In this document: piece after piece, positions 1 through 64,000 of the stretch
Position numbering within the stretch: position 1 is the first letter of the stretch
How the letters are laid out: every line of letters starts with the position of its first letter
Assembly (NCBI GenBank): GCA_002118135.1
Contig: BDIU01000008.1
Coordinates: 1-64,000, forward strand
Direction of reading: 5' to 3'
DNA from: Trebouxia sp. TZW2008
Taxonomy: Eukaryota; Chlorophyta; Trebouxiophyceae; Trebouxiales; Trebouxiaceae
Length of the DNA stretch: 64,000 nt
Translations under genes and position numbers: made by a program
Notes under the pieces: model-generated
What the model was told of the DNA's origin: nothing
The model's database searches: none
What the model saw: only the letters and a program-made list of their open reading frames with translations

Positions 1-13
1 CAGATAAGTGTGA

Positions 14-25
14 GAAAAAAGAGAG

Positions 26-80
<55 letters not shown>
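14..80. repeat. (AG)n-(TA)n microsatellite
   Basis: A short AG-rich run passes into about 25 uninterrupted TA units. It lies in the intron that follows the last visible ornithine carbamoyltransferase exon. Simple repeat; no function claimed. Confidence 0.95.
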
Positions 81-82
<2 letters not shown>

Positions 83-134
83 ATTCAATCTCTTTGTCAA
101 CCAAAGCAGACACTATATTGAGAGATCACTTTAC

Positions 135-1482
<1,348 letters not shown>

Positions 1483-1904
1483 TGTCAGTGACACAGCTGC
1501 ATGCAAATACCGTTTCGAAACGTCAAACAAGCAGGCAATTCTGGTCTGTTGAGATTTTATACAAGTCGACTCTTCTTCATTGCCGAGCAAGCAGGACTCT
1601 CGAGGTGCTCTTCTTCGATGTTCGCTTCTGGGGCCTTGTCTCGCAAGCGATCGCTGATGGAGCTGTAGCAGCCCTCTTGCAAACCGTGTGCTTTGTTCCA
1701 AGCTCGTGCAGGACTTCAATCTTGTCTGCCTGATCGAGCATCAATTTGACGGACGCTGTTGCTTTGTCTGCACAAGTGGCAGCTGTTTGCCAAAGTTTTC
1801 GCAGATCTGTCCAGTCTTGTGCATTGCAAGGCTTGACTTGGTCATCCAGAGCGGTCTGTGATAGGCTCAGGAGCTTGCGTCGATAAAGCAAAGCCCTCAG
1901 CGGC
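1483..1904. promoter_or_regulatory. Divergent promoter region OTC / PBC1
   Basis: This 422-bp stretch separates the two divergent start codons and must hold both 5' UTRs and promoters. No clear TATA box was found. Its function is inferred only from position. Confidence 0.6.
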
Positions 1905-3035
1905 ATGTCGGTAAGTATGTTGACGTTATTGATCACAGGTGCATCCATACGTGTTGCGTGCTGCACCTCTTAAGCGGGGTCGTGGTGTCGTGCAACTCGT
2001 GAATGTGTGCTGTGCAGATCTTTGAATATAACGGAGCAGCCATTGTGGCCATGGCAGGCAAAGAATGCGTTGCAATTGGTAGCGACCTACGTTTCGGAGT
2101 GCAGTTTCAGACTCTGGCGTGCGATTTCAAGAAAGTTTACCGGATACATGACCATCTTTATCTCGGGCTGGCAGGTCTAGGCACTGATGCGCAAACACTG
2201 TAAGTCTAGGACGGCAAGCCTTCAAGCAGCATGCACATCTTGGTTAGTGCTGTTGAGAGTTAAAGCCTGCTGCAGGTACCAAAGATTTGTTTTCAAACAC
2301 AACATGTACAAGCTGAGGGAGGAACGCAACATCAAGCCATCCACATTCGGGCAGCTTGTCTCTTCCACATTGTATGAGAAACGGTAACAGATTGGCTCAA
2401 GTACCCTGCATGTGCAACGTAGGGAAGCAGACACATTCTGTGATTGCCTTCTGAAGCAAGGCGCTGTCTGCAGATTTGGTCCTTACTTTTGCTCACCAGT
2501 CATAGCAGGCCTGGAACAAGATGGCACACCATATCTGTGTGGCATGGACACTATTGGCGCCATTGAGACAGCACACGACTTCATGGTTGCTGGGACAGCC
2601 CCAGACTCCCTCTATGGCATGTGTGAATCCATGTGGCGACCAGACTTGGTGATTCCTCTTGCTGTTTCTGCAACACTACCTTCCAAGTATGCTTGAGCAG
2701 GAAGTCGTTTGTCAAAACTAATGCTGCACAAATAGCAACTGCATTTGCTATGTTTGGCATTGGTGTGCAAGGGAAGGCAAGCAAGATGTCATCAATGGTT
2801 GCCATTGTGCAGGAACCAGAAGAGCTCTTTGAGGTGACGGCGCAATGCCTCATGTCAGGTCAAGACAGAGATGCCATCTCAGGCTGGGGAGCCATCATTC
2901 ATGTGATGTAAGTAGGCGTGTCATATGTGCAGTTTGAGCAGGAATTTCAAGTCAGCATGGCTCATTCACCTGTCATTGCTGTGCAGATCCAAGGACAAGG
3001 TCATTACAAGAACGCTGAAAGGCAGAATGGACTGA
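1905..3035 (+). CDS. PBC1: 20S proteasome subunit beta type-3
   Basis: Non-catalytic beta-3 subunit of the 20S proteasome core, part of the inner ring. Six exons: 1905-1910, 2018-2199, 2276-2383, 2474-2648, 2813-2907 and 2987-3035. They sum to 615 nt, i.e. 204 residues, the length I recall for the plant protein. The first coding exon is only ATG-TCG followed by a perfect GTAAGT donor, giving the expected start MSIFEYNG. Landmarks are GSDLRFGVQ, YLGLAGLGTD, LYEKRFGPY, SPVIAGL, YGMCESMW and the tail TLKGRMD. As in other beta-3 subunits there is no propeptide or N-terminal catalytic Thr. It is divergent from OTC and convergent with the kinase-like gene. Very secure. Confidence 0.97.
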
Positions 3036-3488
3036 CTCTGGAGAATTCTTTTCCTTGTTTCACCCAGACTTGTAATCAGTAACTGTCTTACCTTCTGAGT
3101 TGTGCATCGCTTGTTGCTGCAAAACTTTCAGCACGTCAAACAACCAGCTTGGAAGCAGCATGCAAACACAAACCCAGGCAAACTCCAAAGCAGCATGTCC
3201 AGCCTACAGATCAAGTGCTGCCATGTCAGTAATGTTGTGCATGCAGTCCTCTTCTACCTTGAAGAGCGTCTTGCAGGCGCATGCTCTACAGGCATATTAC
3301 TGTTGATGATGTGAGCGCGTCAAGCATGCAGCAAAAATGGGCTTGTCAATGGATGTCTGAACGCCTTCATCGCGATCAAATATGCTGATTGCAATGCACA
3401 TTTTGCCATAGATGCCTGAGCCAAGACACTGATAGGGAGCCCTCTGCTTGCAAGCTATTGAGCATAATGTTGAGGAACTAAGATGGGA
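3036..3488. other. Convergent intergenic region
   Basis: Holds the PBC1 3' UTR and presumably that of the kinase-like gene. Apart from the TGTAA signal at 3071 I see no gene or repeat here. Confidence 0.6.
3071..3075 (+). terminator. TGTAA polyadenylation signal of PBC1
   Basis: TGTAA, the usual chlorophyte poly(A) signal, occurs 36 nt after the PBC1 stop codon. Similar signals follow the RPS18 and MYCBP genes in this window. Confidence 0.6.
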
Positions 3489-6400
3489 TCATGGTCGCAA
3501 ATCATCAAGCATTGCCAGGTCTTGCTGGAAATCAGGCAAAGACGCAGCAATGGTGCTCTGCCCAAAGTCATAGAACACAACTTTGTTGTCAGCTGTTAAT
3601 ATGTTCTGCGATCGAACATCACCATGACTGACATGCCCTCATGTATGGCACGTAGTGCGACCTTCGCACTATCCAGCAACTCATTGCTAACATCATGTCT
3701 AGCTTCCATAGAGCGCCCTGCCCAACACGTGACAGTTGCTGGACCCCCAGTATGAGCCATGCGCCCAAATGATTGCAGAACAGGGATCACTTGGCCTTGA
3801 AGCTCGTGCAGATTTTGGTATGCCTTGAGCTGTTGTGCAAAAGTGCTGACTGCTTCAGGGTTGTTGCCATCAAACACCTTCATGGCCAACATGCCTGTGC
3901 TGTCTTTTGCCTGTATGCTCAACAAAAGTGCTCTCAGGGTGCATAGCAACTCACGTATCAGATTTGGTCACGAGTCGGCAGCAAAGGAGAACTGGTGGTT
4001 TGCAGCTAGACACAAGCAACTACGTCATGAGCATACCTTCATCGTCCTTGCAAGAGACGTGCTGCCAAGGCACTCCATGGCAAGATCTACATTGTGTAAG
4101 TCGATGTCGGGCAGCTTGAAAACTGCATCTGGCAAAGACAGCTTGGGCAAATGAGCAATCCATGCATCCAACAGCTCTGGTGTTAGTAGTCCAGATGCAG
4201 TGCTGATTGTAGCATCAGCATTCATTGTGAAGCTAGGCGGCGCAAGGGCAACACAAGGTGCTTGCTGTGTTTCTGCCTGTGAGTCCTTAGCCGCTCGAGC
4301 TGCAGGTGTGCGGCTGCCTGTCACATGGCAACCCTTCTTCCATGCTGCATTCAGGTGTCGTCTAGCCCGCTGACTTCCATTTTGCAAGGCATAGCCTTCC
4401 TTTGGGGTCAAAGGCACATTGCTCCGCAACAGATGACATTTGACATTTTTATCTCGACACTGCTGACCAAAGGCCATGAAGTTTAGCTATGCTGCACGAA
4501 ATGGGCGGCGATGCCCAAATTCTTTTGTCTGTGACATCTGAAAGATTGCGGTGACAGAAAAAGGTCACCTTGTAGTTGCTAACGGCAAACACAGGAGCTT
4601 CCTCGGCGACTGCATCTCCATACACCTGGCTGAAGTCACACACACCTTTGCGCATTCAATGAAACGTCGACTTGTGCCAAATCCAAACAGGCGACGCTTG
4701 TTGAGCAAAAGCTAGCTGAACAAGAAGGTGCCAAGCATAGCATTAGCACAAGAGAAACAAAGCAGAAGCCTCAACACTGCAATTGGTTACAAGTATTAGC
4801 ATCTCAAATTTGTGTGCAAGCTCTAACATGTACGCACCCACCTGTTGCAGAGCTGGTGCAACCTGTTTGGGTGACTAAATGCGTCACTCAGGCTGATGCC
4901 ATCAGGCAAGTCAAGCTGCCAGGGTCCTTTCACCTCTATCACACCCCAGTTGGCAGCACTTAGTTTTGACAGATCTGTATTGCCAGACCGCAGCAGCAAG
5001 TCTGTGAAGGAAAAGCTCCTGTTGCTGCCGGCTCCCACCTACTCAAAATCTGCATGGCAAAGCAAATATGCTGGGTGACCAAATGAGTTGCACAAGAAGT
5101 GCTTGCGATGGCAAGCTTTTGTGCCAGAGCGCGCACCGCAATTTTATCAGGTCTGGTTGCTGCTAGACATGCTGGCTTGCGGTTACATGTCTTTGCTAGC
5201 ACCTCCAAACACAAGCATCATGCTAAGCAGCAGGCTGAACATGCAAGCACTGGCTCAATGTTCCTTTTTGGCACAAATGAGCACAAACACATTGCACATG
5301 GCAAACAACATGCAGTATGCATTCAGACATACAGTAGACAATTGGGCTTCAATTGAAGCTTACCCAACCCACAGTCTGATGCTCGCTTGTTCAGTAAGGA
5401 CAGGAAAGCCATCAGGGAGCCGCGCACTTCCATTTCTTCCGCTGCAGCAAGGATAGTGTCTGCAGCTGAAGGCAGCTGGTCGTAAACCTGGAGTGCACAA
5501 GAAACTTTGCACAGACTCTTGACAGATTCAGCTGAGGAGAGATTTGCACAGCTCCATCGACCAAAGCCACAAAGCACCTGAGGGCTAAAAACGTGGTTTT
5601 CATCATCCAATTCTTCCAGCCTGGATAGCGCAGCAGGGACAAAATCAACCCACTCAAGGATTTGATCATGAGTCCTAGCCTGCCTGGCAACTGTTTTAGA
5701 ACTTGACGCCCGATCAGTGAACCGGCAACACATCTTGGCCAATGGCTGCTTCAGCACTCCTTTGAGAGTTAAGAGACGTGATGCTGCAGAAGACGCAAGT
5801 GCTTGTTGTGAGCCATTGCATGTGCATGTCCTTGGAGGGCACAGACCTTGCACAATGCAGGAATGGCAGCATGCAAATCCATTGGACACATTTGGCTATA
5901 TGCAGCAATCAAGTCAGCAGCAAATCTCAATTTGCTAAGGTCAATAGGGCACACAGTCAACCTGAGTCATTGAGCTGCATGCCGCAACACTATGACATGA
6001 AGGGGCCACAAGCACAAGCAGACAGCTGAAACTGCCAAGACTGCAAGAGCTGTGCTGAGCAAAAGCATGCGTGTGTGACTTCAACTTTGATTCGCCTCTG
6101 AAGCCATTCGGTGCATAAAAGCTAGTACAAGCAATAACCAGACGCATATCATAGACATGCTCATAGCTGCACCACTGCAATGATTGGGCATCTTATGGCC
6201 TTGCTTCAACAGTTCAAAGACATACTTGCATGAGGCGCAGCACAACCTTGAGGTGATGAGTACAACGAAGCCAATGCTCTTTGACTTATCTTGCTTGCAA
6301 GGCCCCAAGGCTGCATGAGTTTGTCACGAAAGCCCACAGTCAATATGCAACTGGATGATGTAAGTGAATTGTCAGCGCATGCACCCGGCTGTCACGGAAC

Positions 6401-7010
6401 TCTGTGCACTGGAGAGCACAATGTCATGATGTATGCAGGTGACATGTGCTTGCGAGCAGGATTCAAGCATTGGAAAATGCAATGCACAGTACAGCAAATG
6501 GAAGTAGCCCTCTCCTCCACTCCTTGTCTGTGCCAATAGGATGCTATACATGCTGCCTGCTCAAGCCTCAAAAGCATTGTAACTATGATGCTAAACAAGC
6601 CGCAGGTTTGTATTGTGGGCTATGCACTGGACATACAAAAAAGCCTGCTCTGTCGTTAGTGCCAGGTCTTGTTGAGCACGGCACAGGCTGCAAGGCTTGC
6701 ATACCTGGCAAGGCAGCTGTCCCCGTGATCTCATGCATGCTGCCTGGCATGTATGTGCCAACGGTGAAGCCGCTCTTGTCAGCAGGTTGTATTGCACCAT
6801 CAACCTTCGCATTGCACAGCCCAAAGACTCGTTCCACAGTGGGTATGTGCAGCCGCTTATTGACCAGCTGGAACTCTTCCTGACAGTCGTTGTATTGGAG
6901 TATGACTGGCGAAGCCATGGGAGGCCTGCATGCATATGCATGTCAGACCAACGTCGTGGCTGGATACTTTGACAGTGTTTATCAGAACAAACGAAGAAAG
7001 GTGTCAGGCA
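3489..7010 (-). pseudogene. Atypical protein-kinase-like gene with an apparent frameshift (5' end unresolved)
   Basis: The carboxy-terminal exon (3910-3489) carries a compact kinase fold: a beta-3-like lysine in LAMKVFDG, the catalytic loop HGDVRSQNIL (HGD instead of HRD) and VFYDFGQS (DFG), ending soon after at DDLRP. The preceding exon ends at 4037 with a glycine-containing segment LGSTSLARTMK that joins in phase. Upstream coding stretches on the same strand include VYGDAVAEEAPVFAVSNYKV (about 4610-4500), KGPWQLDLPDGISLSDAF (about 4940-4870), a long block at 5850-5365 and FQLVNKRLHIPTVERVFGLC (about 6880-6700). Between RAIHE and SHGDV the frame shifts by one base near 3636-3640, because the HGD frame has a stop just upstream. 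No credible intron fits, so this is a decayed gene or a sequence error. Function unknown; substrates cannot be inferred. The 5' end is a guess. Confidence 0.6.
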
Positions 7011-7462
7011 CCTGTTACTGCAAGGGTCCGCAGTTGTCCCGTGTGGCACCGTGCACACTGTATGCTTGTGTGGTGATGGAGACGGGCAGCGCGAGGCCAA
7101 CTGAATGTCTAAGAAGCGAAGTACAACACGCTATACCCTGTCAAGCTTGCAACAAAGGTAGATCGTTGCCTGCATGCGTATAGCGACAGCGACGACCGCA
7201 TACGATTTCGACTTGCAGACGCAATGGCTGCTGTGACCAATTGCAAGCGCAACCAGAGGTCTAGCTCTCTTCAGCAATTTTACAACAGCAAGGCATACGC
7301 GCGGAATGCTGCCCCACAGCTGCAAGATGTCTCATGAGGGCACGCACGCACAGAAAGGCAATTGCATAAAGTTTGCTCATCAAAGCAGCTTTCACACACA
7401 ATGCATGCAGAGCTAGACAGCCAGCACTATTCCCTGCTGCCGCAAATGGGTGTATGTAAATG

Positions 7463-7467
7463 TTACA
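7463..7467 (-). terminator. TGTAA polyadenylation signal of RPS18
   Basis: On the minus strand TGTAA lies 14 nt after the RPS18 stop codon, in the position expected for a chlorophyte poly(A) signal. Confidence 0.6.
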
Positions 7468-7481
7468 AAGGCAGAAACAGT

Positions 7482-9238
<1,757 letters not shown>

Positions 9239-9534
9239 GTTTTCCTCGGCGACTGCTGCTGACTTGCTATGGCACGACCCGACAAAGCGTCACTGCAAAA
9301 AGGGGCAAGCCGGCGGTGCACAGTGTCATCATGAGCGACCCTAGGTCCTTGCTTGACAAACCCTATCAACCGGTCCCATGAATGAGCCTTGCTGTGCTTT
9401 GGTACTTGATTTGACAGCGAGGATTTGTATGCCTTGGCGGTAAAGCTTGAGAAGCAGGGAGTCTTTGGCGATCTATGATACCGTGTTGTGGCAGAGTCTG
9501 TCAACATACTCACAGATCTTTCGCCAAGTTCGGT
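9239..9534. promoter_or_regulatory. Divergent promoter region RPS18 / AlkB
   Basis: A 296-bp gap between two divergent start codons, holding both 5' leaders. No TATA box is evident. Inferred from position only. Confidence 0.55.
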
Positions 9535-11025
9535 ATGAGTGACCCCATAGCACACCTGTGGAGAGCACACGCTCAAAAAAGCGTCGCACGGGCAACAGAT
9601 GCTTCTGGCACCCCACAAGCTGCAAATCCGCTGTATTTCGCAACTCAGGCCGCCTTCCCACCGAACAAGAAGAGAAAACGGACTAGTGATCACGCCACTA
9701 AAGCTGCCAGCCAAACTGGTCCAGCAAAGTCACTCAAAGCACATGCCAAAGAGTTCAAAGCAGGCGAAACAGATCTCGGCTCAGGATCTGTGCTCATTGT
9801 CGAACCAAGGGCTTTCAAACAGACCGAGAGTCAGCAACTTTACAAAGCTTTGAAGGTGCAGCAGCAGTGACCCTCAGCTTTGAGCCACAATTCATCAAAA
9901 TGCACTGACTGCACCAAAACAGAAAGTATTCATATAGCAACAACTGTTCAACGTTCCCAACTCTTTGGAGTGCTTACAGGAGCAAGTGCCATGGCTGCAT
10001 AAAGAAATTACAATGTATGGCAAGCAGGTCATGCAGCCACGCCAGGTGGCATACATGGCAGAGAATCCTAGCTTGTCCTACACATACTCTCACACAAAGA
10101 TGCATCCTGAGCCCTGGCATCCCTCAGTCGCACAAGTCAAGGTGCGCGACGCCTATTTTTGATGTGTGCTGCCCTGCCTTATATCCCACATCACTGTACT
10201 GCTTCTGAAAGATTTCTCATTGCTTGAATAGGCAAAATTGGAGGCTGTTGCTGGTGTGACCTTCAACTCATGCCTGCTGAACCTGTACCGTAGCGGAGCT
10301 GATCACATGGGCTGGCACTCTGACAATGAGAAGTTGTATGGGGACGACCCTGTCATAGGCAAGCTTACTGCTGATGCATGACACATTTTCAGATCACATA
10401 CGTTGTGCCATGTCATGGCATTGCCTGTCCCTGCAAGGCTTGGATTGGCAAACATGCCCATGCCCATGTCCTGCCAGTCTCACCTTAAGTTTCATACGTG
10501 TCCTGGCTTACAGCATTCCTGAAATAAGGCATACTGCCATCTGGCTGATACTGATCAATCGCCCACCATCTGCCTCTTTATGGCTCAGCCCTTCTCAACA
10601 GCAGCAAACTTTCCTGACTATGTTGTGCATGCCTTGTCTCTTATGTGCCTTGCAAGAAGTGTGCGCTTGCATCACCTGAATTTGCCGTGTTTGTCATTGT
10701 AATCACTTCACCACAAGTCAACAAGAGAGCAAAGCAATATCTACTTGATTCTGGAATTTGGCATTATGCTCTGTACACATGCTGAGCATGTCTGACAAGC
10801 CACTGTCCTACAGGCTCAGTCTCGTTTGGGGCCACAAGGCGCTTTCTGTTGAGGAGGAATGGAGATCACAATGACAAGTGGAGCTACGAGCTTGCATCTG
10901 GGGATATACTGATCATGAAAGGAACAACACAGAGACATTGGATGCACAGCATACCCAAGATGCTACGCATCGATGAACCTCGCATCAACCTGACTTTCCG
11001 ACAGATTACGCACCCTGAGAATTGA
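9535..11025 (+). CDS. AlkB-family Fe(II)/2-oxoglutarate dioxygenase (ALKBH2/3-like)
   Basis: Oxidative demethylase of alkylated nucleic-acid bases, probably DNA repair. Exons 9535-9855, 9980-10141, 10232-10358 and 10814-11025 sum to 822 nt, i.e. 273 residues. Residues 1-107 are a Lys/Ala-rich extension containing PPNKKRKRTSD, a likely nuclear signal. The catalytic core shows the iron triad as HSD in MGWHSDNEKLYG and H in RHWMHSIPK, and the 2-oxoglutarate-binding arginines in PRINLTFRQ. Nucleotide-recognition features include PRQVAYM and YSYTHTK-like residues (YTYSHTKMHPEPWHP). Intron 3 must use a GC donor (gcaagc at 10359), since only that junction restores VIGSVSFG. ALKBH2 and ALKBH3 cannot be told apart here. 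Convergent with GT61. Confidence 0.92.
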
Positions 11026-11813
11026 AGTCAAAATCAGGAATTCGAATGCAGGTGTTGGTCTGCGATGCTGTCAGTCATGTATATACATGCATTGTATACT
11101 GTTCTGAGCTTGAAATGCTTACTGCAAGCACCATTTCTGCGGTCAATAGTTCTGTAGAGGGGCTCTTTGACACGCGTGCCCAGTTCTGCCAGCATCTGCT
11201 CTAAAGGATGGCTATGCAATGCTTGTGTATCATACCTTTTTGACGTTTACATGTAGTGTTTACTATAGTATACAGCAAGTCTTGCAAAAGCATGGACCTG
11301 CAGCTGCAACACCCTGTGTCATAAGGTTTCATGGCCCTTCCGCAGTCAAAACTTGACCCTGTCGAGATACTAAGGAACCAAATACTTATGTGTACAGGTC
11401 AGGCAGCTTGATCACGCAGAAAGGTTGTGTTGCTTTGTCTTGTTTGGCCGCCTCCCAGACAAATTGTCCTGCGCTGTCAAGGCAGCCATATGTGTGTTAT
11501 CAATCAATGTTCTGTACATCAAGTTGTGTGCTGTCTGGGGGTCTGAAATCGGTTTGGTACTGTGTTGCAGCGCTGTGCTGCCCTGTTACACTGGTTGCTG
11601 CTTAGTCGAGCTATCGCGCAATACTCTATGCAGTCCTGCTATGCATCCAGCTTACATTCAACAAGTTGCATCACATGCATAGGAGACTGCTCCTGATAAG
11701 CAGTACTAGGATATCATCAACATTCTGGATCTTGCAGGATCCCAGTCACATTGACCACTAGATTCTGTAAAGTTCATGTGTCCTGCTGTGTCCAACAGCA
11801 ACAATAGCAATCA
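11026..11813. other. Convergent intergenic region
   Basis: The stretch between the AlkB stop and the GT61 stop. It holds both 3' UTRs; I see no gene, RNA or clear repeat. Confidence 0.55.
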
Positions 11814-14800
11814 TTATTGCTGAGTCTCTGCAAGCAATGACTTCAGCAAGGAAGTTACTTCTGCCACATCCACCTGTGTGGGTGGTTGAATTGCAGACTT
11901 CGCAGAATGGGCTTTGCTAACCCAACGCCTGCAACCACCACGGTATACAAATGTAGCACAATCAGTGTGCAACATCTGATGACATTGAAGTGTGATCTCA
12001 GCAACTTTCCATAGCTCGGCAACGCACTTTTGGGAGTCTGCTTCCCGATCACCAATTGAACATCCGATGATTGTCCTTCTCACAATTTTTGCCCTCAACT
12101 TAGCGCTGCACTGAAGCCATGCTCTCAAACATCCTAGTGCACATCAACAAATGCAACTCACAAGCAAGATTGTGCTGCAGCGCTTGCAAGTGTCGGAGAA
12201 GAGCAATGCTCACATCTGCAGCAAGTGCAACGTTCGCAAATGATGATTTGCCTTGTTCAAGTTGGTGCTGTATGAACTAGTCATCACTTTCTGTCAGCAT
12301 GACCTGCACATCAATCTGATCTTTGCATTTGCAACAGCTTCAGCATAAGCTCAATCCAAAATTGATGACGATCTCTGCCAGAGAGCGTGCACAGACAGCA
12401 GTACACGTGACCTGTAACACTGGCAGAGGTTGCACAGCAGTGGCGTCACCTGTAAGAAAGTCCAGCCCACTTAGCTGTGTGTTCATACAAACGCCACATG
12501 CCTGGCTGTGGCCACAGCTCTAGCAGAGCCGTACCAGGGGGCATAATCAGAGTCCAGGCCAGTGCAGCCCCGTGCATCCCTGTGTCACAATTGCACAGGC
12601 TAGACGCAAACCAGAGCTGACATTGACCAGTAGCACTGCAGACATTCTGGTCATAGGAATTCTGTCAGTGCAGATAGCAGCTCACGTCTCTCGCTCAGCT
12701 TGAGGATCTGATGAAGCTTTCTGTTAGCCAGCAACAGGTGGACATTCAGTGTCAGCACAATTCAGCATCATTAACACATGACACAACATGTTCATAGCGA
12801 TGTCTGGCAGCACCCTACGCGAGCAGCAATTTGATGCCTTGCATTATTATATGTAGGCAGCATAATGCTCCCTCACAGTGAGGGGATCGTACCAATCAGC
12901 ACATCTGTGTTAGCCGACATCAGCTTAATCTGCTCAGCAAGGCTGATCTTTGCTAGATCCACCATGTGGGCCTGCACATTAGTCATCTGCTGCAAGGCCG
13001 CAAACAGCTCATCCTCATTGCTGATCTGCCTTGCAACCCTCCTCTTCTTGCCGTAGGGCTTGCGGCTGATCAGGGTAACCCTTATGGGTTGGGTAGGTTG
13101 CCTGGTGGGCCCAGTGGGTAGACTAAGGGTTCCCAAGAACCATTCACGGAAGCCCTGCGTAGGCAGTCTCAGCTGTTGGCCAACATACACACAAACTGGC
13201 GACTAGTGTCAAGACACAAGACAATGTGGCGGGTCTCAAGACACAACACACAGACCAAACAGATCATCAATTACTTGTATTGGCTGGTCCTTGAGAACCA
13301 GCCAAGGAAACCCTCCATAGACAGTATCAGCTGTAAGCAAGATTACAAGCGTTGTGACAAAAGTCAGACTGCTTTCAGGTTTGATTAAAGTTAGATGCAT
13401 CGAAGTCATTCATTGACACATTGGATTGTTTGCTGAGACACAGGATTTCATTTGACTGGAAGCATTTTGGCAGGCTCCCGGCACATTACCAATACAGGCC
13501 ACAGAGATCTTCAATCAGCTGTATTTTGTGTTGCGTTGATTGCAATATCTTGAGCTCAGATGTATTGGTCAAGAACAGATCAGCCTGAGTATATAACTGT
13601 CTACGCAAGCAGGCTAGAACTGTTTGTCAGAGTTACTCACCTCTACAAGATGTGTATCAGTAAAGGATGGGCGCTTCTGACCAAGAGGACAAGTCTCATT
13701 CATTCATTCATTATGAACGTGGGCTAGGCAGGCTCAGCAGGCCCAACCAGGTACATACAGAAGCAATGAACTGTCTCTAACAGGACAAGTCTGGTTGCAG
13801 CTTACGCAGCTTGCAGACCCATGCATCCTGCCTGCCAGTGCTGAGAGTTTGATGGCAATCAAAGGCTCATTGCCGGCCCCTGCAATATATCTCATCGGGT
13901 TTTGATTCCCACCATAGAAAGCGCAAAAAAACCTTACAATCTAACCCATTCCCCCTAACAAAATCAAAATTGTAAAGCTTTCTCATTGCTTTTGGAACCC
14001 TACCGCCCAAAACCCGATGAAGCATGATGTGAGGGCGTTGCCGGCAGGGACGCTGTCGTCAGTGATCAAGCTGTTGACACAATGATTAGCGCATTGTTGT
14101 AGTGTAGGCAGCTTTCACATGCATCCAAAAGCAGTTTTCTGATTGACAGCAATCTGTGCAGATGCCTTGATCTCAAGCCCATTTGGTACAAAAATAGGCC
14201 TGGAGGTCACAAGGCCAAGATCAGTGCAGTGCTGACCTTGAACAAAGCTGTATTGTATGGACAGCTGTTGTCCTCATAGCCATGTGCATACAGGAGGCTT
14301 GTATAGCCAGGAGGCACAAACACTGCTGCCTGCAGCATGGTCCTATTCAGGGTGTGTAACCGCCTGGCTGTGCCGCCACCGCCACCTACAATACGCAAAG
14401 AAATTGAACTGAAAGCAGGGTGTCATCAGCTGCTGATGCAAGGAGCAGGTCTCAGCAGCACGAGCAGCATGTCTTGTTGGACATGTGGACCAGCGTCATA
14501 CCAAAAATGGAGGAGTATAGTGCAAAGTGTCAGTACTGCAACAGCAAAAATGGCATTTGTGAGTGGCATGACAGTCATAACGCATAGTGTCCATTGACAA
14601 TTTGCAAAGCATTGAACCTTCAATGCAAAATTGTCATGAAAGGGTATGCAGCAGTGGTGCTCAGACCAGGCAAGCAGGACGGCTTGCTGAACTTTGTCTG
14701 ACTGCCTTGCAGTAAGTGCTTTCAAATCAGCAAAGCCGCAGCCCGCTGCAAACTGCTCAGTCTTGAACAGATGGGTACTCACTGGAGGCTTAGATGGCTG

Positions 14801-17581
14801 GGGCATACAGCACGCACGTCACACTTCAGATTGCCTTTGCAGTGTGTATTTGGGCAGTTACCAGGTACAAAGGCTAGGGGCAGACCCAGTGAGACTTGGC
14901 AGACGACCATTTACAAGGACCCTACCTCCCTTCACGCTCAATACAACTGGCATAGGATATGACAGGACCAAACTAGTTGGACACAGTTGCTTGCTCCAGT
15001 ACATACCTTGCTGGGCTTGCTGAGCCTGTCTAGCACTTGTCCAGAACGAGTGAATAGAATGAAAGGCACAGCCACAGCCACAGAAGCAACTGTAGCTGCA
15101 CACATGTCTGTCAGAAAGGGCTGCATCCATGGTGACAAGAGAGGGCTTGGCAGTCTGCCATACCTGTCTGTTTGCTGTCCAATTTGCTGGTCAATGCTGA
15201 GGAGCTAGCCCCGGCTGCCACAGCTGCTCACAAGCCATCCAACAAGTGCAGAGGCTAACTAGCATGCATGCCAAAGCAGAGTGCAGCCAGGGCTTAGCAA
15301 GGAACACGCAGGGAGCCGGTCGTACCTGTCTGTGCACCATCCAACTTGCTGGTCAATGCTGAGGAGCCAGCCCCTGCTGCCACAGCTGCCCACAAGCCAT
15401 CCAAGGGTCCAGCAGCATGGCGATCCATTATGATGACCTGTCTGCAAAACTTGTCAGATCCCAGAACCGCTCCAGCCAATGAGCTGTAAGCTGCAAGTAG
15501 TGTGCTGGTATCAAATGGCAGAGCAGTTTGTGAATGCAGTACATGGAGCCTGACTGCATCGTAGCATGGTTGTGAAGTGGCACTACCTATGACGTATTCT
15601 TGACCAGAGGACATGGCATTGCAGATGATCACTCAAGTAGGACAATAAAGAGCTGCTGATCGGACAATTCTTGCCATTGCCAAGGGACACAAACATTTGT
15701 GGTGCAGTTCAAATGACCAAATGATGGCACTGCATTGTACAAACTGAATGCAACTTATGTGTACACAGAGCACAACTTTGCACCTGTGTAGGTTCTCCCA
15801 GCCCAGCATACGCACAGAGATGTAGACGTTCAGCAGATCTGTGAGTGTGTGAAAGACATTGGCATGCTCTGTCACTTCCCTTGTCACAAGCAGACTGGGC
15901 GTTGCCTCTCTGTTGGCGATCTGCACAACAACGGAATAGGTGCTCAAACTGTGTACAAGAATCTAGCAGCAATCTGCACACCAATGCAACTGGTGCTCAA
16001 GCTAAATACAGGGACAGCATGCACTTACAATCACATTGTGAACGGACGCAATGCGGGGCTTGACCAAACTTAACAGCCTTTTCACTTGAGTTGAGTAGGT
16101 ACTCTTTGCGACCAATTGTTGAACAGGGCATTTGACAGTGCCCTGTTATACAAGTTGTGAACAGTTGTACGCCTCATCAGGCAAGTCAAGTGAATCTGCA
16201 ACCACCTGCAGCTGCTCGTTTAAACTCAACACACAGCTGCAGCACTGACTACCATCGGATCACCAACTTCTTATTTTCAGTGATTGATACTGTACACACT
16301 TGCATTTTGCATGTCACACACTGGCGCCAATTGCGTATTGTGCACTTTCCACTGCATCTCAGTGACTCACATTCTCAACTCGCACATGTCATGTATCACA
16401 CATTGCCTATTACACATCTAGTTTTACACATTGCATATTGACTATTGCGTATTCACTGGTTGTTACCTGAGATGCAGTTTCTCGTGTCAGTGTCTTCATG
16501 CTGCCCATGATGTCCTGCAGGTGATCTTGAGGGAACATCTCAAGTCTGACAATAGACGATGTGCATGCCAACCCAAACGCTCCAGGCAGGTAGCGGTTGT
16601 AGGTCGCGCCAAAGTTGCAGAGATAGTTAGGCCGATGCTCAAGACAAGGAGCAGCCATCATATGCCTTGCATCCACCAGGAGGTTGCCGGCATCACACAG
16701 CACATGTGGCCTGCTTGCGTTTGTCATGTGAGCGTCATTGATGGTCCTGCAATACCATCGCATGCTGACTTGATTTAGATGCAAATTTTGGGTTGAGCAC
16801 ATCATCTGCCTTTGCATGCATCAGGAGGTTGCTGGCGTCACACAGCACGTGTGGCCTGCTTGCAATTTTTGTATGAGCATCATTGATGGTCCTGCAATAT
16901 CATTGCATGCTGCTGTCAGTTTGGTATCCATTATCCAGCATCGGCCTTAGCATCCACCAGGAGGTTGCTGGCATCACACAGCACATGTGGCCTGCTTGCG
17001 TTTGTCATGCGAGCAGCGTTGATGATCCTGCGACAACATTGAATGCTAACATTAGCTTTGGTGTCAACTGTGCGTCAGGTTCACTTTGCCATTGTCTGAT
17101 GACCCCTGTTGGGTCCCAAGGACAGTGAACGCAATTTAGTGATTGCTTGAAGCTGAGACTAGGGCCTGTGCAAATTGGCACAAGCAGCACACCTGTTGCT
17201 ATTAGCACAACCAGATGAAGCTGTACCTGCAAGTCAGCTTTGATGACTGTGGTGCAAGCTCTGTTCTGCACATGGCTTTGGCAGAGGAGTTCCAGTTGGC
17301 CAGCCAGGTGTTGCCGAAATGTTCATCACAGTACTGTGCTTGAAGACGGTCGCTGTTCAGACTCCGGCGATACTTTCGAACAGTAAGCCTTGTGGGTGGC
17401 AGTCTTAAAGTAAACAGATACAGAATCAGAGATAGGCAGACTGCCTGCGTTTAGCAACACCTGTAAATGTCTGGCGGGCACTGATCAGGCAGGAGCGTCG
17501 AGACAGCTGTCGTACCGCAATCAGTAGGCGACGCAAGCAGCAGGAGAACCGTCGCGAGCTTTTGGTCGTTCTTGGCGGCAT
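11814..17581 (-). CDS. GT61 (DUF563/EOGT-like) glycosyltransferase
   Basis: Glycosyltransferase of the family that includes plant arabino/xylosyltransferases and EOGT, expected in Golgi or ER; the acceptor is unknown. Phase-consistent exons are 16746-16467, 15920-15784, 15441-15326, 14385-14237, 13154-12893, 12579-12450 and 11928-11814. Upstream, an exon ending at 17227 encodes QYCDEHFGNTWLANWNSSAK, and a first exon probably starts at 17581 (MPPRTTKSS, basic then weakly hydrophobic). The junction between those two is unresolved. Family landmarks in order: PHVLCDAGNLLVDA, ATYNRYLPGAFGL, ANVFHTLTDLLNVY, AAGPLDGLW, AAVFVPPGYTSLLY, RVTLISRKPYGKKRR, AKISLAEQIKLMS with DVLIGMHGAAL, and LELWPQPG. 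The usual MHGAGLT is MHGAALA here. Exon copies lie in two introns and a LINE 3' end sits in the intron after 15326. Confidence 0.88.
13690..13800 (-). mobile_element. LINE-type dispersed repeat, short 3'-end copy
   Basis: Minus-strand copy of the family seen at 14755-15065 and 25480-25597. It shares the block GGCAGGCTCAGCAGGCCCA plus a GTACATAC motif, and has a (CATT)n run at its end. Located in the GT61 intron between 14237 and 13154. Confidence 0.55.
14755..15065 (+). mobile_element. Non-LTR retrotransposon (LINE) 3' end
   Basis: A plus-strand reading from 14771 gives RLRWLGHTARTS, then LPGTKARGRPSETW and a stop. This is the RWLGH...GRP...W signature that ends many LINE ORF2 proteins. About 90 nt of 3' UTR follow, then a degenerate GAAT tail. 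The 5' part of the element is missing. It is inserted antisense into a GT61 intron. Related fragments occur at 13690 and 25480. Confidence 0.7.
15162..15241 (-). repeat. Partial copy of the GT61 DGLWAAV exon
   Basis: This stretch repeats the 3' half and donor of the exon at 15441-15326, about 160 bp downstream of it on the minus strand, with roughly ten substitutions. It lacks the exon's 5' half, so it looks like a duplication relic. Confidence 0.75.
16815..17051 (-). repeat. Two extra copies of the GT61 LCDAGNLLVDA exon segment
   Basis: Copies at 17051-16950 and 16918-16815 lie upstream (in sense) of the functional exon that starts at 16746. The first reads open through IINAARMTNASRPHVLCDAS with its own AG acceptor. 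Both diverge from the functional exon after the NLLVDA codons. They could act as alternative first segments of the exon or be duplication relics. Confidence 0.8.
17085..17155 (+). repeat. Dispersed repeat family with CCCCTGTTGGGT core, copy 1
   Basis: Contains CATTGTCTGATGACCCCTG, TTGGGTCCCAAGGACAGT and a short TGATTG tail. The same core and an (ATTG)n-type tail recur at 31905 and 43070. Probably the 3' end of a non-LTR element or SINE. Confidence 0.6.
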
Positions 17582-17779
17582 CTGTGCAGTGTTGCCGCGA
17601 TATTCCATCCAGTCAAAGGCATCGTCGGCGTTGCATGCCTATCACTGCTCAGTGCTACTCTTGTGTGAGGCGACGTCGCTTGAGCAGCAGCACACCAAAA
17701 GTCTGCACAGGAAAAGCCTCGATCTTAGCGAACCAGCGGTCCCTCAAGAGTGCTGCATTTGCATGTAGTAGGCAGCAAG
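17582..17779. promoter_or_regulatory. Divergent promoter region GT61 / small ORF
   Basis: A 198-bp gap between divergent start codons, the shortest such gap in the window. Inferred from position only. Confidence 0.45.
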
Positions 17780-18016
17780 ATGTCTTGTGAGAGCACACAA
17801 GCACAGAAAAGCAGTTTAAGAAAGTTTGATCGACGCAAGCTTGCGCATGCAGCACCTGAAATAGCTGTTCCAATACTCAATGGTGTGGCATCGCTTTCTT
17901 CTGAAGCGGCCCTTCTGAACAGCACAGCAGCAAAAATCAACAGCCTTATCCGCGATGGCAATCCCATTGTTGCACAGGTCCAGAGAAAAGGCGTTGAGTT
18001 AAGCGCTCAGGAATAA
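17780..18016 (+). CDS. Small helical protein of unknown function (78 aa)
   Basis: An uninterrupted ORF beginning MSCESTQAQKSSLRKFDRRK and ending VQRKGVELSAQE. It is rich in Ala, Ser, Leu and Asn with no cysteine cluster or membrane segment, and the composition suggests helices. I do not recognise the family. A stretch of its sequence, DRRKLAHAAPEIA, is duplicated at 19267-19311 just before the TL29-like gene. It could be the first exon of a longer gene, since GT donors exist before the stop. Function not assigned. Confidence 0.5.
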   Translation: MSCESTQAQKSSLRKFDRRKLAHAAPEIAVPILNGVASLSSEAALLNSTAAKINSLIRDGNPIVAQVQRKGVELSAQE

Positions 18017-18327
18017 ATTCCTTTCAAGTGTCGGTTGCATTGCAGGGAGCTCACGTGACCTCATTCCATTGGCTCAGTGCATTGGCTGTCTATGTACAAA
18101 CACAAAAAAGGCTGCATTGACTAGTTGCATGGTCAGCAAATGTGCTAGCACAAGCAGGGCTGCAATGACTAGTTGCATGGCCAGCAAATGCGCATTCGAT
18201 GAATGTACCTTCTGTACTGCATTCTGGCTACTGCACCTTGGTCCTGTCTCACTCAGTCTTGACTGTTGCACAAAATTGAGAAGGCTCAAAATTGGTACCA
18301 GCACAAGACTCAAGTCAGCCGGAGTCC

Positions 18328-18647
18328 ATGGCAGGTGATTATCTGGCAATGCTGTTTGGTTTGTTGATGGTGTTCGTTGTTGTTGCTGGCTTGACTGCTA
18401 TCAGTGGCCACTTTCACAGAAACACTGCAGCCTTCACCGTCCTGCTGTGGGTTACGACTGCGGTCTTCATGATTCCTGGAGCAAGTATGTGTTACCAAGA
18501 CATATGTGCATCTCAGTTCAGTTCCAGGTCAGCATATACGCTGCAGCATATATAGAAAGCTGGTTTTGGGGCAAACTGGAGGGGCACACAAATCTAGATG
18601 CAATTCTCAGTACCTGCAGGCATAGCCTCACTGTCCTGATGATGTAG
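18328..18647 (+). CDS. Small two-helix membrane protein (V-ATPase subunit e-like size), tentative
   Basis: Exon 18328-18484 encodes MAGDYLAMLFGLLMVFVVVA as the first hydrophobic helix and AAFTVLLWVTTAVFMIPGA as the second. It is followed by a GTATGT donor. Splicing to an acceptor at 18546 gives an in-frame tail ending at 18647, 85 residues in all. Size and topology resemble V-ATPase subunit e, but I do not see that family's conserved NP motif near the end, so the name is only a possibility. The second exon is weakly supported. Confidence 0.4.
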
Positions 18648-19266
18648 TGCTTCAGCGGCAGCAGCAGCAGCAATTTCAACAGACAGCTGTCAGTTACAAA
18701 ATGAGTTCCTAATTCACAGATCATAGCAGGAACCAGCGCCGGAGCACATGCTTCCTGGAGTCTGGCATGTGACACTTGGGTGTGACACACGTCAGACTGA
18801 CTGACAAAGAAAATTGTATGGCAACTGCTGCAGGCCTTACACCATATGGCATAGCCGGTATGTATTGAGCAATACAGGCTGATCGTTCATGTTGTGTCTT
18901 GCCTGAATGAGGCATTTGTATTTTGAGTTGCAATATTTGTGGACATACACTGGGTTCACACTAAACATGCCATGTGTATTGTCATGACCAGTCCAGCAGC
19001 AAGTCGTGCGCAATGCAATGATTGCATTCATGGACATGTGCGCAAACAGTCTGACCATAGTGCAGCACTGCAACAAAGCTATGCTTGCAACTTATCATAC
19101 TCTGACAAGGGACCGGTCAGCTCAAGGTATTGCATAAACAATGGGGTCTGCAAGTGACTCGCCGAAAGTGCAAATGCTGTAGCCTGGCATGCATGAGCAA
19201 CTTGCGAGCTTGATATGGTTTCAGAGCGGAGTTCACGTGAGATTGGGTGACTGATCTAAGGATGTT

Positions 19267-19311
19267 ATCGACGCAAGCTTGCGCATGCGGCACCTGAAAT
19301 AGCATATCGCT
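19267..19311 (+). repeat. Partial copy of the 17.8-kb small gene
   Basis: About 35 of 45 bases repeat 17827-17871 in the same orientation, including ATCGACGCAAGCTTGCGCAT. It lies 32 bp upstream of the TL29-like start codon, so it may now be part of that gene's leader. Confidence 0.7.
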
Positions 19312-19342
19312 TGGCAATTAAGCTCTTGAGCATTGCAGCGTC

Positions 19343-22300
19343 ATGATGGCACAATCAGCAGCGCATGCTTCCGTTGTTCCTGGCCATTCACACGCGCTGA
19401 CCAAAAACCAGCGATGCATGCCGTTCACGACTCAAGTCAGACATCCTCGTCGTGCCATGCATCTCACATGCAGAGCACAAAGCGGCGACGCAGATTCTGT
19501 GCAATCTGCCAGTCAGCAATCGAGGCGGGCGCTTCTGCTAGCGGGTATTGAGGCAGCCTTCAAGTCAATCAAGCACCGTCTGCATATCAACCCGTGGCCC
19601 TTGTCACAGCTTTGCATGCGCCTTCTCTGCCGCTGATCTAACGGGTCCATGCTGATTTGTCACAGGCGGCGCAGTCTTGTCGTCTCCTCTATTGGCACGC
19701 GAAGCTTGCGCCGAGATAGAGACCAACAAGAGCGTCATCTCTGTTAGGGGCCTCTCAGCATTCCAGAGGTCTGCGCAGAGAAATTACCTGGCGGTATGCT
19801 GTCATAGATCTGCACTTGCTGCTTTGTGCGGCTTGATCATATTCACCATCCTTGCTCAACATGTACCTGGGTCATGTCAAGCACACTTCCAAGACTGCAG
19901 TTGCCTGCAACTATCAATCTCATTGTGTACATGCAACTATCACTCTCATTGTGTACATGCAAATGAAGAAACTTGTGCTTCCCTGCAGCAAAGGTCAGAG
20001 GCAGAGCTTAAAAAGGTGCTGGGGCCTGAAGATGCCCCGATTGCATTGCGACTGGTCATAAACGATGCTGCCACATATGATATTGCAAGTGGCAAAGGAG
20101 GCGTGAATGGTTCCATCATTCAAAGGCATGTCCTTGTTCCAATTTGGCTTTGCATAGCCTCATCTGCATATCTACAGACTACTCCCAACATGACATTCAG
20201 CTACTGAATGTTCCAGCTTTGCATGGGACTTTCCTAACATGACATTCAGCAACTGAATGTTCCAGCTTTGCATGGGACGCAATGCGTGGCTCAAGATAGC
20301 ATGCAAGCACGTGCGCATCTTTGCAAAGCTGCTGCCTGCAGAAACACTCTCGTCGTTGCAACTTGCTATCAGTATCATCCTATACACATTGATACAGCAT
20401 CAAAACACATCAGGACTGCTTCCTCTCGACAAAGCCCCAGACCCGGGAAGGCAGCCATGCCAGACATTCATCTGTTCAGAACCACTAAATGCCAGTGTAC
20501 CAGTCCCAGTCAGACAGGCGTCAGTCAAAATGTGTGAGGCGCCCATGGTTCCTCCCTGCAACAGATCGAGTCAGCGCTACAGCTTTTGCCTGCAACAGTC
20601 AGCTCTTCAGTCATTGATGCATGTGCCAACATATGATATCCTGCTGTGTCTCGGTTACAATGTATGTCAGGTGTTCTGTAAAACTGATATAAATATATTC
20701 TAATAAGTGTTGTAAACATCTGCTGCAGTGAGGAGCTGGGCAGGCCAGAAAACAAGGACCTTAAAGGCTACGTGGACAAGCTTGCTGGTGTAAAGAAGAC
20801 TATAGATGAGAAGGGCAAGGTTGCAGGTAAGCGCAGCGTTGGTCTGGCCTGCAGCAATTCTGTATACCTGCTGCAGATCAGCTGCTCACATAGAAGTGCG
20901 CATACGAGGCTGCTCACTTACAACTGCTCGCATGGGACTGCTCACACAGAAGTGCTGCTGCATGACTGCGCGATGACAGCTGCTGACACAGTATTGCTTG
21001 CGGCACTGTGTGATTTTCCAGCTGCAATTCACTTCTAGCACGTGCCAAGCAACACAGTGCTCAGAATCACCTCTTGGTCGTGATCAACTTGATCCACCAA
21101 CAGCAGAGTAAGTGTGTTATTGTACTGATGTGTCTCCAATGCTCACGTCGCTTCCTGCTTGCACCCGCAGCCCAAGAAGCAATCAGCTGGGCACACTTGA
21201 AAGTGTTAGCGGCCAAGTAAGCGCATGTACAGATCTCTTGCATTGCTCAAAATAGGGCCATTACTGCACTTGTAGGCATGACTGTAATCGTTGCGATGGA
21301 AGACAATGTTCTTCCAGCAAGTAACAGCATTCTCAGCTGTGTGCTGACCCGTGCTATTGTGCCTGTAGGTCAGGAAGCAATCAGCTGGGCAGACCTGACA
21401 GTGCTAGCGGCCAAGTAAGCGCAGGTGCAGTCTTGATCGGCCTACACTCATGGGAGTACAGTCACTGTTTGCTGAAATGTTCTGTGGCTGCAGATCAAGA
21501 GGCAATCAGCTGGGCAGACCTCATAGTGCTAGCGGCCAAGTAAGCGCATGTGCAGTCTCGATCGGCCTAGACTCATGGGAATACAATCACTGTTTGCTGA
21601 CAAGTTCTGTGGCTGCAGATCAAGGGGCAATCAGCTGGGCAGATCTCACAGTGTTAGCGGCCAATTAAGCGCATGTGCAGTCTTGATTGGCCTACACTCA
21701 TGTCAACACAGTCACTGTTTGCTGACAAGTTCTGTGGCTGCAGACCAAAAGGCAATCAGCTGGGCAGACAACATAGTGCTAGCAGCCAATTTGGCGCATG
21801 TGCAGTCTTGGGCTGCTCAGAAAGTGAAGAGGGCAAGCATGGCCGGTGGCAATGAGAGAGGACCATTCTTCCACCCATAAACATCATCATCTCACGTGTG
21901 CTGACCTATGCTATTGCGGCCACAGGTCAAGAGGCAATCAGCTGGGCAGACCTCATAGTGCTAGCGGCCAAGGTAGCGCATGTGCAGTCTTGGACAGCTC
22001 AAAAGGTGAAGAGGGCGACCATTGCATCAGGGGGCAGTACCATTGCAGAGGCCTTTGGTGCAGCCTTTCCCCTCCCCTTGGGCCGGGTGGACGCCACATC
22101 ACCTGACCCCCCTGCCAAAATACCCATTCAGTCATCATCGCCGTCAGATGTTAAGGTCAGGCCAAAACACAGCATCACCTCTTGTACTATGGAACGTGCT
22201 TGGTGACTGTTGCATCAATGGGCAGTAACATTGCAGAGGCCTTTGGTGCAGCCTTTCCTCTACCCCTAGGGAGGGTCGCCGCCACATCGCCTGCTGCCCC

Positions 22301-24330
22301 TGCTAAATCCCCACGCAGTCATCGTTGCCATCACATGCCATCACATGTTATGGTCAGGCCAAAACACAGTAACTCCCTTTGCACTGTAGAACCTGCCTTA
22401 TAGCAACTGCATCAAAGGGCAGCACCATTGCTGAAGTCTTTGGTGCAGCCTTTCCCTAGGGAGGGTCGCCGCCACATCGCCTGACCCCCCTGCTATAATC
22501 CCCACTCAGTCATCGTCCCAGCAGATGTGAAGGTGAGGGCAAAGCACAACATCTCCTCCTGCACTCTGCCAGTCATGCCCAATGACTTTTGCATCAATAG
22601 GTAGCACTATTGTTGAAGCCTTGGGTGCCCTTCGCACTCCCCTTGGTTTGGGTAGATGCCCCCCCAGTCTGAAATCCCTGTTCAGATCCCAACACAGCTA
22701 TCATCCCTAGCAGATGTCAAGGTCAGGGCAAAAGCATTTCCCTTTGCATTAGATGAAATGTGCCCCATGTTTTGCATCAATGGGTTGCACCATCGTTGAA
22801 GCGTTTGAAACAGCCTTTCCCCCTGACTATGGGCAGGGTAGGTGCAACTCAGCCTGAACCCCTGCTCAGATCCCCACTCAAACATCAACCCCAGCAGATG
22901 TCGAGGTCAGGGCAGAACACAGCATCTTGCCTTGCACCATGAAACCTGCCTGATGACTACTGCATTGGGAGCCAGCACCACTGACGAAGCCTTCAAAGCT
23001 GCCTTGGTGCTCAGCCAGACAAAGTTCAACAAGCTGGGCAGTGATTCATGTTTCAAAGGAGCTCGGAACTTTGCTTGCACGCACACAGACAAGCATCCAC
23101 AGTGCTGCAGAACTTTTTCAACAAGCTAGGCAACAAGAGTAAAGGGGGCTTTGGGGCTGGCAAAGCCCCTTTGTGGAAACGCCCTGCCTTTGTGCTGTGG
23201 ACTGGCGCCCAGCTGGACCCTGCAGCAGCTGAAGCGTCCCTTGCCAAAGACCTGTTTCGGCCATATATGTGCTGTTGATGTCTGCTGATGGCTGCTGTGC
23301 AGCAATTCTTGATCAGGCTGGCCTCGGGCTGCCTCTTTAGACAGAGGCTCCCGTTATGACGCCTAACGGCGTAGACTTTTCTTTTGTTTACCTTCTTGAA
23401 CAGGCTGGCCAACCAAACTGAAGAGGGCTTCTTCAGCAGGTTGGCAGAGCCGCTGTTTGCAAAGCTTTCCAAAACGCTCAGAATGACTTGTGACACAGGT
23501 GTATGTGCTGCTGATGCCAACGTGCAGAACTTCTTCAACAAGCTGGGCAAGGAGAGTAAAGAGGGCTTTGGATCTGGCAGAGGCCCCTTCTGCCTGCCTT
23601 TGTGCTGTGGACTGGTGCCCATTTACACAACTTTCAACAAGCCAAACAATGGGAAATCTTTCACAAGAGCTGATATAATTGCTTGCACATTCGCTCCACT
23701 CCTGACAATGCCAACAATCTGCTGCAGAACTTCTTCAACAAGCTAGGCAATGAGAGTAAAGGGGGCTTTGGGGCTGGCAAAGCCCCTTTTTGGGAACGTC
23801 CTGCCTTTGTGCTGTGGACTGGCGCTCAACCCGATCCTGCCGCAGCTGAAGAGTCCCTTGCCAAAGACGATGACTTCAAGAGCTGGAAGAACAAGTACGA
23901 CAGGAGCAGACGCACTGTCACTCGTACTGGTGAGCGTCCTCTTGCATATGCCAAACTTGTACAGAGCAAGCACGCTGGCCACAAATTTGATGAAAAAGCT
24001 TCATCGTGCAACCCTTTTGTGTTTGGTTCCAACTGTATGGTGTACTTTCCACACATGCCAGCTGCCATTTGAGCCTTTAGTCAAGGTGTCAGAGACATTT
24101 TCTTTCTGTTGTCATATTACGGCACGATGTCAAACTCACACCACTTTCTGTTTCTTCATGTATGACTGCCAACTATCTGTGAATTGTGGCAATGCTGACT
24201 GCTGTGCTTGCGTGCAGAGTATGAAGTGGACTTCATTACATACTTCACCAAGATAGCAAACCTAGGGGCCAAGTTTGATGGCAGCAAGTACCTTTACCCG
24301 ATCACTCTAGAATTGCCAAAGATCAAATGA
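19343..24330 (+). CDS. TL29: Thylakoid lumenal 29 kDa-like protein (class I peroxidase fold, probably inactive)
   Basis: Plastid protein related to ascorbate peroxidases. Exons 19343-19544, 19666-19793, 19989-20125, 20729-20826, 21926-22155, 23728-23929 and 24218-24330 sum to 369 codons plus stop. A Ser/Thr/Arg-rich transit peptide is followed by RRALLLAGGAVLSSPLLARE, a twin-arginine type lumen signal. Peroxidase-like blocks are LKKVLGPEDAPIALRLV, GGVNGSI, GRPENKDLKGYVDKLAGVKK, AISWADLIVLAAK, and PLGRVDATSPDPPAKIP, as in TL29. The distal-side block reads RLVINDAATYD, with Asn where active enzymes have His, and no HTxG proximal-His motif is visible. Intron 3 needs a GC donor (20126). Introns 4 and 5 are filled with decayed copies of exons 5 and 6. 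APX-related identity is solid; the TL29 name is likely. Confidence 0.78.
20187..20279 (+). repeat. Tandem duplication of about 47 bp in TL29 intron 3
   Basis: Two consecutive near-identical units, each with CATTCAG-N3-CTGAATG, a perfect 7-bp inverted repeat, followed by TTCCAGCTTTGCATGGGAC. Confidence 0.85.
21172..21800 (+). repeat. Five upstream copies of the 5' half of TL29 exon 5
   Basis: Copies start near 21172, 21368, 21495, 21618 and 21743, with the functional exon at 21926. Each encodes QEAISWA followed by a variable segment and LAA, behind an AG acceptor. The first three end in GCCAAGTAAGC, a donor-like site where the functional exon reads GCCAAGGTAGC. Each copied unit would enter in phase 1 and exit in phase 2, so none can be added in series without shifting the frame. 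Confidence 0.92.
22210..23020 (+). repeat. Five downstream copies of the 3' half of TL29 exon 5
   Basis: Copies begin near 22210, 22407, 22590, 22774 and 22964, at about 185-bp spacing. They repeat the GGSTIAEAFGAAFPLPLGRV coding region and the following intron start, with growing divergence and indels away from exon 5. Several have lost the frame. Confidence 0.9.
23020..23640 (+). repeat. Three to four upstream copies of TL29 exon 6
   Basis: Copies at about 23106-23250, 23385-23480 and 23522-23625, plus a fragment at 23020-23050, precede the functional exon at 23728. They repeat the FFNKLGNESKGGFGAGKAP region. The 23106 copy is almost full length and still open, behind an AG acceptor. Confidence 0.88.
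23321..23395 (-). repeat. Short hairpin repeat family, copy A
   Basis: On the minus strand it reads GTCTACGCCGTTAGGCGTCA followed by GGGAGCCTCTG, a short loop and AGAGGCAGCCCG. The GCCTCTG/AGAGGC arms form a hairpin. Similar units are at 26588, 45310, 51605 and 55348. Confidence 0.65.
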
Positions 24331-25069
24331 CCACAATGACATCATTGCCATGACACTGCAGCTCACCATTCTGTGCTGCTACTTGCTTGATTATGACGCT
24401 TTGATATTGCATATGTCTGACTAGTTGATGTTGCGCATGGCAGATCGTCTTCAGACACAGACGGTAATGAAGTTGACTGATGAGTTCACCCTTTACGCAT
24501 TTTATGACGTGCTTAATGTGCTAAAAACAGATGCAATCGGCCACAGTCTGACAAGCTTGAGTCTTCAACTAAGGGGCAATTATTGTTGTGCTCGCGCTTT
24601 GTTAATGCGCTGCACATGTTGGTGCTTGTTCATGCCAATCTCGCTCCGCCAAGTTTGCTGACGATGGGGCTGCATGATAGAGGACTCAGCAATGAAAGTG
24701 ATGAGATACGGTAGACTCACCACAAGGCAGCCTGAACAGGATCTGTCCCATCTATTGCATGCACATGACATTGCGTGTAAATGACATTGCATGTACATGA
24801 CATTGTACGACTTGCTGTGTTAGAGCATTCACGTTGTGACATGTAGCTTTCCGTACATAGCCGCTATGCATGCCCAAAGTTTGGTTGACAAAGACTTGCA
24901 TGGGCAGGGCGAACGTTGCACAAAATCGAAATCAACGAAACATACCGGGCCAGCTTCTTTGTACACGTGTAAAGGTGCACCTTTCAACACAGTTGACACA
25001 ACTCGGTATCCTGGCCAGATACCTGCAACTGAGTTCACAGCAACACTGCTACAAGACTCTGTTCAAGAC
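24331..25069. other. Convergent intergenic region
   Basis: Between the TL29-like stop and the JmjC stop. It contains a small ATG-ACATTGC direct repeat around 24765-24805; otherwise I see nothing. Confidence 0.5.
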
Positions 25070-28000
25070 TCAGTCCTCCAAGAAATTGCTCAATGCGTTG
25101 AGCTTGTTCAGTATGCTCAAAGCTTGACTGTGTACAGCTTGGTCGATGCTCTGCCTCAAGGGACCCTGTAGCAGTACATGCACAGCGGCTTGGCTGATGC
25201 GCACTCGCCCCATCAAGCTATTTGCAACATCCTGCTCATCTGTTTTCAGTGCCTGCAAGCCAAACACCAGCAGTGTGTCAGATCCAGGTCAAGAACTACT
25301 TGCCAAGGCAACTGCATGTACGCAAGAGCAGACTAGTATGTCTGCACAGTGTCACGAGTAGTTCTGCAGATGGCTTTCAGGTCAACCCAAAGTAATCTGC
25401 AGAACTGCTGACATGCATATCAGAGATACTTGGCAGTCAACTTTGTACAAGGACATCTCCGTCCTCCATGTCCAATATACTTGGTGTAGGTTAGCACATG
25501 ATCAAACTGGTTGGAGACAGTTGATTGCTTCTGTACGTACCTAGATGGGCCTGCTGAGCCTGCCTAGCACAGGTTTACAATGAATGAATGAATGCATATC
25601 AGTGCTCTACACTGCACCCACAGAACACATGCCAGGTGTGAAACGCAAAGAGACAGACTGAAACCTGCAGAACAGAGAGTAGCAACCTAGGTGCAGGGCA
25701 CTTGGCTTATGCAGCACATATCAGGTGTTGAACCAAACAATAACAATTCAAACGGTGCCAAAAAGGGACCAGTATTCTGGATGCAGGAGGCTTGGCTCAT
25801 GCAACCCATGACAGGTCCTGGAGATCAACATATGCAAGCAGCATGCAAGCAAGATTCTGCCAAAAGGAGAGTAGCAACCTGGGTCCAAGCTGCATGCAGC
25901 AGGCTGTTAGGTCTCACGTAAGTCATCTTGCATGTACTCAGTATCAAATCAAACACACACAAGCAGAGTCCTGTGAGAGAGAGCAGGTAGCAACCTGAGT
26001 GCAGGACACTTTGCTCATGCAACATATGCTGATTGTCAAACCACACAGGATGGGTGTCATATCAAACACATACATGGGATTCCTACAAAACAGAGGGTAG
26101 CGACGCGGGCGCAAGCTGCATGCAGCAGACTGTACCAGTTGTGCAAGTGGTGGTTCAGCAAGGCACGTGTGTTCAAAACAGAGAGTAGCAATCTGACGGG
26201 TGTTGAGCTGAGCAGATGCAGTCAGAGCCTTGCAAGACAGGAAGTAGCAACCTGGGTGCAAGCTGCATGCAGCAGACTGTTCCAGTTGTGCAGGTAGTGG
26301 TTCAGTAAGGCACAGTCTTACAAAACAGACAGTAGCAACCTTGGTGCTGGACACTTTGCCCATGCAATGCATAACTGGTGTCAAACCAAACAAGCAAAAA
26401 CACTGCAAAGGAAAGTAGCAACCTGGGTGCAAGCTGCATGGAGCAGGCTGTTCCAGTTGTGCAGGTGGTGATTCAGCAAGGCAGGCGGGAAGCCAATGTA
26501 CAGATTGCTGGCCTCTGCCAGGGAGAAGCCTGTGCTAATGGTCCAGTGATACACTGCTCCCTGCACACCACAGTAGCCTTGGTGAAATGAAAAGAAAACA
26601 TGAAGTCTATGCCCTTTGGCGTCATAGCACAAGCCTCTGTCCACAGAGGCAGCCTGGGACCTTGGTGTTGCTGGAGACGCTCAATGATCATGCTGAGTGT
26701 CAAAGGTGTCACTGTGGTGATGGCCACAGCGGACACAGCTGCCTGGGCGCCACAACAGTCTTGTATTACATGCAAGCCTGACCAACCGCAATACATGATA
26801 GTGCCGATGGCCAACGTTGTACATGGCCCTCTGTCGCCTACATCAGTCTCACATGGTGCACGTGCTGCTTGAATTACTCACAGCATCTCGTTCCCGACAC
26901 CACAAACATTTTACAGTGCCTTGACGCTGCTGTGCATACTTGCACAGGGGCTCAGCTATCTGACTTTGTCTGCTTCAAACAGCACCAACAATCAGGGAAG
27001 TTGCTTCTCAAGTTCCATGCATATGAACCATTAGCTGAGATGAAATTGTCGTTGGATGCTTTTAGAAGCCCAGCAAACAACAAGGTCGCTGAGTCAAGGA
27101 CAAAGCTGTCAGCAGAAAAGTTGCTCGCAGGGTATGTGAGGACAGCATAGCCAGGCATCTGCAGGAAGCGCTGGACCCCCATTTCCTCCAGCAGTGGCAG
27201 AGGCAGGTTGCAGTACAGGTGCTTGGCTGTCAGTGACACCACAGCTGTGGACCCATTATTAGATGCTTTCACAAGAGCACATGCCTAGCAAGCATGGGTA
27301 CTAAGCCCTTTTTGATTCAAGGACAAGTCAGCAGCAAATGCACTAAAAATGACAGGGTATGTGAGGACAGCATAACCAGGCATCTGCAGGAAGCGCTTGA
27401 CCCACAGTTTCTTCAGCAGTGGCAGGGGCAAATTGCAGTACAGATACTTGGCTGTCAGAGACCACATGTCATAATGCACCAATCATCAGACGCTTTCACA
27501 AGAACGCATCCCCGGCAAACAGCTTGTGGCTGAGTGCTTCTTGATTCAAACACTAAGCTGACAGCAAACCCACTGGAAAGGACTGCTTACAGGATACGTC
27601 AGGACAGCATAGCCAGGCATCTGCAGGAAGCGCTTGACCCCCAGTTTCTTCAGCAGTGGCAAAGGCAGGTTGCAGTACAGGTGCTTGGCTGTCAGTGATG
27701 CCACAGCTGTGGAGCCATTCAGCTGCTGCAAAGCTGCCACAAAGTCTGCTGCACTTGCCGCTGGGACAACATACCTGCAACCAAGCCAGACTGGTGTATA
27801 TGCGCTACAATATCATTGGCTTGTTGCAGCTGCAGATAGTTGAAAATTGCTAAACACCTTGATTCTGATGGCTGTCAGTGCAAATGGGGCACACAACTAT
27901 TGCAGATGCAGTGATGCTGATGCATACAGCTGGCAGCTATATAATTATGTGTCAGTAGTCAAGATATGCAGCATTCAGATGTAACAGCATGCTAGTGGTA

Positions 28001-31000
28001 TCAATGCTTGACAAGCTCTGCTAGCAGTCGCTTGAAGCTAGAGCTGTTTTGTACTGCAGCTTAGTACATGAAACCAGTAGAGCTTGCTGAGAGTGTTCAG
28101 TATTGGGAGCAAGGTGGCTTATGATCTCAACAGCTCACAGATCTGATGATGAGTTGACCCGAGACTCACCAGATCTTTGGAGCGCCATATGACATGACAT
28201 TGTAGGCGCCAAGCAGGCAGTCCTCCACGTGAAAGTTGGTCCGGGTGAACAGGGCACTCAATATGGCCAAGCCTCCATTCACACCTGTCACACACAATCA
28301 AGCTGAACATAGACAGCATGGACATGCGCTGAGTTGCTCCGACTATGTTTCCAAGGCTTACACACTTGAGCAACTGCAGACCTCAGGGCATTGCAAACTG
28401 AATGCATGACAATCAGTGGATAAAGTACAGGTGATGTATGTGGCTTGCAAACCAAGCATACAGCAAACCTGTTGCTCAGGGCTCTGATGGCACCAATATG
28501 CAGATTTCTGACCACTGCAGGAGTTTCTGGTGCACAGACCTGTCAGAGTGGTGGCAGGCTGTTGTTCTGATGGCAGTGAGTCATAGACACACCACAGCCT
28601 GCATCACAACAGGCAAGTGCACTGGCTGATGCACAGCTGCAGACTGTAAGCAATCACGTGAAGGCTCCTGAAGAGAATGGTGTGCAGTGAGACCTGTCAG
28701 ATCGGTGGCACGCTCTTGTTGCCGATGGCAGTGAGCTAAAGAGGCACCATAGCCCTGCTGCAGTCCTGAGGAGTGTGCAGAATGACTGCACTGCTGCAAG
28801 GGCAAAGCTGTAAGCAAACAAATGACAGCTCCTAAAATTAGCCGTGTGCAGTCAGACCTGTTAGATTGGTGGCAGGCTGTTGCAGCTGATGGCACTGAGC
28901 CAGAGAAGCATCACAGCCGTCATCACAATAAGCAAGTCAGCGCAAAATCTGCTGAAAACTCCTAGCAAGAAACAAGCAAGAGGCAGCTATCAACAGGTGC
29001 CTGTTGGTCACGGAGCCGCTCTGAGTCAGACCTGTGAGATTCGTAGCAGGCTGTTGCAGCTGATGGCACTGAGCCAGAGAAGCATCACAGCCGTCATCAC
29101 GACAGGCAGGCAAGCACACAGTCTGCTGAAAAGTGATAGCAGGAACAAGCAAGAGACAGCTATCAACAGCTGCCTGTGAATCACAGAGCCGCTCTGAGTC
29201 AGACCTGTCAGATTGGTAGCAGGCTGTTGCAGCTGATGGCACTGAGCCAGAGAGGCGCCACAGCCGTCATCACAGCAGGCAAGTGCAGTGGCTGATGCAC
29301 TGCTCCAGTCTTGAGGGGTGTAGGGGAACCCAGCAGGGATGATGGCCTCACCCCACACTCCCCCTGCACAAAGCAGAGTGGGTCGAGTGTAAGATGCAAA
29401 TCTGGTACTGGTTTGAGTTTTGCCCGTGTGGTGTTTTGCACGACAAGCAAAGAAAAGTTTTTTCTTGAAGTTCAGCTTTACTCCAGTCCTGTCTTTGGAT
29501 CATTGCTGGCAACATATGTCTGCTTCAGACACATAGTGGACACCTTGTTGGCATCAGTGACAAATGCCAGCAATGGCAGCTCAGCAACTCCTTCGTACGT
29601 CACAAGCGTACAGCCAAAGCATTGATCAAGGCTTCTTGCAGTACGTGCACTGTCATCACTCCTACGTGTCTAGAGCAGGTGACAGTTGGCACGTCTGGCG
29701 CGGCTTTCATTGGCATTTCATTGACCAAAATGGATAAACACATCAAAATAGGGGGCAGTCACCTGCACGGGTAGGCAGGGCTGGCACGCAGGGGCTACCC
29801 CGTCCTGCCCTGCCTTCAAATAGACTTGCATCTACTTGCATGGCAAAGGGGTGAGAGGTCACGTGGGAATTGTAACCTGTATGTATGGGCAGGCGTGCAG
29901 CAGGCTGGCATGCATGAGGGGTGTGGGGGAGGGTTTGAGGGGTTCACCTGCATGGGTGGGCAGTGGTGCATCAGGGCTGGCAAGCAAGAGGGGTGTGGGG
30001 AAGGGTTGAGGGGGTCACCTGCATGGTTGGGCTGGGGTGCATCAGGGCTGGCAAGCAAGAGGGGTGTGGGGAGGCGTTGAGTGGGTCACCTGCATGGGTG
30101 GGCAGGGGTGCATCAGGGCTGGCATGCAGGGAGGGCCCAGCACGATCTTGCCCTGACCCCAAGGCAGACTCGCACTTACTCACATCCACCTGTACAGCAC
30201 ACATGGTAGGCATGAGAGGCAGGTGACTAATCACAACTATCTGTTCAACATGCAAGGTGAACATGTGGGGCAAGTGACATTGTAGATGATTGCGTGCATA
30301 GCATACATGCTTGAAATTTATTGTGCGCTCTAAGGCTTTACATGGATGTATACTTCCTTCCATATCTGGACGGGTTGTATACCAGACATGTGGCAAACAT
30401 GTGCCAGCGTGCACCAAGGATGCATCTTTGGCATTTGCTATTCAGATGATTGATTGAACTTGATGCACAGCCCCTTGCTTGATGTATAGATACATGCAAG
30501 TCAGAGCACTACAGGCAGCAGGCCTGTGCACCAGGGGAAAGCTGAAGTGGGGAGTGTGGGGTGGGGTGGGGTGGCGGGGGGGATGGTGGTGCTTCTTGCC
30601 TGGTGTGCATATGGGACATGGGCTTGTGCCGCAGGGGAGGGTAGGTCCCCCGTGACCCACGCTGCCAGCAGAGACTCCACCACACAGCTGTAGTCAACTG
30701 GATCATTTGCCTTCAGATCCCAGTCAATCTGCACATGCAACTACTTGTTGATGACTGAACAATATACTTTGCGGGTGCGCATGAACGCGCCGAATTTGTG
30801 CAATTACCAGCAAGATCGCGACAGCGAAGGCTGGAACACTGCTACCAATCGGTTAAGCACAGCTGATTCAGGTTTTGTGCGTACTGATACAGATTCACAG
30901 CACTGCACTGCACTGCACAGCTCCAAAAGCACAGCTGAACGCTCTTGTCAACCCCAGAAAAGCTTGTTGGAAAACTTTGTCCCTCTTCACTTTGTTCACA

Positions 31001-34000
31001 CCTGACAATCACTTAGGCTTATCCTCTCACGCTGTGAAACAAAAGAGCTCAAGATCAGAGCAGAACAGCTTGTTGTTGATCACAAGGCTGCTGTCACACC
31101 TCAAGACTGGCTGCGCAGCGGTGCATGTGAGGAAACAGTACCTTCATGGCCAACTCAGCAGCACCTCCCACATTGCATAGCTCTCTTAACACAGCTGGAC
31201 ATGCTTGTCACTGACAGAGTCTGCAAAAGCTTTGTGCCCCCCTTCACAAGTGTAAGCCTGACTGCCCCACTGATACATCTGAGAGGCTCATACCTCAAGA
31301 CTGGCGGCCCACTGCTACATCTGGGGAAACAGCGCCTAGACAGCCCGCAATCTGCTTGCAGCCAAGTTTTGCATAGCTCTTACAGCACAGCTGAACACTG
31401 TTGTCATCCGCAGAAATAGTTTATTTGTGCTTCTTCACACCTGTAAGCCTGACTGCCCACTGATACGCTTGAGAGGTTCATACCTCAAGACTGGTGGCCC
31501 ATTGGTGCATTTTGGGAAACAGCGCTTTCACAGCCAGCTCAGCAGCGCCACCCACATCACAGAAGTCTGCAGTGCTGGCGTCTGTGCGCGGCTGTGAGGA
31601 GCGCATCCAGGCTGAGCTGGTCTGTTGGTCACATCTCATCCTCACTCCAGGATTGCGCACCATGCTTGCCTCCCGCTGCCCCTGTGAGTCAACACCAACA
31701 GCTTCTATCTGAACTTACTGAAAAGCACAACCATGCTGTGCTGGACTGCTGGTCACGCCTCATCCTCACTCCAGGGTTACGCACCATGCTTGCCTCACGC
31801 TGGCGCAATGATGTTTTACAGCCAGCACTGCTTGACTGTTGAACCTTTCTGATGTGACTTGCTGACCGAGTCATGTCAGAAGCAAAATATTGATTGTTTG
31901 TCAAAGTCTCTGTACATAACCCCCTGATTGGGTGACCAAGACAGTAAAAAGCGATCGAGTGATTGTGACATTCATTGATTGATCATTTGATTGCAAAATA
32001 GACAGTGGATGCATGTTAATTTTGGTGGCTGTGTGAAAATACGCTTCACAATATATGCTTGCCAATGTGATGTGTGGGCAGAAGTGTGTCCAGGAAATTC
32101 ACACATGTAGGGTCTCCCATTTGAATACTACATTCTACCTCTGAATTGTAGGGTTTTGGTGATCTTTAATGTGATCTCACCATGTCATGGAAAGGCCCTT
32201 GCAGCACCAGCAGGTGGTCATCCTGCTCCGACTTTGGGGCATGCTTCCTGAGCAGCCCCATTAGCTCAATAGCTGACCGTGCATTGTGCTGTAGCAGTTG
32301 CACTGACGACTGTCTTGTCAATTCTTGCAAGTCCAGGCTGTGCTGGAGCAACCGCTGCTGGACCGCTGGGCTGTCAACGTGCTCAAAAGCAACCAGCAGG
32401 GCAAACAGCCCCTGCATGGCTTTGCTGGTACCTATATGACAAGAACACGAGTGTCTGGCAAGCAACAGCAGCATGAGTGGTTACGACGGTGCTACAGCAG
32501 CAGCAGCTGGATTGCTCGACTGTCAACATGCTCAAAGGCCACCATCAGGGCAAATAGCCCCTGCATGACTTTACAGATGCCTGCACAGTGCAACACACAA
32601 AATTTGCTGCTATTCACATGAGTTGCTGTCACGCAACAGCAGCATGAGTGGTTGCTGTCGATGCTGCTGCAGCAGAATGCCACATGAGTTGAGAAATTTG
32701 ACAGGAATAGTGAGAGTCACAACTGCATTTAGACACTTTCAGTACAGAGAAACTTCAAGCAAAGAGGGCAGGAGGGCAGCGACAGCCAAGTCTCATGCGT
32801 CTGGACACAAATTCGCCGTTGACAGGCTTACACGCCCAGGCCAAGTACCTTTCGGATGATGACCTGTTCTTCTGTCTCTCAGAAAGCTCCTGTACACCTC
32901 CCGCTGTTGAGGGGCAACTGTGCTTCTGACTGTATCTCTGACAGGTTCGGGACTCAGTTGATGTGGAGCTCCATACATCACCTGCACATTCAATGTAGAA
33001 TGCCAGAGTAGGTGAAAGCTAGACATGGGTCAGGGACAGTGGAATGAATGACAACTCATGCAGAGCTCGAAATGCACACACATCCCCATCCACTAGTGCT
33101 CATCCTTTGAAAAGACGAGCAGAACCTGTATCATTACTATACAGCCACAATTGGTACTGATCAGTGCTTGAGAACTTAGTCAGACAGATCAAACACTGTA
33201 TGCCTGAGAGCCAATGCATCAGCAGATACAAAAAGCAGCGTCTGTAGCATCTAGCTGGTACATATGCTCTGCATATTCATGCCATGTCAGCTGGTGGCCA
33301 AATCTCCACATGTTGACCCATTTGCAGGTGACAGGCAGCCGTTGATCAAAGCTCACAACTTGAAAATGGTTATGGCTGGGGCAAGTGACAGCTCAATTGC
33401 AATGTGCAGCCAATGCCAATGCCAGCGCCACTGCCAATTCCAAAGTCAAAGTCAAAGTCAACATCAGTGTCAATGTACATGTCCATGTCCATGTCAATGT
33501 CAATGTCAATGTCAATGTCAATGTCAATGTCAATGTCAATGTCAATGTCAATGTCAATGTCAATGTGGCCTCACCTGTAAAGTGCAGCTGGTGCTGGCAT
33601 CTGATGCAGCACCTTCCAGTGGCAAAGGCGCTGGAGTGGCACTTGATTGCTGTCCTTGCAACCGCTCCTCTTCTGCACAGGTGACACCTTGTCCATACTG
33701 TGCTCATATGCATACAGGGAGGAGTATGACATGCATACTTGCATGTGCCAGCAATTGGTGAACAGGCAGCACAGCAGGAGGATCAGTACTTTTGCATGGA
33801 TTTTGCTAGTGAAATGCTTTTGAGTGCTTCTGTGCCAGGCCATTCTCTACCATTTTCTATGCAAATGGCTTTGGACATAATTGTGTGGAGGCAATATTCT
33901 GCTTCTGACAGCACCCAGCAGGGCAATGGCAGGCCACAAGCAGGCATGCAAGGATGCTGATGATCATGATGTTGTTAGCTAGGCAATTGTGTGATATTGT

Positions 34001-35540
34001 TAGTTGTAATGTTGTTGATTAGATATGTAGTACCTTGCTCAACACCAGAGGCCTGGTAGGGGGCACCCAATGTGTCTTGCCTAAGCTGCTCAATGCTGGA
34101 CATACAAGACAGTGCCTGTTGCTGGCTGATCTGCCCATTGACCAAAGGTTCAGCTGCGTCTCGCATGGACTGTAAGTTTTGCTGTTGTGAACAAGCAGCC
34201 TGAGCATACAATGGCTGCACTGGACTGTCCACATACTGAGCGGGCACAATCTCTGGTGCAGGCTTAGGTGTGGCGACTGTTGGTGTACTTCTGCTGATGT
34301 GCATGCTGTGCATGCTGCGCTGCTGCCTGATTTGATCAAGCGCTGGAGGACACATCAGGGGGATGTGTCGTGCAATCTGGCTTGAACTGATTGGCAAAGC
34401 GTTGGCGCGCATGTACTCAAGATCCTGGATGCTGCAACTTGACTCATTGTATTGAGACGTCGTGGATTGGACAGGAATCTGTGTCCATTGTGCCCCTCTG
34501 TGGTGACAGCATTGCTGGTGGGCTTGCTCAGCCAATGTGATAGCATCAGGCGAGCAGGGATACACTGTATCTTGGTGACAATTCTGCCCAACCAGTGGGC
34601 TACTGTCAGGCGGGCAAGGATATATGTTATCTAGCTTGCGCTTCCTGTTTGGTTTGCTATGTGCTACTGCTTGATGTTTGGCTGGGCATGGCTGGGATGC
34701 AGCCTGCAAGTTCAGATGAATCCTCTTGTCATCGGCTGACCATGGGTTGTGTGTGTACAAGGTAGGCAGGCAAAGTGTTCTGGCAGGTTTGTTGACTGCT
34801 GCTTACCTGATGACTGCACCCATCTGAGGCGTTCATGCTGATGTCCAAAGACTGCTCACCAGTTGAGCATATGTCAATCTGGCTGAAGCAAGAAGGAGTT
34901 GGGGTGTTGACTTCTAATCTACTTTGTGTCTGGAGCTGCTCTGGGTGGTCTGAGTAACTTGCTGCATGTTTGCTTCCAGGACCTGGCGTGCAGACAAGCA
35001 GAGTTGTTTTAAAAAAGCTTAACAGCTCAGTTTTGGACGATGCGCGTCTGTATGAAACATCGTCAAGCGCCGGCGTATCAGAGGCATGCGCGACCTTGAA
35101 CGGGCTTTACACTGATCTTGAGTCTCACCTCTGCCAGCGAGGTCACATTGCGCATCACGAGCCACGCTTGTACGCTCTATCGACACAGATACTCCCGTGA
35201 GTAGCTCGCTTGTCGGACTGACCGGAGAGGGACTGGGCACTGCGAAGGGGGGCAGTCAGATCGGAAAGTTGTGGAGATCAAGCAGACTGTCGGCGCAAGA
35301 CGCGTTTCGGGTGTAAAGCTTGCATTGAGGTACGACATCTGCTCGTTCACGGTCGCAGTCCTTTCCCACATTACCTGTGAGCAGAGGAGTATCGGATGGA
35401 GAGATAATGTCTACGTCCTCGTCGTAGTCGACTTGCACGGTGCCTTCGAGCAATCTCGGCGTGAGGCAGGCCACTTGATCGTGCGCTAGCATGCCTATGT
35501 GATCTTCTGCAGCAGACCGCGATTTACCCGCCGTTGCCAT
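25070..35540 (-). CDS. JmjC-domain protein, putative histone lysine demethylase
   Basis: Nuclear Fe(II)/2-oxoglutarate hydroxylase of the JmjC type. Exon 1 (35540-35375, MATAGKSRSAAED) and exon 2 (35239-35129) join in phase. A long disordered exon at about 34740-34030 carries a basic NRKRK signal. A JmjN-like stretch WGEAIIPAGFPYTPQDW is near 29350-29290. The JmjC core is GGLAILSALFTRTNFHVEDC (iron ligands HVE) and VMSYGAPKIW at about 28290-28172, then YVVPAASAADF through LPLPLLKKLGVKRFL and QMPGYAVLTYP at about 27777-27590. GAVYHWTISTGFSLAEASN (third ligand His) is at about 26563-26424. The terminal exon (about 25252-25070) ends NKLNALSNFLED. Helical stretches of unknown type lie at 32430-32180 and 30730-30600. 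Many exon copies crowd the introns. The domain call is good; the full exon chain and the target residue are unresolved. Confidence 0.72.
25480..25597 (+). mobile_element. LINE-type dispersed repeat, short 3'-end copy with (GAAT)n tail
   Basis: Matches the 3' UTR of the 14755-15065 element: GGTTGGAGACAGTTGATTGC, then GGGCCTGCTGAGCCTGCCTA. It ends in a clean TGAATGAATGAATG tail, typical of a non-LTR insertion. Confidence 0.6.
25680..26360 (-). repeat. Array of copies of a JmjC-gene exon end
   Basis: Four or more copies of the HNWNSLLHAACTQ exon end plus its donor region, marked by GTAGCAACCTGGGTGCAAGC on the plus strand. Examples are near 25693, 25878, 26095, 26240 and 26330; the functional-looking unit is at 26410-26500. 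Confidence 0.8.
26588..26655 (+). repeat. Short hairpin repeat family, copy C
   Basis: Contains GAAGTCTATGCCCTTTGGCG and an AGCCTCTGTCCACAGAGGCA hairpin. It lies in an intron or exon flank of the JmjC gene and is related to the copies at 23321 and 45310. Confidence 0.65.
27135..27490 (-). repeat. Two downstream copies of the JmjC exon LPLPLLKKLGVKRFLQMPGY
   Basis: The functional exon lies at 27777-27590. Copies at about 27485-27348 and 27270-27135 keep the TAKHLYCNLPLPLL to GYAVLTYP coding region largely open. They lack the exon's 5' third. The period is about 230-240 bp. Confidence 0.88.
28550..29200 (-). repeat. Copies of the segment following the JmjN-like exon
   Basis: At least four related units on the minus strand near 29200, 29030, 28860 and 28700, with a fragment at 28560. 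They are recognisable by GCAGGCTGTTGCAGCTGATG and a CAGACCTGT(C/G)AGATT(G/C) motif on the plus strand. They vary in length (about 160-190 bp) and have mostly lost an open frame. Confidence 0.75.
29919..30130. repeat. 70-bp minisatellite, three units plus flanking partials
   Basis: Units start at 29919, 29989 and 30059, each beginning GAGGGGTGTGGGG and containing CACCTGCATGG and GTGCATCAGGGCTGGCA. On the minus strand every unit ends in CCCATGCAG followed by GTGA, which resembles a splice acceptor. Degenerate partial units flank it at about 29760-29918. It lies within the JmjC gene span. Confidence 0.9.
31090..31660 (-). repeat. Three copies of an exon encoding GGAAELAVKALFP
   Basis: Copies at about 31610-31480, 31395-31290 and 31180-31095 on the minus strand. 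The first and third remain open: DVGGAAELAVKALFPKMHQ versus VGGAAELAMKVLFPHMHR. The middle one is decayed. All lie within the JmjC gene span. Confidence 0.78.
31905..31998 (+). repeat. Dispersed repeat family with CCCCTGTTGGGT-like core, copy 2
   Basis: Contains AACCCCCTGATTGGGTGACC, AAGACAGT and an ATTGATTGATCATTTGATTG tail. Same family as 17085 and 43070. Confidence 0.6.
32500..32580 (-). repeat. Partial copy of the exon encoding MQGLFALLVAFEHVDS
   Basis: The parent exon at about 32430-32180 encodes MQGLFALLVAFEHVDSPAVQ. The copy, upstream in sense, reads VMQGLFALMVAFEHVDSRAI and then diverges. Spacing is about 155 bp. Confidence 0.8.
33421..33563. repeat. Hexanucleotide repeat (TGTCAA)n with variants
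   Basis: About 20 units of TGTCAA/TGTCCA flanked by decaying variants. It is open in several frames, but only because the unit has no stop, so the apparent repeat peptides are not evidence for coding. It lies inside the JmjC gene span. Confidence 0.95.
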
Positions 35541-35796
35541 GCTGTGCTGTGCTCTGAGTGCGAAAGACTCACGAGGTCGTTCGTCTGCAGCTGGTGAGGG
35601 TGACTCATCTGCGACAGGCGAGATTTGAATGCGTGAACAAATTTTCTGCAAAAGTCCTGCAACTCTAGCGTTTCTGTGCAGCGTCGTCGCGGCTGATCCT
35701 GTCGCATTTGCATCTCAGACTTACACAGCCACGAAGGCAATTTGAGAGCTGAAGCGACACACACAGAATCGACCCTGATACTGGCGAGTGCTCTGG
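35541..35796. promoter_or_regulatory. Divergent promoter region JmjC / MYCBP
   Basis: A 256-bp gap between divergent start codons, holding both 5' leaders. Inferred from position only. Confidence 0.55.
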
Positions 35797-36322
35797 ATGG
35801 CAACAAACAAGAAGGAAGCTTTCCGGCAGTACCTCGAAGCAGCTGGCGTTTTGGACACAATCACAAAGAGTAAGGGACGTCTTGTTGCCATAAGCAGGTC
35901 GAGCCAAGCAAGTAAACAGACCTATTTTTCTGTGCAGTTCTTGTCAGCCTATATGAGGAGCCTGAGCGACCAAAAAATGCAATCGAGTAAGCCACTTTTG
36001 ACATACTCATATTCCGCTAGTTATTCAAGGCTGCACAAGTTCGCTCTGACATAGAATATCATAAATGCAGCTACATCAAGGGCCTACTTGGAGGCCCGAC
36101 TCCTGCTGAGTTTGAGAGCCTCAAGCAAGAAAAGGAAGATCTGAAGCAGCAATTAGAAGCTACCAAGAAACAGCTTGAGGAGCTGCAGGTCAGTGTACTT
36201 GCGCGCAGTTATCAACAATTCTCAATGTGAAATCATGCTTGCTGGACAATGAAGAATTTTGCTTTGTGTTGCAGGGTACTTCTGGTGACGCAGCCGTAGC
36301 AAACCCAGAAATCACTAGCTAG
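35797..36322 (+). CDS. MYCBP / FAP174-like small coiled-coil protein
   Basis: Homologue of c-Myc-binding protein (AMY-1). Its Chlamydomonas relative FAP174 sits in the ciliary central apparatus and binds an A-kinase anchoring partner. Exons 35797-35869, 35938-35986, 36071-36188 and 36275-36322 give exactly 95 residues. The signature is FRQYLEAAGVLDTITKILVS followed by LYEEPERPKNAIDYIK. Residues 57-80 form a charged coiled coil (SLKQEKEDLKQQLEATKKQ), and a short Ala-rich tail ends PEITS. Its presence suggests, without proving, that the alga keeps flagellar genes. Divergent from the JmjC gene, convergent with fibrillin. High confidence in family. Confidence 0.92.
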
Positions 36323-36351
36323 CCAGAGTATCATGTAGGACCGCCATAGCA

Positions 36352-36356
36352 TGTAA
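36352..36356 (+). terminator. TGTAA polyadenylation signal of MYCBP homologue
   Basis: TGTAA lies 30 nt after the stop codon, consistent with a chlorophyte poly(A) signal in the 193-bp gap before the convergent fibrillin stop. Confidence 0.55.
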
Positions 36357-36515
36357 CAGCTCTACACCTCACTCGTGTGAACATCAGTATATACAGTAGA
36401 AAGACTATGATTGCCTATCATCAGTGAACACTGCCCACCGGCTTGTCAATGCTGATGCCTCAAAAGCGCTGACTGATTGCTGACTAATAGTGCAGGTGTG
36501 CTAAATATGGGATGC

Positions 36516-39500
36516 TTAGCTTCTAGTGTGAATGAACAGACTGCCTTTGCTGCCACGTGTGATGCGTAGATCATCATCAAGGTATAGCCAGTCAACATAT
36601 GCTTGCCCATCTTGCGATGAGCTGTTACCCCTTGGCAGTGGTATCCTGCAAGGACTTGCATTGTCAGTAAGTGCGTCAAGGCTGATGCTTCAGAGGCACA
36701 ATGCTTCAGTCAGATGCTGTGATGACCCAAGGCGCTGAGAAGGTGGCACAGGAGCAAGCCTGTGCAGCTTGCAACTGCCTCGAATGCAGACTCACTGTGT
36801 GCAGCTGGATTGATACTGAGGCCTTGTGGCAGCGTAAACTCTGTCAGTTTCATCAAGGATTGGGCTCCAGCCAAGCAGCTATTGGCAACTCAGCAGGGGT
36901 GCGTCACATGCAGTGTTAGATCAGCCAGGAGAGTGCACCCGCACAGCAAGCACCAACTTTGTTGTCATTTGTCGTTACGGAAGCAGCTCAAGAAACAGTA
37001 CAAGAAGCTTGATTACAGTGCAACAAGCTTAAGTACAGTCCCACAAGCTCAGATACAAGACCACACGCTCACCTCAAGGGTCCCAGCTCAGCTCTGATGT
37101 CAGCAAGCCTTACAAGGGCCCTGTTGGCGCCCTGTGGTGCACAGCTGCCACCGTCCTTGATGGCAGCTGCACATCACAGATGCCCGACAGAAAACCTTTC
37201 TGCCCACATAAAAAGCCCAGGTTACAGTGCTACATGCAACAAGCTTACCTCAGCGGCCCCAGCTCCGCTCTGATGTCATTAAGCCTGACCAGGGTTCTGT
37301 TGGAGCCCTGCGGTGCACAGCTGCCGCCAGCTTTGATGGCCAGCAGTGGCCCCAGCTGAACCACATTCTCCACCCGTGCCTCCCCATCAACCTCCTCAAT
37401 CACCTGGAAGTTCTTGGCTCTACCTGCTAGGGACTTCTGTAAGTAGTTTGCATTGGCTGCCTGCACAAGCAAAGTCTACCAGCTCTGACGGCGCTCCTGA
37501 TTTCAAAGTTGCTGTTGCAGTCAGGCCACTAAATGGGCAGTGAAGTGTTACATGCTATGAAAGCCTGCACCAGCAGGATGTCTTCATGCCACCTGCCAAC
37601 ACCGCTCACAATGTCAACATTGCTGTTTCACCCCACCACATGGTAGGGACAGCATAATGCTAAGTGCTGCCACTCTATGCTGCAATAGCCAGGACCAAAT
37701 CGATGTAGTCCATGCTTGCTGTACTTGCAGCAATGCGTCAGCGCTGGCTTGTTACGTCTGATGTCAGCTGTGATGCTATGCAATGATGCTCTGCAGAATT
37801 AGTTGCTGGTGTCCTGCAATAAGCTGTCACATGCCTCAGAAGGCCAATGACCTCTATACCACACTTGGTCGAAGACTGTTTCATGATCTCAAGTTGGGTC
37901 TAACTGCAGCAGAGGTTTTGGGCTTGCCTGTTGTGACCACAGCAAACGTCATCTGCCTTGCGTCTTAGGAGAAACAGCAGCTTGCTTGACAGGGTGTTAG
38001 CTGTGCAGCTGCTCATTGAGAGCCTGAACTGACAAATTGTGTCTGATGTCAACACTGATGTTGTGCAGTGATGCTGTGCAGCAGAATTGATTGGCTTGCC
38101 TGTTGTGACCACAACAAACGCCACTTGCCCTGAGTCTTGGGAGAGGCAGCAGCTTGCTTGACAGGGCTTTCGCTTTGCAGCTGTTCAATGAGGTCTTGGA
38201 CCTCTTCATCACTCTGCTTTGCGTCAAGGGCATCCAGTAGCTTCTGCTTGGGGGAGGGATCCTTCATGAGCACAAAGAGGGTGCCTGTCACCATCAACAT
38301 GCTGTTGATGCCCAATTTGTGTGCTCCATTGATGCAAACCAGTCATAAATGACAAGATTGATGGAACCAGGCAGAGCAGCATGTTGCGATCAAGCAGTAC
38401 AGCGACACTTGCAACACTGAGTTGTGCAAGATCTTGCATTTGCGGTTATTTTGCGCAAGCAAGGTCAATGCAGCAAAGCTTTTGGTTTGTGCACGCCTCA
38501 AACAAGTTTGAGTGGCATTGATTGTCTGGCTTTGAACTGTCAATCGCACCTTTGTTGCCTCGTGTCAGCCGCAACTTGCCGTCCTGGGAGAGGTATGTGA
38601 TATCAATCCAGCCCTGCACTGCAGAGCAATAGTGTCATGTCAAATCACCTGAACGCTGCAGACCCATGTGCCAAATGCTGTCAACGCTGCTTCATGCTGT
38701 AACAGCAATGTGGGCAATCTGCAGTGGATTGGCGTGGTATAGTCATGCCTGAATGTACATCACTTGGATGACTCGGTGCCCCAAACTTTAGAATACACTC
38801 TAGACTGGTACGTTTGTTGTGCCTGCTTGCTCTTACCTTAGTTTCATCTCCAAGCAGCTTGAAAGGAACTGGGTAGGGCAGCTTGAATGGCAGCAAGTTG
38901 AATGTGAATGCTGCCCTGTCAAATTGAAAATTGACTCGGATATTCTGCAAAACAAGACCTGCGTCAGCAAGGGCAATGGCATGCACAGGCAGCATGAGTG
39001 ACACTACATGTTGATGTTCAGAAAGTACACAATGCACATGGCCCTGTCATCCCAAAACAGTCAGTAGGACACACCGTAGATGATCACATGTCAGCAGTAT
39101 GCCACGTAGCAGCACAGCAAGCAGTGTGTGACATGCCACAACCATCGATACCGAACAATGGACAGGCCATAGCGTAGCTTCAAACAGGCACAAGCATGAA
39201 GAAGAAGGCAGATGTCAGAGTCATGCAAGTAAGGACACACTTGATGTGCTGGCGGCTCACTGGAGCTCTTGCCAAAGATAGCCAGGCCAGGCTTCTGCCG
39301 TGGGGTACAGCCTGGCCGAGTATTGCTGTCTGTGCTTGCCTCTGCCTCCACCTGAGCACCACGTTATGATAATAAAATAAATGATGACATATTCCAGCAT
39401 ATACTGCTAGGTATGTGTGGCACAAGTCTTATCTCGCCAGGCAGGCTTGTCTTGAGCGTCGCGATATGGACGCCTGATGTTTAAATGTTGAAAGGCAGAT

Positions 39501-41540
39501 ATAACAATGTCATTCTAGATCTTTATTGGGCGACCTGGAGGATTTGTTTGGTCCAACAACATGACCTTGGGCAACCTCCTGTCTAGCATCCTGCAGACAT
39601 GTCCACATTGTCCTGCAAGCTTCACATTGAACACCACATTGACAGTTGGACTTCAAATACTCAAAGTGTTCAGGGCATGCTTATTCCATGCAGTCATCTG
39701 GACACAGCTGGTGTAAATCATGCAGGTGCCTTACGTGTCCAGCTGTATGCTGCATTATCAGCTAGGCACTTGAATTTCAATAGTCTTGAGGCTGTAAAGC
39801 ACATTGAATTCAGCAATGAGACGATTTTGAGGAGGATAGCAGGCCAGGCATCGTTTGAATGCACAAGCAGCACCTGCTGGTAGCCATGATTCAACCAGAT
39901 GCCAAGATTGGTTTCTGTGACCAATGTTGCGTCAATACAGTATTTTGTGTCATGCAAAGATGTACGCTTCTCATGATGCAGCACCTGCAGCGCCTGCAGC
40001 TCAATACAAGACGCATCCTGTTGTGTGAGATCAGCCTGTCTCAGCTGCTCCATTTGCACAGAAGCTGAGACAGGCTGTACCAACACAACAGGCGTTACTG
40101 CAGATTCAGTGGCATGCACTGCTGGCATTGCCCTGAGTGTCCAGCAGAGGAGAGGGAACAGAAGTATCTTGATATCTTGAGATGAGGACACTCAATATCA
40201 GGACATTCTCTTTGTACAATGTAAGAGGAGTGCAGTTGTGAACCAGTCAATGCCCTCTGACTACCTGGACACATGGTTTGATGTTGGGTAGTTTGATGTC
40301 AGGGCAACTTGCTTGGGAATAAATGCAGTCGCTACGTCAGCAGACACTGGACCTTGCCTTGTTTATCTTGCAAGAGAGAATGTCTGCCGACACAGAACAC
40401 TGGCAGAATCAATCCATACGATTTAGGACCACAGCAGTCTGTTACACTGTAGCTTGCCTTCAGACTACCGATCTTGCCGCCAAAGTCAACAATATTGTTC
40501 ACTCTGGCCTGCTCAGAAGAGGACAGGAGGACCTCCTGGTATACTGTGAAAGCCTCTACGCCCACAAAAGTCTTCTGTATTGGAGAGGCGCTTCCTGGTC
40601 GTGTTGTGAACAGAAGCCTCCAGCGGCCTTCCAACAACGGTGAATCTGTTGGGTTCTGCAAACAGGAGCTTGATGTTTGACCAAAAGTGCTGACTGTCTT
40701 TGATGACTAATGAGGTGGGTCTGATCATGGCGTGTACGGGCAATGCATGGTTAGTTGAGCTAGTACTGGCAATGCATGTGTCACCACACGCAGCAAATGG
40801 CAACCACAGATTGGAATTGGGGATTGCACAAGCCTTACAAGCTGCATGTCTGCAAGAATAGCAGCTGTAGCAGCGCTGAGAACAGGTTGAAGCTGTTGGT
40901 GCAGCTTGCAATGGCAATGCATGTGTCATCACATGTACCATTTGGCAATCACAAACTAGAGATGGGCATTGGACCTGTCAAAATGCACGTCTGCAGTACT
41001 TGCATGCATTCTGTTAACAGGTTCAGCTGGCAGGAGTACCTTGACCCCCCTGTCTGCCTCAAGAGCGGCCACAGCAGCATCAACCTCGGATTGTTGCTCT
41101 TCACTTAAGCCATCTTTGCCTCGGCCCTGCCATCAGGAAATGAACCACCTTGTGTCATTTGGCAAACTATGGAGTTGAGGTATGTGCATTCAGCCGGGCC
41201 CTGCATGACTGAAACAGCAGGCTACAGAATTTGCAACACGATGTTACCTTGACGTCTGTGATGGCGCTGAGCAGCTTGTCTCGAGCCTGTTTAGCGTTTG
41301 ATGTCTGCAGCATGCGTCAGCTGACCTTGAATTAAACGTCAGGAAGCTGTGCATTTGCAATGACTGTCTCAAGGCCTGCAGTACCTGTATCTTCCGAGTC
41401 AAAGCGGCTGTACAACGCACTGTGGCAGCAGACCGGCGTTGTGATGCTTTGGTGGAACGGGGTGACCGAACCAACGTAAATCGCTGTGTCTGGCAACTGC
41501 ATGACTGCATATGCATCGACGCGAATGCATTGACATACAT
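36516..41540 (-). CDS. Plastid fibrillin / PAP protein with two fibrillin-like domains (FBN10-like)
   Basis: Lipocalin-like plastid lipid-associated protein of plastoglobules or thylakoids. Exons: 41540-41385, 41304-41248, 41126-41040, 40655-40458, 39351-39241, 38944-38837, 38613-38550, 38284-38100 and 37460-37249; one exon not located; then 36645-36516. The start could be 41540, 41516 or 41510. A basic transit peptide precedes NAKQARDKLLSAI. Domain 1 runs from SPLLEGRWRLLFTTRPGSAS through FNLLPFKLPYPVPFKLLGDE to ITYLSQDGKLRLTRGNKG. Domain 2 runs from KTQGKWRLLWSQQ and NYLQKSLAGRAKNFQVIEE to VDWLYLDDDLRITRGSKG and the end FIHTRS. Two introns require GC donors (40457 and 38099). Exon copies lie beside two exons. 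The family is certain; the subgroup is a guess. Confidence 0.88.
37075..37180 (-). repeat. Partial copy of a fibrillin exon 3' end
   Basis: Repeats the last about 90 bp and donor of the exon 37460-37249, 170 bp further along in sense, with about 15% differences. It keeps the coding pattern VRLADIRAELGP. Confidence 0.8.
37905..38035 (-). repeat. Partial copy of a fibrillin exon including its GC donor
   Basis: Repeats the 3' half of exon 38284-38100, including the CAG|GCAAGCC border, about 183 bp downstream in sense. Indels have broken the frame. The non-consensus donor is retained in the copy. Confidence 0.8.
40160..40290 (+). repeat. Degenerate copy resembling the 47.8-kb MITE
   Basis: Shares GAGGACACTCAATATCAGGACATT, read here in pieces GGACACT and AGGACAT, a TGTAAG block and a GGGAACCAAG-like GTGAACCAGT. 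Ends are not clean. It lies in a fibrillin intron. Weak assignment. Confidence 0.4.
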
Positions 41541-41866
41541 AGCGAAATAGCTGCAACGCACCGGCCGCGCAGGTTGTCAATATTTACGCCTAGAGGGGAG
41601 CAACCATATGGTTACGGAGCGTTTGTACTTGCCAAAGAGACGTGTGTACGAGCCTGACGCAACAACACGGCATCGTCTGCTGCACAGCACCTTGATGAGC
41701 GTCAAGCACGGCTGCGCAATTGGTCAGGGATCAGTGGACTAGCAGCCGGACTCTTCGAGGTCGTTTTGTGAATAAAAGCCTGACAGAGACTGCATCTTAG
41801 TAGCTGTGCGCCGCGTCTTTGCACTCCAGGTCAAGCTTCACCGTCCACCAGGCTTCAATACTGTAC
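41541..41866. promoter_or_regulatory. Divergent promoter region fibrillin / RWP-RK
   Basis: A 326-bp gap between divergent start codons. Inferred from position; no defined box recognised. Confidence 0.55.
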
Positions 41867-44800
41867 ATGTCGCCGAAGAGGGACGTTGCAGCCCGGCGGC
41901 AGCTGTTCGGTAAGAGTCCGTCAGTGAACCGGCACTTGTCAGCAGATCTTGTCGGTTCGTGTACCAAGGGCCACTACTCGTAATTTGACGAGCAGCTTTT
42001 AGGCCTCAGCCCTTTTGCTACGAGTTTCATCTCTCGTTTGACGAGTATGTCCTCACATGCAAAGCGTTCACCAATCTGCAGAGCTGGACAACAGAGGTGA
42101 GCCGTCTTCACAACACAGCGACTCTGAGGGCAGCGTCGAGGCAGCCACTCTCAGCACGTTTCGTTCCAGCTTGTCAAAGCGGCTTCGCACACAATTGCAG
42201 CAGAAGTCCATGCTAGCTCTCAGTCTCCAGTCGGCATCACAGCCAGCTAGTGAAGCAGTAGATGCAGTGGCCAAGCAAACCTCCCCGAAGCCAGGTCAGT
42301 AAGCTAACTGGCCTATGCAGCCAAAGTGGCAGCAGCATCATCCGCATTCTGGAGGACTGGCTCACACCCACTGACATGCGTGTCTTACTTCTGCAGGAAC
42401 AGGTCCAGCAGCTGGTGTTGCTGCAGCGCTTTGCCAAGCTGTTGGTCGCGCTACAGAGGAAGAATTGCCACAAGCGCAGGCAACAAGGAAGCGCTCAGCC
42501 AGGAAGAGGGCAGCACCGACAGTATCAGATGCAGACCCAAGCTTGACATCACCCAACAGAAGAGTAGCCGCACGGCCTACTTCTGCTGAGTCTAGATCAG
42601 ATGCCAGCCACCTGAGTGAATTTGCAACACGCTTGAAGCAGCATAAGAACAAGATTGAGGCCTCACAGTCTGGAGATCACAGCTTGGCTCAAGCAGGGGA
42701 TGCAGCTGATGAACAGCCCAGCACAAGCAGCACAACACCACTGGAAAATGCCCAGGTAGGCCATTGCCTGAGATGCAGAGTGACACTCTTCTGCCCGATT
42801 TCACAATGAATGAAACTGTTTGGAGCATGTTGAGATGCCCAGCACCCATCTAACAAGTCTTGCTAGACGATGAAAATCATTTTGAATAGCCTAGGCCAAA
42901 CACAGCCAAGATTCTTCAATTGCCTTTCATACGGCCTGCGTACAGGCAAGCAAGAAGCCACACGTGAGCTGTGCAAATGCAAATGAACTTGCAGATCCCT
43001 ACGGCTGGAATAATGCACATGCCTGTTTGACAGGAGAGAGATGGGCTTTTTTGCGAGACTATGCCACTTGACATTGTCTGTTATGGCCCCCTGTTGGGTC
43101 TCTAAAACAGTACCCATAATTGATTGATTGGTTGATTTGACGAGCTGTTCCTGCCTGTGCAGAGAAGCAGCAAAGCTGAGCAGGCTGAGTCACAGCCTGA
43201 GCGCGAGCAGCCTGAGTCTACTCAGCCTGTGTTTGAGCAGCTTGATTCTGAGCAGCCTGAGTTTGATGAACCTGAGTCTGATGCTGAGGAGGCACTGAAC
43301 CCTCTGGATACCCTGGCAGAAGCTGTGGCGTCACAACCTGTGGCGTTCAGGAACTACAAGGGGCAGAGCAGGCAGATGATCACCATGACCTTCCTGGAAG
43401 AAGGAGGCCTCTTTGACATGCCAATCCAGGTGGGTTTTTGCAAAACATTGTTGGACCTGCAGGCAGACTTGGTTTTTGTCAAGATTTGCTGCACTGACTG
43501 TTACAGACAGGCAGCGTGCACATGTGCACTGTCAGCGCGATAGTGAACTTAGTTCGGACTGTCTTGGAAGAGGGGCGGCTCTGTGAGATCTGCTGATCCA
43601 GGTGGGTTTGTGTAGAACATAATGGACCTGGCGGCAGATTGGTTATGGGTATGTGTCAGGGTTTGCTGACTATTTGGATGAAAGAAGGGCTCTTTGACAT
43701 GCCAATCCAGGTGGGTGTGTGTAAAAGATCATTGGACTTGGCGGCAGACTGTATATGGGTCGGTATCTGCAATTGCTGCACTGACTGTTACAGATAGGTG
43801 TTAGCATGTACATGTACATTGCTGGGGGTTAGTAGACAAACTTTTGACTGTATGGTGGAGGGAGAGCTGTTTCGCATGTCAATTCAGGTTGGTCTGTGTA
43901 AAACATAATCTGGCAGCAGACTGGATTTGTGTCAGGAATTGCTGCACTGACTTTCACTGAACAGGTGTCAGTATGCACCTGCACATTGTCAGATGTTATG
44001 TGGACTGTCTGGATGAGAGGAGGGCTCTTTGACATGCCAATCCTGGTGGGTTTGTGTAAAACATAATGGACCTGGCGGCAGATTGGATATGGGCTTGTGT
44101 AAGGCAATGCTGCACTGACTGTTACCGACCAGATTTCGGTTTGCGTGTGTTCACTGTCGGGCGATAACAGACTTGATCTGGATTTGCTGGAAGGATAAGG
44201 CTCTTTGATATGCCAGTCCAGGTGGGCTTTTGTCAAGGGTCTACGCAGTGAGGAATGTGTTTTCTTGTTGTGATGCTGCCTGCTTGTTTCCAACGCACAA
44301 AAGCATAATCACTATGTAGATACGCCTGCTGCCCAGCTGACCTGGATTTTGGCTACACAGTTTGTTCAGTCCACCAGCATGAGAGTGTTGAGCTTCTGTC
44401 ACAGTTTAGTAGCTGCTCATGGGTTTGGTGACAGTCAGAAGACAACATGCCCTGTGTACACAAGCACAGCTACAAGATCATCATAGTTTTTATCATCATA
44501 CTCACAAGCAAAATCAAGATCATAACAATGTTGATATGCGTTGCAGAATGCTTCTGCCCAGCTGGGCTTGGGGGTGACCACCTTGAAAAGGGTTTGCCGT
44601 GAGAACGGCATCAAGCGGTGGCCGTACCGCAAGCGCAACAGCCTGGGCCGCCTCATTGACCGCACCAAGCAAGTGCTAGATGATGGCACAGGCCAGAACA
44701 ACCTGCATAGGCTGGCAGCCTTGCAAGTCCTGGAGCAGCAGCGCCAATCCATGCGGGTAAACCCCTGACTTTAGGTAAAGTGTGCATGGCTTGGCAAGTC

Positions 44801-45277
44801 ACACTGCCTTGCAGGTCTCTACTTTGCTTCACGCTACAAGTGCTAGATGATAGCAAAGGCCAGAACATTCTGCACAGGCTGGCTGCTCTGCAAGTCCTGG
44901 AACAGCAGTGCCAATCCATGCGGTCAGATTTGTGACTTACGCATATTGCATATGCTTGCATGCACTGCACAACTTGTTTGTCTCAGATCTTGACAGTGGT
45001 TCCTGTCATGCTTTGAGAATCTGCCAAGCAAAATGTGCCCGTTCATTTGCACAACTCTACTTCCGTGATGGGTGCATTGTCTGTTCATGTCGCTGTAGCG
45101 TGCATATCTGCCCTATACAACCATTAGGTCATGTTTTCAGTATGTCGCATCACTCACCAAGTTGCTTGTGTGCAGTGCAACCAAAGCTCCGACATGGATG
45201 ACAACACCAAGCTGTACAGACAAGCCATCTTCAAACTGGATCATGTGCAGCGCAAAGACTCTGCCCAAAGCTCTTGA
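41867..45277 (+). CDS. RWP-RK domain transcription factor
   Basis: DNA-binding regulator of the NLP/RKD/MID type; such factors control nitrogen responses or mating in green algae. Exons 41867-41909, 42082-42294, 42397-42755, 43163-43429, 44547-44756 and 45176-45277 join in phase to 397 residues. Residues 1-205 are low-complexity, with KRSARKRAA as a likely nuclear signal. An acidic Glu/Pro/Gln repeat (EREQPESTQP...) follows. The RWP-RK domain is split by intron 4: LEEGGLFDMPIQ ends exon 4, and NASAQLGLGVTTLKRVCREN, GIKRWPYRKRNSLGRLI start exon 5. A helical tail (LHRLAALQVLEQQRQSMR) follows. No NLP PB1 domain is present, so it is RKD-like. Intron 4 holds repeated copies of the exon 4 end. Confidence 0.92.
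43070..43135 (+). repeat. Dispersed repeat family with CCCCTGTTGGGT core, copy 3
   Basis: Contains ACATTGTCTGTTATGGCCCC, CTGTTGGGTCTCTAAAACAG and an ATTGATTGATTGGTTGATT tail. It is in RWP-RK intron 3, immediately before exon 4, and matches copies at 17085 and 31905. Confidence 0.65.
43575..44235 (+). repeat. Five copies of the RWP-RK exon 4 end in intron 4
   Basis: The segment CTCTTTGACATGCCAATCCA with the following GGTGGGTTTGTGT donor region recurs near 43581, 43689, 43866, 44026 and 44198, after the functional copy at 43409. Spacing is about 110-180 bp. Only the last 10-15 codons are copied, and several units have lost the frame. Confidence 0.9.
44820..44940 (+). repeat. Partial copy of RWP-RK exon 5 end
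   Basis: Repeats the coding sequence for VLDDxxGQNxLHRLAALQVL found at the end of exon 5, about 170 bp downstream, still open but without an obvious donor. Confidence 0.85.
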
Positions 45278-46116
45278 GGCCTTTCTCACTTTCGCTGACA
45301 AGAACAGAAAAGTCCACATTGTCATGCGTCATGATGGGAGCCTCTGCTTGTAGAGGCAGCCCGGGATTGCTGCTCTCAAAGCAGCAATCAGCAGAACTTT
45401 TGCAGCCTGAGTAGTCTGTACAGTATGTTATGAGCCTTGGATGTTTTGTGGCTGTTTGACCCTTCCAGGACTTAGTCTTTTGCAGGTTGATGTCTGGATA
45501 TGAAACGTGTTTTTGTGATGGTTGTTAGTGAACAAAGTGCCATGTCATTGTCAGCTGAGGGATCTGCCTGTCAATGTTACAGTCCAAGCGAGTATGTCTC
45601 AGTCATGCTATTATGTGGACAATAGCTATACAGATGCTATTTTGTGGCGTGTGAGATGCTCAGTCCTGCATGTTATCATGACCAGATAGATGTGCCGCCG
45701 CAGTGCGTATCATGATCGTTGTTGCAGGCTGGCCTCAGCCCGCCTGTCTTACACGTCCATGCAGCTGTGTTTTGATGGTGACAATGACATGCTGATGTGA
45801 AGCAAGGCAGCTGGATTTGGAGGAATGATGCGCATATGGCGGTGAGAGGTACTCTTCGCAGCTTTTGCTGGGCATTGCAAGCAAGCGAGCAGGTGTAGCT
45901 GCCAGCGCAAAAGATCATATCAAAGCTGAACAGATTGGGATCACACTGGGGGTGTGTAGCAAGAAGCTTGCTTGAATAGTTCAGTACAGCAGGAATAAGG
46001 ACGACAAAACGAGACCCACTTGTAATAACATGTACATGCAACAAAACCAGTTTACGTGGCAACTATGTCACAAACAGAACATTCTGTGTCACATTGATAC
46101 AAAATTGCACATCACA
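45278..46116. other. Convergent intergenic region RWP-RK / RCC1-HECT
   Basis: Contains the hairpin repeat at 45310-45395; otherwise no gene or RNA recognised. Confidence 0.5.
45310..45395 (+). repeat. Short hairpin repeat family, copy B, with second stem-loop
   Basis: GCGTCATGATGGGAGCCTCT, loop, AGAGGCAGCCCGGG forms one stem. GATTGCTGCT and AGCAGCAATC just after it form a second. It sits about 60 bp after the RWP-RK stop codon, so it may lie in the 3' UTR. Confidence 0.7.
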
Positions 46117-49100
46117 TCACTCCAGACCGAAACCCTCTGCGTTCATAATGGCAAGCTTCAATCTGTCTGTCAGCTTCTCCTTGCTCTGATATGAAGGAAG
46201 CAGCAGAGTGTTGAAGCAAGTGTGTGACGTGGGCAGCTTGTTGCTGTCTGTGCCGTCTCTCTGAATGATGCAGCGCAAGTTGCCCAAACCGCCAATTGGA
46301 GCCCTGTCACTGCCAGTGAAAAACTTGAGAAACCTCCGCTTCTCCTCTTCATCCATCACCTCTCTGACAACCTCCCACAGCCACTTGACAACCTGCAAAG
46401 CAGCAGTTCATCGAGTCCAATGTGATGCGTCCTTGGCATTGACGCTCACTGTGTTGCCGGTGATACTGGTGGCCAACACATTTGCATGTGCCTCTTGCAT
46501 TGCTTTGCAGCAATTGACGTACAGTTCATGCGTACTTTGCATACTTGTCAGCACAGAGTATGCTTGGGCGGTGCAGCTGAGCATCAGCCAGCACCACATC
46601 CTGCTGCCGCTCTGCTTCTTGATGTTTGCTGACAGAGACTGCAACTGCAGCTGTTGAGTGCAATAGCCGGTGGACACATAACTATGTCATAACACCAAGG
46701 CTCCAATAGGATCAATGCGCCAGAAATGCACCGTCAGGAATGGAAAGCCATGCTGTCCTGGTAAAATGGATGTTCAGATCTTCAGCATGTCGTGAGACAG
46801 GAGCCATTCATCTTTATTGGCAGGAGCCATGAATCAGCAAGAGACAGGGCACTCACCCTGTGCTCAGGGCTGTAGCCGCCGTCATAGCGGGCGTTGGCCT
46901 GCATGGCGTCAAAGTCCAGCAGGGGGTTGCCGCACACCAGCCGCTCCAGCTCGGTGGCGCTGAACAGGTGGATAGCTGGCCCGCCGCACAGCATCATGAA
47001 CCCCCGTGCAAATGCCTCAAACTGCACCAGGCATCGGCATTATGATTTTTGTAGGCCTCAATTGGCATGATTGCTCAATCATTCTTTGGGACAGAGGGCA
47101 GATGCATCAGAGTCTTAACTGTTGTGTGACATACACGTAAGCTGAATACAAGCAGAATGGGTGCAATCTGTTGAAGCAGCAATTCTGCCTTGAGAAGGCT
47201 GATGACTACTTTGCTGCTGCATGCGTCAAGTCATGTGAGTGACTTGCATGTGACTGGGAAGAGTCTCAGCAGGCTTCAGAAGATAGACTGCAAAGTCACA
47301 ACAGCATCAGTCTGTATTAGCTTCCCTGCTGTGTAAAGCTAATACAGACTGATGCACCACACCAGCTGGCAGGCAATCAGCTCAAGTTTGCCAGAAAACC
47401 CTGTCAGCGACAGCATCAACAAAAGCAGTTGATAAAGCTTACGCAATCATGTGATATGCAAGCACGTTTCCAACGCTAGTTCTGATGGGCCTTATGAATT
47501 GTTGAAGCACATGTCATCATATGCCAAAGCTGCCAAACATCACAGCAGTCCACGAGATGTGCGAGGGTGGCTCACCTGCTTGTGAATGGCTGTGTTGAGG
47601 TAGTAGTCCACATACAGGTCCACAAACTCTCGCCTGTTGTCCTCAGTGACCATGACGTCCTCGCCATCATCCTTGAGGGGCACTGTGAGAGTCTCACCAA
47701 TGCCTGGCACCCCCGCTGTGAAGTTCTGGCAGAACACATCCTCCACTGACGCCTCACCTGCAATGCATACAAGGCAGATGAAGGATACAGTAATCTCTCT
47801 TGATAAGGACACTTGATATACGGACATCCTCCATGTAAGGACAATGCAGCTGGGAACCAAGCACTGCATCTTGACTACAGTGTCACTTCGGAGTAAGGAC
47901 AACTTGATGTACAGACATTTTTCTTGGTGACCAATGCAGTCGTTATGAACAGAGGTTACTGTACTGTCTTTGCCAAACTCGATGAAAAGAGGCTGCACAT
48001 CGCATTGTGACACATGCCATCTCTACCTCTGCTGCTGCATCATGCTCTGTGGAAAAAGACTGCATCAAAGCTGCTGCAAGTCAGCCACATGCAAGAACAC
48101 ATCATGCAGAAAATGGGTTGTCTGCGTCCATGGAAAGCGCAGCACAAGACGCTGATATGGTAGGCCTTTAACGCCCATGCTGCCTGGATCTGCATGATTA
48201 TGAGTGCAAACCAAGGTGGGTGACATGCCTTCATACTGCAGCAGTGCATTGAGGGATTTGCCAAGAGTGGGCTCCATGTCTTGCAGGTCCCGCAGCGTGC
48301 AGGACTGCCCAATGAGCTTGCGGTAGAGGGCCAAGGGCAATGGGAAGTCCAGCAGCACAGCATTATAGATGGCCAGCCCCAGCACTAGACCCACGAGCAT
48401 GAATTCATCCTCTTCTTCCAGGCTGCTGGGGTTGAACCAATACGTTCGTGTCTCCTGCACATGATGATGTGAGGTTACAGCAGATGATATGCAACACACA
48501 TGAAGATGAACAGAACGTGAGGCAAATATACTGGCTGAGAGACGCGCCTGCCAGGGCTGGAACACAGCAGCGCAAACACCAAGATGGGTCACAGAATCTC
48601 ACTACAGAGCATGTACATGATTATTATGGACTTATCAGGCCAATGTTCCGTCTGGAAGATGAGCCTAATGAGCAGCTGCTGATCCGGGCACGACACATGC
48701 TGTTCTGTTGAGACTGGGGCATACTGTTGCAGCAGATTTGGCATCGCCCTCTGCATACTGTTTAGGCTCATGGTCTGAAGGACATGCACACAACAAGGAC
48801 AACAAGATGAGAAAGAACCGTTCGTGAGGCCTACATACCGGCTGGAAGATGAGCATGCTGTAGCCGGGGCACAGCAAGCCAGGTCACAGCACATTACTAG
48901 AAAAAACTTAAGTCTAGGCAGAGCAACTCAGGGTGAACTTGACGCATTGCATCTGTTATGGTAGATTGTGAGCCCAAGTGGAAGATGAGCCGTGCCATAG
49001 TCTGGCCTTACTGATCAAGCTGGGTCACAGAAATTTGCTAGAAGGCATGCTACTGATGACTATGCCATGAGGCCAATTGCACCGACCCAAAGATGCGCAG

Positions 49101-52100
49101 TCTATGATCTTGGGGACCACAGCACGACATTTCAAATGCTGGTCAAGCTCATTAGTCGAAGGGGAAACAAACAAGAAAGGGAACGTCATGGGAGTGTGGC
49201 CCACGTACCGGCTGGAAGATGAGCATGCCATAATCTGGACACAGCAGCTCAGTGACCAGCAGCTGGAAAAACTCCTTCTTGACGCCGCCTGCATCAATGC
49301 CGTCCTCCCCGATGAAATGTACCCGCAATGGCTTGAATACATCCCGGGGTTTCTGCCTTGCTATTTCATCAAGCGCATCCTGCATTGCAACAGGCAGCAA
49401 ACTCTTGGTCACAGGTACAGGTCAGACTTCTCCTGGGCTGCTACAACAGCAGAGCATACAGATCTGCTGCTGGAACATGACACACGGTACAGCTTGGCAA
49501 TGTGTGATGTGCATTGCAGCCTGGCAATAATCGGCAATGGCAAGCCACTTGCTGCAGGCAATGTGCAGCAAATGAGGCAAGCATTGGGAGCACAAGATGC
49601 TCATCTGGATCAGGGTAGTGTCTCTTGTGCACGAGTGTAAGCATAAGTGATAACAGCTAAACTTTGCCAACAGTGTCTCCGCCCATGTTGTGATAAAAGA
49701 CTTGGCACAAGCAATTCAGTTGCAGTATGATAGATCACTGGGCGCACCTCAACTAGGTGATTTCTCCTGATTCTGAGAATGCACATGTCCGGATGTGTGT
49801 CAGGCACTCCGCTCTCTTGGGGTTTGGGCAAATTCATTGAGCTAGCCCTCTGCAGGCCCAGCTCATCTGCCAGGAAGCTGCCTGAACCTGAGCCGCTGCT
49901 GCTGGTGTGACGAAGACCAACGGCAGCTGCATGGGGGGGCGGCAGCATCTGGTGAAGGGGTACCCCTCCTGACCCCCCAGAGGGCCCTGGGGTGGCCGTG
50001 CTGCCCCCAAAGGCTGCTGCCCCTGCCGCAGGGGCTGCTGCTGGCTGGCCTGCCCCGCTGGCGCTGGTTGTGGCTGTGTTGTGGCTGTGCAGTCGGCTGG
50101 CTGACATCTCCCTGGCCACCATCTGGCGCTCATCTGCCGCCTGTCCAAAACAGGGGAAGTCAGTCAGCCAAAAAAAATAAATACCGCAAACGATGTTCGA
50201 TCAGAAGTCAAGTGCATGCTGACATCTCCCTGGCAACCATCTGCCGCTCATCTACTGCCTGAAAGAAGAGGGAAAGCTGATCAGCAGCAAGATAGACACA
50301 GACAGGAAGCAACAGAGTTCAAGTGCATGCTGACATCTCCCTGGCCACCATCTGCTGCTCATCTGCCGCCTGTCAAGCAGGTGGAGCATGTCAAAACTTC
50401 TCAGCAAGTCAGAAATTAGCAAAGTTTGCGCCCATGGCATGCTTTGCTTTCATGTTACCACTTCACGCTAGACAGCAAGCCTTTCTTGTATTTGATGGTC
50501 TCAGTTGCATTGCAATCTGTTCAGGCAGAAGGTCATGCGAACATGATTTGACATTGCTCTAGCATCATTCAGGCACCATCAAAGAACACAAGCCAGATGA
50601 TGACAGCCTTGCAGACAGGTCAAAAGTGTCATACGCCAACCACAATCAAGTTTCATAAACAAGCTCCTTGAGCTGAAGCAGAACAACTACAAGTGAGAGA
50701 CAGCTGATGGTGATGACGATGGTGACAAAGATGATGCTGCGTTCTGCTGTTGTCTGGGCACCCCACAATTCACGCCTGAACTGGTATTGGTGAACCAACT
50801 ATGCTCAACATGCAGGTGATCAAGGCTGACCTGATAGCCAGGAGTGCCTTCTGCAGAGGGCTCGCCATCTGCATTGTTGCGGAACATGTTCTGCCACAGG
50901 TTGCGCAGGGCGCCTGTGCCTGAGCGCGGCCCCTGCCGCCGGCTATCTGACCTACGAGCCCCCACAGCAGCACTGCGCACATCCTCCTGCATGCATTGAA
51001 CGACAACCTGCGGACTACATACACATACACTTCCATACATTGCTCTGTTGACAGATACTGTTTGTGCTTCATATGTCCTGCAGGGAGCCTGTGCCTGAGC
51101 GCGGCCCTTGCCGCCAGCTGTCTGACCTGCGAGCCCCCACTGCAGCACTGCGCACATCCTCTTGTACAACAACCATCAAAATCAGGGGCTTGTTACACAT
51201 TTCTGTATGTTTTGTATGTTACATGACCGGCAGAATCAGTGCGGGCTGCCACTGCAGCACTGCGTACATCCTCCTGCACCCCATGTGAATAATCTAGGGG
51301 TTGAGCTACATACATCATTCCATGTTGCACTGTTACCTTATGCAAAATATGAGTGCTATGGTCTATATTGAACAGAGCACTGAGGCAGCCCCTGCCGCCA
51401 GTGGTCTGACCTGCGGGGCCCCACAGCAGCACTGTGCATATGGTCCCTCAGCCCATATGGATAGGTTAATAAGCAGTCTACACACATATACAGATCGTGT
51501 GAAGCTCAAGTGCTTACTTGTCAGGCAGCTGTAACAGTGTGATATTCAAATTACATGCTGGCTGCTTCTGCTTAGAAAAGCTTTTAAAGTCATGCCTAAC
51601 AACCCCTTTTTGATTCTCACTTTGCCTTGTGCCTGTTGTGACGCCTGACGGCAACACTTTTTTCCCCTAATTTTCTTGTGGGCTGACAATGTACCCGCTA
51701 CTGCACACAAGGTCACCTGCAACTGAGCAAGAGGCACGAGACAGCAACGTTGCTGTCAAGCAACAGCTTTTTACACAGTGTTGAGGTCTGCATGTAAGAG
51801 TTACCTGCAACTGAGCATCCTTCTCTTTGATGGAGGCCTTGTGGTCAGGCAGCACCCGCTCCTCAGTGCCTGCTCGCCCACTGCCATTGGCCTGCTCCAT
51901 ACGCGCTTGCTGCACCGTCTGCATGCACACCACACAGCTATCAGCCTCAGGCGCTTTCACTGGCAAGCAATGGTGCGCTGTGCACCTGAACCTTGCGCAA
52001 CATATAGACAGAACAGAAGCAAAGCTTCATGGAACTGCAGCGAGACACATGGGCTTGATTGGGCTGCTCTTGATATTGATCAAGCCAAACCCTGATGTTT

Positions 52101-55100
52101 GATGACAGCAATGCCTAAGCAGTCTGAACTGCTTAGGAGCTGCACCATTGGGAGTACCAGGCATGGAATTCATGCAGCTCAATTGTGTAGTTGCCACAAA
52201 TTCCTATACACAGTCTTTCCCTGACCAATTCTGGCTGCTGCCGCACATGGATGGCCAACAGCTGGTGATGAGCAATGAGCAGGGTTGATTGCAGCTGTGG
52301 GGCATATGTGCCCACCTGAGTCATGAGGAAGCGAGCCTCAGTATGCAGCAGCTTGCTCTTGGCGCGCGGGTTGAGCAGGAAGGGGTAACTGCAGAAGGAG
52401 AAAGGTCCGTCCAGGCCAAACTGGTGCTGAGGCTGGTCATGGGTTTGCCGCCAGGCTACGTAGTGATCCTCAACATCCAACTTCTCACTGCAACAAAGTT
52501 GAGCACAGTTTGAGCTCTGTGCAGCACAGCTGAGACTTCACAACAGATAGAGAAAGGCCAAGCTGATGCTGAAGCTGGTTGTGGGTTTGTTGCCAGCTGA
52601 CAGAGAGATCTTCCACATCAAGCCTTTTACTGCACGCAAAGTTGACAACATCGTTACCTCTGTGCAGCACATGTTGGACAGCCAAGCCAATGTTGACTGC
52701 GCACAGAGCTGAGCGCTTTGTCATCTCTGTGCAGCGCATAGGCGACTTCACAGCTAATACCAACAAGCCAAGGCTTTGAGCACTGGGCACATTATCGACC
52801 CAACGAACATTGCAGAAATAGGCACCATTCAAACTGTAGTGAGGGATCAGAGCTTTGTATGAAGTTGACGTGTGGCCCTGATGTCAGCATTATGAGTGTA
52901 CAGCCCTCCCCTCACAGATCGGCGCAAAGGATCACCTGATGAGCTCATTGTAGAAGGCTTCAGGGGGCAGTTGGCGGCCCAGCTGGTTGGCCTCCTCGAC
53001 CTTGGCCAGCACTTTGATCACGTTCATCACGCTCACTGTCAGCTTCTTTGTCACAAACAGCTCGTCTGTGAGGTACTGCTGAAGCGGCAGCACCACACGC
53101 TCCTGCAGCAGGGGCCCTGGGTACTCTGCCCACCATTTCACCAAGCACTGCATCAGCAGCAATGAAGTCAGCAGTCAATCAGCGAAGCATGAGTATTACT
53201 GTGAGCAGGGTCTCTGATACAGCAGTAGCAGCAGCAACAGCAGCAACAGGTCAAAAGCCCAGCCAGCAAAGCACAAGCGTCGGCGTGAATCGCAGTGTCA
53301 ATAATATTGCTGCCCAGCACTTCACCAGGCGCTGCAGGAGCAGTGACAAACTCAGCACTCAGCTAGCAAGTACAGTAAAGCATGAGCACATGCATGAATC
53401 CAGGCACTGCAGCAGCAGCAACAGGCGTGGCAGTCTGCCAGCAAAGGATGAAAATCGGCATGGAAAGGAGCCTGAGCAGGATCTCAGTCCATGACTTTAC
53501 CTGGTGATGTTGACAATGCAAACTCACATGCACATTGCAGAACAGCCAGGAAGCAATCAAGGCCTGGTAAAATTCCCAAACAACTGAGTTCTGATCACTG
53601 TGGGCTCTCTAGGGGGGTGCACTAGACTTGTCTGCATGTAATCAAAGCCTGTATCAGATAACATGGCCGTGAGGTTGCAGAATTGCTGCACATGCACAAG
53701 AGGTGAATGGACTCACATGTCTGCTGGATGAGGGTGCTGTCAGGATGGAGTTACACAAGCGGGGGATGAGCACATTGGCCAGCTTCTTCTCAGCTAGCAG
53801 GGGACTCTGAGCAGCCGCCAGCAACACCTGAGCCCTGCGACACCATCACAGCAGTCGTGAGCTGACTGTAAACGCTGCAAAGCATCAAGGACATGGTACA
53901 AGCACAGAGGCCAGAGTTCTGTGACACCATGCAAGCAGTTGCATTTGGGCGCAAAAGCTGCACAGAGCACGAGACAAGCAGACAAATTGAGTGCTCAACA
54001 GGGCACAGGTTTGCAAGGGGCAGTCTGAGTGCTGGGTAAAATCAGTGGACAGTGCTTTCAATCTCACCTTTCAGGTGTACCTTACAGGTGTACCTTTCAG
54101 GTGTACCCGGGAGGCTTATATTGCGGTGCAACTTGTCCAGCAGCTGGCCGGCAGCTTTGAAAAGGACTGACTGGATGCTGTGCAAGGTCAATAAGAAGTT
54201 CTTTCAGTGCTTTCACTTTTACCTTTGAGAGGTGACCAACAGGCGCACATTGCGGTGCAAGTCATCCAACAACTAGCCAGCAGCTTTGTACAGGGCTAAA
54301 TGGATGCTGTGCAAGGTCACTGAAAGTGCTTTCAGGGCTTTTACCTTTCAGGGGTGCCCAAGAGGCGCACATTGCGGTGCAAGTCATCCAACAGCTGGCC
54401 TGCTGCTTTGTACAAGGCTGACTGGATGCTTGCGCTGCACAGGCCGTTGATGGAGTCCTGGATGGCGTCCAGGTTGGCAGCTGTCTGATCGGCTGCCGGC
54501 TGACTGGGAGAGGCGGGGGTTTTGTACAAGCCCAGAATTGACTTTTGCATCTCATCTAGCAGTTCTACGTCTATGCCTATTCTATCCTGCAGGCAAAGTG
54601 AAAGTCTGCGGGTACAATCTTGCCAGCTGCATGACTTTTGCTGGCTGCTTAAGGAAAAGTTCCCACAGTTGGGCACCACCAGGACCCAGGACCCATACAC
54701 ACTGTCATGGAACAAGTTCTGATTGTGAATATTGCTCATTGCTATAGCTTACTCTTGCTTGTGACAGCAAAGCAGACCCTGTTCTTTTGACTTCAATGAT
54801 GAAGACAGCTCATTGCAGCACCTTGCATATCAGCTGTAAACACACATTTTGACAAGACAGCTCACTTTGCTTGCCCAAGTACTCACATCATGCACAACTG
54901 GGGTTGCATGGTGTCATGGCGCCTGACACTGTCCGCATCAGGCAAATGCGTTTCCTGGCAGTGCCCGTAGCATGCAAATGCATGCACCTATTTGGTGGGA
55001 AGAGCGCACCTTGAAGCCAAAAGTGGCGCTGAGGGCAGCAGCAGAGCCAAACACCATTTCCACAGCTGTCACAATGGGCTTGAGGTGCTTGGCACTGGGG

Positions 55101-58100
55101 CCACGGTCCCTGTCCCCAGCTGCAGTGCTGCTGCTACTGCTGGTTGCACTGCCTGAGCTGGCCTGCTCTGCTGCAGATTGGATGGCCTCACGCAATCTGC
55201 ATGCAATCAAGATTGAGCCCAGCAGATTGAGGCTGTAATGAGAACTCAATCAGAATCTTGAAGTACTTGCAGATTAGCAGCCTTGCTGTGCAAAGAAGAC
55301 AACTGGAAAAGCATGGGAACAGCATGCCAGTATGAATCTGAGGATGACTTGAAAAGGGAGGTCTATGCCTGTAGGTGTCACAGGCAAGAGCTTTTGTTGC
55401 CAGAGGCAGGCCAAGACTGCGACTCTTTGTAATCTTGGTTGTCTCTTGTCAGTGTGCATGGCAAGCACGACCTTATGCAGCATTGGGATGCATGCATCAC
55501 AGCAAAACTTGAAAGGCTTGGCCAGAGCTGTATTCACCTGTCTGCAAGGCTGTTGTGGCGGTGGTCTGGCAGCTCATCAGGCGCTCTCGTCAGCAGAGCA
55601 GTGCAGTAGCTGCCAGCCACCATGGAGGAGACCACAGCAGACTTGTTGCCCCGCTGCTGCTGCAGGAACTGCAGGTTGAGCTTGGTGGGCACTGTGACTT
55701 CATTGCGGGTGGGGTGTGAGGACTCCCCGTCCTGGTCAAGGGAGTGGGGCAGGGCTGGTTCAGTGCCAGCAGCCCCTGCTGTGAACTTGAGGTAGGGCAG
55801 CTGACCAAACTCTGTGGAGCCACAACCATACACTGTCCCGTCCCTGCATACAGCAGAGCAATGTACAGCAGTGAGGCTCTGGACCTGAGCTGATTGAGAG
55901 AGTGGGGCAGGGACATTGCAGTGCCTGCAGCCCCTGTTTTGGACTCAAAGTATGGCAGCTGGCCCAACTTTGTGGAGCCACACTGTCCCATCCCTGTGAA
56001 CAGAGGAGCAGCAACGCCTCTGGGCATGTTCAAGCATGTGATCAGGGCTAGGACCTAGTCTTACTGTGCAATCAATGCCATTGCCAACACAAGACCGCTG
56101 AGCCACAGCCACTTCCTGTCCAGGAAGGCAACAAGGATTCGCTTAGCTGCCAGCAAACATGCAAGTTGCATGGAGAACAGATAACAGCAAGCACAGTGGC
56201 AGATCCTGAACAGAATGGCTTGGGCGCATAAAGCAGTGCTCATGTGCGCTCAGTTTGAGCTGAGCACTTTCCTAGCTAAGCACTTTCCTAGCAAACATGT
56301 ACACAAGCAGATTGCACGATGATACAAACTCACTGGCAGAGGAACAGGGTGTGTTGTGCCCCACAGGCGACTGTCTGTACACCCGCTCCTTCTAGCTCTT
56401 TGATCTCAGTTGGCGCTGCCTTGTCCTTGAAGGTGCGTGTGCCCAGCTGACCGCAGTTGTTGGCGCCCCAAGCACACACCTGGTTGTCTGTCACAGCAAC
56501 TGTGTGATGGCCCCCAGCTGCCACACATTGCACATGCTGCACAGGCAACGCAGCATGTTCAGCTGCCTGAGACTGTCAGCATGCAACATGCCAACACACA
56601 GCTGATTGTCTGTCACAGCGACTGTGTGATGGCCCTCAGCTGCCACACATCGCAGATGCTGCACAGAAACTGCGTTAGGTTTTGCTATCTGTGATAGCCA
56701 GCATGGCAAATGGACTGATGACCTATGGCAAAATAAAAGTCCAAGCACACATGTGACTGTCTGTCTGGAGGGACTTTGAGGTCCCTCCATCACACAGTGG
56801 GGCACTGTGTGATGCCCTCCAGCTGCCACACATTGCACATGCTGCACTGCAAACAGGCCCTCGTCACTTGTCTGAGACTGTCAGCATACAAGGCACACGA
56901 GTGGTCTATGTCAACGCAAAGGTTATTTTGGGTGGCTGATCTATGTTGGCAGCGTATCTGGAAAGCGCTTGGTCACATTAAAAGATTGCTGTACCTGCAA
57001 GGGTACTCGGCGTGGCAATAGAACCCTAGTGTCTTCAGAGTTCTGCTGGGTGGCCTCCACGGGCGTATTGGGCTCACTAGCCAGGTGCTTCTCCAGAACG
57101 TGGTCAGGCACACTGAACAGCCACTCAGTGGCCACCTCAACCCCAACATTGCCAGTCTCTGAAAGGGCCAGCTCTGCCTTCTCATTGGGGATGCCCATGT
57201 CCATCATGGCAGTCAAGAAGCGCTGGTTCACCTTGCGCCGCGCCTTCCTCTTCTCTGAGGCTGACCTCTGCAACAGCAGTGGTTGAGAATGATTGAGCTC
57301 CTGTCAAGCTTACCCAGGCTCAATGCCAAATTGCACGCTGAGCAATCTGGCGTCCAATCCCAGCTTAGTCGAGTTTTCAGGCACACAAGAGCTAGCAAGC
57401 AAGCTAGGAACCTGAATCTGTCGTGCTACGCAATCATAGGCATGTTCACTGGCATATTGGACAATGAAGATATCAAGTGAAGCTCTGTTGCCACTCGTGA
57501 CAGCCTGGAGAGGCTGTCAAAGAAGCATAAGCCAGCTTGTTTGCACTCAGCTATGTGGTGAAGCTCACAGCACACGGTCTGCATGACGCACATGACCCCA
57601 GCAATGAGCAACGACTCCTGCAGCCTAATGTTGTGCCTGCTTTGCTTCTCTTCAGCTGCAGTCATTATGCGGCCATCGCGCCACTGCAACAGGTGTGCAT
57701 CAAACACAGGATTTGCATAGCAATGGCAAGCAGTTATAGACAGAGGAGGGCTCACAGAGGCTTGGGCTGCCACATCAGCAGCAGCAGGCAGGCCCAGCTG
57801 GCCCTTCTCATTGCTGCCCCACATGAACAGGAAGCCGTTGCTTGTCAGGGCTGCGCTGTGTGCGTCACCTGCAGCAGAAAGCACACTGACATGACATAAG
57901 CTGTTGAGCAATTCAGGAACGCCTTCAATTCAGCAGTTGCAGATAGATGCAATGAGCTGCAGGCAGCATGTTTTGCTCCAGCAAAAGCAGCAGCATAATA
58001 TAGAATGGTGTACGCAGCATGATGCAATATGCTACAGGCTGTCATGCTGCCACATTGGCTATATATGGCGAGTGCTAGATGGAGCTATACTGCTACTGAA

Positions 58101-60391
58101 GCCAGACATGACAAGTGTCACAGGATCAAGGACAGGACAAGAGCAGAAAGATCAGGCTGTGCAAAGCATAGCAATCTTACAGCAGAGCATGTGTGTAGCA
58201 GACAGCAGCCATGGCAGGACATATGCAAGACAATCTGTGCAGCAGGAATGGCCGTTAAGGACTTACCAGCTGCAAGCTGCTGCACTGGCATCGCCCAAAG
58301 AGCATCCACAACAGCGGGTGACTTGCGGACAAGGGCGTCATTCAACCCAAGCTGTCCTGATGTGTTCAGACCCCAAGCGAAAACCTGCACATGCAGTTGT
58401 GGTGCAGTAAGCACAATGTTTTCCTTTTGCGATAGTTTCTGGCATGCATGCAATTTCGCTGAAGGATATGGTTCAAAACACAGTGTGTCTGCTCAGCGCA
58501 TGCAAACGGTATTGGGTGGAGTAGCATCATTATCTGACAACATTGTTCTGCCAGTGTGATCGTGAGCGGTTGTCAATGCGCTGTACTGCAGAGGATGCTA
58601 GGGCGCTGTGCAAAAAGTTGTCAACACACAGGTAATGACAGGTTGCAATTGCGTACTTTGCTTTCAAACAAGCTTTGCACTCTACAAGGTTTATGATGAT
58701 CTTGTGCATGCAGCAGTCATAGATACTGCAATCACAGCTTCTACAGTCACAGCCAGCCCTTCAGGCATTGATGACAGTGATAATGAAGAACATGCATATA
58801 GAGAGTAACTTAAGCGATGTTGCAAGCAATACCTGTGAGGTGGCTGTGACACACAAGGTGTGGTACTTGCCGCACACCACTTGGGAGACATACATCCCTT
58901 GCAGTGGCTTGATGCTGCGGGGCTTCACCCATAGGGTCTCAGCACGCTCCCCTTGACCACATTGCCCCTCAGAGTTTGCACCCCAGGAAATCACATCCTC
59001 TGGTGTCAATGCAACGGTGTGATGAGCACCACATGCTAGTGCCCTGACATCCCAGCCTTTCAGGATCTCCATCTTTGTGGGGACGTGCTTGTCATGGCCC
59101 ACGTTTTGGCCTACTTGACCGAGGTCGTTTTTGCCCCATGTGAATACTTCTCCTTCGCCGCTGACACCAGCAGCGTGACCCTCTCCAAAGCTGATGGCGG
59201 CCCACTGGCGAACCACCTGCATCAGTCATGTATCCTAGGATAACGTGATAGTCATATGTCACATATTCTAGCACAGGTGCTAAATGCATGTGGCCCATGG
59301 CATTATCATTTGTTGAGGCTAACTCAAATTGGGGTCTTTTAGCAAATAATATGTGACATATTCTAGCACAGGTGCTAAATGCATATGGCCCATGGCATTA
59401 TCATTGTTGAATTCAGATGCTGGCACACTCCGTGTGTTTCAAGAGATGGTTCAGTGCTTTGCCTGCTCATTTCAATGCAGGTGTCGAACGGCAGGCTGTT
59501 TTCTTGAACAGCAAAATGGTGCGCGGTAGAATGACATTGTCCAGAGCAGCTCTGCTTTAGGCTGTGAATTCAAATTCATATGTTGCTGAATTGCTCTGGG
59601 GCATGCATGACAGCTGCTAAACACAGTTCAGATGAAAAGCTGAAAAGCTGCGTGGCTATTGTCAGGGCATATTCATGGTGTACTGAGTGTGTACAATGTA
59701 AACATGGAAGCGGTGTGTGCAGGACGCATCACATCACATCACATCACAGAACTCAAGGCTGACCTGCAATGTTGAGGGTTCGTGAACATCTGCAGTTCCA
59801 CCGACGCCAAGCTGTCCAACACTGTTGCGTCCTGCGTTGATGACAGCAGGTGCATATAGGCATCCAGAAATGCAGTGACTGTGCACATGAAGCTTATGGC
59901 AGAAGCCTTGCATGTTGCAGATGCATCCATATGACGCTCAGGCACCTTGTACACTGTTCTATAAGTGGCAAACACCAACATGCAGCATAAAGTCAACTAC
60001 ATCAGCTGATAGCACGACCACTCACCACACACCCAGCCATTTTCATCTATTGCAGTGCTGAGAAGGGGAGTGGACGGGGAAACTTGGTACTCAGTGTCCT
60101 GCAGGCATGCAAATGCGCTTTTCGCAAACAGCGAGGTCGATGCTGCGTCATTGCAACGGGTCCCCAAGCAACATCATTTCTTCAGAAGCTCGTCGACACA
60201 TCAGACTGCTCAGGGTTGACAAAGCAAAGCCAGCAGAGCCAGCCAACAGCTGTCAGATTACAGAGCGACTGCAGCGAACATTTGCGTGCAGCAACGAGGT
60301 TGCAGACCTTGACGACCTCGAGCGCTTTGATTTTGATCTTGGGAGGCACTCGCACGCCGGCATTGCTGCCTGCGGCGTTCTGCTTCTCCAT
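46117..60391 (-). CDS. RCC1-HECT E3 ubiquitin ligase (HERC-like), very large gene
   Basis: E3 ligase that takes ub from E2 onto a HECT cysteine and then to substrate. Start at 60391 (MEKQNAAGSNAG); exon 60391-60308 joins 60098-60026 in phase. RCC1 blades appear at about 60098-59766 (GRNSVGQLGVGG), 59222-58832 (FTWGKNDLGQVG, ISWGANSEGQCG), 58386-58265 (AWGLNTSGQLG), 57870-57750 (MWGSNEKGQLG), 56548-56335 (AWGANNCGQLG) and 55843-55545. A UBA-like segment (FLTAMMDMGIPNEKAELALS) lies within them at 57250-57000. Helical middle exons follow (HERC4-like FSFCSYPFLLNPRAKSKLL at about 52400). HECT spans about 49410-46117: VHFIGEDGIDAGGVKKEFF, EDEFMLVGLVLGLAIYN, CGNPLLDFDAM, and the catalytic Cys in LPTSHTCFNTLLLPSY (codon 46218-46216); stop at 46117. 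About 22 exons; many borders approximate. Exon copies fill several introns. Confidence 0.9.
47788..47961. mobile_element. 174-bp pogo/mariner-like MITE with TA target duplication
   Basis: Ends are CAGTAATCTCTCTTGATAAG on the left and, inverted, CAGTAACCTCTGTTCATAAC on the right; 19 of the first 23 bases match. TA dinucleotides flank both ends (47786-47787 and 47962-47963). No coding capacity. It lies in an RCC1-HECT intron. Similar pieces occur near 40160-40290 and 25440-25490. Confidence 0.8.
48530..49015 (-). repeat. Copies of the HECT exon end LLCPDYGMLIFQP
   Basis: The functional exon ends near 49208. Copies near 48975, 48838 and 48650, with a remnant near 48540, repeat its last 40-60 bp with the donor (CCGGCTGGAAGATGAGCATG on the plus strand). 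Confidence 0.82.
50215..50375 (-). repeat. Two upstream copies of the exon start AADERQMVAREMSA
   Basis: Plus-strand TGACATCTCCCTGGCCACCA occurs at the functional site (about 50103-50145) and again near 50218 and 50331, at about 115-bp spacing. Each retains an acceptor-like polypyrimidine-AG on the minus strand. Confidence 0.85.
51070..51445 (-). repeat. Three upstream copies of the exon start EDVRSAAVGARRSDS
   Basis: The functional unit is at about 50995-50900. Copies near 51175-51075, 51285-51235 and 51440-51390 repeat the start of the exon. The first is the best preserved and still open for about 30 codons. Confidence 0.82.
51605..51670 (-). repeat. Short hairpin repeat family, copy E (degenerate)
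   Basis: Minus strand reads GTTGCCGTCAGGCGTCACAA, close to the GCCGTTAGGCGTCATAA of copy A, but the GCCTCTG hairpin is degraded. Confidence 0.45.
52555..52700 (-). repeat. Upstream copy of the exon LDVEDHYVAWRQTHDQPQHQ
   Basis: Reads LDVEDLSVSWQQTHNQLQHQ then diverges. It lies about 160 bp upstream in sense of the functional exon (about 52490-52315). A further fragment follows at about 52680. Confidence 0.82.
54100..54310 (-). repeat. Two downstream copies of the exon end LLDDLHRNVRLLGTPER
   Basis: The functional exon ends near 54345. Copies at about 54310-54225 and 54180-54100 repeat its last about 85 bp at about 120-bp spacing. One contains an in-frame stop. Confidence 0.85.
55348..55405 (+). 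repeat. Short hairpin repeat family, copy D (degenerate)
   Basis: GAGGTCTATGCCTGTAGGTG followed by GTTGCCAGAGGCAGGCC. It lies in an RCC1-HECT intron and is related to the copies at 26588 and 23321. Confidence 0.5.
55890..56010 (-). repeat. Upstream copy of the RCC1 exon CGSTEFGQLPYLKF
   Basis: The functional exon begins near 55843. The copy repeats its first about 110 bp (CGSTKLGQLPYFE), about 165 bp upstream in sense. Confidence 0.82.
56590..56870 (-). repeat. Two upstream copies of the RCC1 exon VQCVAAGGHHTVAVTDN
   Basis: The copy at about 56660-56590 reads HLRCVAAEGHHTVAVTDNQL. A more decayed copy lies at about 56860-56800. The functional exon is at 56548-56335. Confidence 0.85.
59253..59412. 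repeat. Direct repeat of about 60 bp in an RCC1-HECT intron
   Basis: Two copies, 59253-59318 and 59347-59412, share ACATATTCTAGCACAGGTGC and GGCCCATGGCATTATCATT. They are non-coding. Confidence 0.85.
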
Positions 60392-61690
60392 CGCTGGTGC
60401 GTGCGGAGCGTCGAAACGCCACTCGCACACATTGCACTTCGTACACAGCACCTCGAGCTTCCCCTGTGCAGGGGCATTATGAAAGTGTGCGAGGCGTGTA
60501 CGGTCAAATATGTGTTCGTCAATCAATCAATCTTTTGAATTTACGTAAATGCAGTACATATAGTCCGAGGTACTGTAACAGGAAGCAGAATCCTTTGCAC
60601 ATCAAGCTTCCCAAAAAAGCGACAAGACTCAGGTGCTAAGTTGTTGCTCAAGCTCTACGTCAGTACAGGCTGACCAACATCGTGCGAGTCAAGCAGAGAG
60701 AAGCATTTCTTGCTGTGTCCAGAGCATCAAAAGCCGTGAACATCATTACTGCAGCAGCGCCAAAACCCTGTCGCAAGCGCGTAAGCACTCGCAGTTCTGT
60801 CCACTTAGCGGCATGCGTAATAGGCATTTTTGCAACAGTCGGTCTATCTCGTTTTACGATAAACCAGCACTCACAAGGTCCAGGCTGTCTGGCTGACCTG
60901 GCTTCAGCTACAAGTCCTGCAGCGGGATTTTCCTCAATGAAGCTGTCTCCATCGGAAGCAAAGTTTGCCAAGATGTACTGCACGAAAGTGTCAGCTCCTG
61001 CTTAAGTTAAGAGACATGCGCACAGCAGCAACATCCAAGCCACGCTTGACCACATCTGACCACTTGATTTGTCAGCTGTACGGCCCAGCCTGCTTGCCTT
61101 TCACTCAAAACTCTGACAGGTCTCAACGTCTGAGTTTTTGCTTGTTCTCCAGGCACACATTGCAGTAAGTGCAAGGCTTGACCAAGAAAATGTGCAGGCT
61201 GTCAATGATCAGTACCTGAAGGGTTGACAAACACCAGACACTACCAAGACAGCCATAGCTTTGTCAAGACAGCCATAGCTTCTACACAGAGTGGATTGGC
61301 ATGCTAGACAGGGGTCAAACATGTTTCGAGCAGGGTCTTCTGTTGATGCTCCCCAGTCTGAGGGCTGACATTTTCAGGTGATTGCAAAGTTTGTTATGCC
61401 TGGATGCATTATTGTATTTTGGGTACGTGCTGGGCATTTTGCATTATAATTCTCTGTGTCATCAAGTGCCTCGCAATTGTGATACTGTCAAGCGTCACCT
61501 GTGGCAGCAAAGGCACTACCTTGCTAGCTGTCTTTGCAAGATTTTGTCCCTTTGACAAGTCTCACAGCCTTTCACATAGTCGAAATTTCCTGCTGCCATT
61601 GTAGGACGTCAGAAATGCCTTTCTGCGTCAACCAACGTGTCCAGCATTGGCAGAGTTATGGTAATGTTTGAGGATCTGAGCTTTCACAGC
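60392..61690. other. Upstream region of RCC1-HECT gene and gap to the retrotransposon
   Basis: Holds the RCC1-HECT promoter and an uncertain internal exon at 60974-60899. It also has a short tandem duplication (AAGACAGCCATAGCTT twice at about 61247-61283). No other gene recognised. Confidence 0.4.
60899..60974 (-). CDS. Possible orphan exon (unknown gene)
   Basis: Minus-strand stretch YILANFASDGDSFIEENPAA followed by GLVAEA, preceded by TTCGTGCAG and followed by a GTCAGC donor. It has no ATG of its own. It could be an upstream exon of the RCC1-HECT gene or part of another gene. No family recognised; low confidence. Confidence 0.25.
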
Positions 61691-61699
61691 CTTGATGTC

Positions 61700-64000
61700 A
61701 GGTACATCTAATCAACCATCTTGAAGTAAAAGCTGTTGTCAGCGTCCAGTTCAGCAGTATTGCTTGCATCAGCATAGTGATCATCTTTCTCATCCGTGCA
61801 GAATGCTGTCACAGAACTCCATGGGTCACAGAACACTGTTATCATGGACACAGGGCAGCATGCTGACACGGAATGTAGAGTGGGTGTGATAGTGTGCTGC
61901 AATTTCCAGTGTATAGTGGACCGGAGTGACCTGTGCCAAGCTTGGAAATAAATCAAGCCATAGCGGTAAAAATTTGCGACTTCCAACTGCTTTGAGTGTG
62001 ATGTGTCTGCTGCTTGGCCAGCCTAGATCGCCAATCTGAAAATGTCTTTCAGTGCAACGCTTGTCAGCACACTGCTTTCGGTGCTGTTGCACAGCCTGTA
62101 GGCACTTATTCACTTTGACTGTGGCTTTTTATCCGTTGCCAATGTAGTCAGTAGCAGAAGAAGCTTTGCTAGGCTTTTTGACCAGATTGAGAGGGCAATC
62201 TTGGATGCCTGCCATAGTTCAAAAGGCGTATTACCAATGCTTGCCTGTTGAGGACTGATGTGGTGACGCAACATGTCTTCAAGAACTTTATTCATGTGTT
62301 CTGTCTGTCCTTCTGACTGTAGGTGTTAAGCAGTTGTCTCACCGTGCACAGCGCCCACAAGCTCACAGATGGCAGCAATGAATTTGTTTATGAACTCTGG
62401 TCAGACGCAAGGGCAACCCATGCAGTTTCCAGACCATGTGTACAAACATTCTAGCCATGTCTTTAGCAGTGAATGTCATTTTGGCAAGGAGCAATGTGAG
62501 CCTTTGTGGTAAGCTTGCCAACCGCAATCAGGACAGCTGTGTGACCTTTCTATGTTTGTGGCAGGCTGACTACGCGATCAGCAGTGATATCATCCCATGT
62601 GCCTTCTGGGGTTGGAACAGGCATGAGCTTCCCAGCAGGCGGCTGAATGGAGGCCTCGTTCTGCTGGCATGTCTTGCAGCCTTTGACATATTCCTTGATG
62701 TCTGTGGACATTCTAGGCCAGGGTACATGCGTTGCGCATTGTGGCGGGTCCTATGATGTACTGCATGGCTTGAGTATTGAGCAACATATAGCTCTTGCAG
62801 AATGCTCTGCTTGAGATCACTTACATCTGGCACAACTAAAGCATCACCTCGGGAGTACAATCCCTTTTGCACATCAAGCCATGCTGTGTTACTGCCTTTA
62901 GCAAACCAATGGTCTGTTGTGTAGCCCTGAATGATTTGACTGAGCAGATCCTGATCTGCCTTGGCCTGCAGCACTGTCAGCTTCAACGTCAGGTTCTGCA
63001 GCCTCAGTTGTTGCAGTCTTGTTGCCAGCTGTTGCACTGCGTCTGACTAAGTCTGACTGCAGCCAGCTAGGGTAGCATGTCAAGCAGTGGCAATCAAGTT
63101 GGTTGTGCCCTGACCGCTGCAAGCACCATTGTAGCAACTTGTGAAGGGTGTCTACTGATAGTGACACCTACATTGAATCTGCCTCACAGATCTAGGTGGA
63201 GGTCTATATTTGTAGGTGAAGTGGAAGCGTGAGAGCCTCTCAGCCCACCGGGCTTGCCTTGGCGAGAGCAGGGTTTTGGTGGCGAAGAAGGTGTTGGGAC
63301 TGTGATAGTTTACAACTGTGAATTCTGTCCCAACTAGGTAACACCTCCATGACTCCAATGCGTGTATGACAGCAAGGAGTTCTTGCTCACCTACAGCATA
63401 CCTCGACTCTGCGTCTTCCGTACGCTTGCCCTCAAATGCATGGGCCGACCGTCCTGCATGAGGGCAGCGCCTAAACCCACTCCAGAGGCATCGCAGATGA
63501 CCTCAAATGGTCACTCCAGGTCTGGTAAGGCCAGCACTGGGGCCTTACAAAGCGCATATTTAGGCCCCAGCCCTGCATCTGTCAAAAATGTGATCTGTCA
63601 CAAATCACTGGTGTATACTCTACACCCCCTGCTTGCGCGTCAAAACTCTTTCTTGCGCTCTTATTTGCATTCACGCTTGCTGATTGCCCGCATATTGCTA
63701 CACAGCAGCATCGGCTGAGCCAGCTGAACAGCGCTGAGGGAGCCCTTGCATGTATTCTGGCCAGCCATAAAGCAGGCACAGCTTACTCACTGGCCGTCTT
63801 CAGCACAAGTGCAAGACACCTGGGGTAAATCAACTGTCAAAAGGAATCAACTTTTGGTTCCCCAAGGCAAGGCGCCAGTACTGGTCTCCACCGCCAGTAG
63901 CGCTGCTGCAGTACAGTCAGTTGAGGTAGATGCGCTTTTTTGGGGGGCAAGCCTCAGCCTGACAGGATAGTGACTGGCCCAGGCAGCAAGCTTAAGCCGC
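61700..64000 (-). mobile_element. Decayed Ty3/gypsy LTR retrotransposon, truncated by window edge
   Basis: Pol order on the minus strand, from the right edge leftwards: the end of reverse transcriptase with ALPDLE and FEVICDASGVGLGAALMQDG, then RNase H with YAVGEQELLAVIHALESWRC and LLSPRQARWAERLSRFHF. Integrase-like remnants follow, and at about 62100-61850 a fragment in the position of the gypsy integrase tail (TPVHYTLEI, STFRVSML). Stops and frameshifts split it into several pieces, so it cannot make an intact polyprotein. No LTR was identified with confidence on the left side. Gag and the upstream reverse transcriptase lie beyond the window. Confidence 0.85.

What the first reader, a model, noticed from the sequence alone, without database searches (positions are those of the whole stretch)
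11814..60391. Introns of six unrelated genes filled with tandem, decaying copies of adjacent exon ends
In the GT61, TL29-like, JmjC, fibrillin, RWP-RK and RCC1-HECT genes, one border of an exon with its flanking intron is repeated two to six times at about 110-240 bp spacing. Usually only the exon half next to the intron is copied, the splice site is kept, and some copies stay open while others are broken. The compact conserved genes here (OTC, PBC1, RPS18, AlkB, MYCBP) lack them. So many independent cases within 50 kb imply an ongoing process that duplicates exon-intron borders. Possible effects are intron growth, alternative exons or exon-repetition transcripts. I know tandem exon duplication as a general phenomenon, but not at this density.
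Basis: partly seen in the sequence, partly recalled or inferred. Interest (0 to 1): 0.88.

Follow-up and report, generated by a model that had tools for sequence, protein, structure and literature searches.

The report
Introns holding decayed exon-end copies
In this lichen alga short stretches of DNA have been copied side by side at many places in the genome, and where a copied stretch covers the edge of a gene's coding segment the spare copy is left to decay inside the intron; it is probably a mutational by-product, notable for how common it seems here.

Summary
Homology-based exon models for three of the six genes (RCC1-HECT, TL29-like, fibrillin) put 12 of 14 local repeat arrays across a true exon-intron border. 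JmjC was not found; GT61 and RWP-RK were located by domain only. The organism is a Trebouxia. Eighteen other stretches of its genome (178 kb) hold 47 arrays, the window 24; a Markov null gives none in 2.4 Mb, and no separate local inverted copies were seen. Offsets are narrow: median 148 bp, 66 of 71 within 60-230 bp. Copies decay nearly neutrally, with stops and frameshifts. A transcript-like contig encodes exactly the spliced TL29 product without any copy. In 9 of 12 border arrays intron flank was copied too. Best reading: small tandem duplications, tolerated in introns and seen as exon ends because one copy stays constrained. The border share exceeds uniform placement unless a two- to threefold detection advantage is allowed, and my genome-wide test of border preference proved powerless, so border targeting is unproven rather than excluded. 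Current activity is not shown.

The parts
46120..60391 (-). RCC1-HECT (HERC-like E3 ligase) gene, 23 model exons (22 if exons 17 and 18 are one)
   Evidence: spliced alignment of P0001; homologs 86-88% in Trebouxia or unnamed contig
19343..24327 (+). TL29-like peroxidase gene, 7 exons
   Evidence: spliced product identical to P0121 over 369 aa
36519..41540 (-). PAP/fibrillin gene, 10 exons
   Evidence: spliced alignment of P0186 and P0187; Pfam PF04755
21159..22004 (+). TL29 exon 5 acceptor border (real border 21926) with five upstream copies in intron 4
22014..22993 (+). TL29 exon 5 donor side (real border 22155) with five downstream copies of exon sequence in intron 5, about four of them reaching the donor
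23103..23868 (+). TL29 exon 6 acceptor border (real border 23728) with two upstream copies
37063..37340 (-). fibrillin exon 9 donor border and one copy in the intron
37905..38192 (-). fibrillin exon 8 donor border (a GC donor) and one copy
40750..40995 (-). purely intronic array in fibrillin intron 3
48824..49246 (-). RCC1-HECT exon 19 donor border and copy, offset 370
50100..50374 (-). RCC1-HECT exon 17 acceptor border and two copies
50905..51441 (-). RCC1-HECT exon 16 acceptor border and two copies (the nearer one has lost its AG)
52413..52671 (-). RCC1-HECT exon 14 acceptor border and copy
54091..54430 (-). RCC1-HECT exon 11 donor border and two copies
   Evidence: no other place found in the genome
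55739..56010 (-). RCC1-HECT exon 9 acceptor border and copy
56468..56891 (-). RCC1-HECT exon 8 acceptor border and two copies; offset 123 equals homology length 123, i.e. head to tail
59254..59410 (-). purely intronic pair in RCC1-HECT intron 3, 95% identical
15161..15404 (.). array, gene context not modelled; similarity ends sharply at a possible donor
16649..17050 (.). three-copy array, context not modelled
25668..26483 (.). array of about five copies, context not modelled
27090..27719 (.). three-copy array; no other place found in the genome
28530..29311 (.). array with 154-174 bp units
29872..30128 (.). 71-bp tandem array
30914..31802 (.). two neighbouring arrays
32340..32675 (.). two-copy array
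43391..44236 (.). multi-copy array upstream of the RWP-RK domain match
44670..44923 (+). pair just downstream of the RWP-RK domain match (44541-44645), probably donor side; exon border not modelled

Best explanation
The nuclear genome of this Trebouxia carries very many short tandem duplications, with offsets mostly of 60-230 bp, placed without need of any border signal. When the duplicated unit spans an exon-intron border, the exon stays intact because the copy next to the rest of the exon keeps it; the spare exon end plus splice site falls inside the intron, is spliced out and decays. Slippage or unequal exchange between copies can then expand an array. One copy is held by purifying selection, so exon-end pairs stay recognisable longer than intron-only pairs and introns look filled with exon ends. 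Shown: direct-only, size-limited, spread over the genome, found only locally where tested, near-neutral decay, one transcript-like contig that lacks all copies. Inferred: origin by fill-in and end-joining of staggered breaks or by replication slippage; random placement; array expansion by unequal exchange; net intron growth.
For: 71 direct arrays in 242 kb, 0 separate local inverted pairs, 0 in 2.4 Mb of Markov null. E. coli K-12 control 3 in 50 kb. Offsets median 148, 66 of 71 in 60-230 bp. Four array segments (two from the TL29 gene) were found only at their own locus, whereas a dispersed 174-bp repeat gave 1302 candidates. Head-to-tail examples (56468-56712; 20183-20278). Intron flank also copied in 13 of 23 copies, 9 of 12 arrays. 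Differences at codon positions 1, 2, 3 are 0.134, 0.104, 0.240 over 567 codons, about what one free and one constrained lineage should give, with stops and frameshifts. P0121 equals the spliced product without any copy. Six short-period repeats in the same genes are all intronic.
Against: In 3 of 12 border arrays no intron-flank homology was found although the exon part is 77-93% identical, and several pairs elsewhere end sharply with a non-homologous spacer. Pooled dN/dS between real exon and copy is 0.26, below the roughly 0.5 expected for a free copy; transition bias was not corrected. My genome-wide coding-likeness test does not help: 34 of 47 arrays against 60% background (one-sided p 0.055), but the same test on the three genes where borders are known gave 11 of 14 against 66%, so it has no power. 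No eukaryotic genome was available as control. No junction was young enough to read microhomology.
Confidence: 0.68

Rival explanations
1. A border-targeted process, for instance one guided by pre-mRNA or R-loops, copies exon ends up to the splice site.
For: 12 of 14 arrays in three genes lie at borders, more than uniform placement predicts; in RCC1-HECT exons 16 and 9 and fibrillin exon 9 no intron-flank homology was detected.
Against: 9 of 12 border arrays include intron flank in at least one copy; purely intronic arrays and six intronic short-period repeats occur in the same genes; splice-site consensus makes short flank identity uninformative. The genome-wide test was powerless.
Confidence: 0.14
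2. The copies are maintained as alternative or poison exons.
For: Splice dinucleotides kept in 22 of 23 copies (p 0.04 under neutrality with independence); pooled dN/dS 0.26; three TL29 exon 5 copies carry an acceptor and a GTAAGC donor-like site.
Against: Stops in 7 of 23 and frameshifting indels in 7 of 23 copies; the exact-match transcript-like contig contains none; the border copies aligned are exon ends with one splice site.
Confidence: 0.09
3. Assembly artefact.
For: Draft assembly of 527 contigs; a few N in two sampled stretches.
Against: Copies are about 64-95% identical with substitutions and indels, unlike misassembled duplicates; the functional TL29 exons match a separate contig exactly.
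Confidence: 0.03
4. Mobile element or satellite family.
For: Repeated units, some in regular arrays.
Against: Four array segments were found at no other locus (the tool scores only the best candidates); no separate local inverted copies.
Confidence: 0.03

Closest known systems
Tandem genomic duplication crossing an intron-exon boundary, potato RdRp gene (Ma, Lan and Niu 2016, PMC4974935; abstract and Results/Discussion section read)
   Same: A tandem duplication spans the 3' part of an intron and the start of the next exon, and copies the splice signals; the same gene also has an 83-bp duplication within an intron.
   Different: There the duplicate created a new intron, with copied exon sequence kept in the mRNA. 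Here the copies lie in the existing intron, often in several units, and there are many of them.
Small tandem duplications from fill-in and end-joining of staggered breaks (PMC8355091, passages read; the rice study of Vaughn and Bennetzen 2014 seen there as a citation only)
   Same: Direct, adjacent, short duplications; the paper says a break-repair model was proposed for natural insertions in humans and plants.
   Different: Induced overhangs there were as small as 43 bp; here offsets centre on 148 bp and junctions are too old to read.
Tandem-duplication model of intron origin with AGGT (PMC3443670, passages read; Drosophila cases in PMC2891723, passages read)
   Same: Tandem duplication supplies splice sites.
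   Different: No new intron position was shown here; the copies lie inside existing introns.

Membership tests
Small tandem duplication | direct orientation, local only | tested here: met
   71 direct arrays, 0 separate local inverted pairs (three self-complementary hairpin stretches are outside that count); four array segments found only at their locus
Small tandem duplication | copies adjacent head to tail | tested here: inconclusive
   exact in some (56468-56712, 20183-20278), spacers of roughly 30-120 bp in others, partly explained by faster intron decay
Small tandem duplication | junction signature (microhomology or filler) | not tested
   pairs too diverged; 2 of 71 arrays at 95% identity or more
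Intron gain by tandem duplication | new intron position absent from relatives | not tested
   relatives' gene structures were not available; nothing seen here points to a new intron position
Duplicated alternative exon | complete open exon included in mRNA | tested here: not met
   for the copies analysed: exon ends only, many with stops or frameshifts; the one exact-match transcript-like contig lacks them
Transposable element | same unit at unrelated loci | tested here: not met
   four array segments; positive control

The most novel reading that the evidence does not exclude
This lineage has an unusually active short-range duplication process, confined to offsets of about 60-230 bp and perhaps biased to transcribed exon borders, that makes up much of its intron sequence and litters genes with near-perfect decoy splice sites, so that correct splicing must depend on position (first donor, last acceptor) or exon definition rather than on splice-site sequence.
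Probability: 0.3. Interest if true: 0.7.

Novelty: new member of a known kind. Interest (0 to 1): 0.48.

Why it matters
If the sampled density holds, roughly 18,000 arrays would be detectable in 68.5 Mb (about 11,000-25,000, extrapolated). The alga would then be a natural system for how introns grow by local duplication, for the size limits of small tandem duplications, and for how the spliceosome ignores decoy splice sites that are close copies of the real ones.

Tried and rejected
Breakpoints exactly at splice sites: suggested by ungapped alignments, not upheld for most arrays after anchored gapped alignment. Copy-spacer-copy insertion with long target-site duplications: suggested, not pursued. 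Selection on the copies: the codon-position pattern fits a free copy, though dN/dS is lowish. Dispersed repeat: rejected for four array segments. Genome-wide coding-likeness of arrays: at four thresholds 39, 34, 16 and 6 of 47 arrays against backgrounds of 0.84, 0.60, 0.29 and 0.09; I first took this as evidence against border targeting, but the positive control (11, 11, 6 and 3 of 14 against 0.92, 0.66, 0.40 and 0.19) shows that the test cannot see borders, so it is dropped. For that reason, and because the stricter rows keep the border excess significant, I lowered the best explanation from 0.75 to 0.68 and raised border targeting from 0.08 to 0.14; alternative exons went from 0.08 to 0.09. 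tRNA and Rfam scans of the window found nothing. No paper describing this in Trebouxia or other green algae appeared in the listings of my ten searches; only listings were seen except for the four papers named. The sample count was 48 arrays and 47 after the clustering was redone; 47 is used.

Full report
What the window is. The RCC1-HECT query matches an unnamed protein from a 4,333-nt contig at 88% and Trebouxia sp. C0010 at 86%, each over 73% of the query. The TL29-like and fibrillin genes also have Trebouxia homologs, whose locus tags (ABBQ32_009129, _009130, _009138) suggest a conserved neighbourhood. The genome held for the window has 68.5 Mb in 527 contigs. I infer the nuclear genome of a Trebouxia, a lichen green alga; the species was not determined.

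How general. Eighteen stretches of the same genome from 17 contigs, one of them the window's own contig (178 kb), hold 47 arrays, 2.6 per 10 kb, against 3.75 in the window (p 0.10). Three of 18 have none and one has eight; counts are mildly overdispersed (p 0.02). Order-1 Markov sequences give 0 arrays in 2.4 Mb, and no separate local inverted pair was seen in 242 kb. E. coli K-12 gives 3 in 50 kb. The smallest offset per array has median 148 bp, and 66 of 71 lie within 60-230 bp. Four array segments searched against the whole genome were found only at their own place (the tool scores only its best candidates), whereas a dispersed 174-bp repeat gave 1302 candidates.

What the copies are. Over 23 copies and 567 codons, differences from the real exon at codon positions 1, 2 and 3 are 0.134, 0.104 and 0.240. 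A free copy opposite a constrained exon should show position 3 at about twice position 2, as seen. The pooled dN/dS of 0.26 is lower than the 0.5 expected for a wholly free copy; transition bias was not corrected, so mild constraint is not excluded. Seven of 23 copies have a stop in the real frame and seven an indel that is not a multiple of three. Splice dinucleotides are kept in 22 of 23 (read, one ambiguous), slightly more than expected (p 0.04), but copies within arrays are not independent. P0121, whose longest contig has 1,409 nt while the gene spans 4,985 bp, is identical to the spliced window product over all 369 residues. I infer that it is a transcript of the same or a very close strain; it lacks the copies on both sides of exon 5 and those before exon 6.

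Border targeting or not. Ungapped displays suggested that similarity stops at the splice site. Gapped alignment anchored there finds intron-flank homology above the 95% level of unrelated introns in 13 of 23 copies, at least one in 9 of 12 arrays; RCC1-HECT exons 16 and 9 and fibrillin exon 9 are the exceptions. A stricter null with the same choice among three shifts leaves this unchanged. Uniform placement predicts 39% of tolerated duplications at borders, or 56% and 66% if pairs with one constrained copy stay detectable two or three times as long; 12 of 14 then has tail probability 0.0005, 0.02 and 0.10. If at least 30 nt of exon must be copied the last two become 0.003 and 0.02, at 40 nt 0.001 and 0.01. 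Counting the six short-period intronic repeats as well gives 12 of 20, which fits the uniform or detection-corrected shares better (p 0.05 and 0.45 at 39% and 56%), but those repeats are of another size class. A genome-wide test by codon usage (score AUC 0.91) gave 34 of 47 arrays with a coding-like copy against 60% of matched random segments (two-sided rank test p 0.35, one-sided count p 0.055). The same test on the three genes with known borders gave 11 of 14 against 66%, so it has no power and decides nothing. I keep random placement as the simpler reading, with an unexplained excess at borders in the three genes.

Intron growth and age. Recognisable copies make up 21% of intron sequence in the three genes (3,652 of 17,634 nt), and introns with arrays are longer (medians 603 and 368 nt, p 0.0003); larger introns are larger targets, so growth is not proven. 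By best pair identity 2 of 71 arrays are at 95% or more, 10 at 90-95%, 42 at 80-90% and 17 below 80%. This shows no current burst; collapse of very young copies in assembly cannot be excluded.

Mechanism. Direct orientation, locality, restricted size and head-to-tail examples fit small tandem duplications. Fill-in and end-joining of staggered breaks makes such duplications in mammalian cells, and a break-repair model has been proposed for natural insertions in humans and plants (PMC8355091, passages read). Replication slippage or unequal exchange would serve as well, and multi-unit arrays probably expanded that way; I could not separate these. The closest published case seen is a potato gene in which a tandem duplication crosses an intron-exon boundary (PMC4974935, abstract and Results/Discussion read); it made a new intron, whereas here the copies lie in the existing one.

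Limits. No other eukaryotic genome was available as a control, so unusual density is not tested against algae or plants.

Noticed in passing
25421-25594, related to 14887-15061 and 13696-13781: A dispersed repeat of about 174 bp with 1302 candidate places in the genome, both orientations; 40 were scored, and the 39 besides the query itself are 88-93% identical. No tRNA or Rfam match in the window. Possibly a SINE- or MITE-like element.
   Followed up: partly
introns after RCC1-HECT exon 20, TL29 exon 3, fibrillin exons 4 and 8: Four of 36 model introns use GC instead of GT at the donor, a high share if the models are right.
   Followed up: no
acceptors of the three modelled genes: 28 of 36 model acceptors end in TGCAG, and 8 of 15 copied ones by my reading.
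   Followed up: no
L008 6604-8361 and L020: Very long arrays: L008 has a self-match of about 1.6 kb at offset 180, and 72% of L020 lies within array spans.
   Followed up: no
21159-21555: Three TL29 exon 5 copies have an acceptor and a GTAAGC donor-like site about 50 nt apart, which would make small pseudo-exons.
   Followed up: no
33409-33566: Hexamer repeat (CAATGT and GCCAAT units).
   Followed up: no
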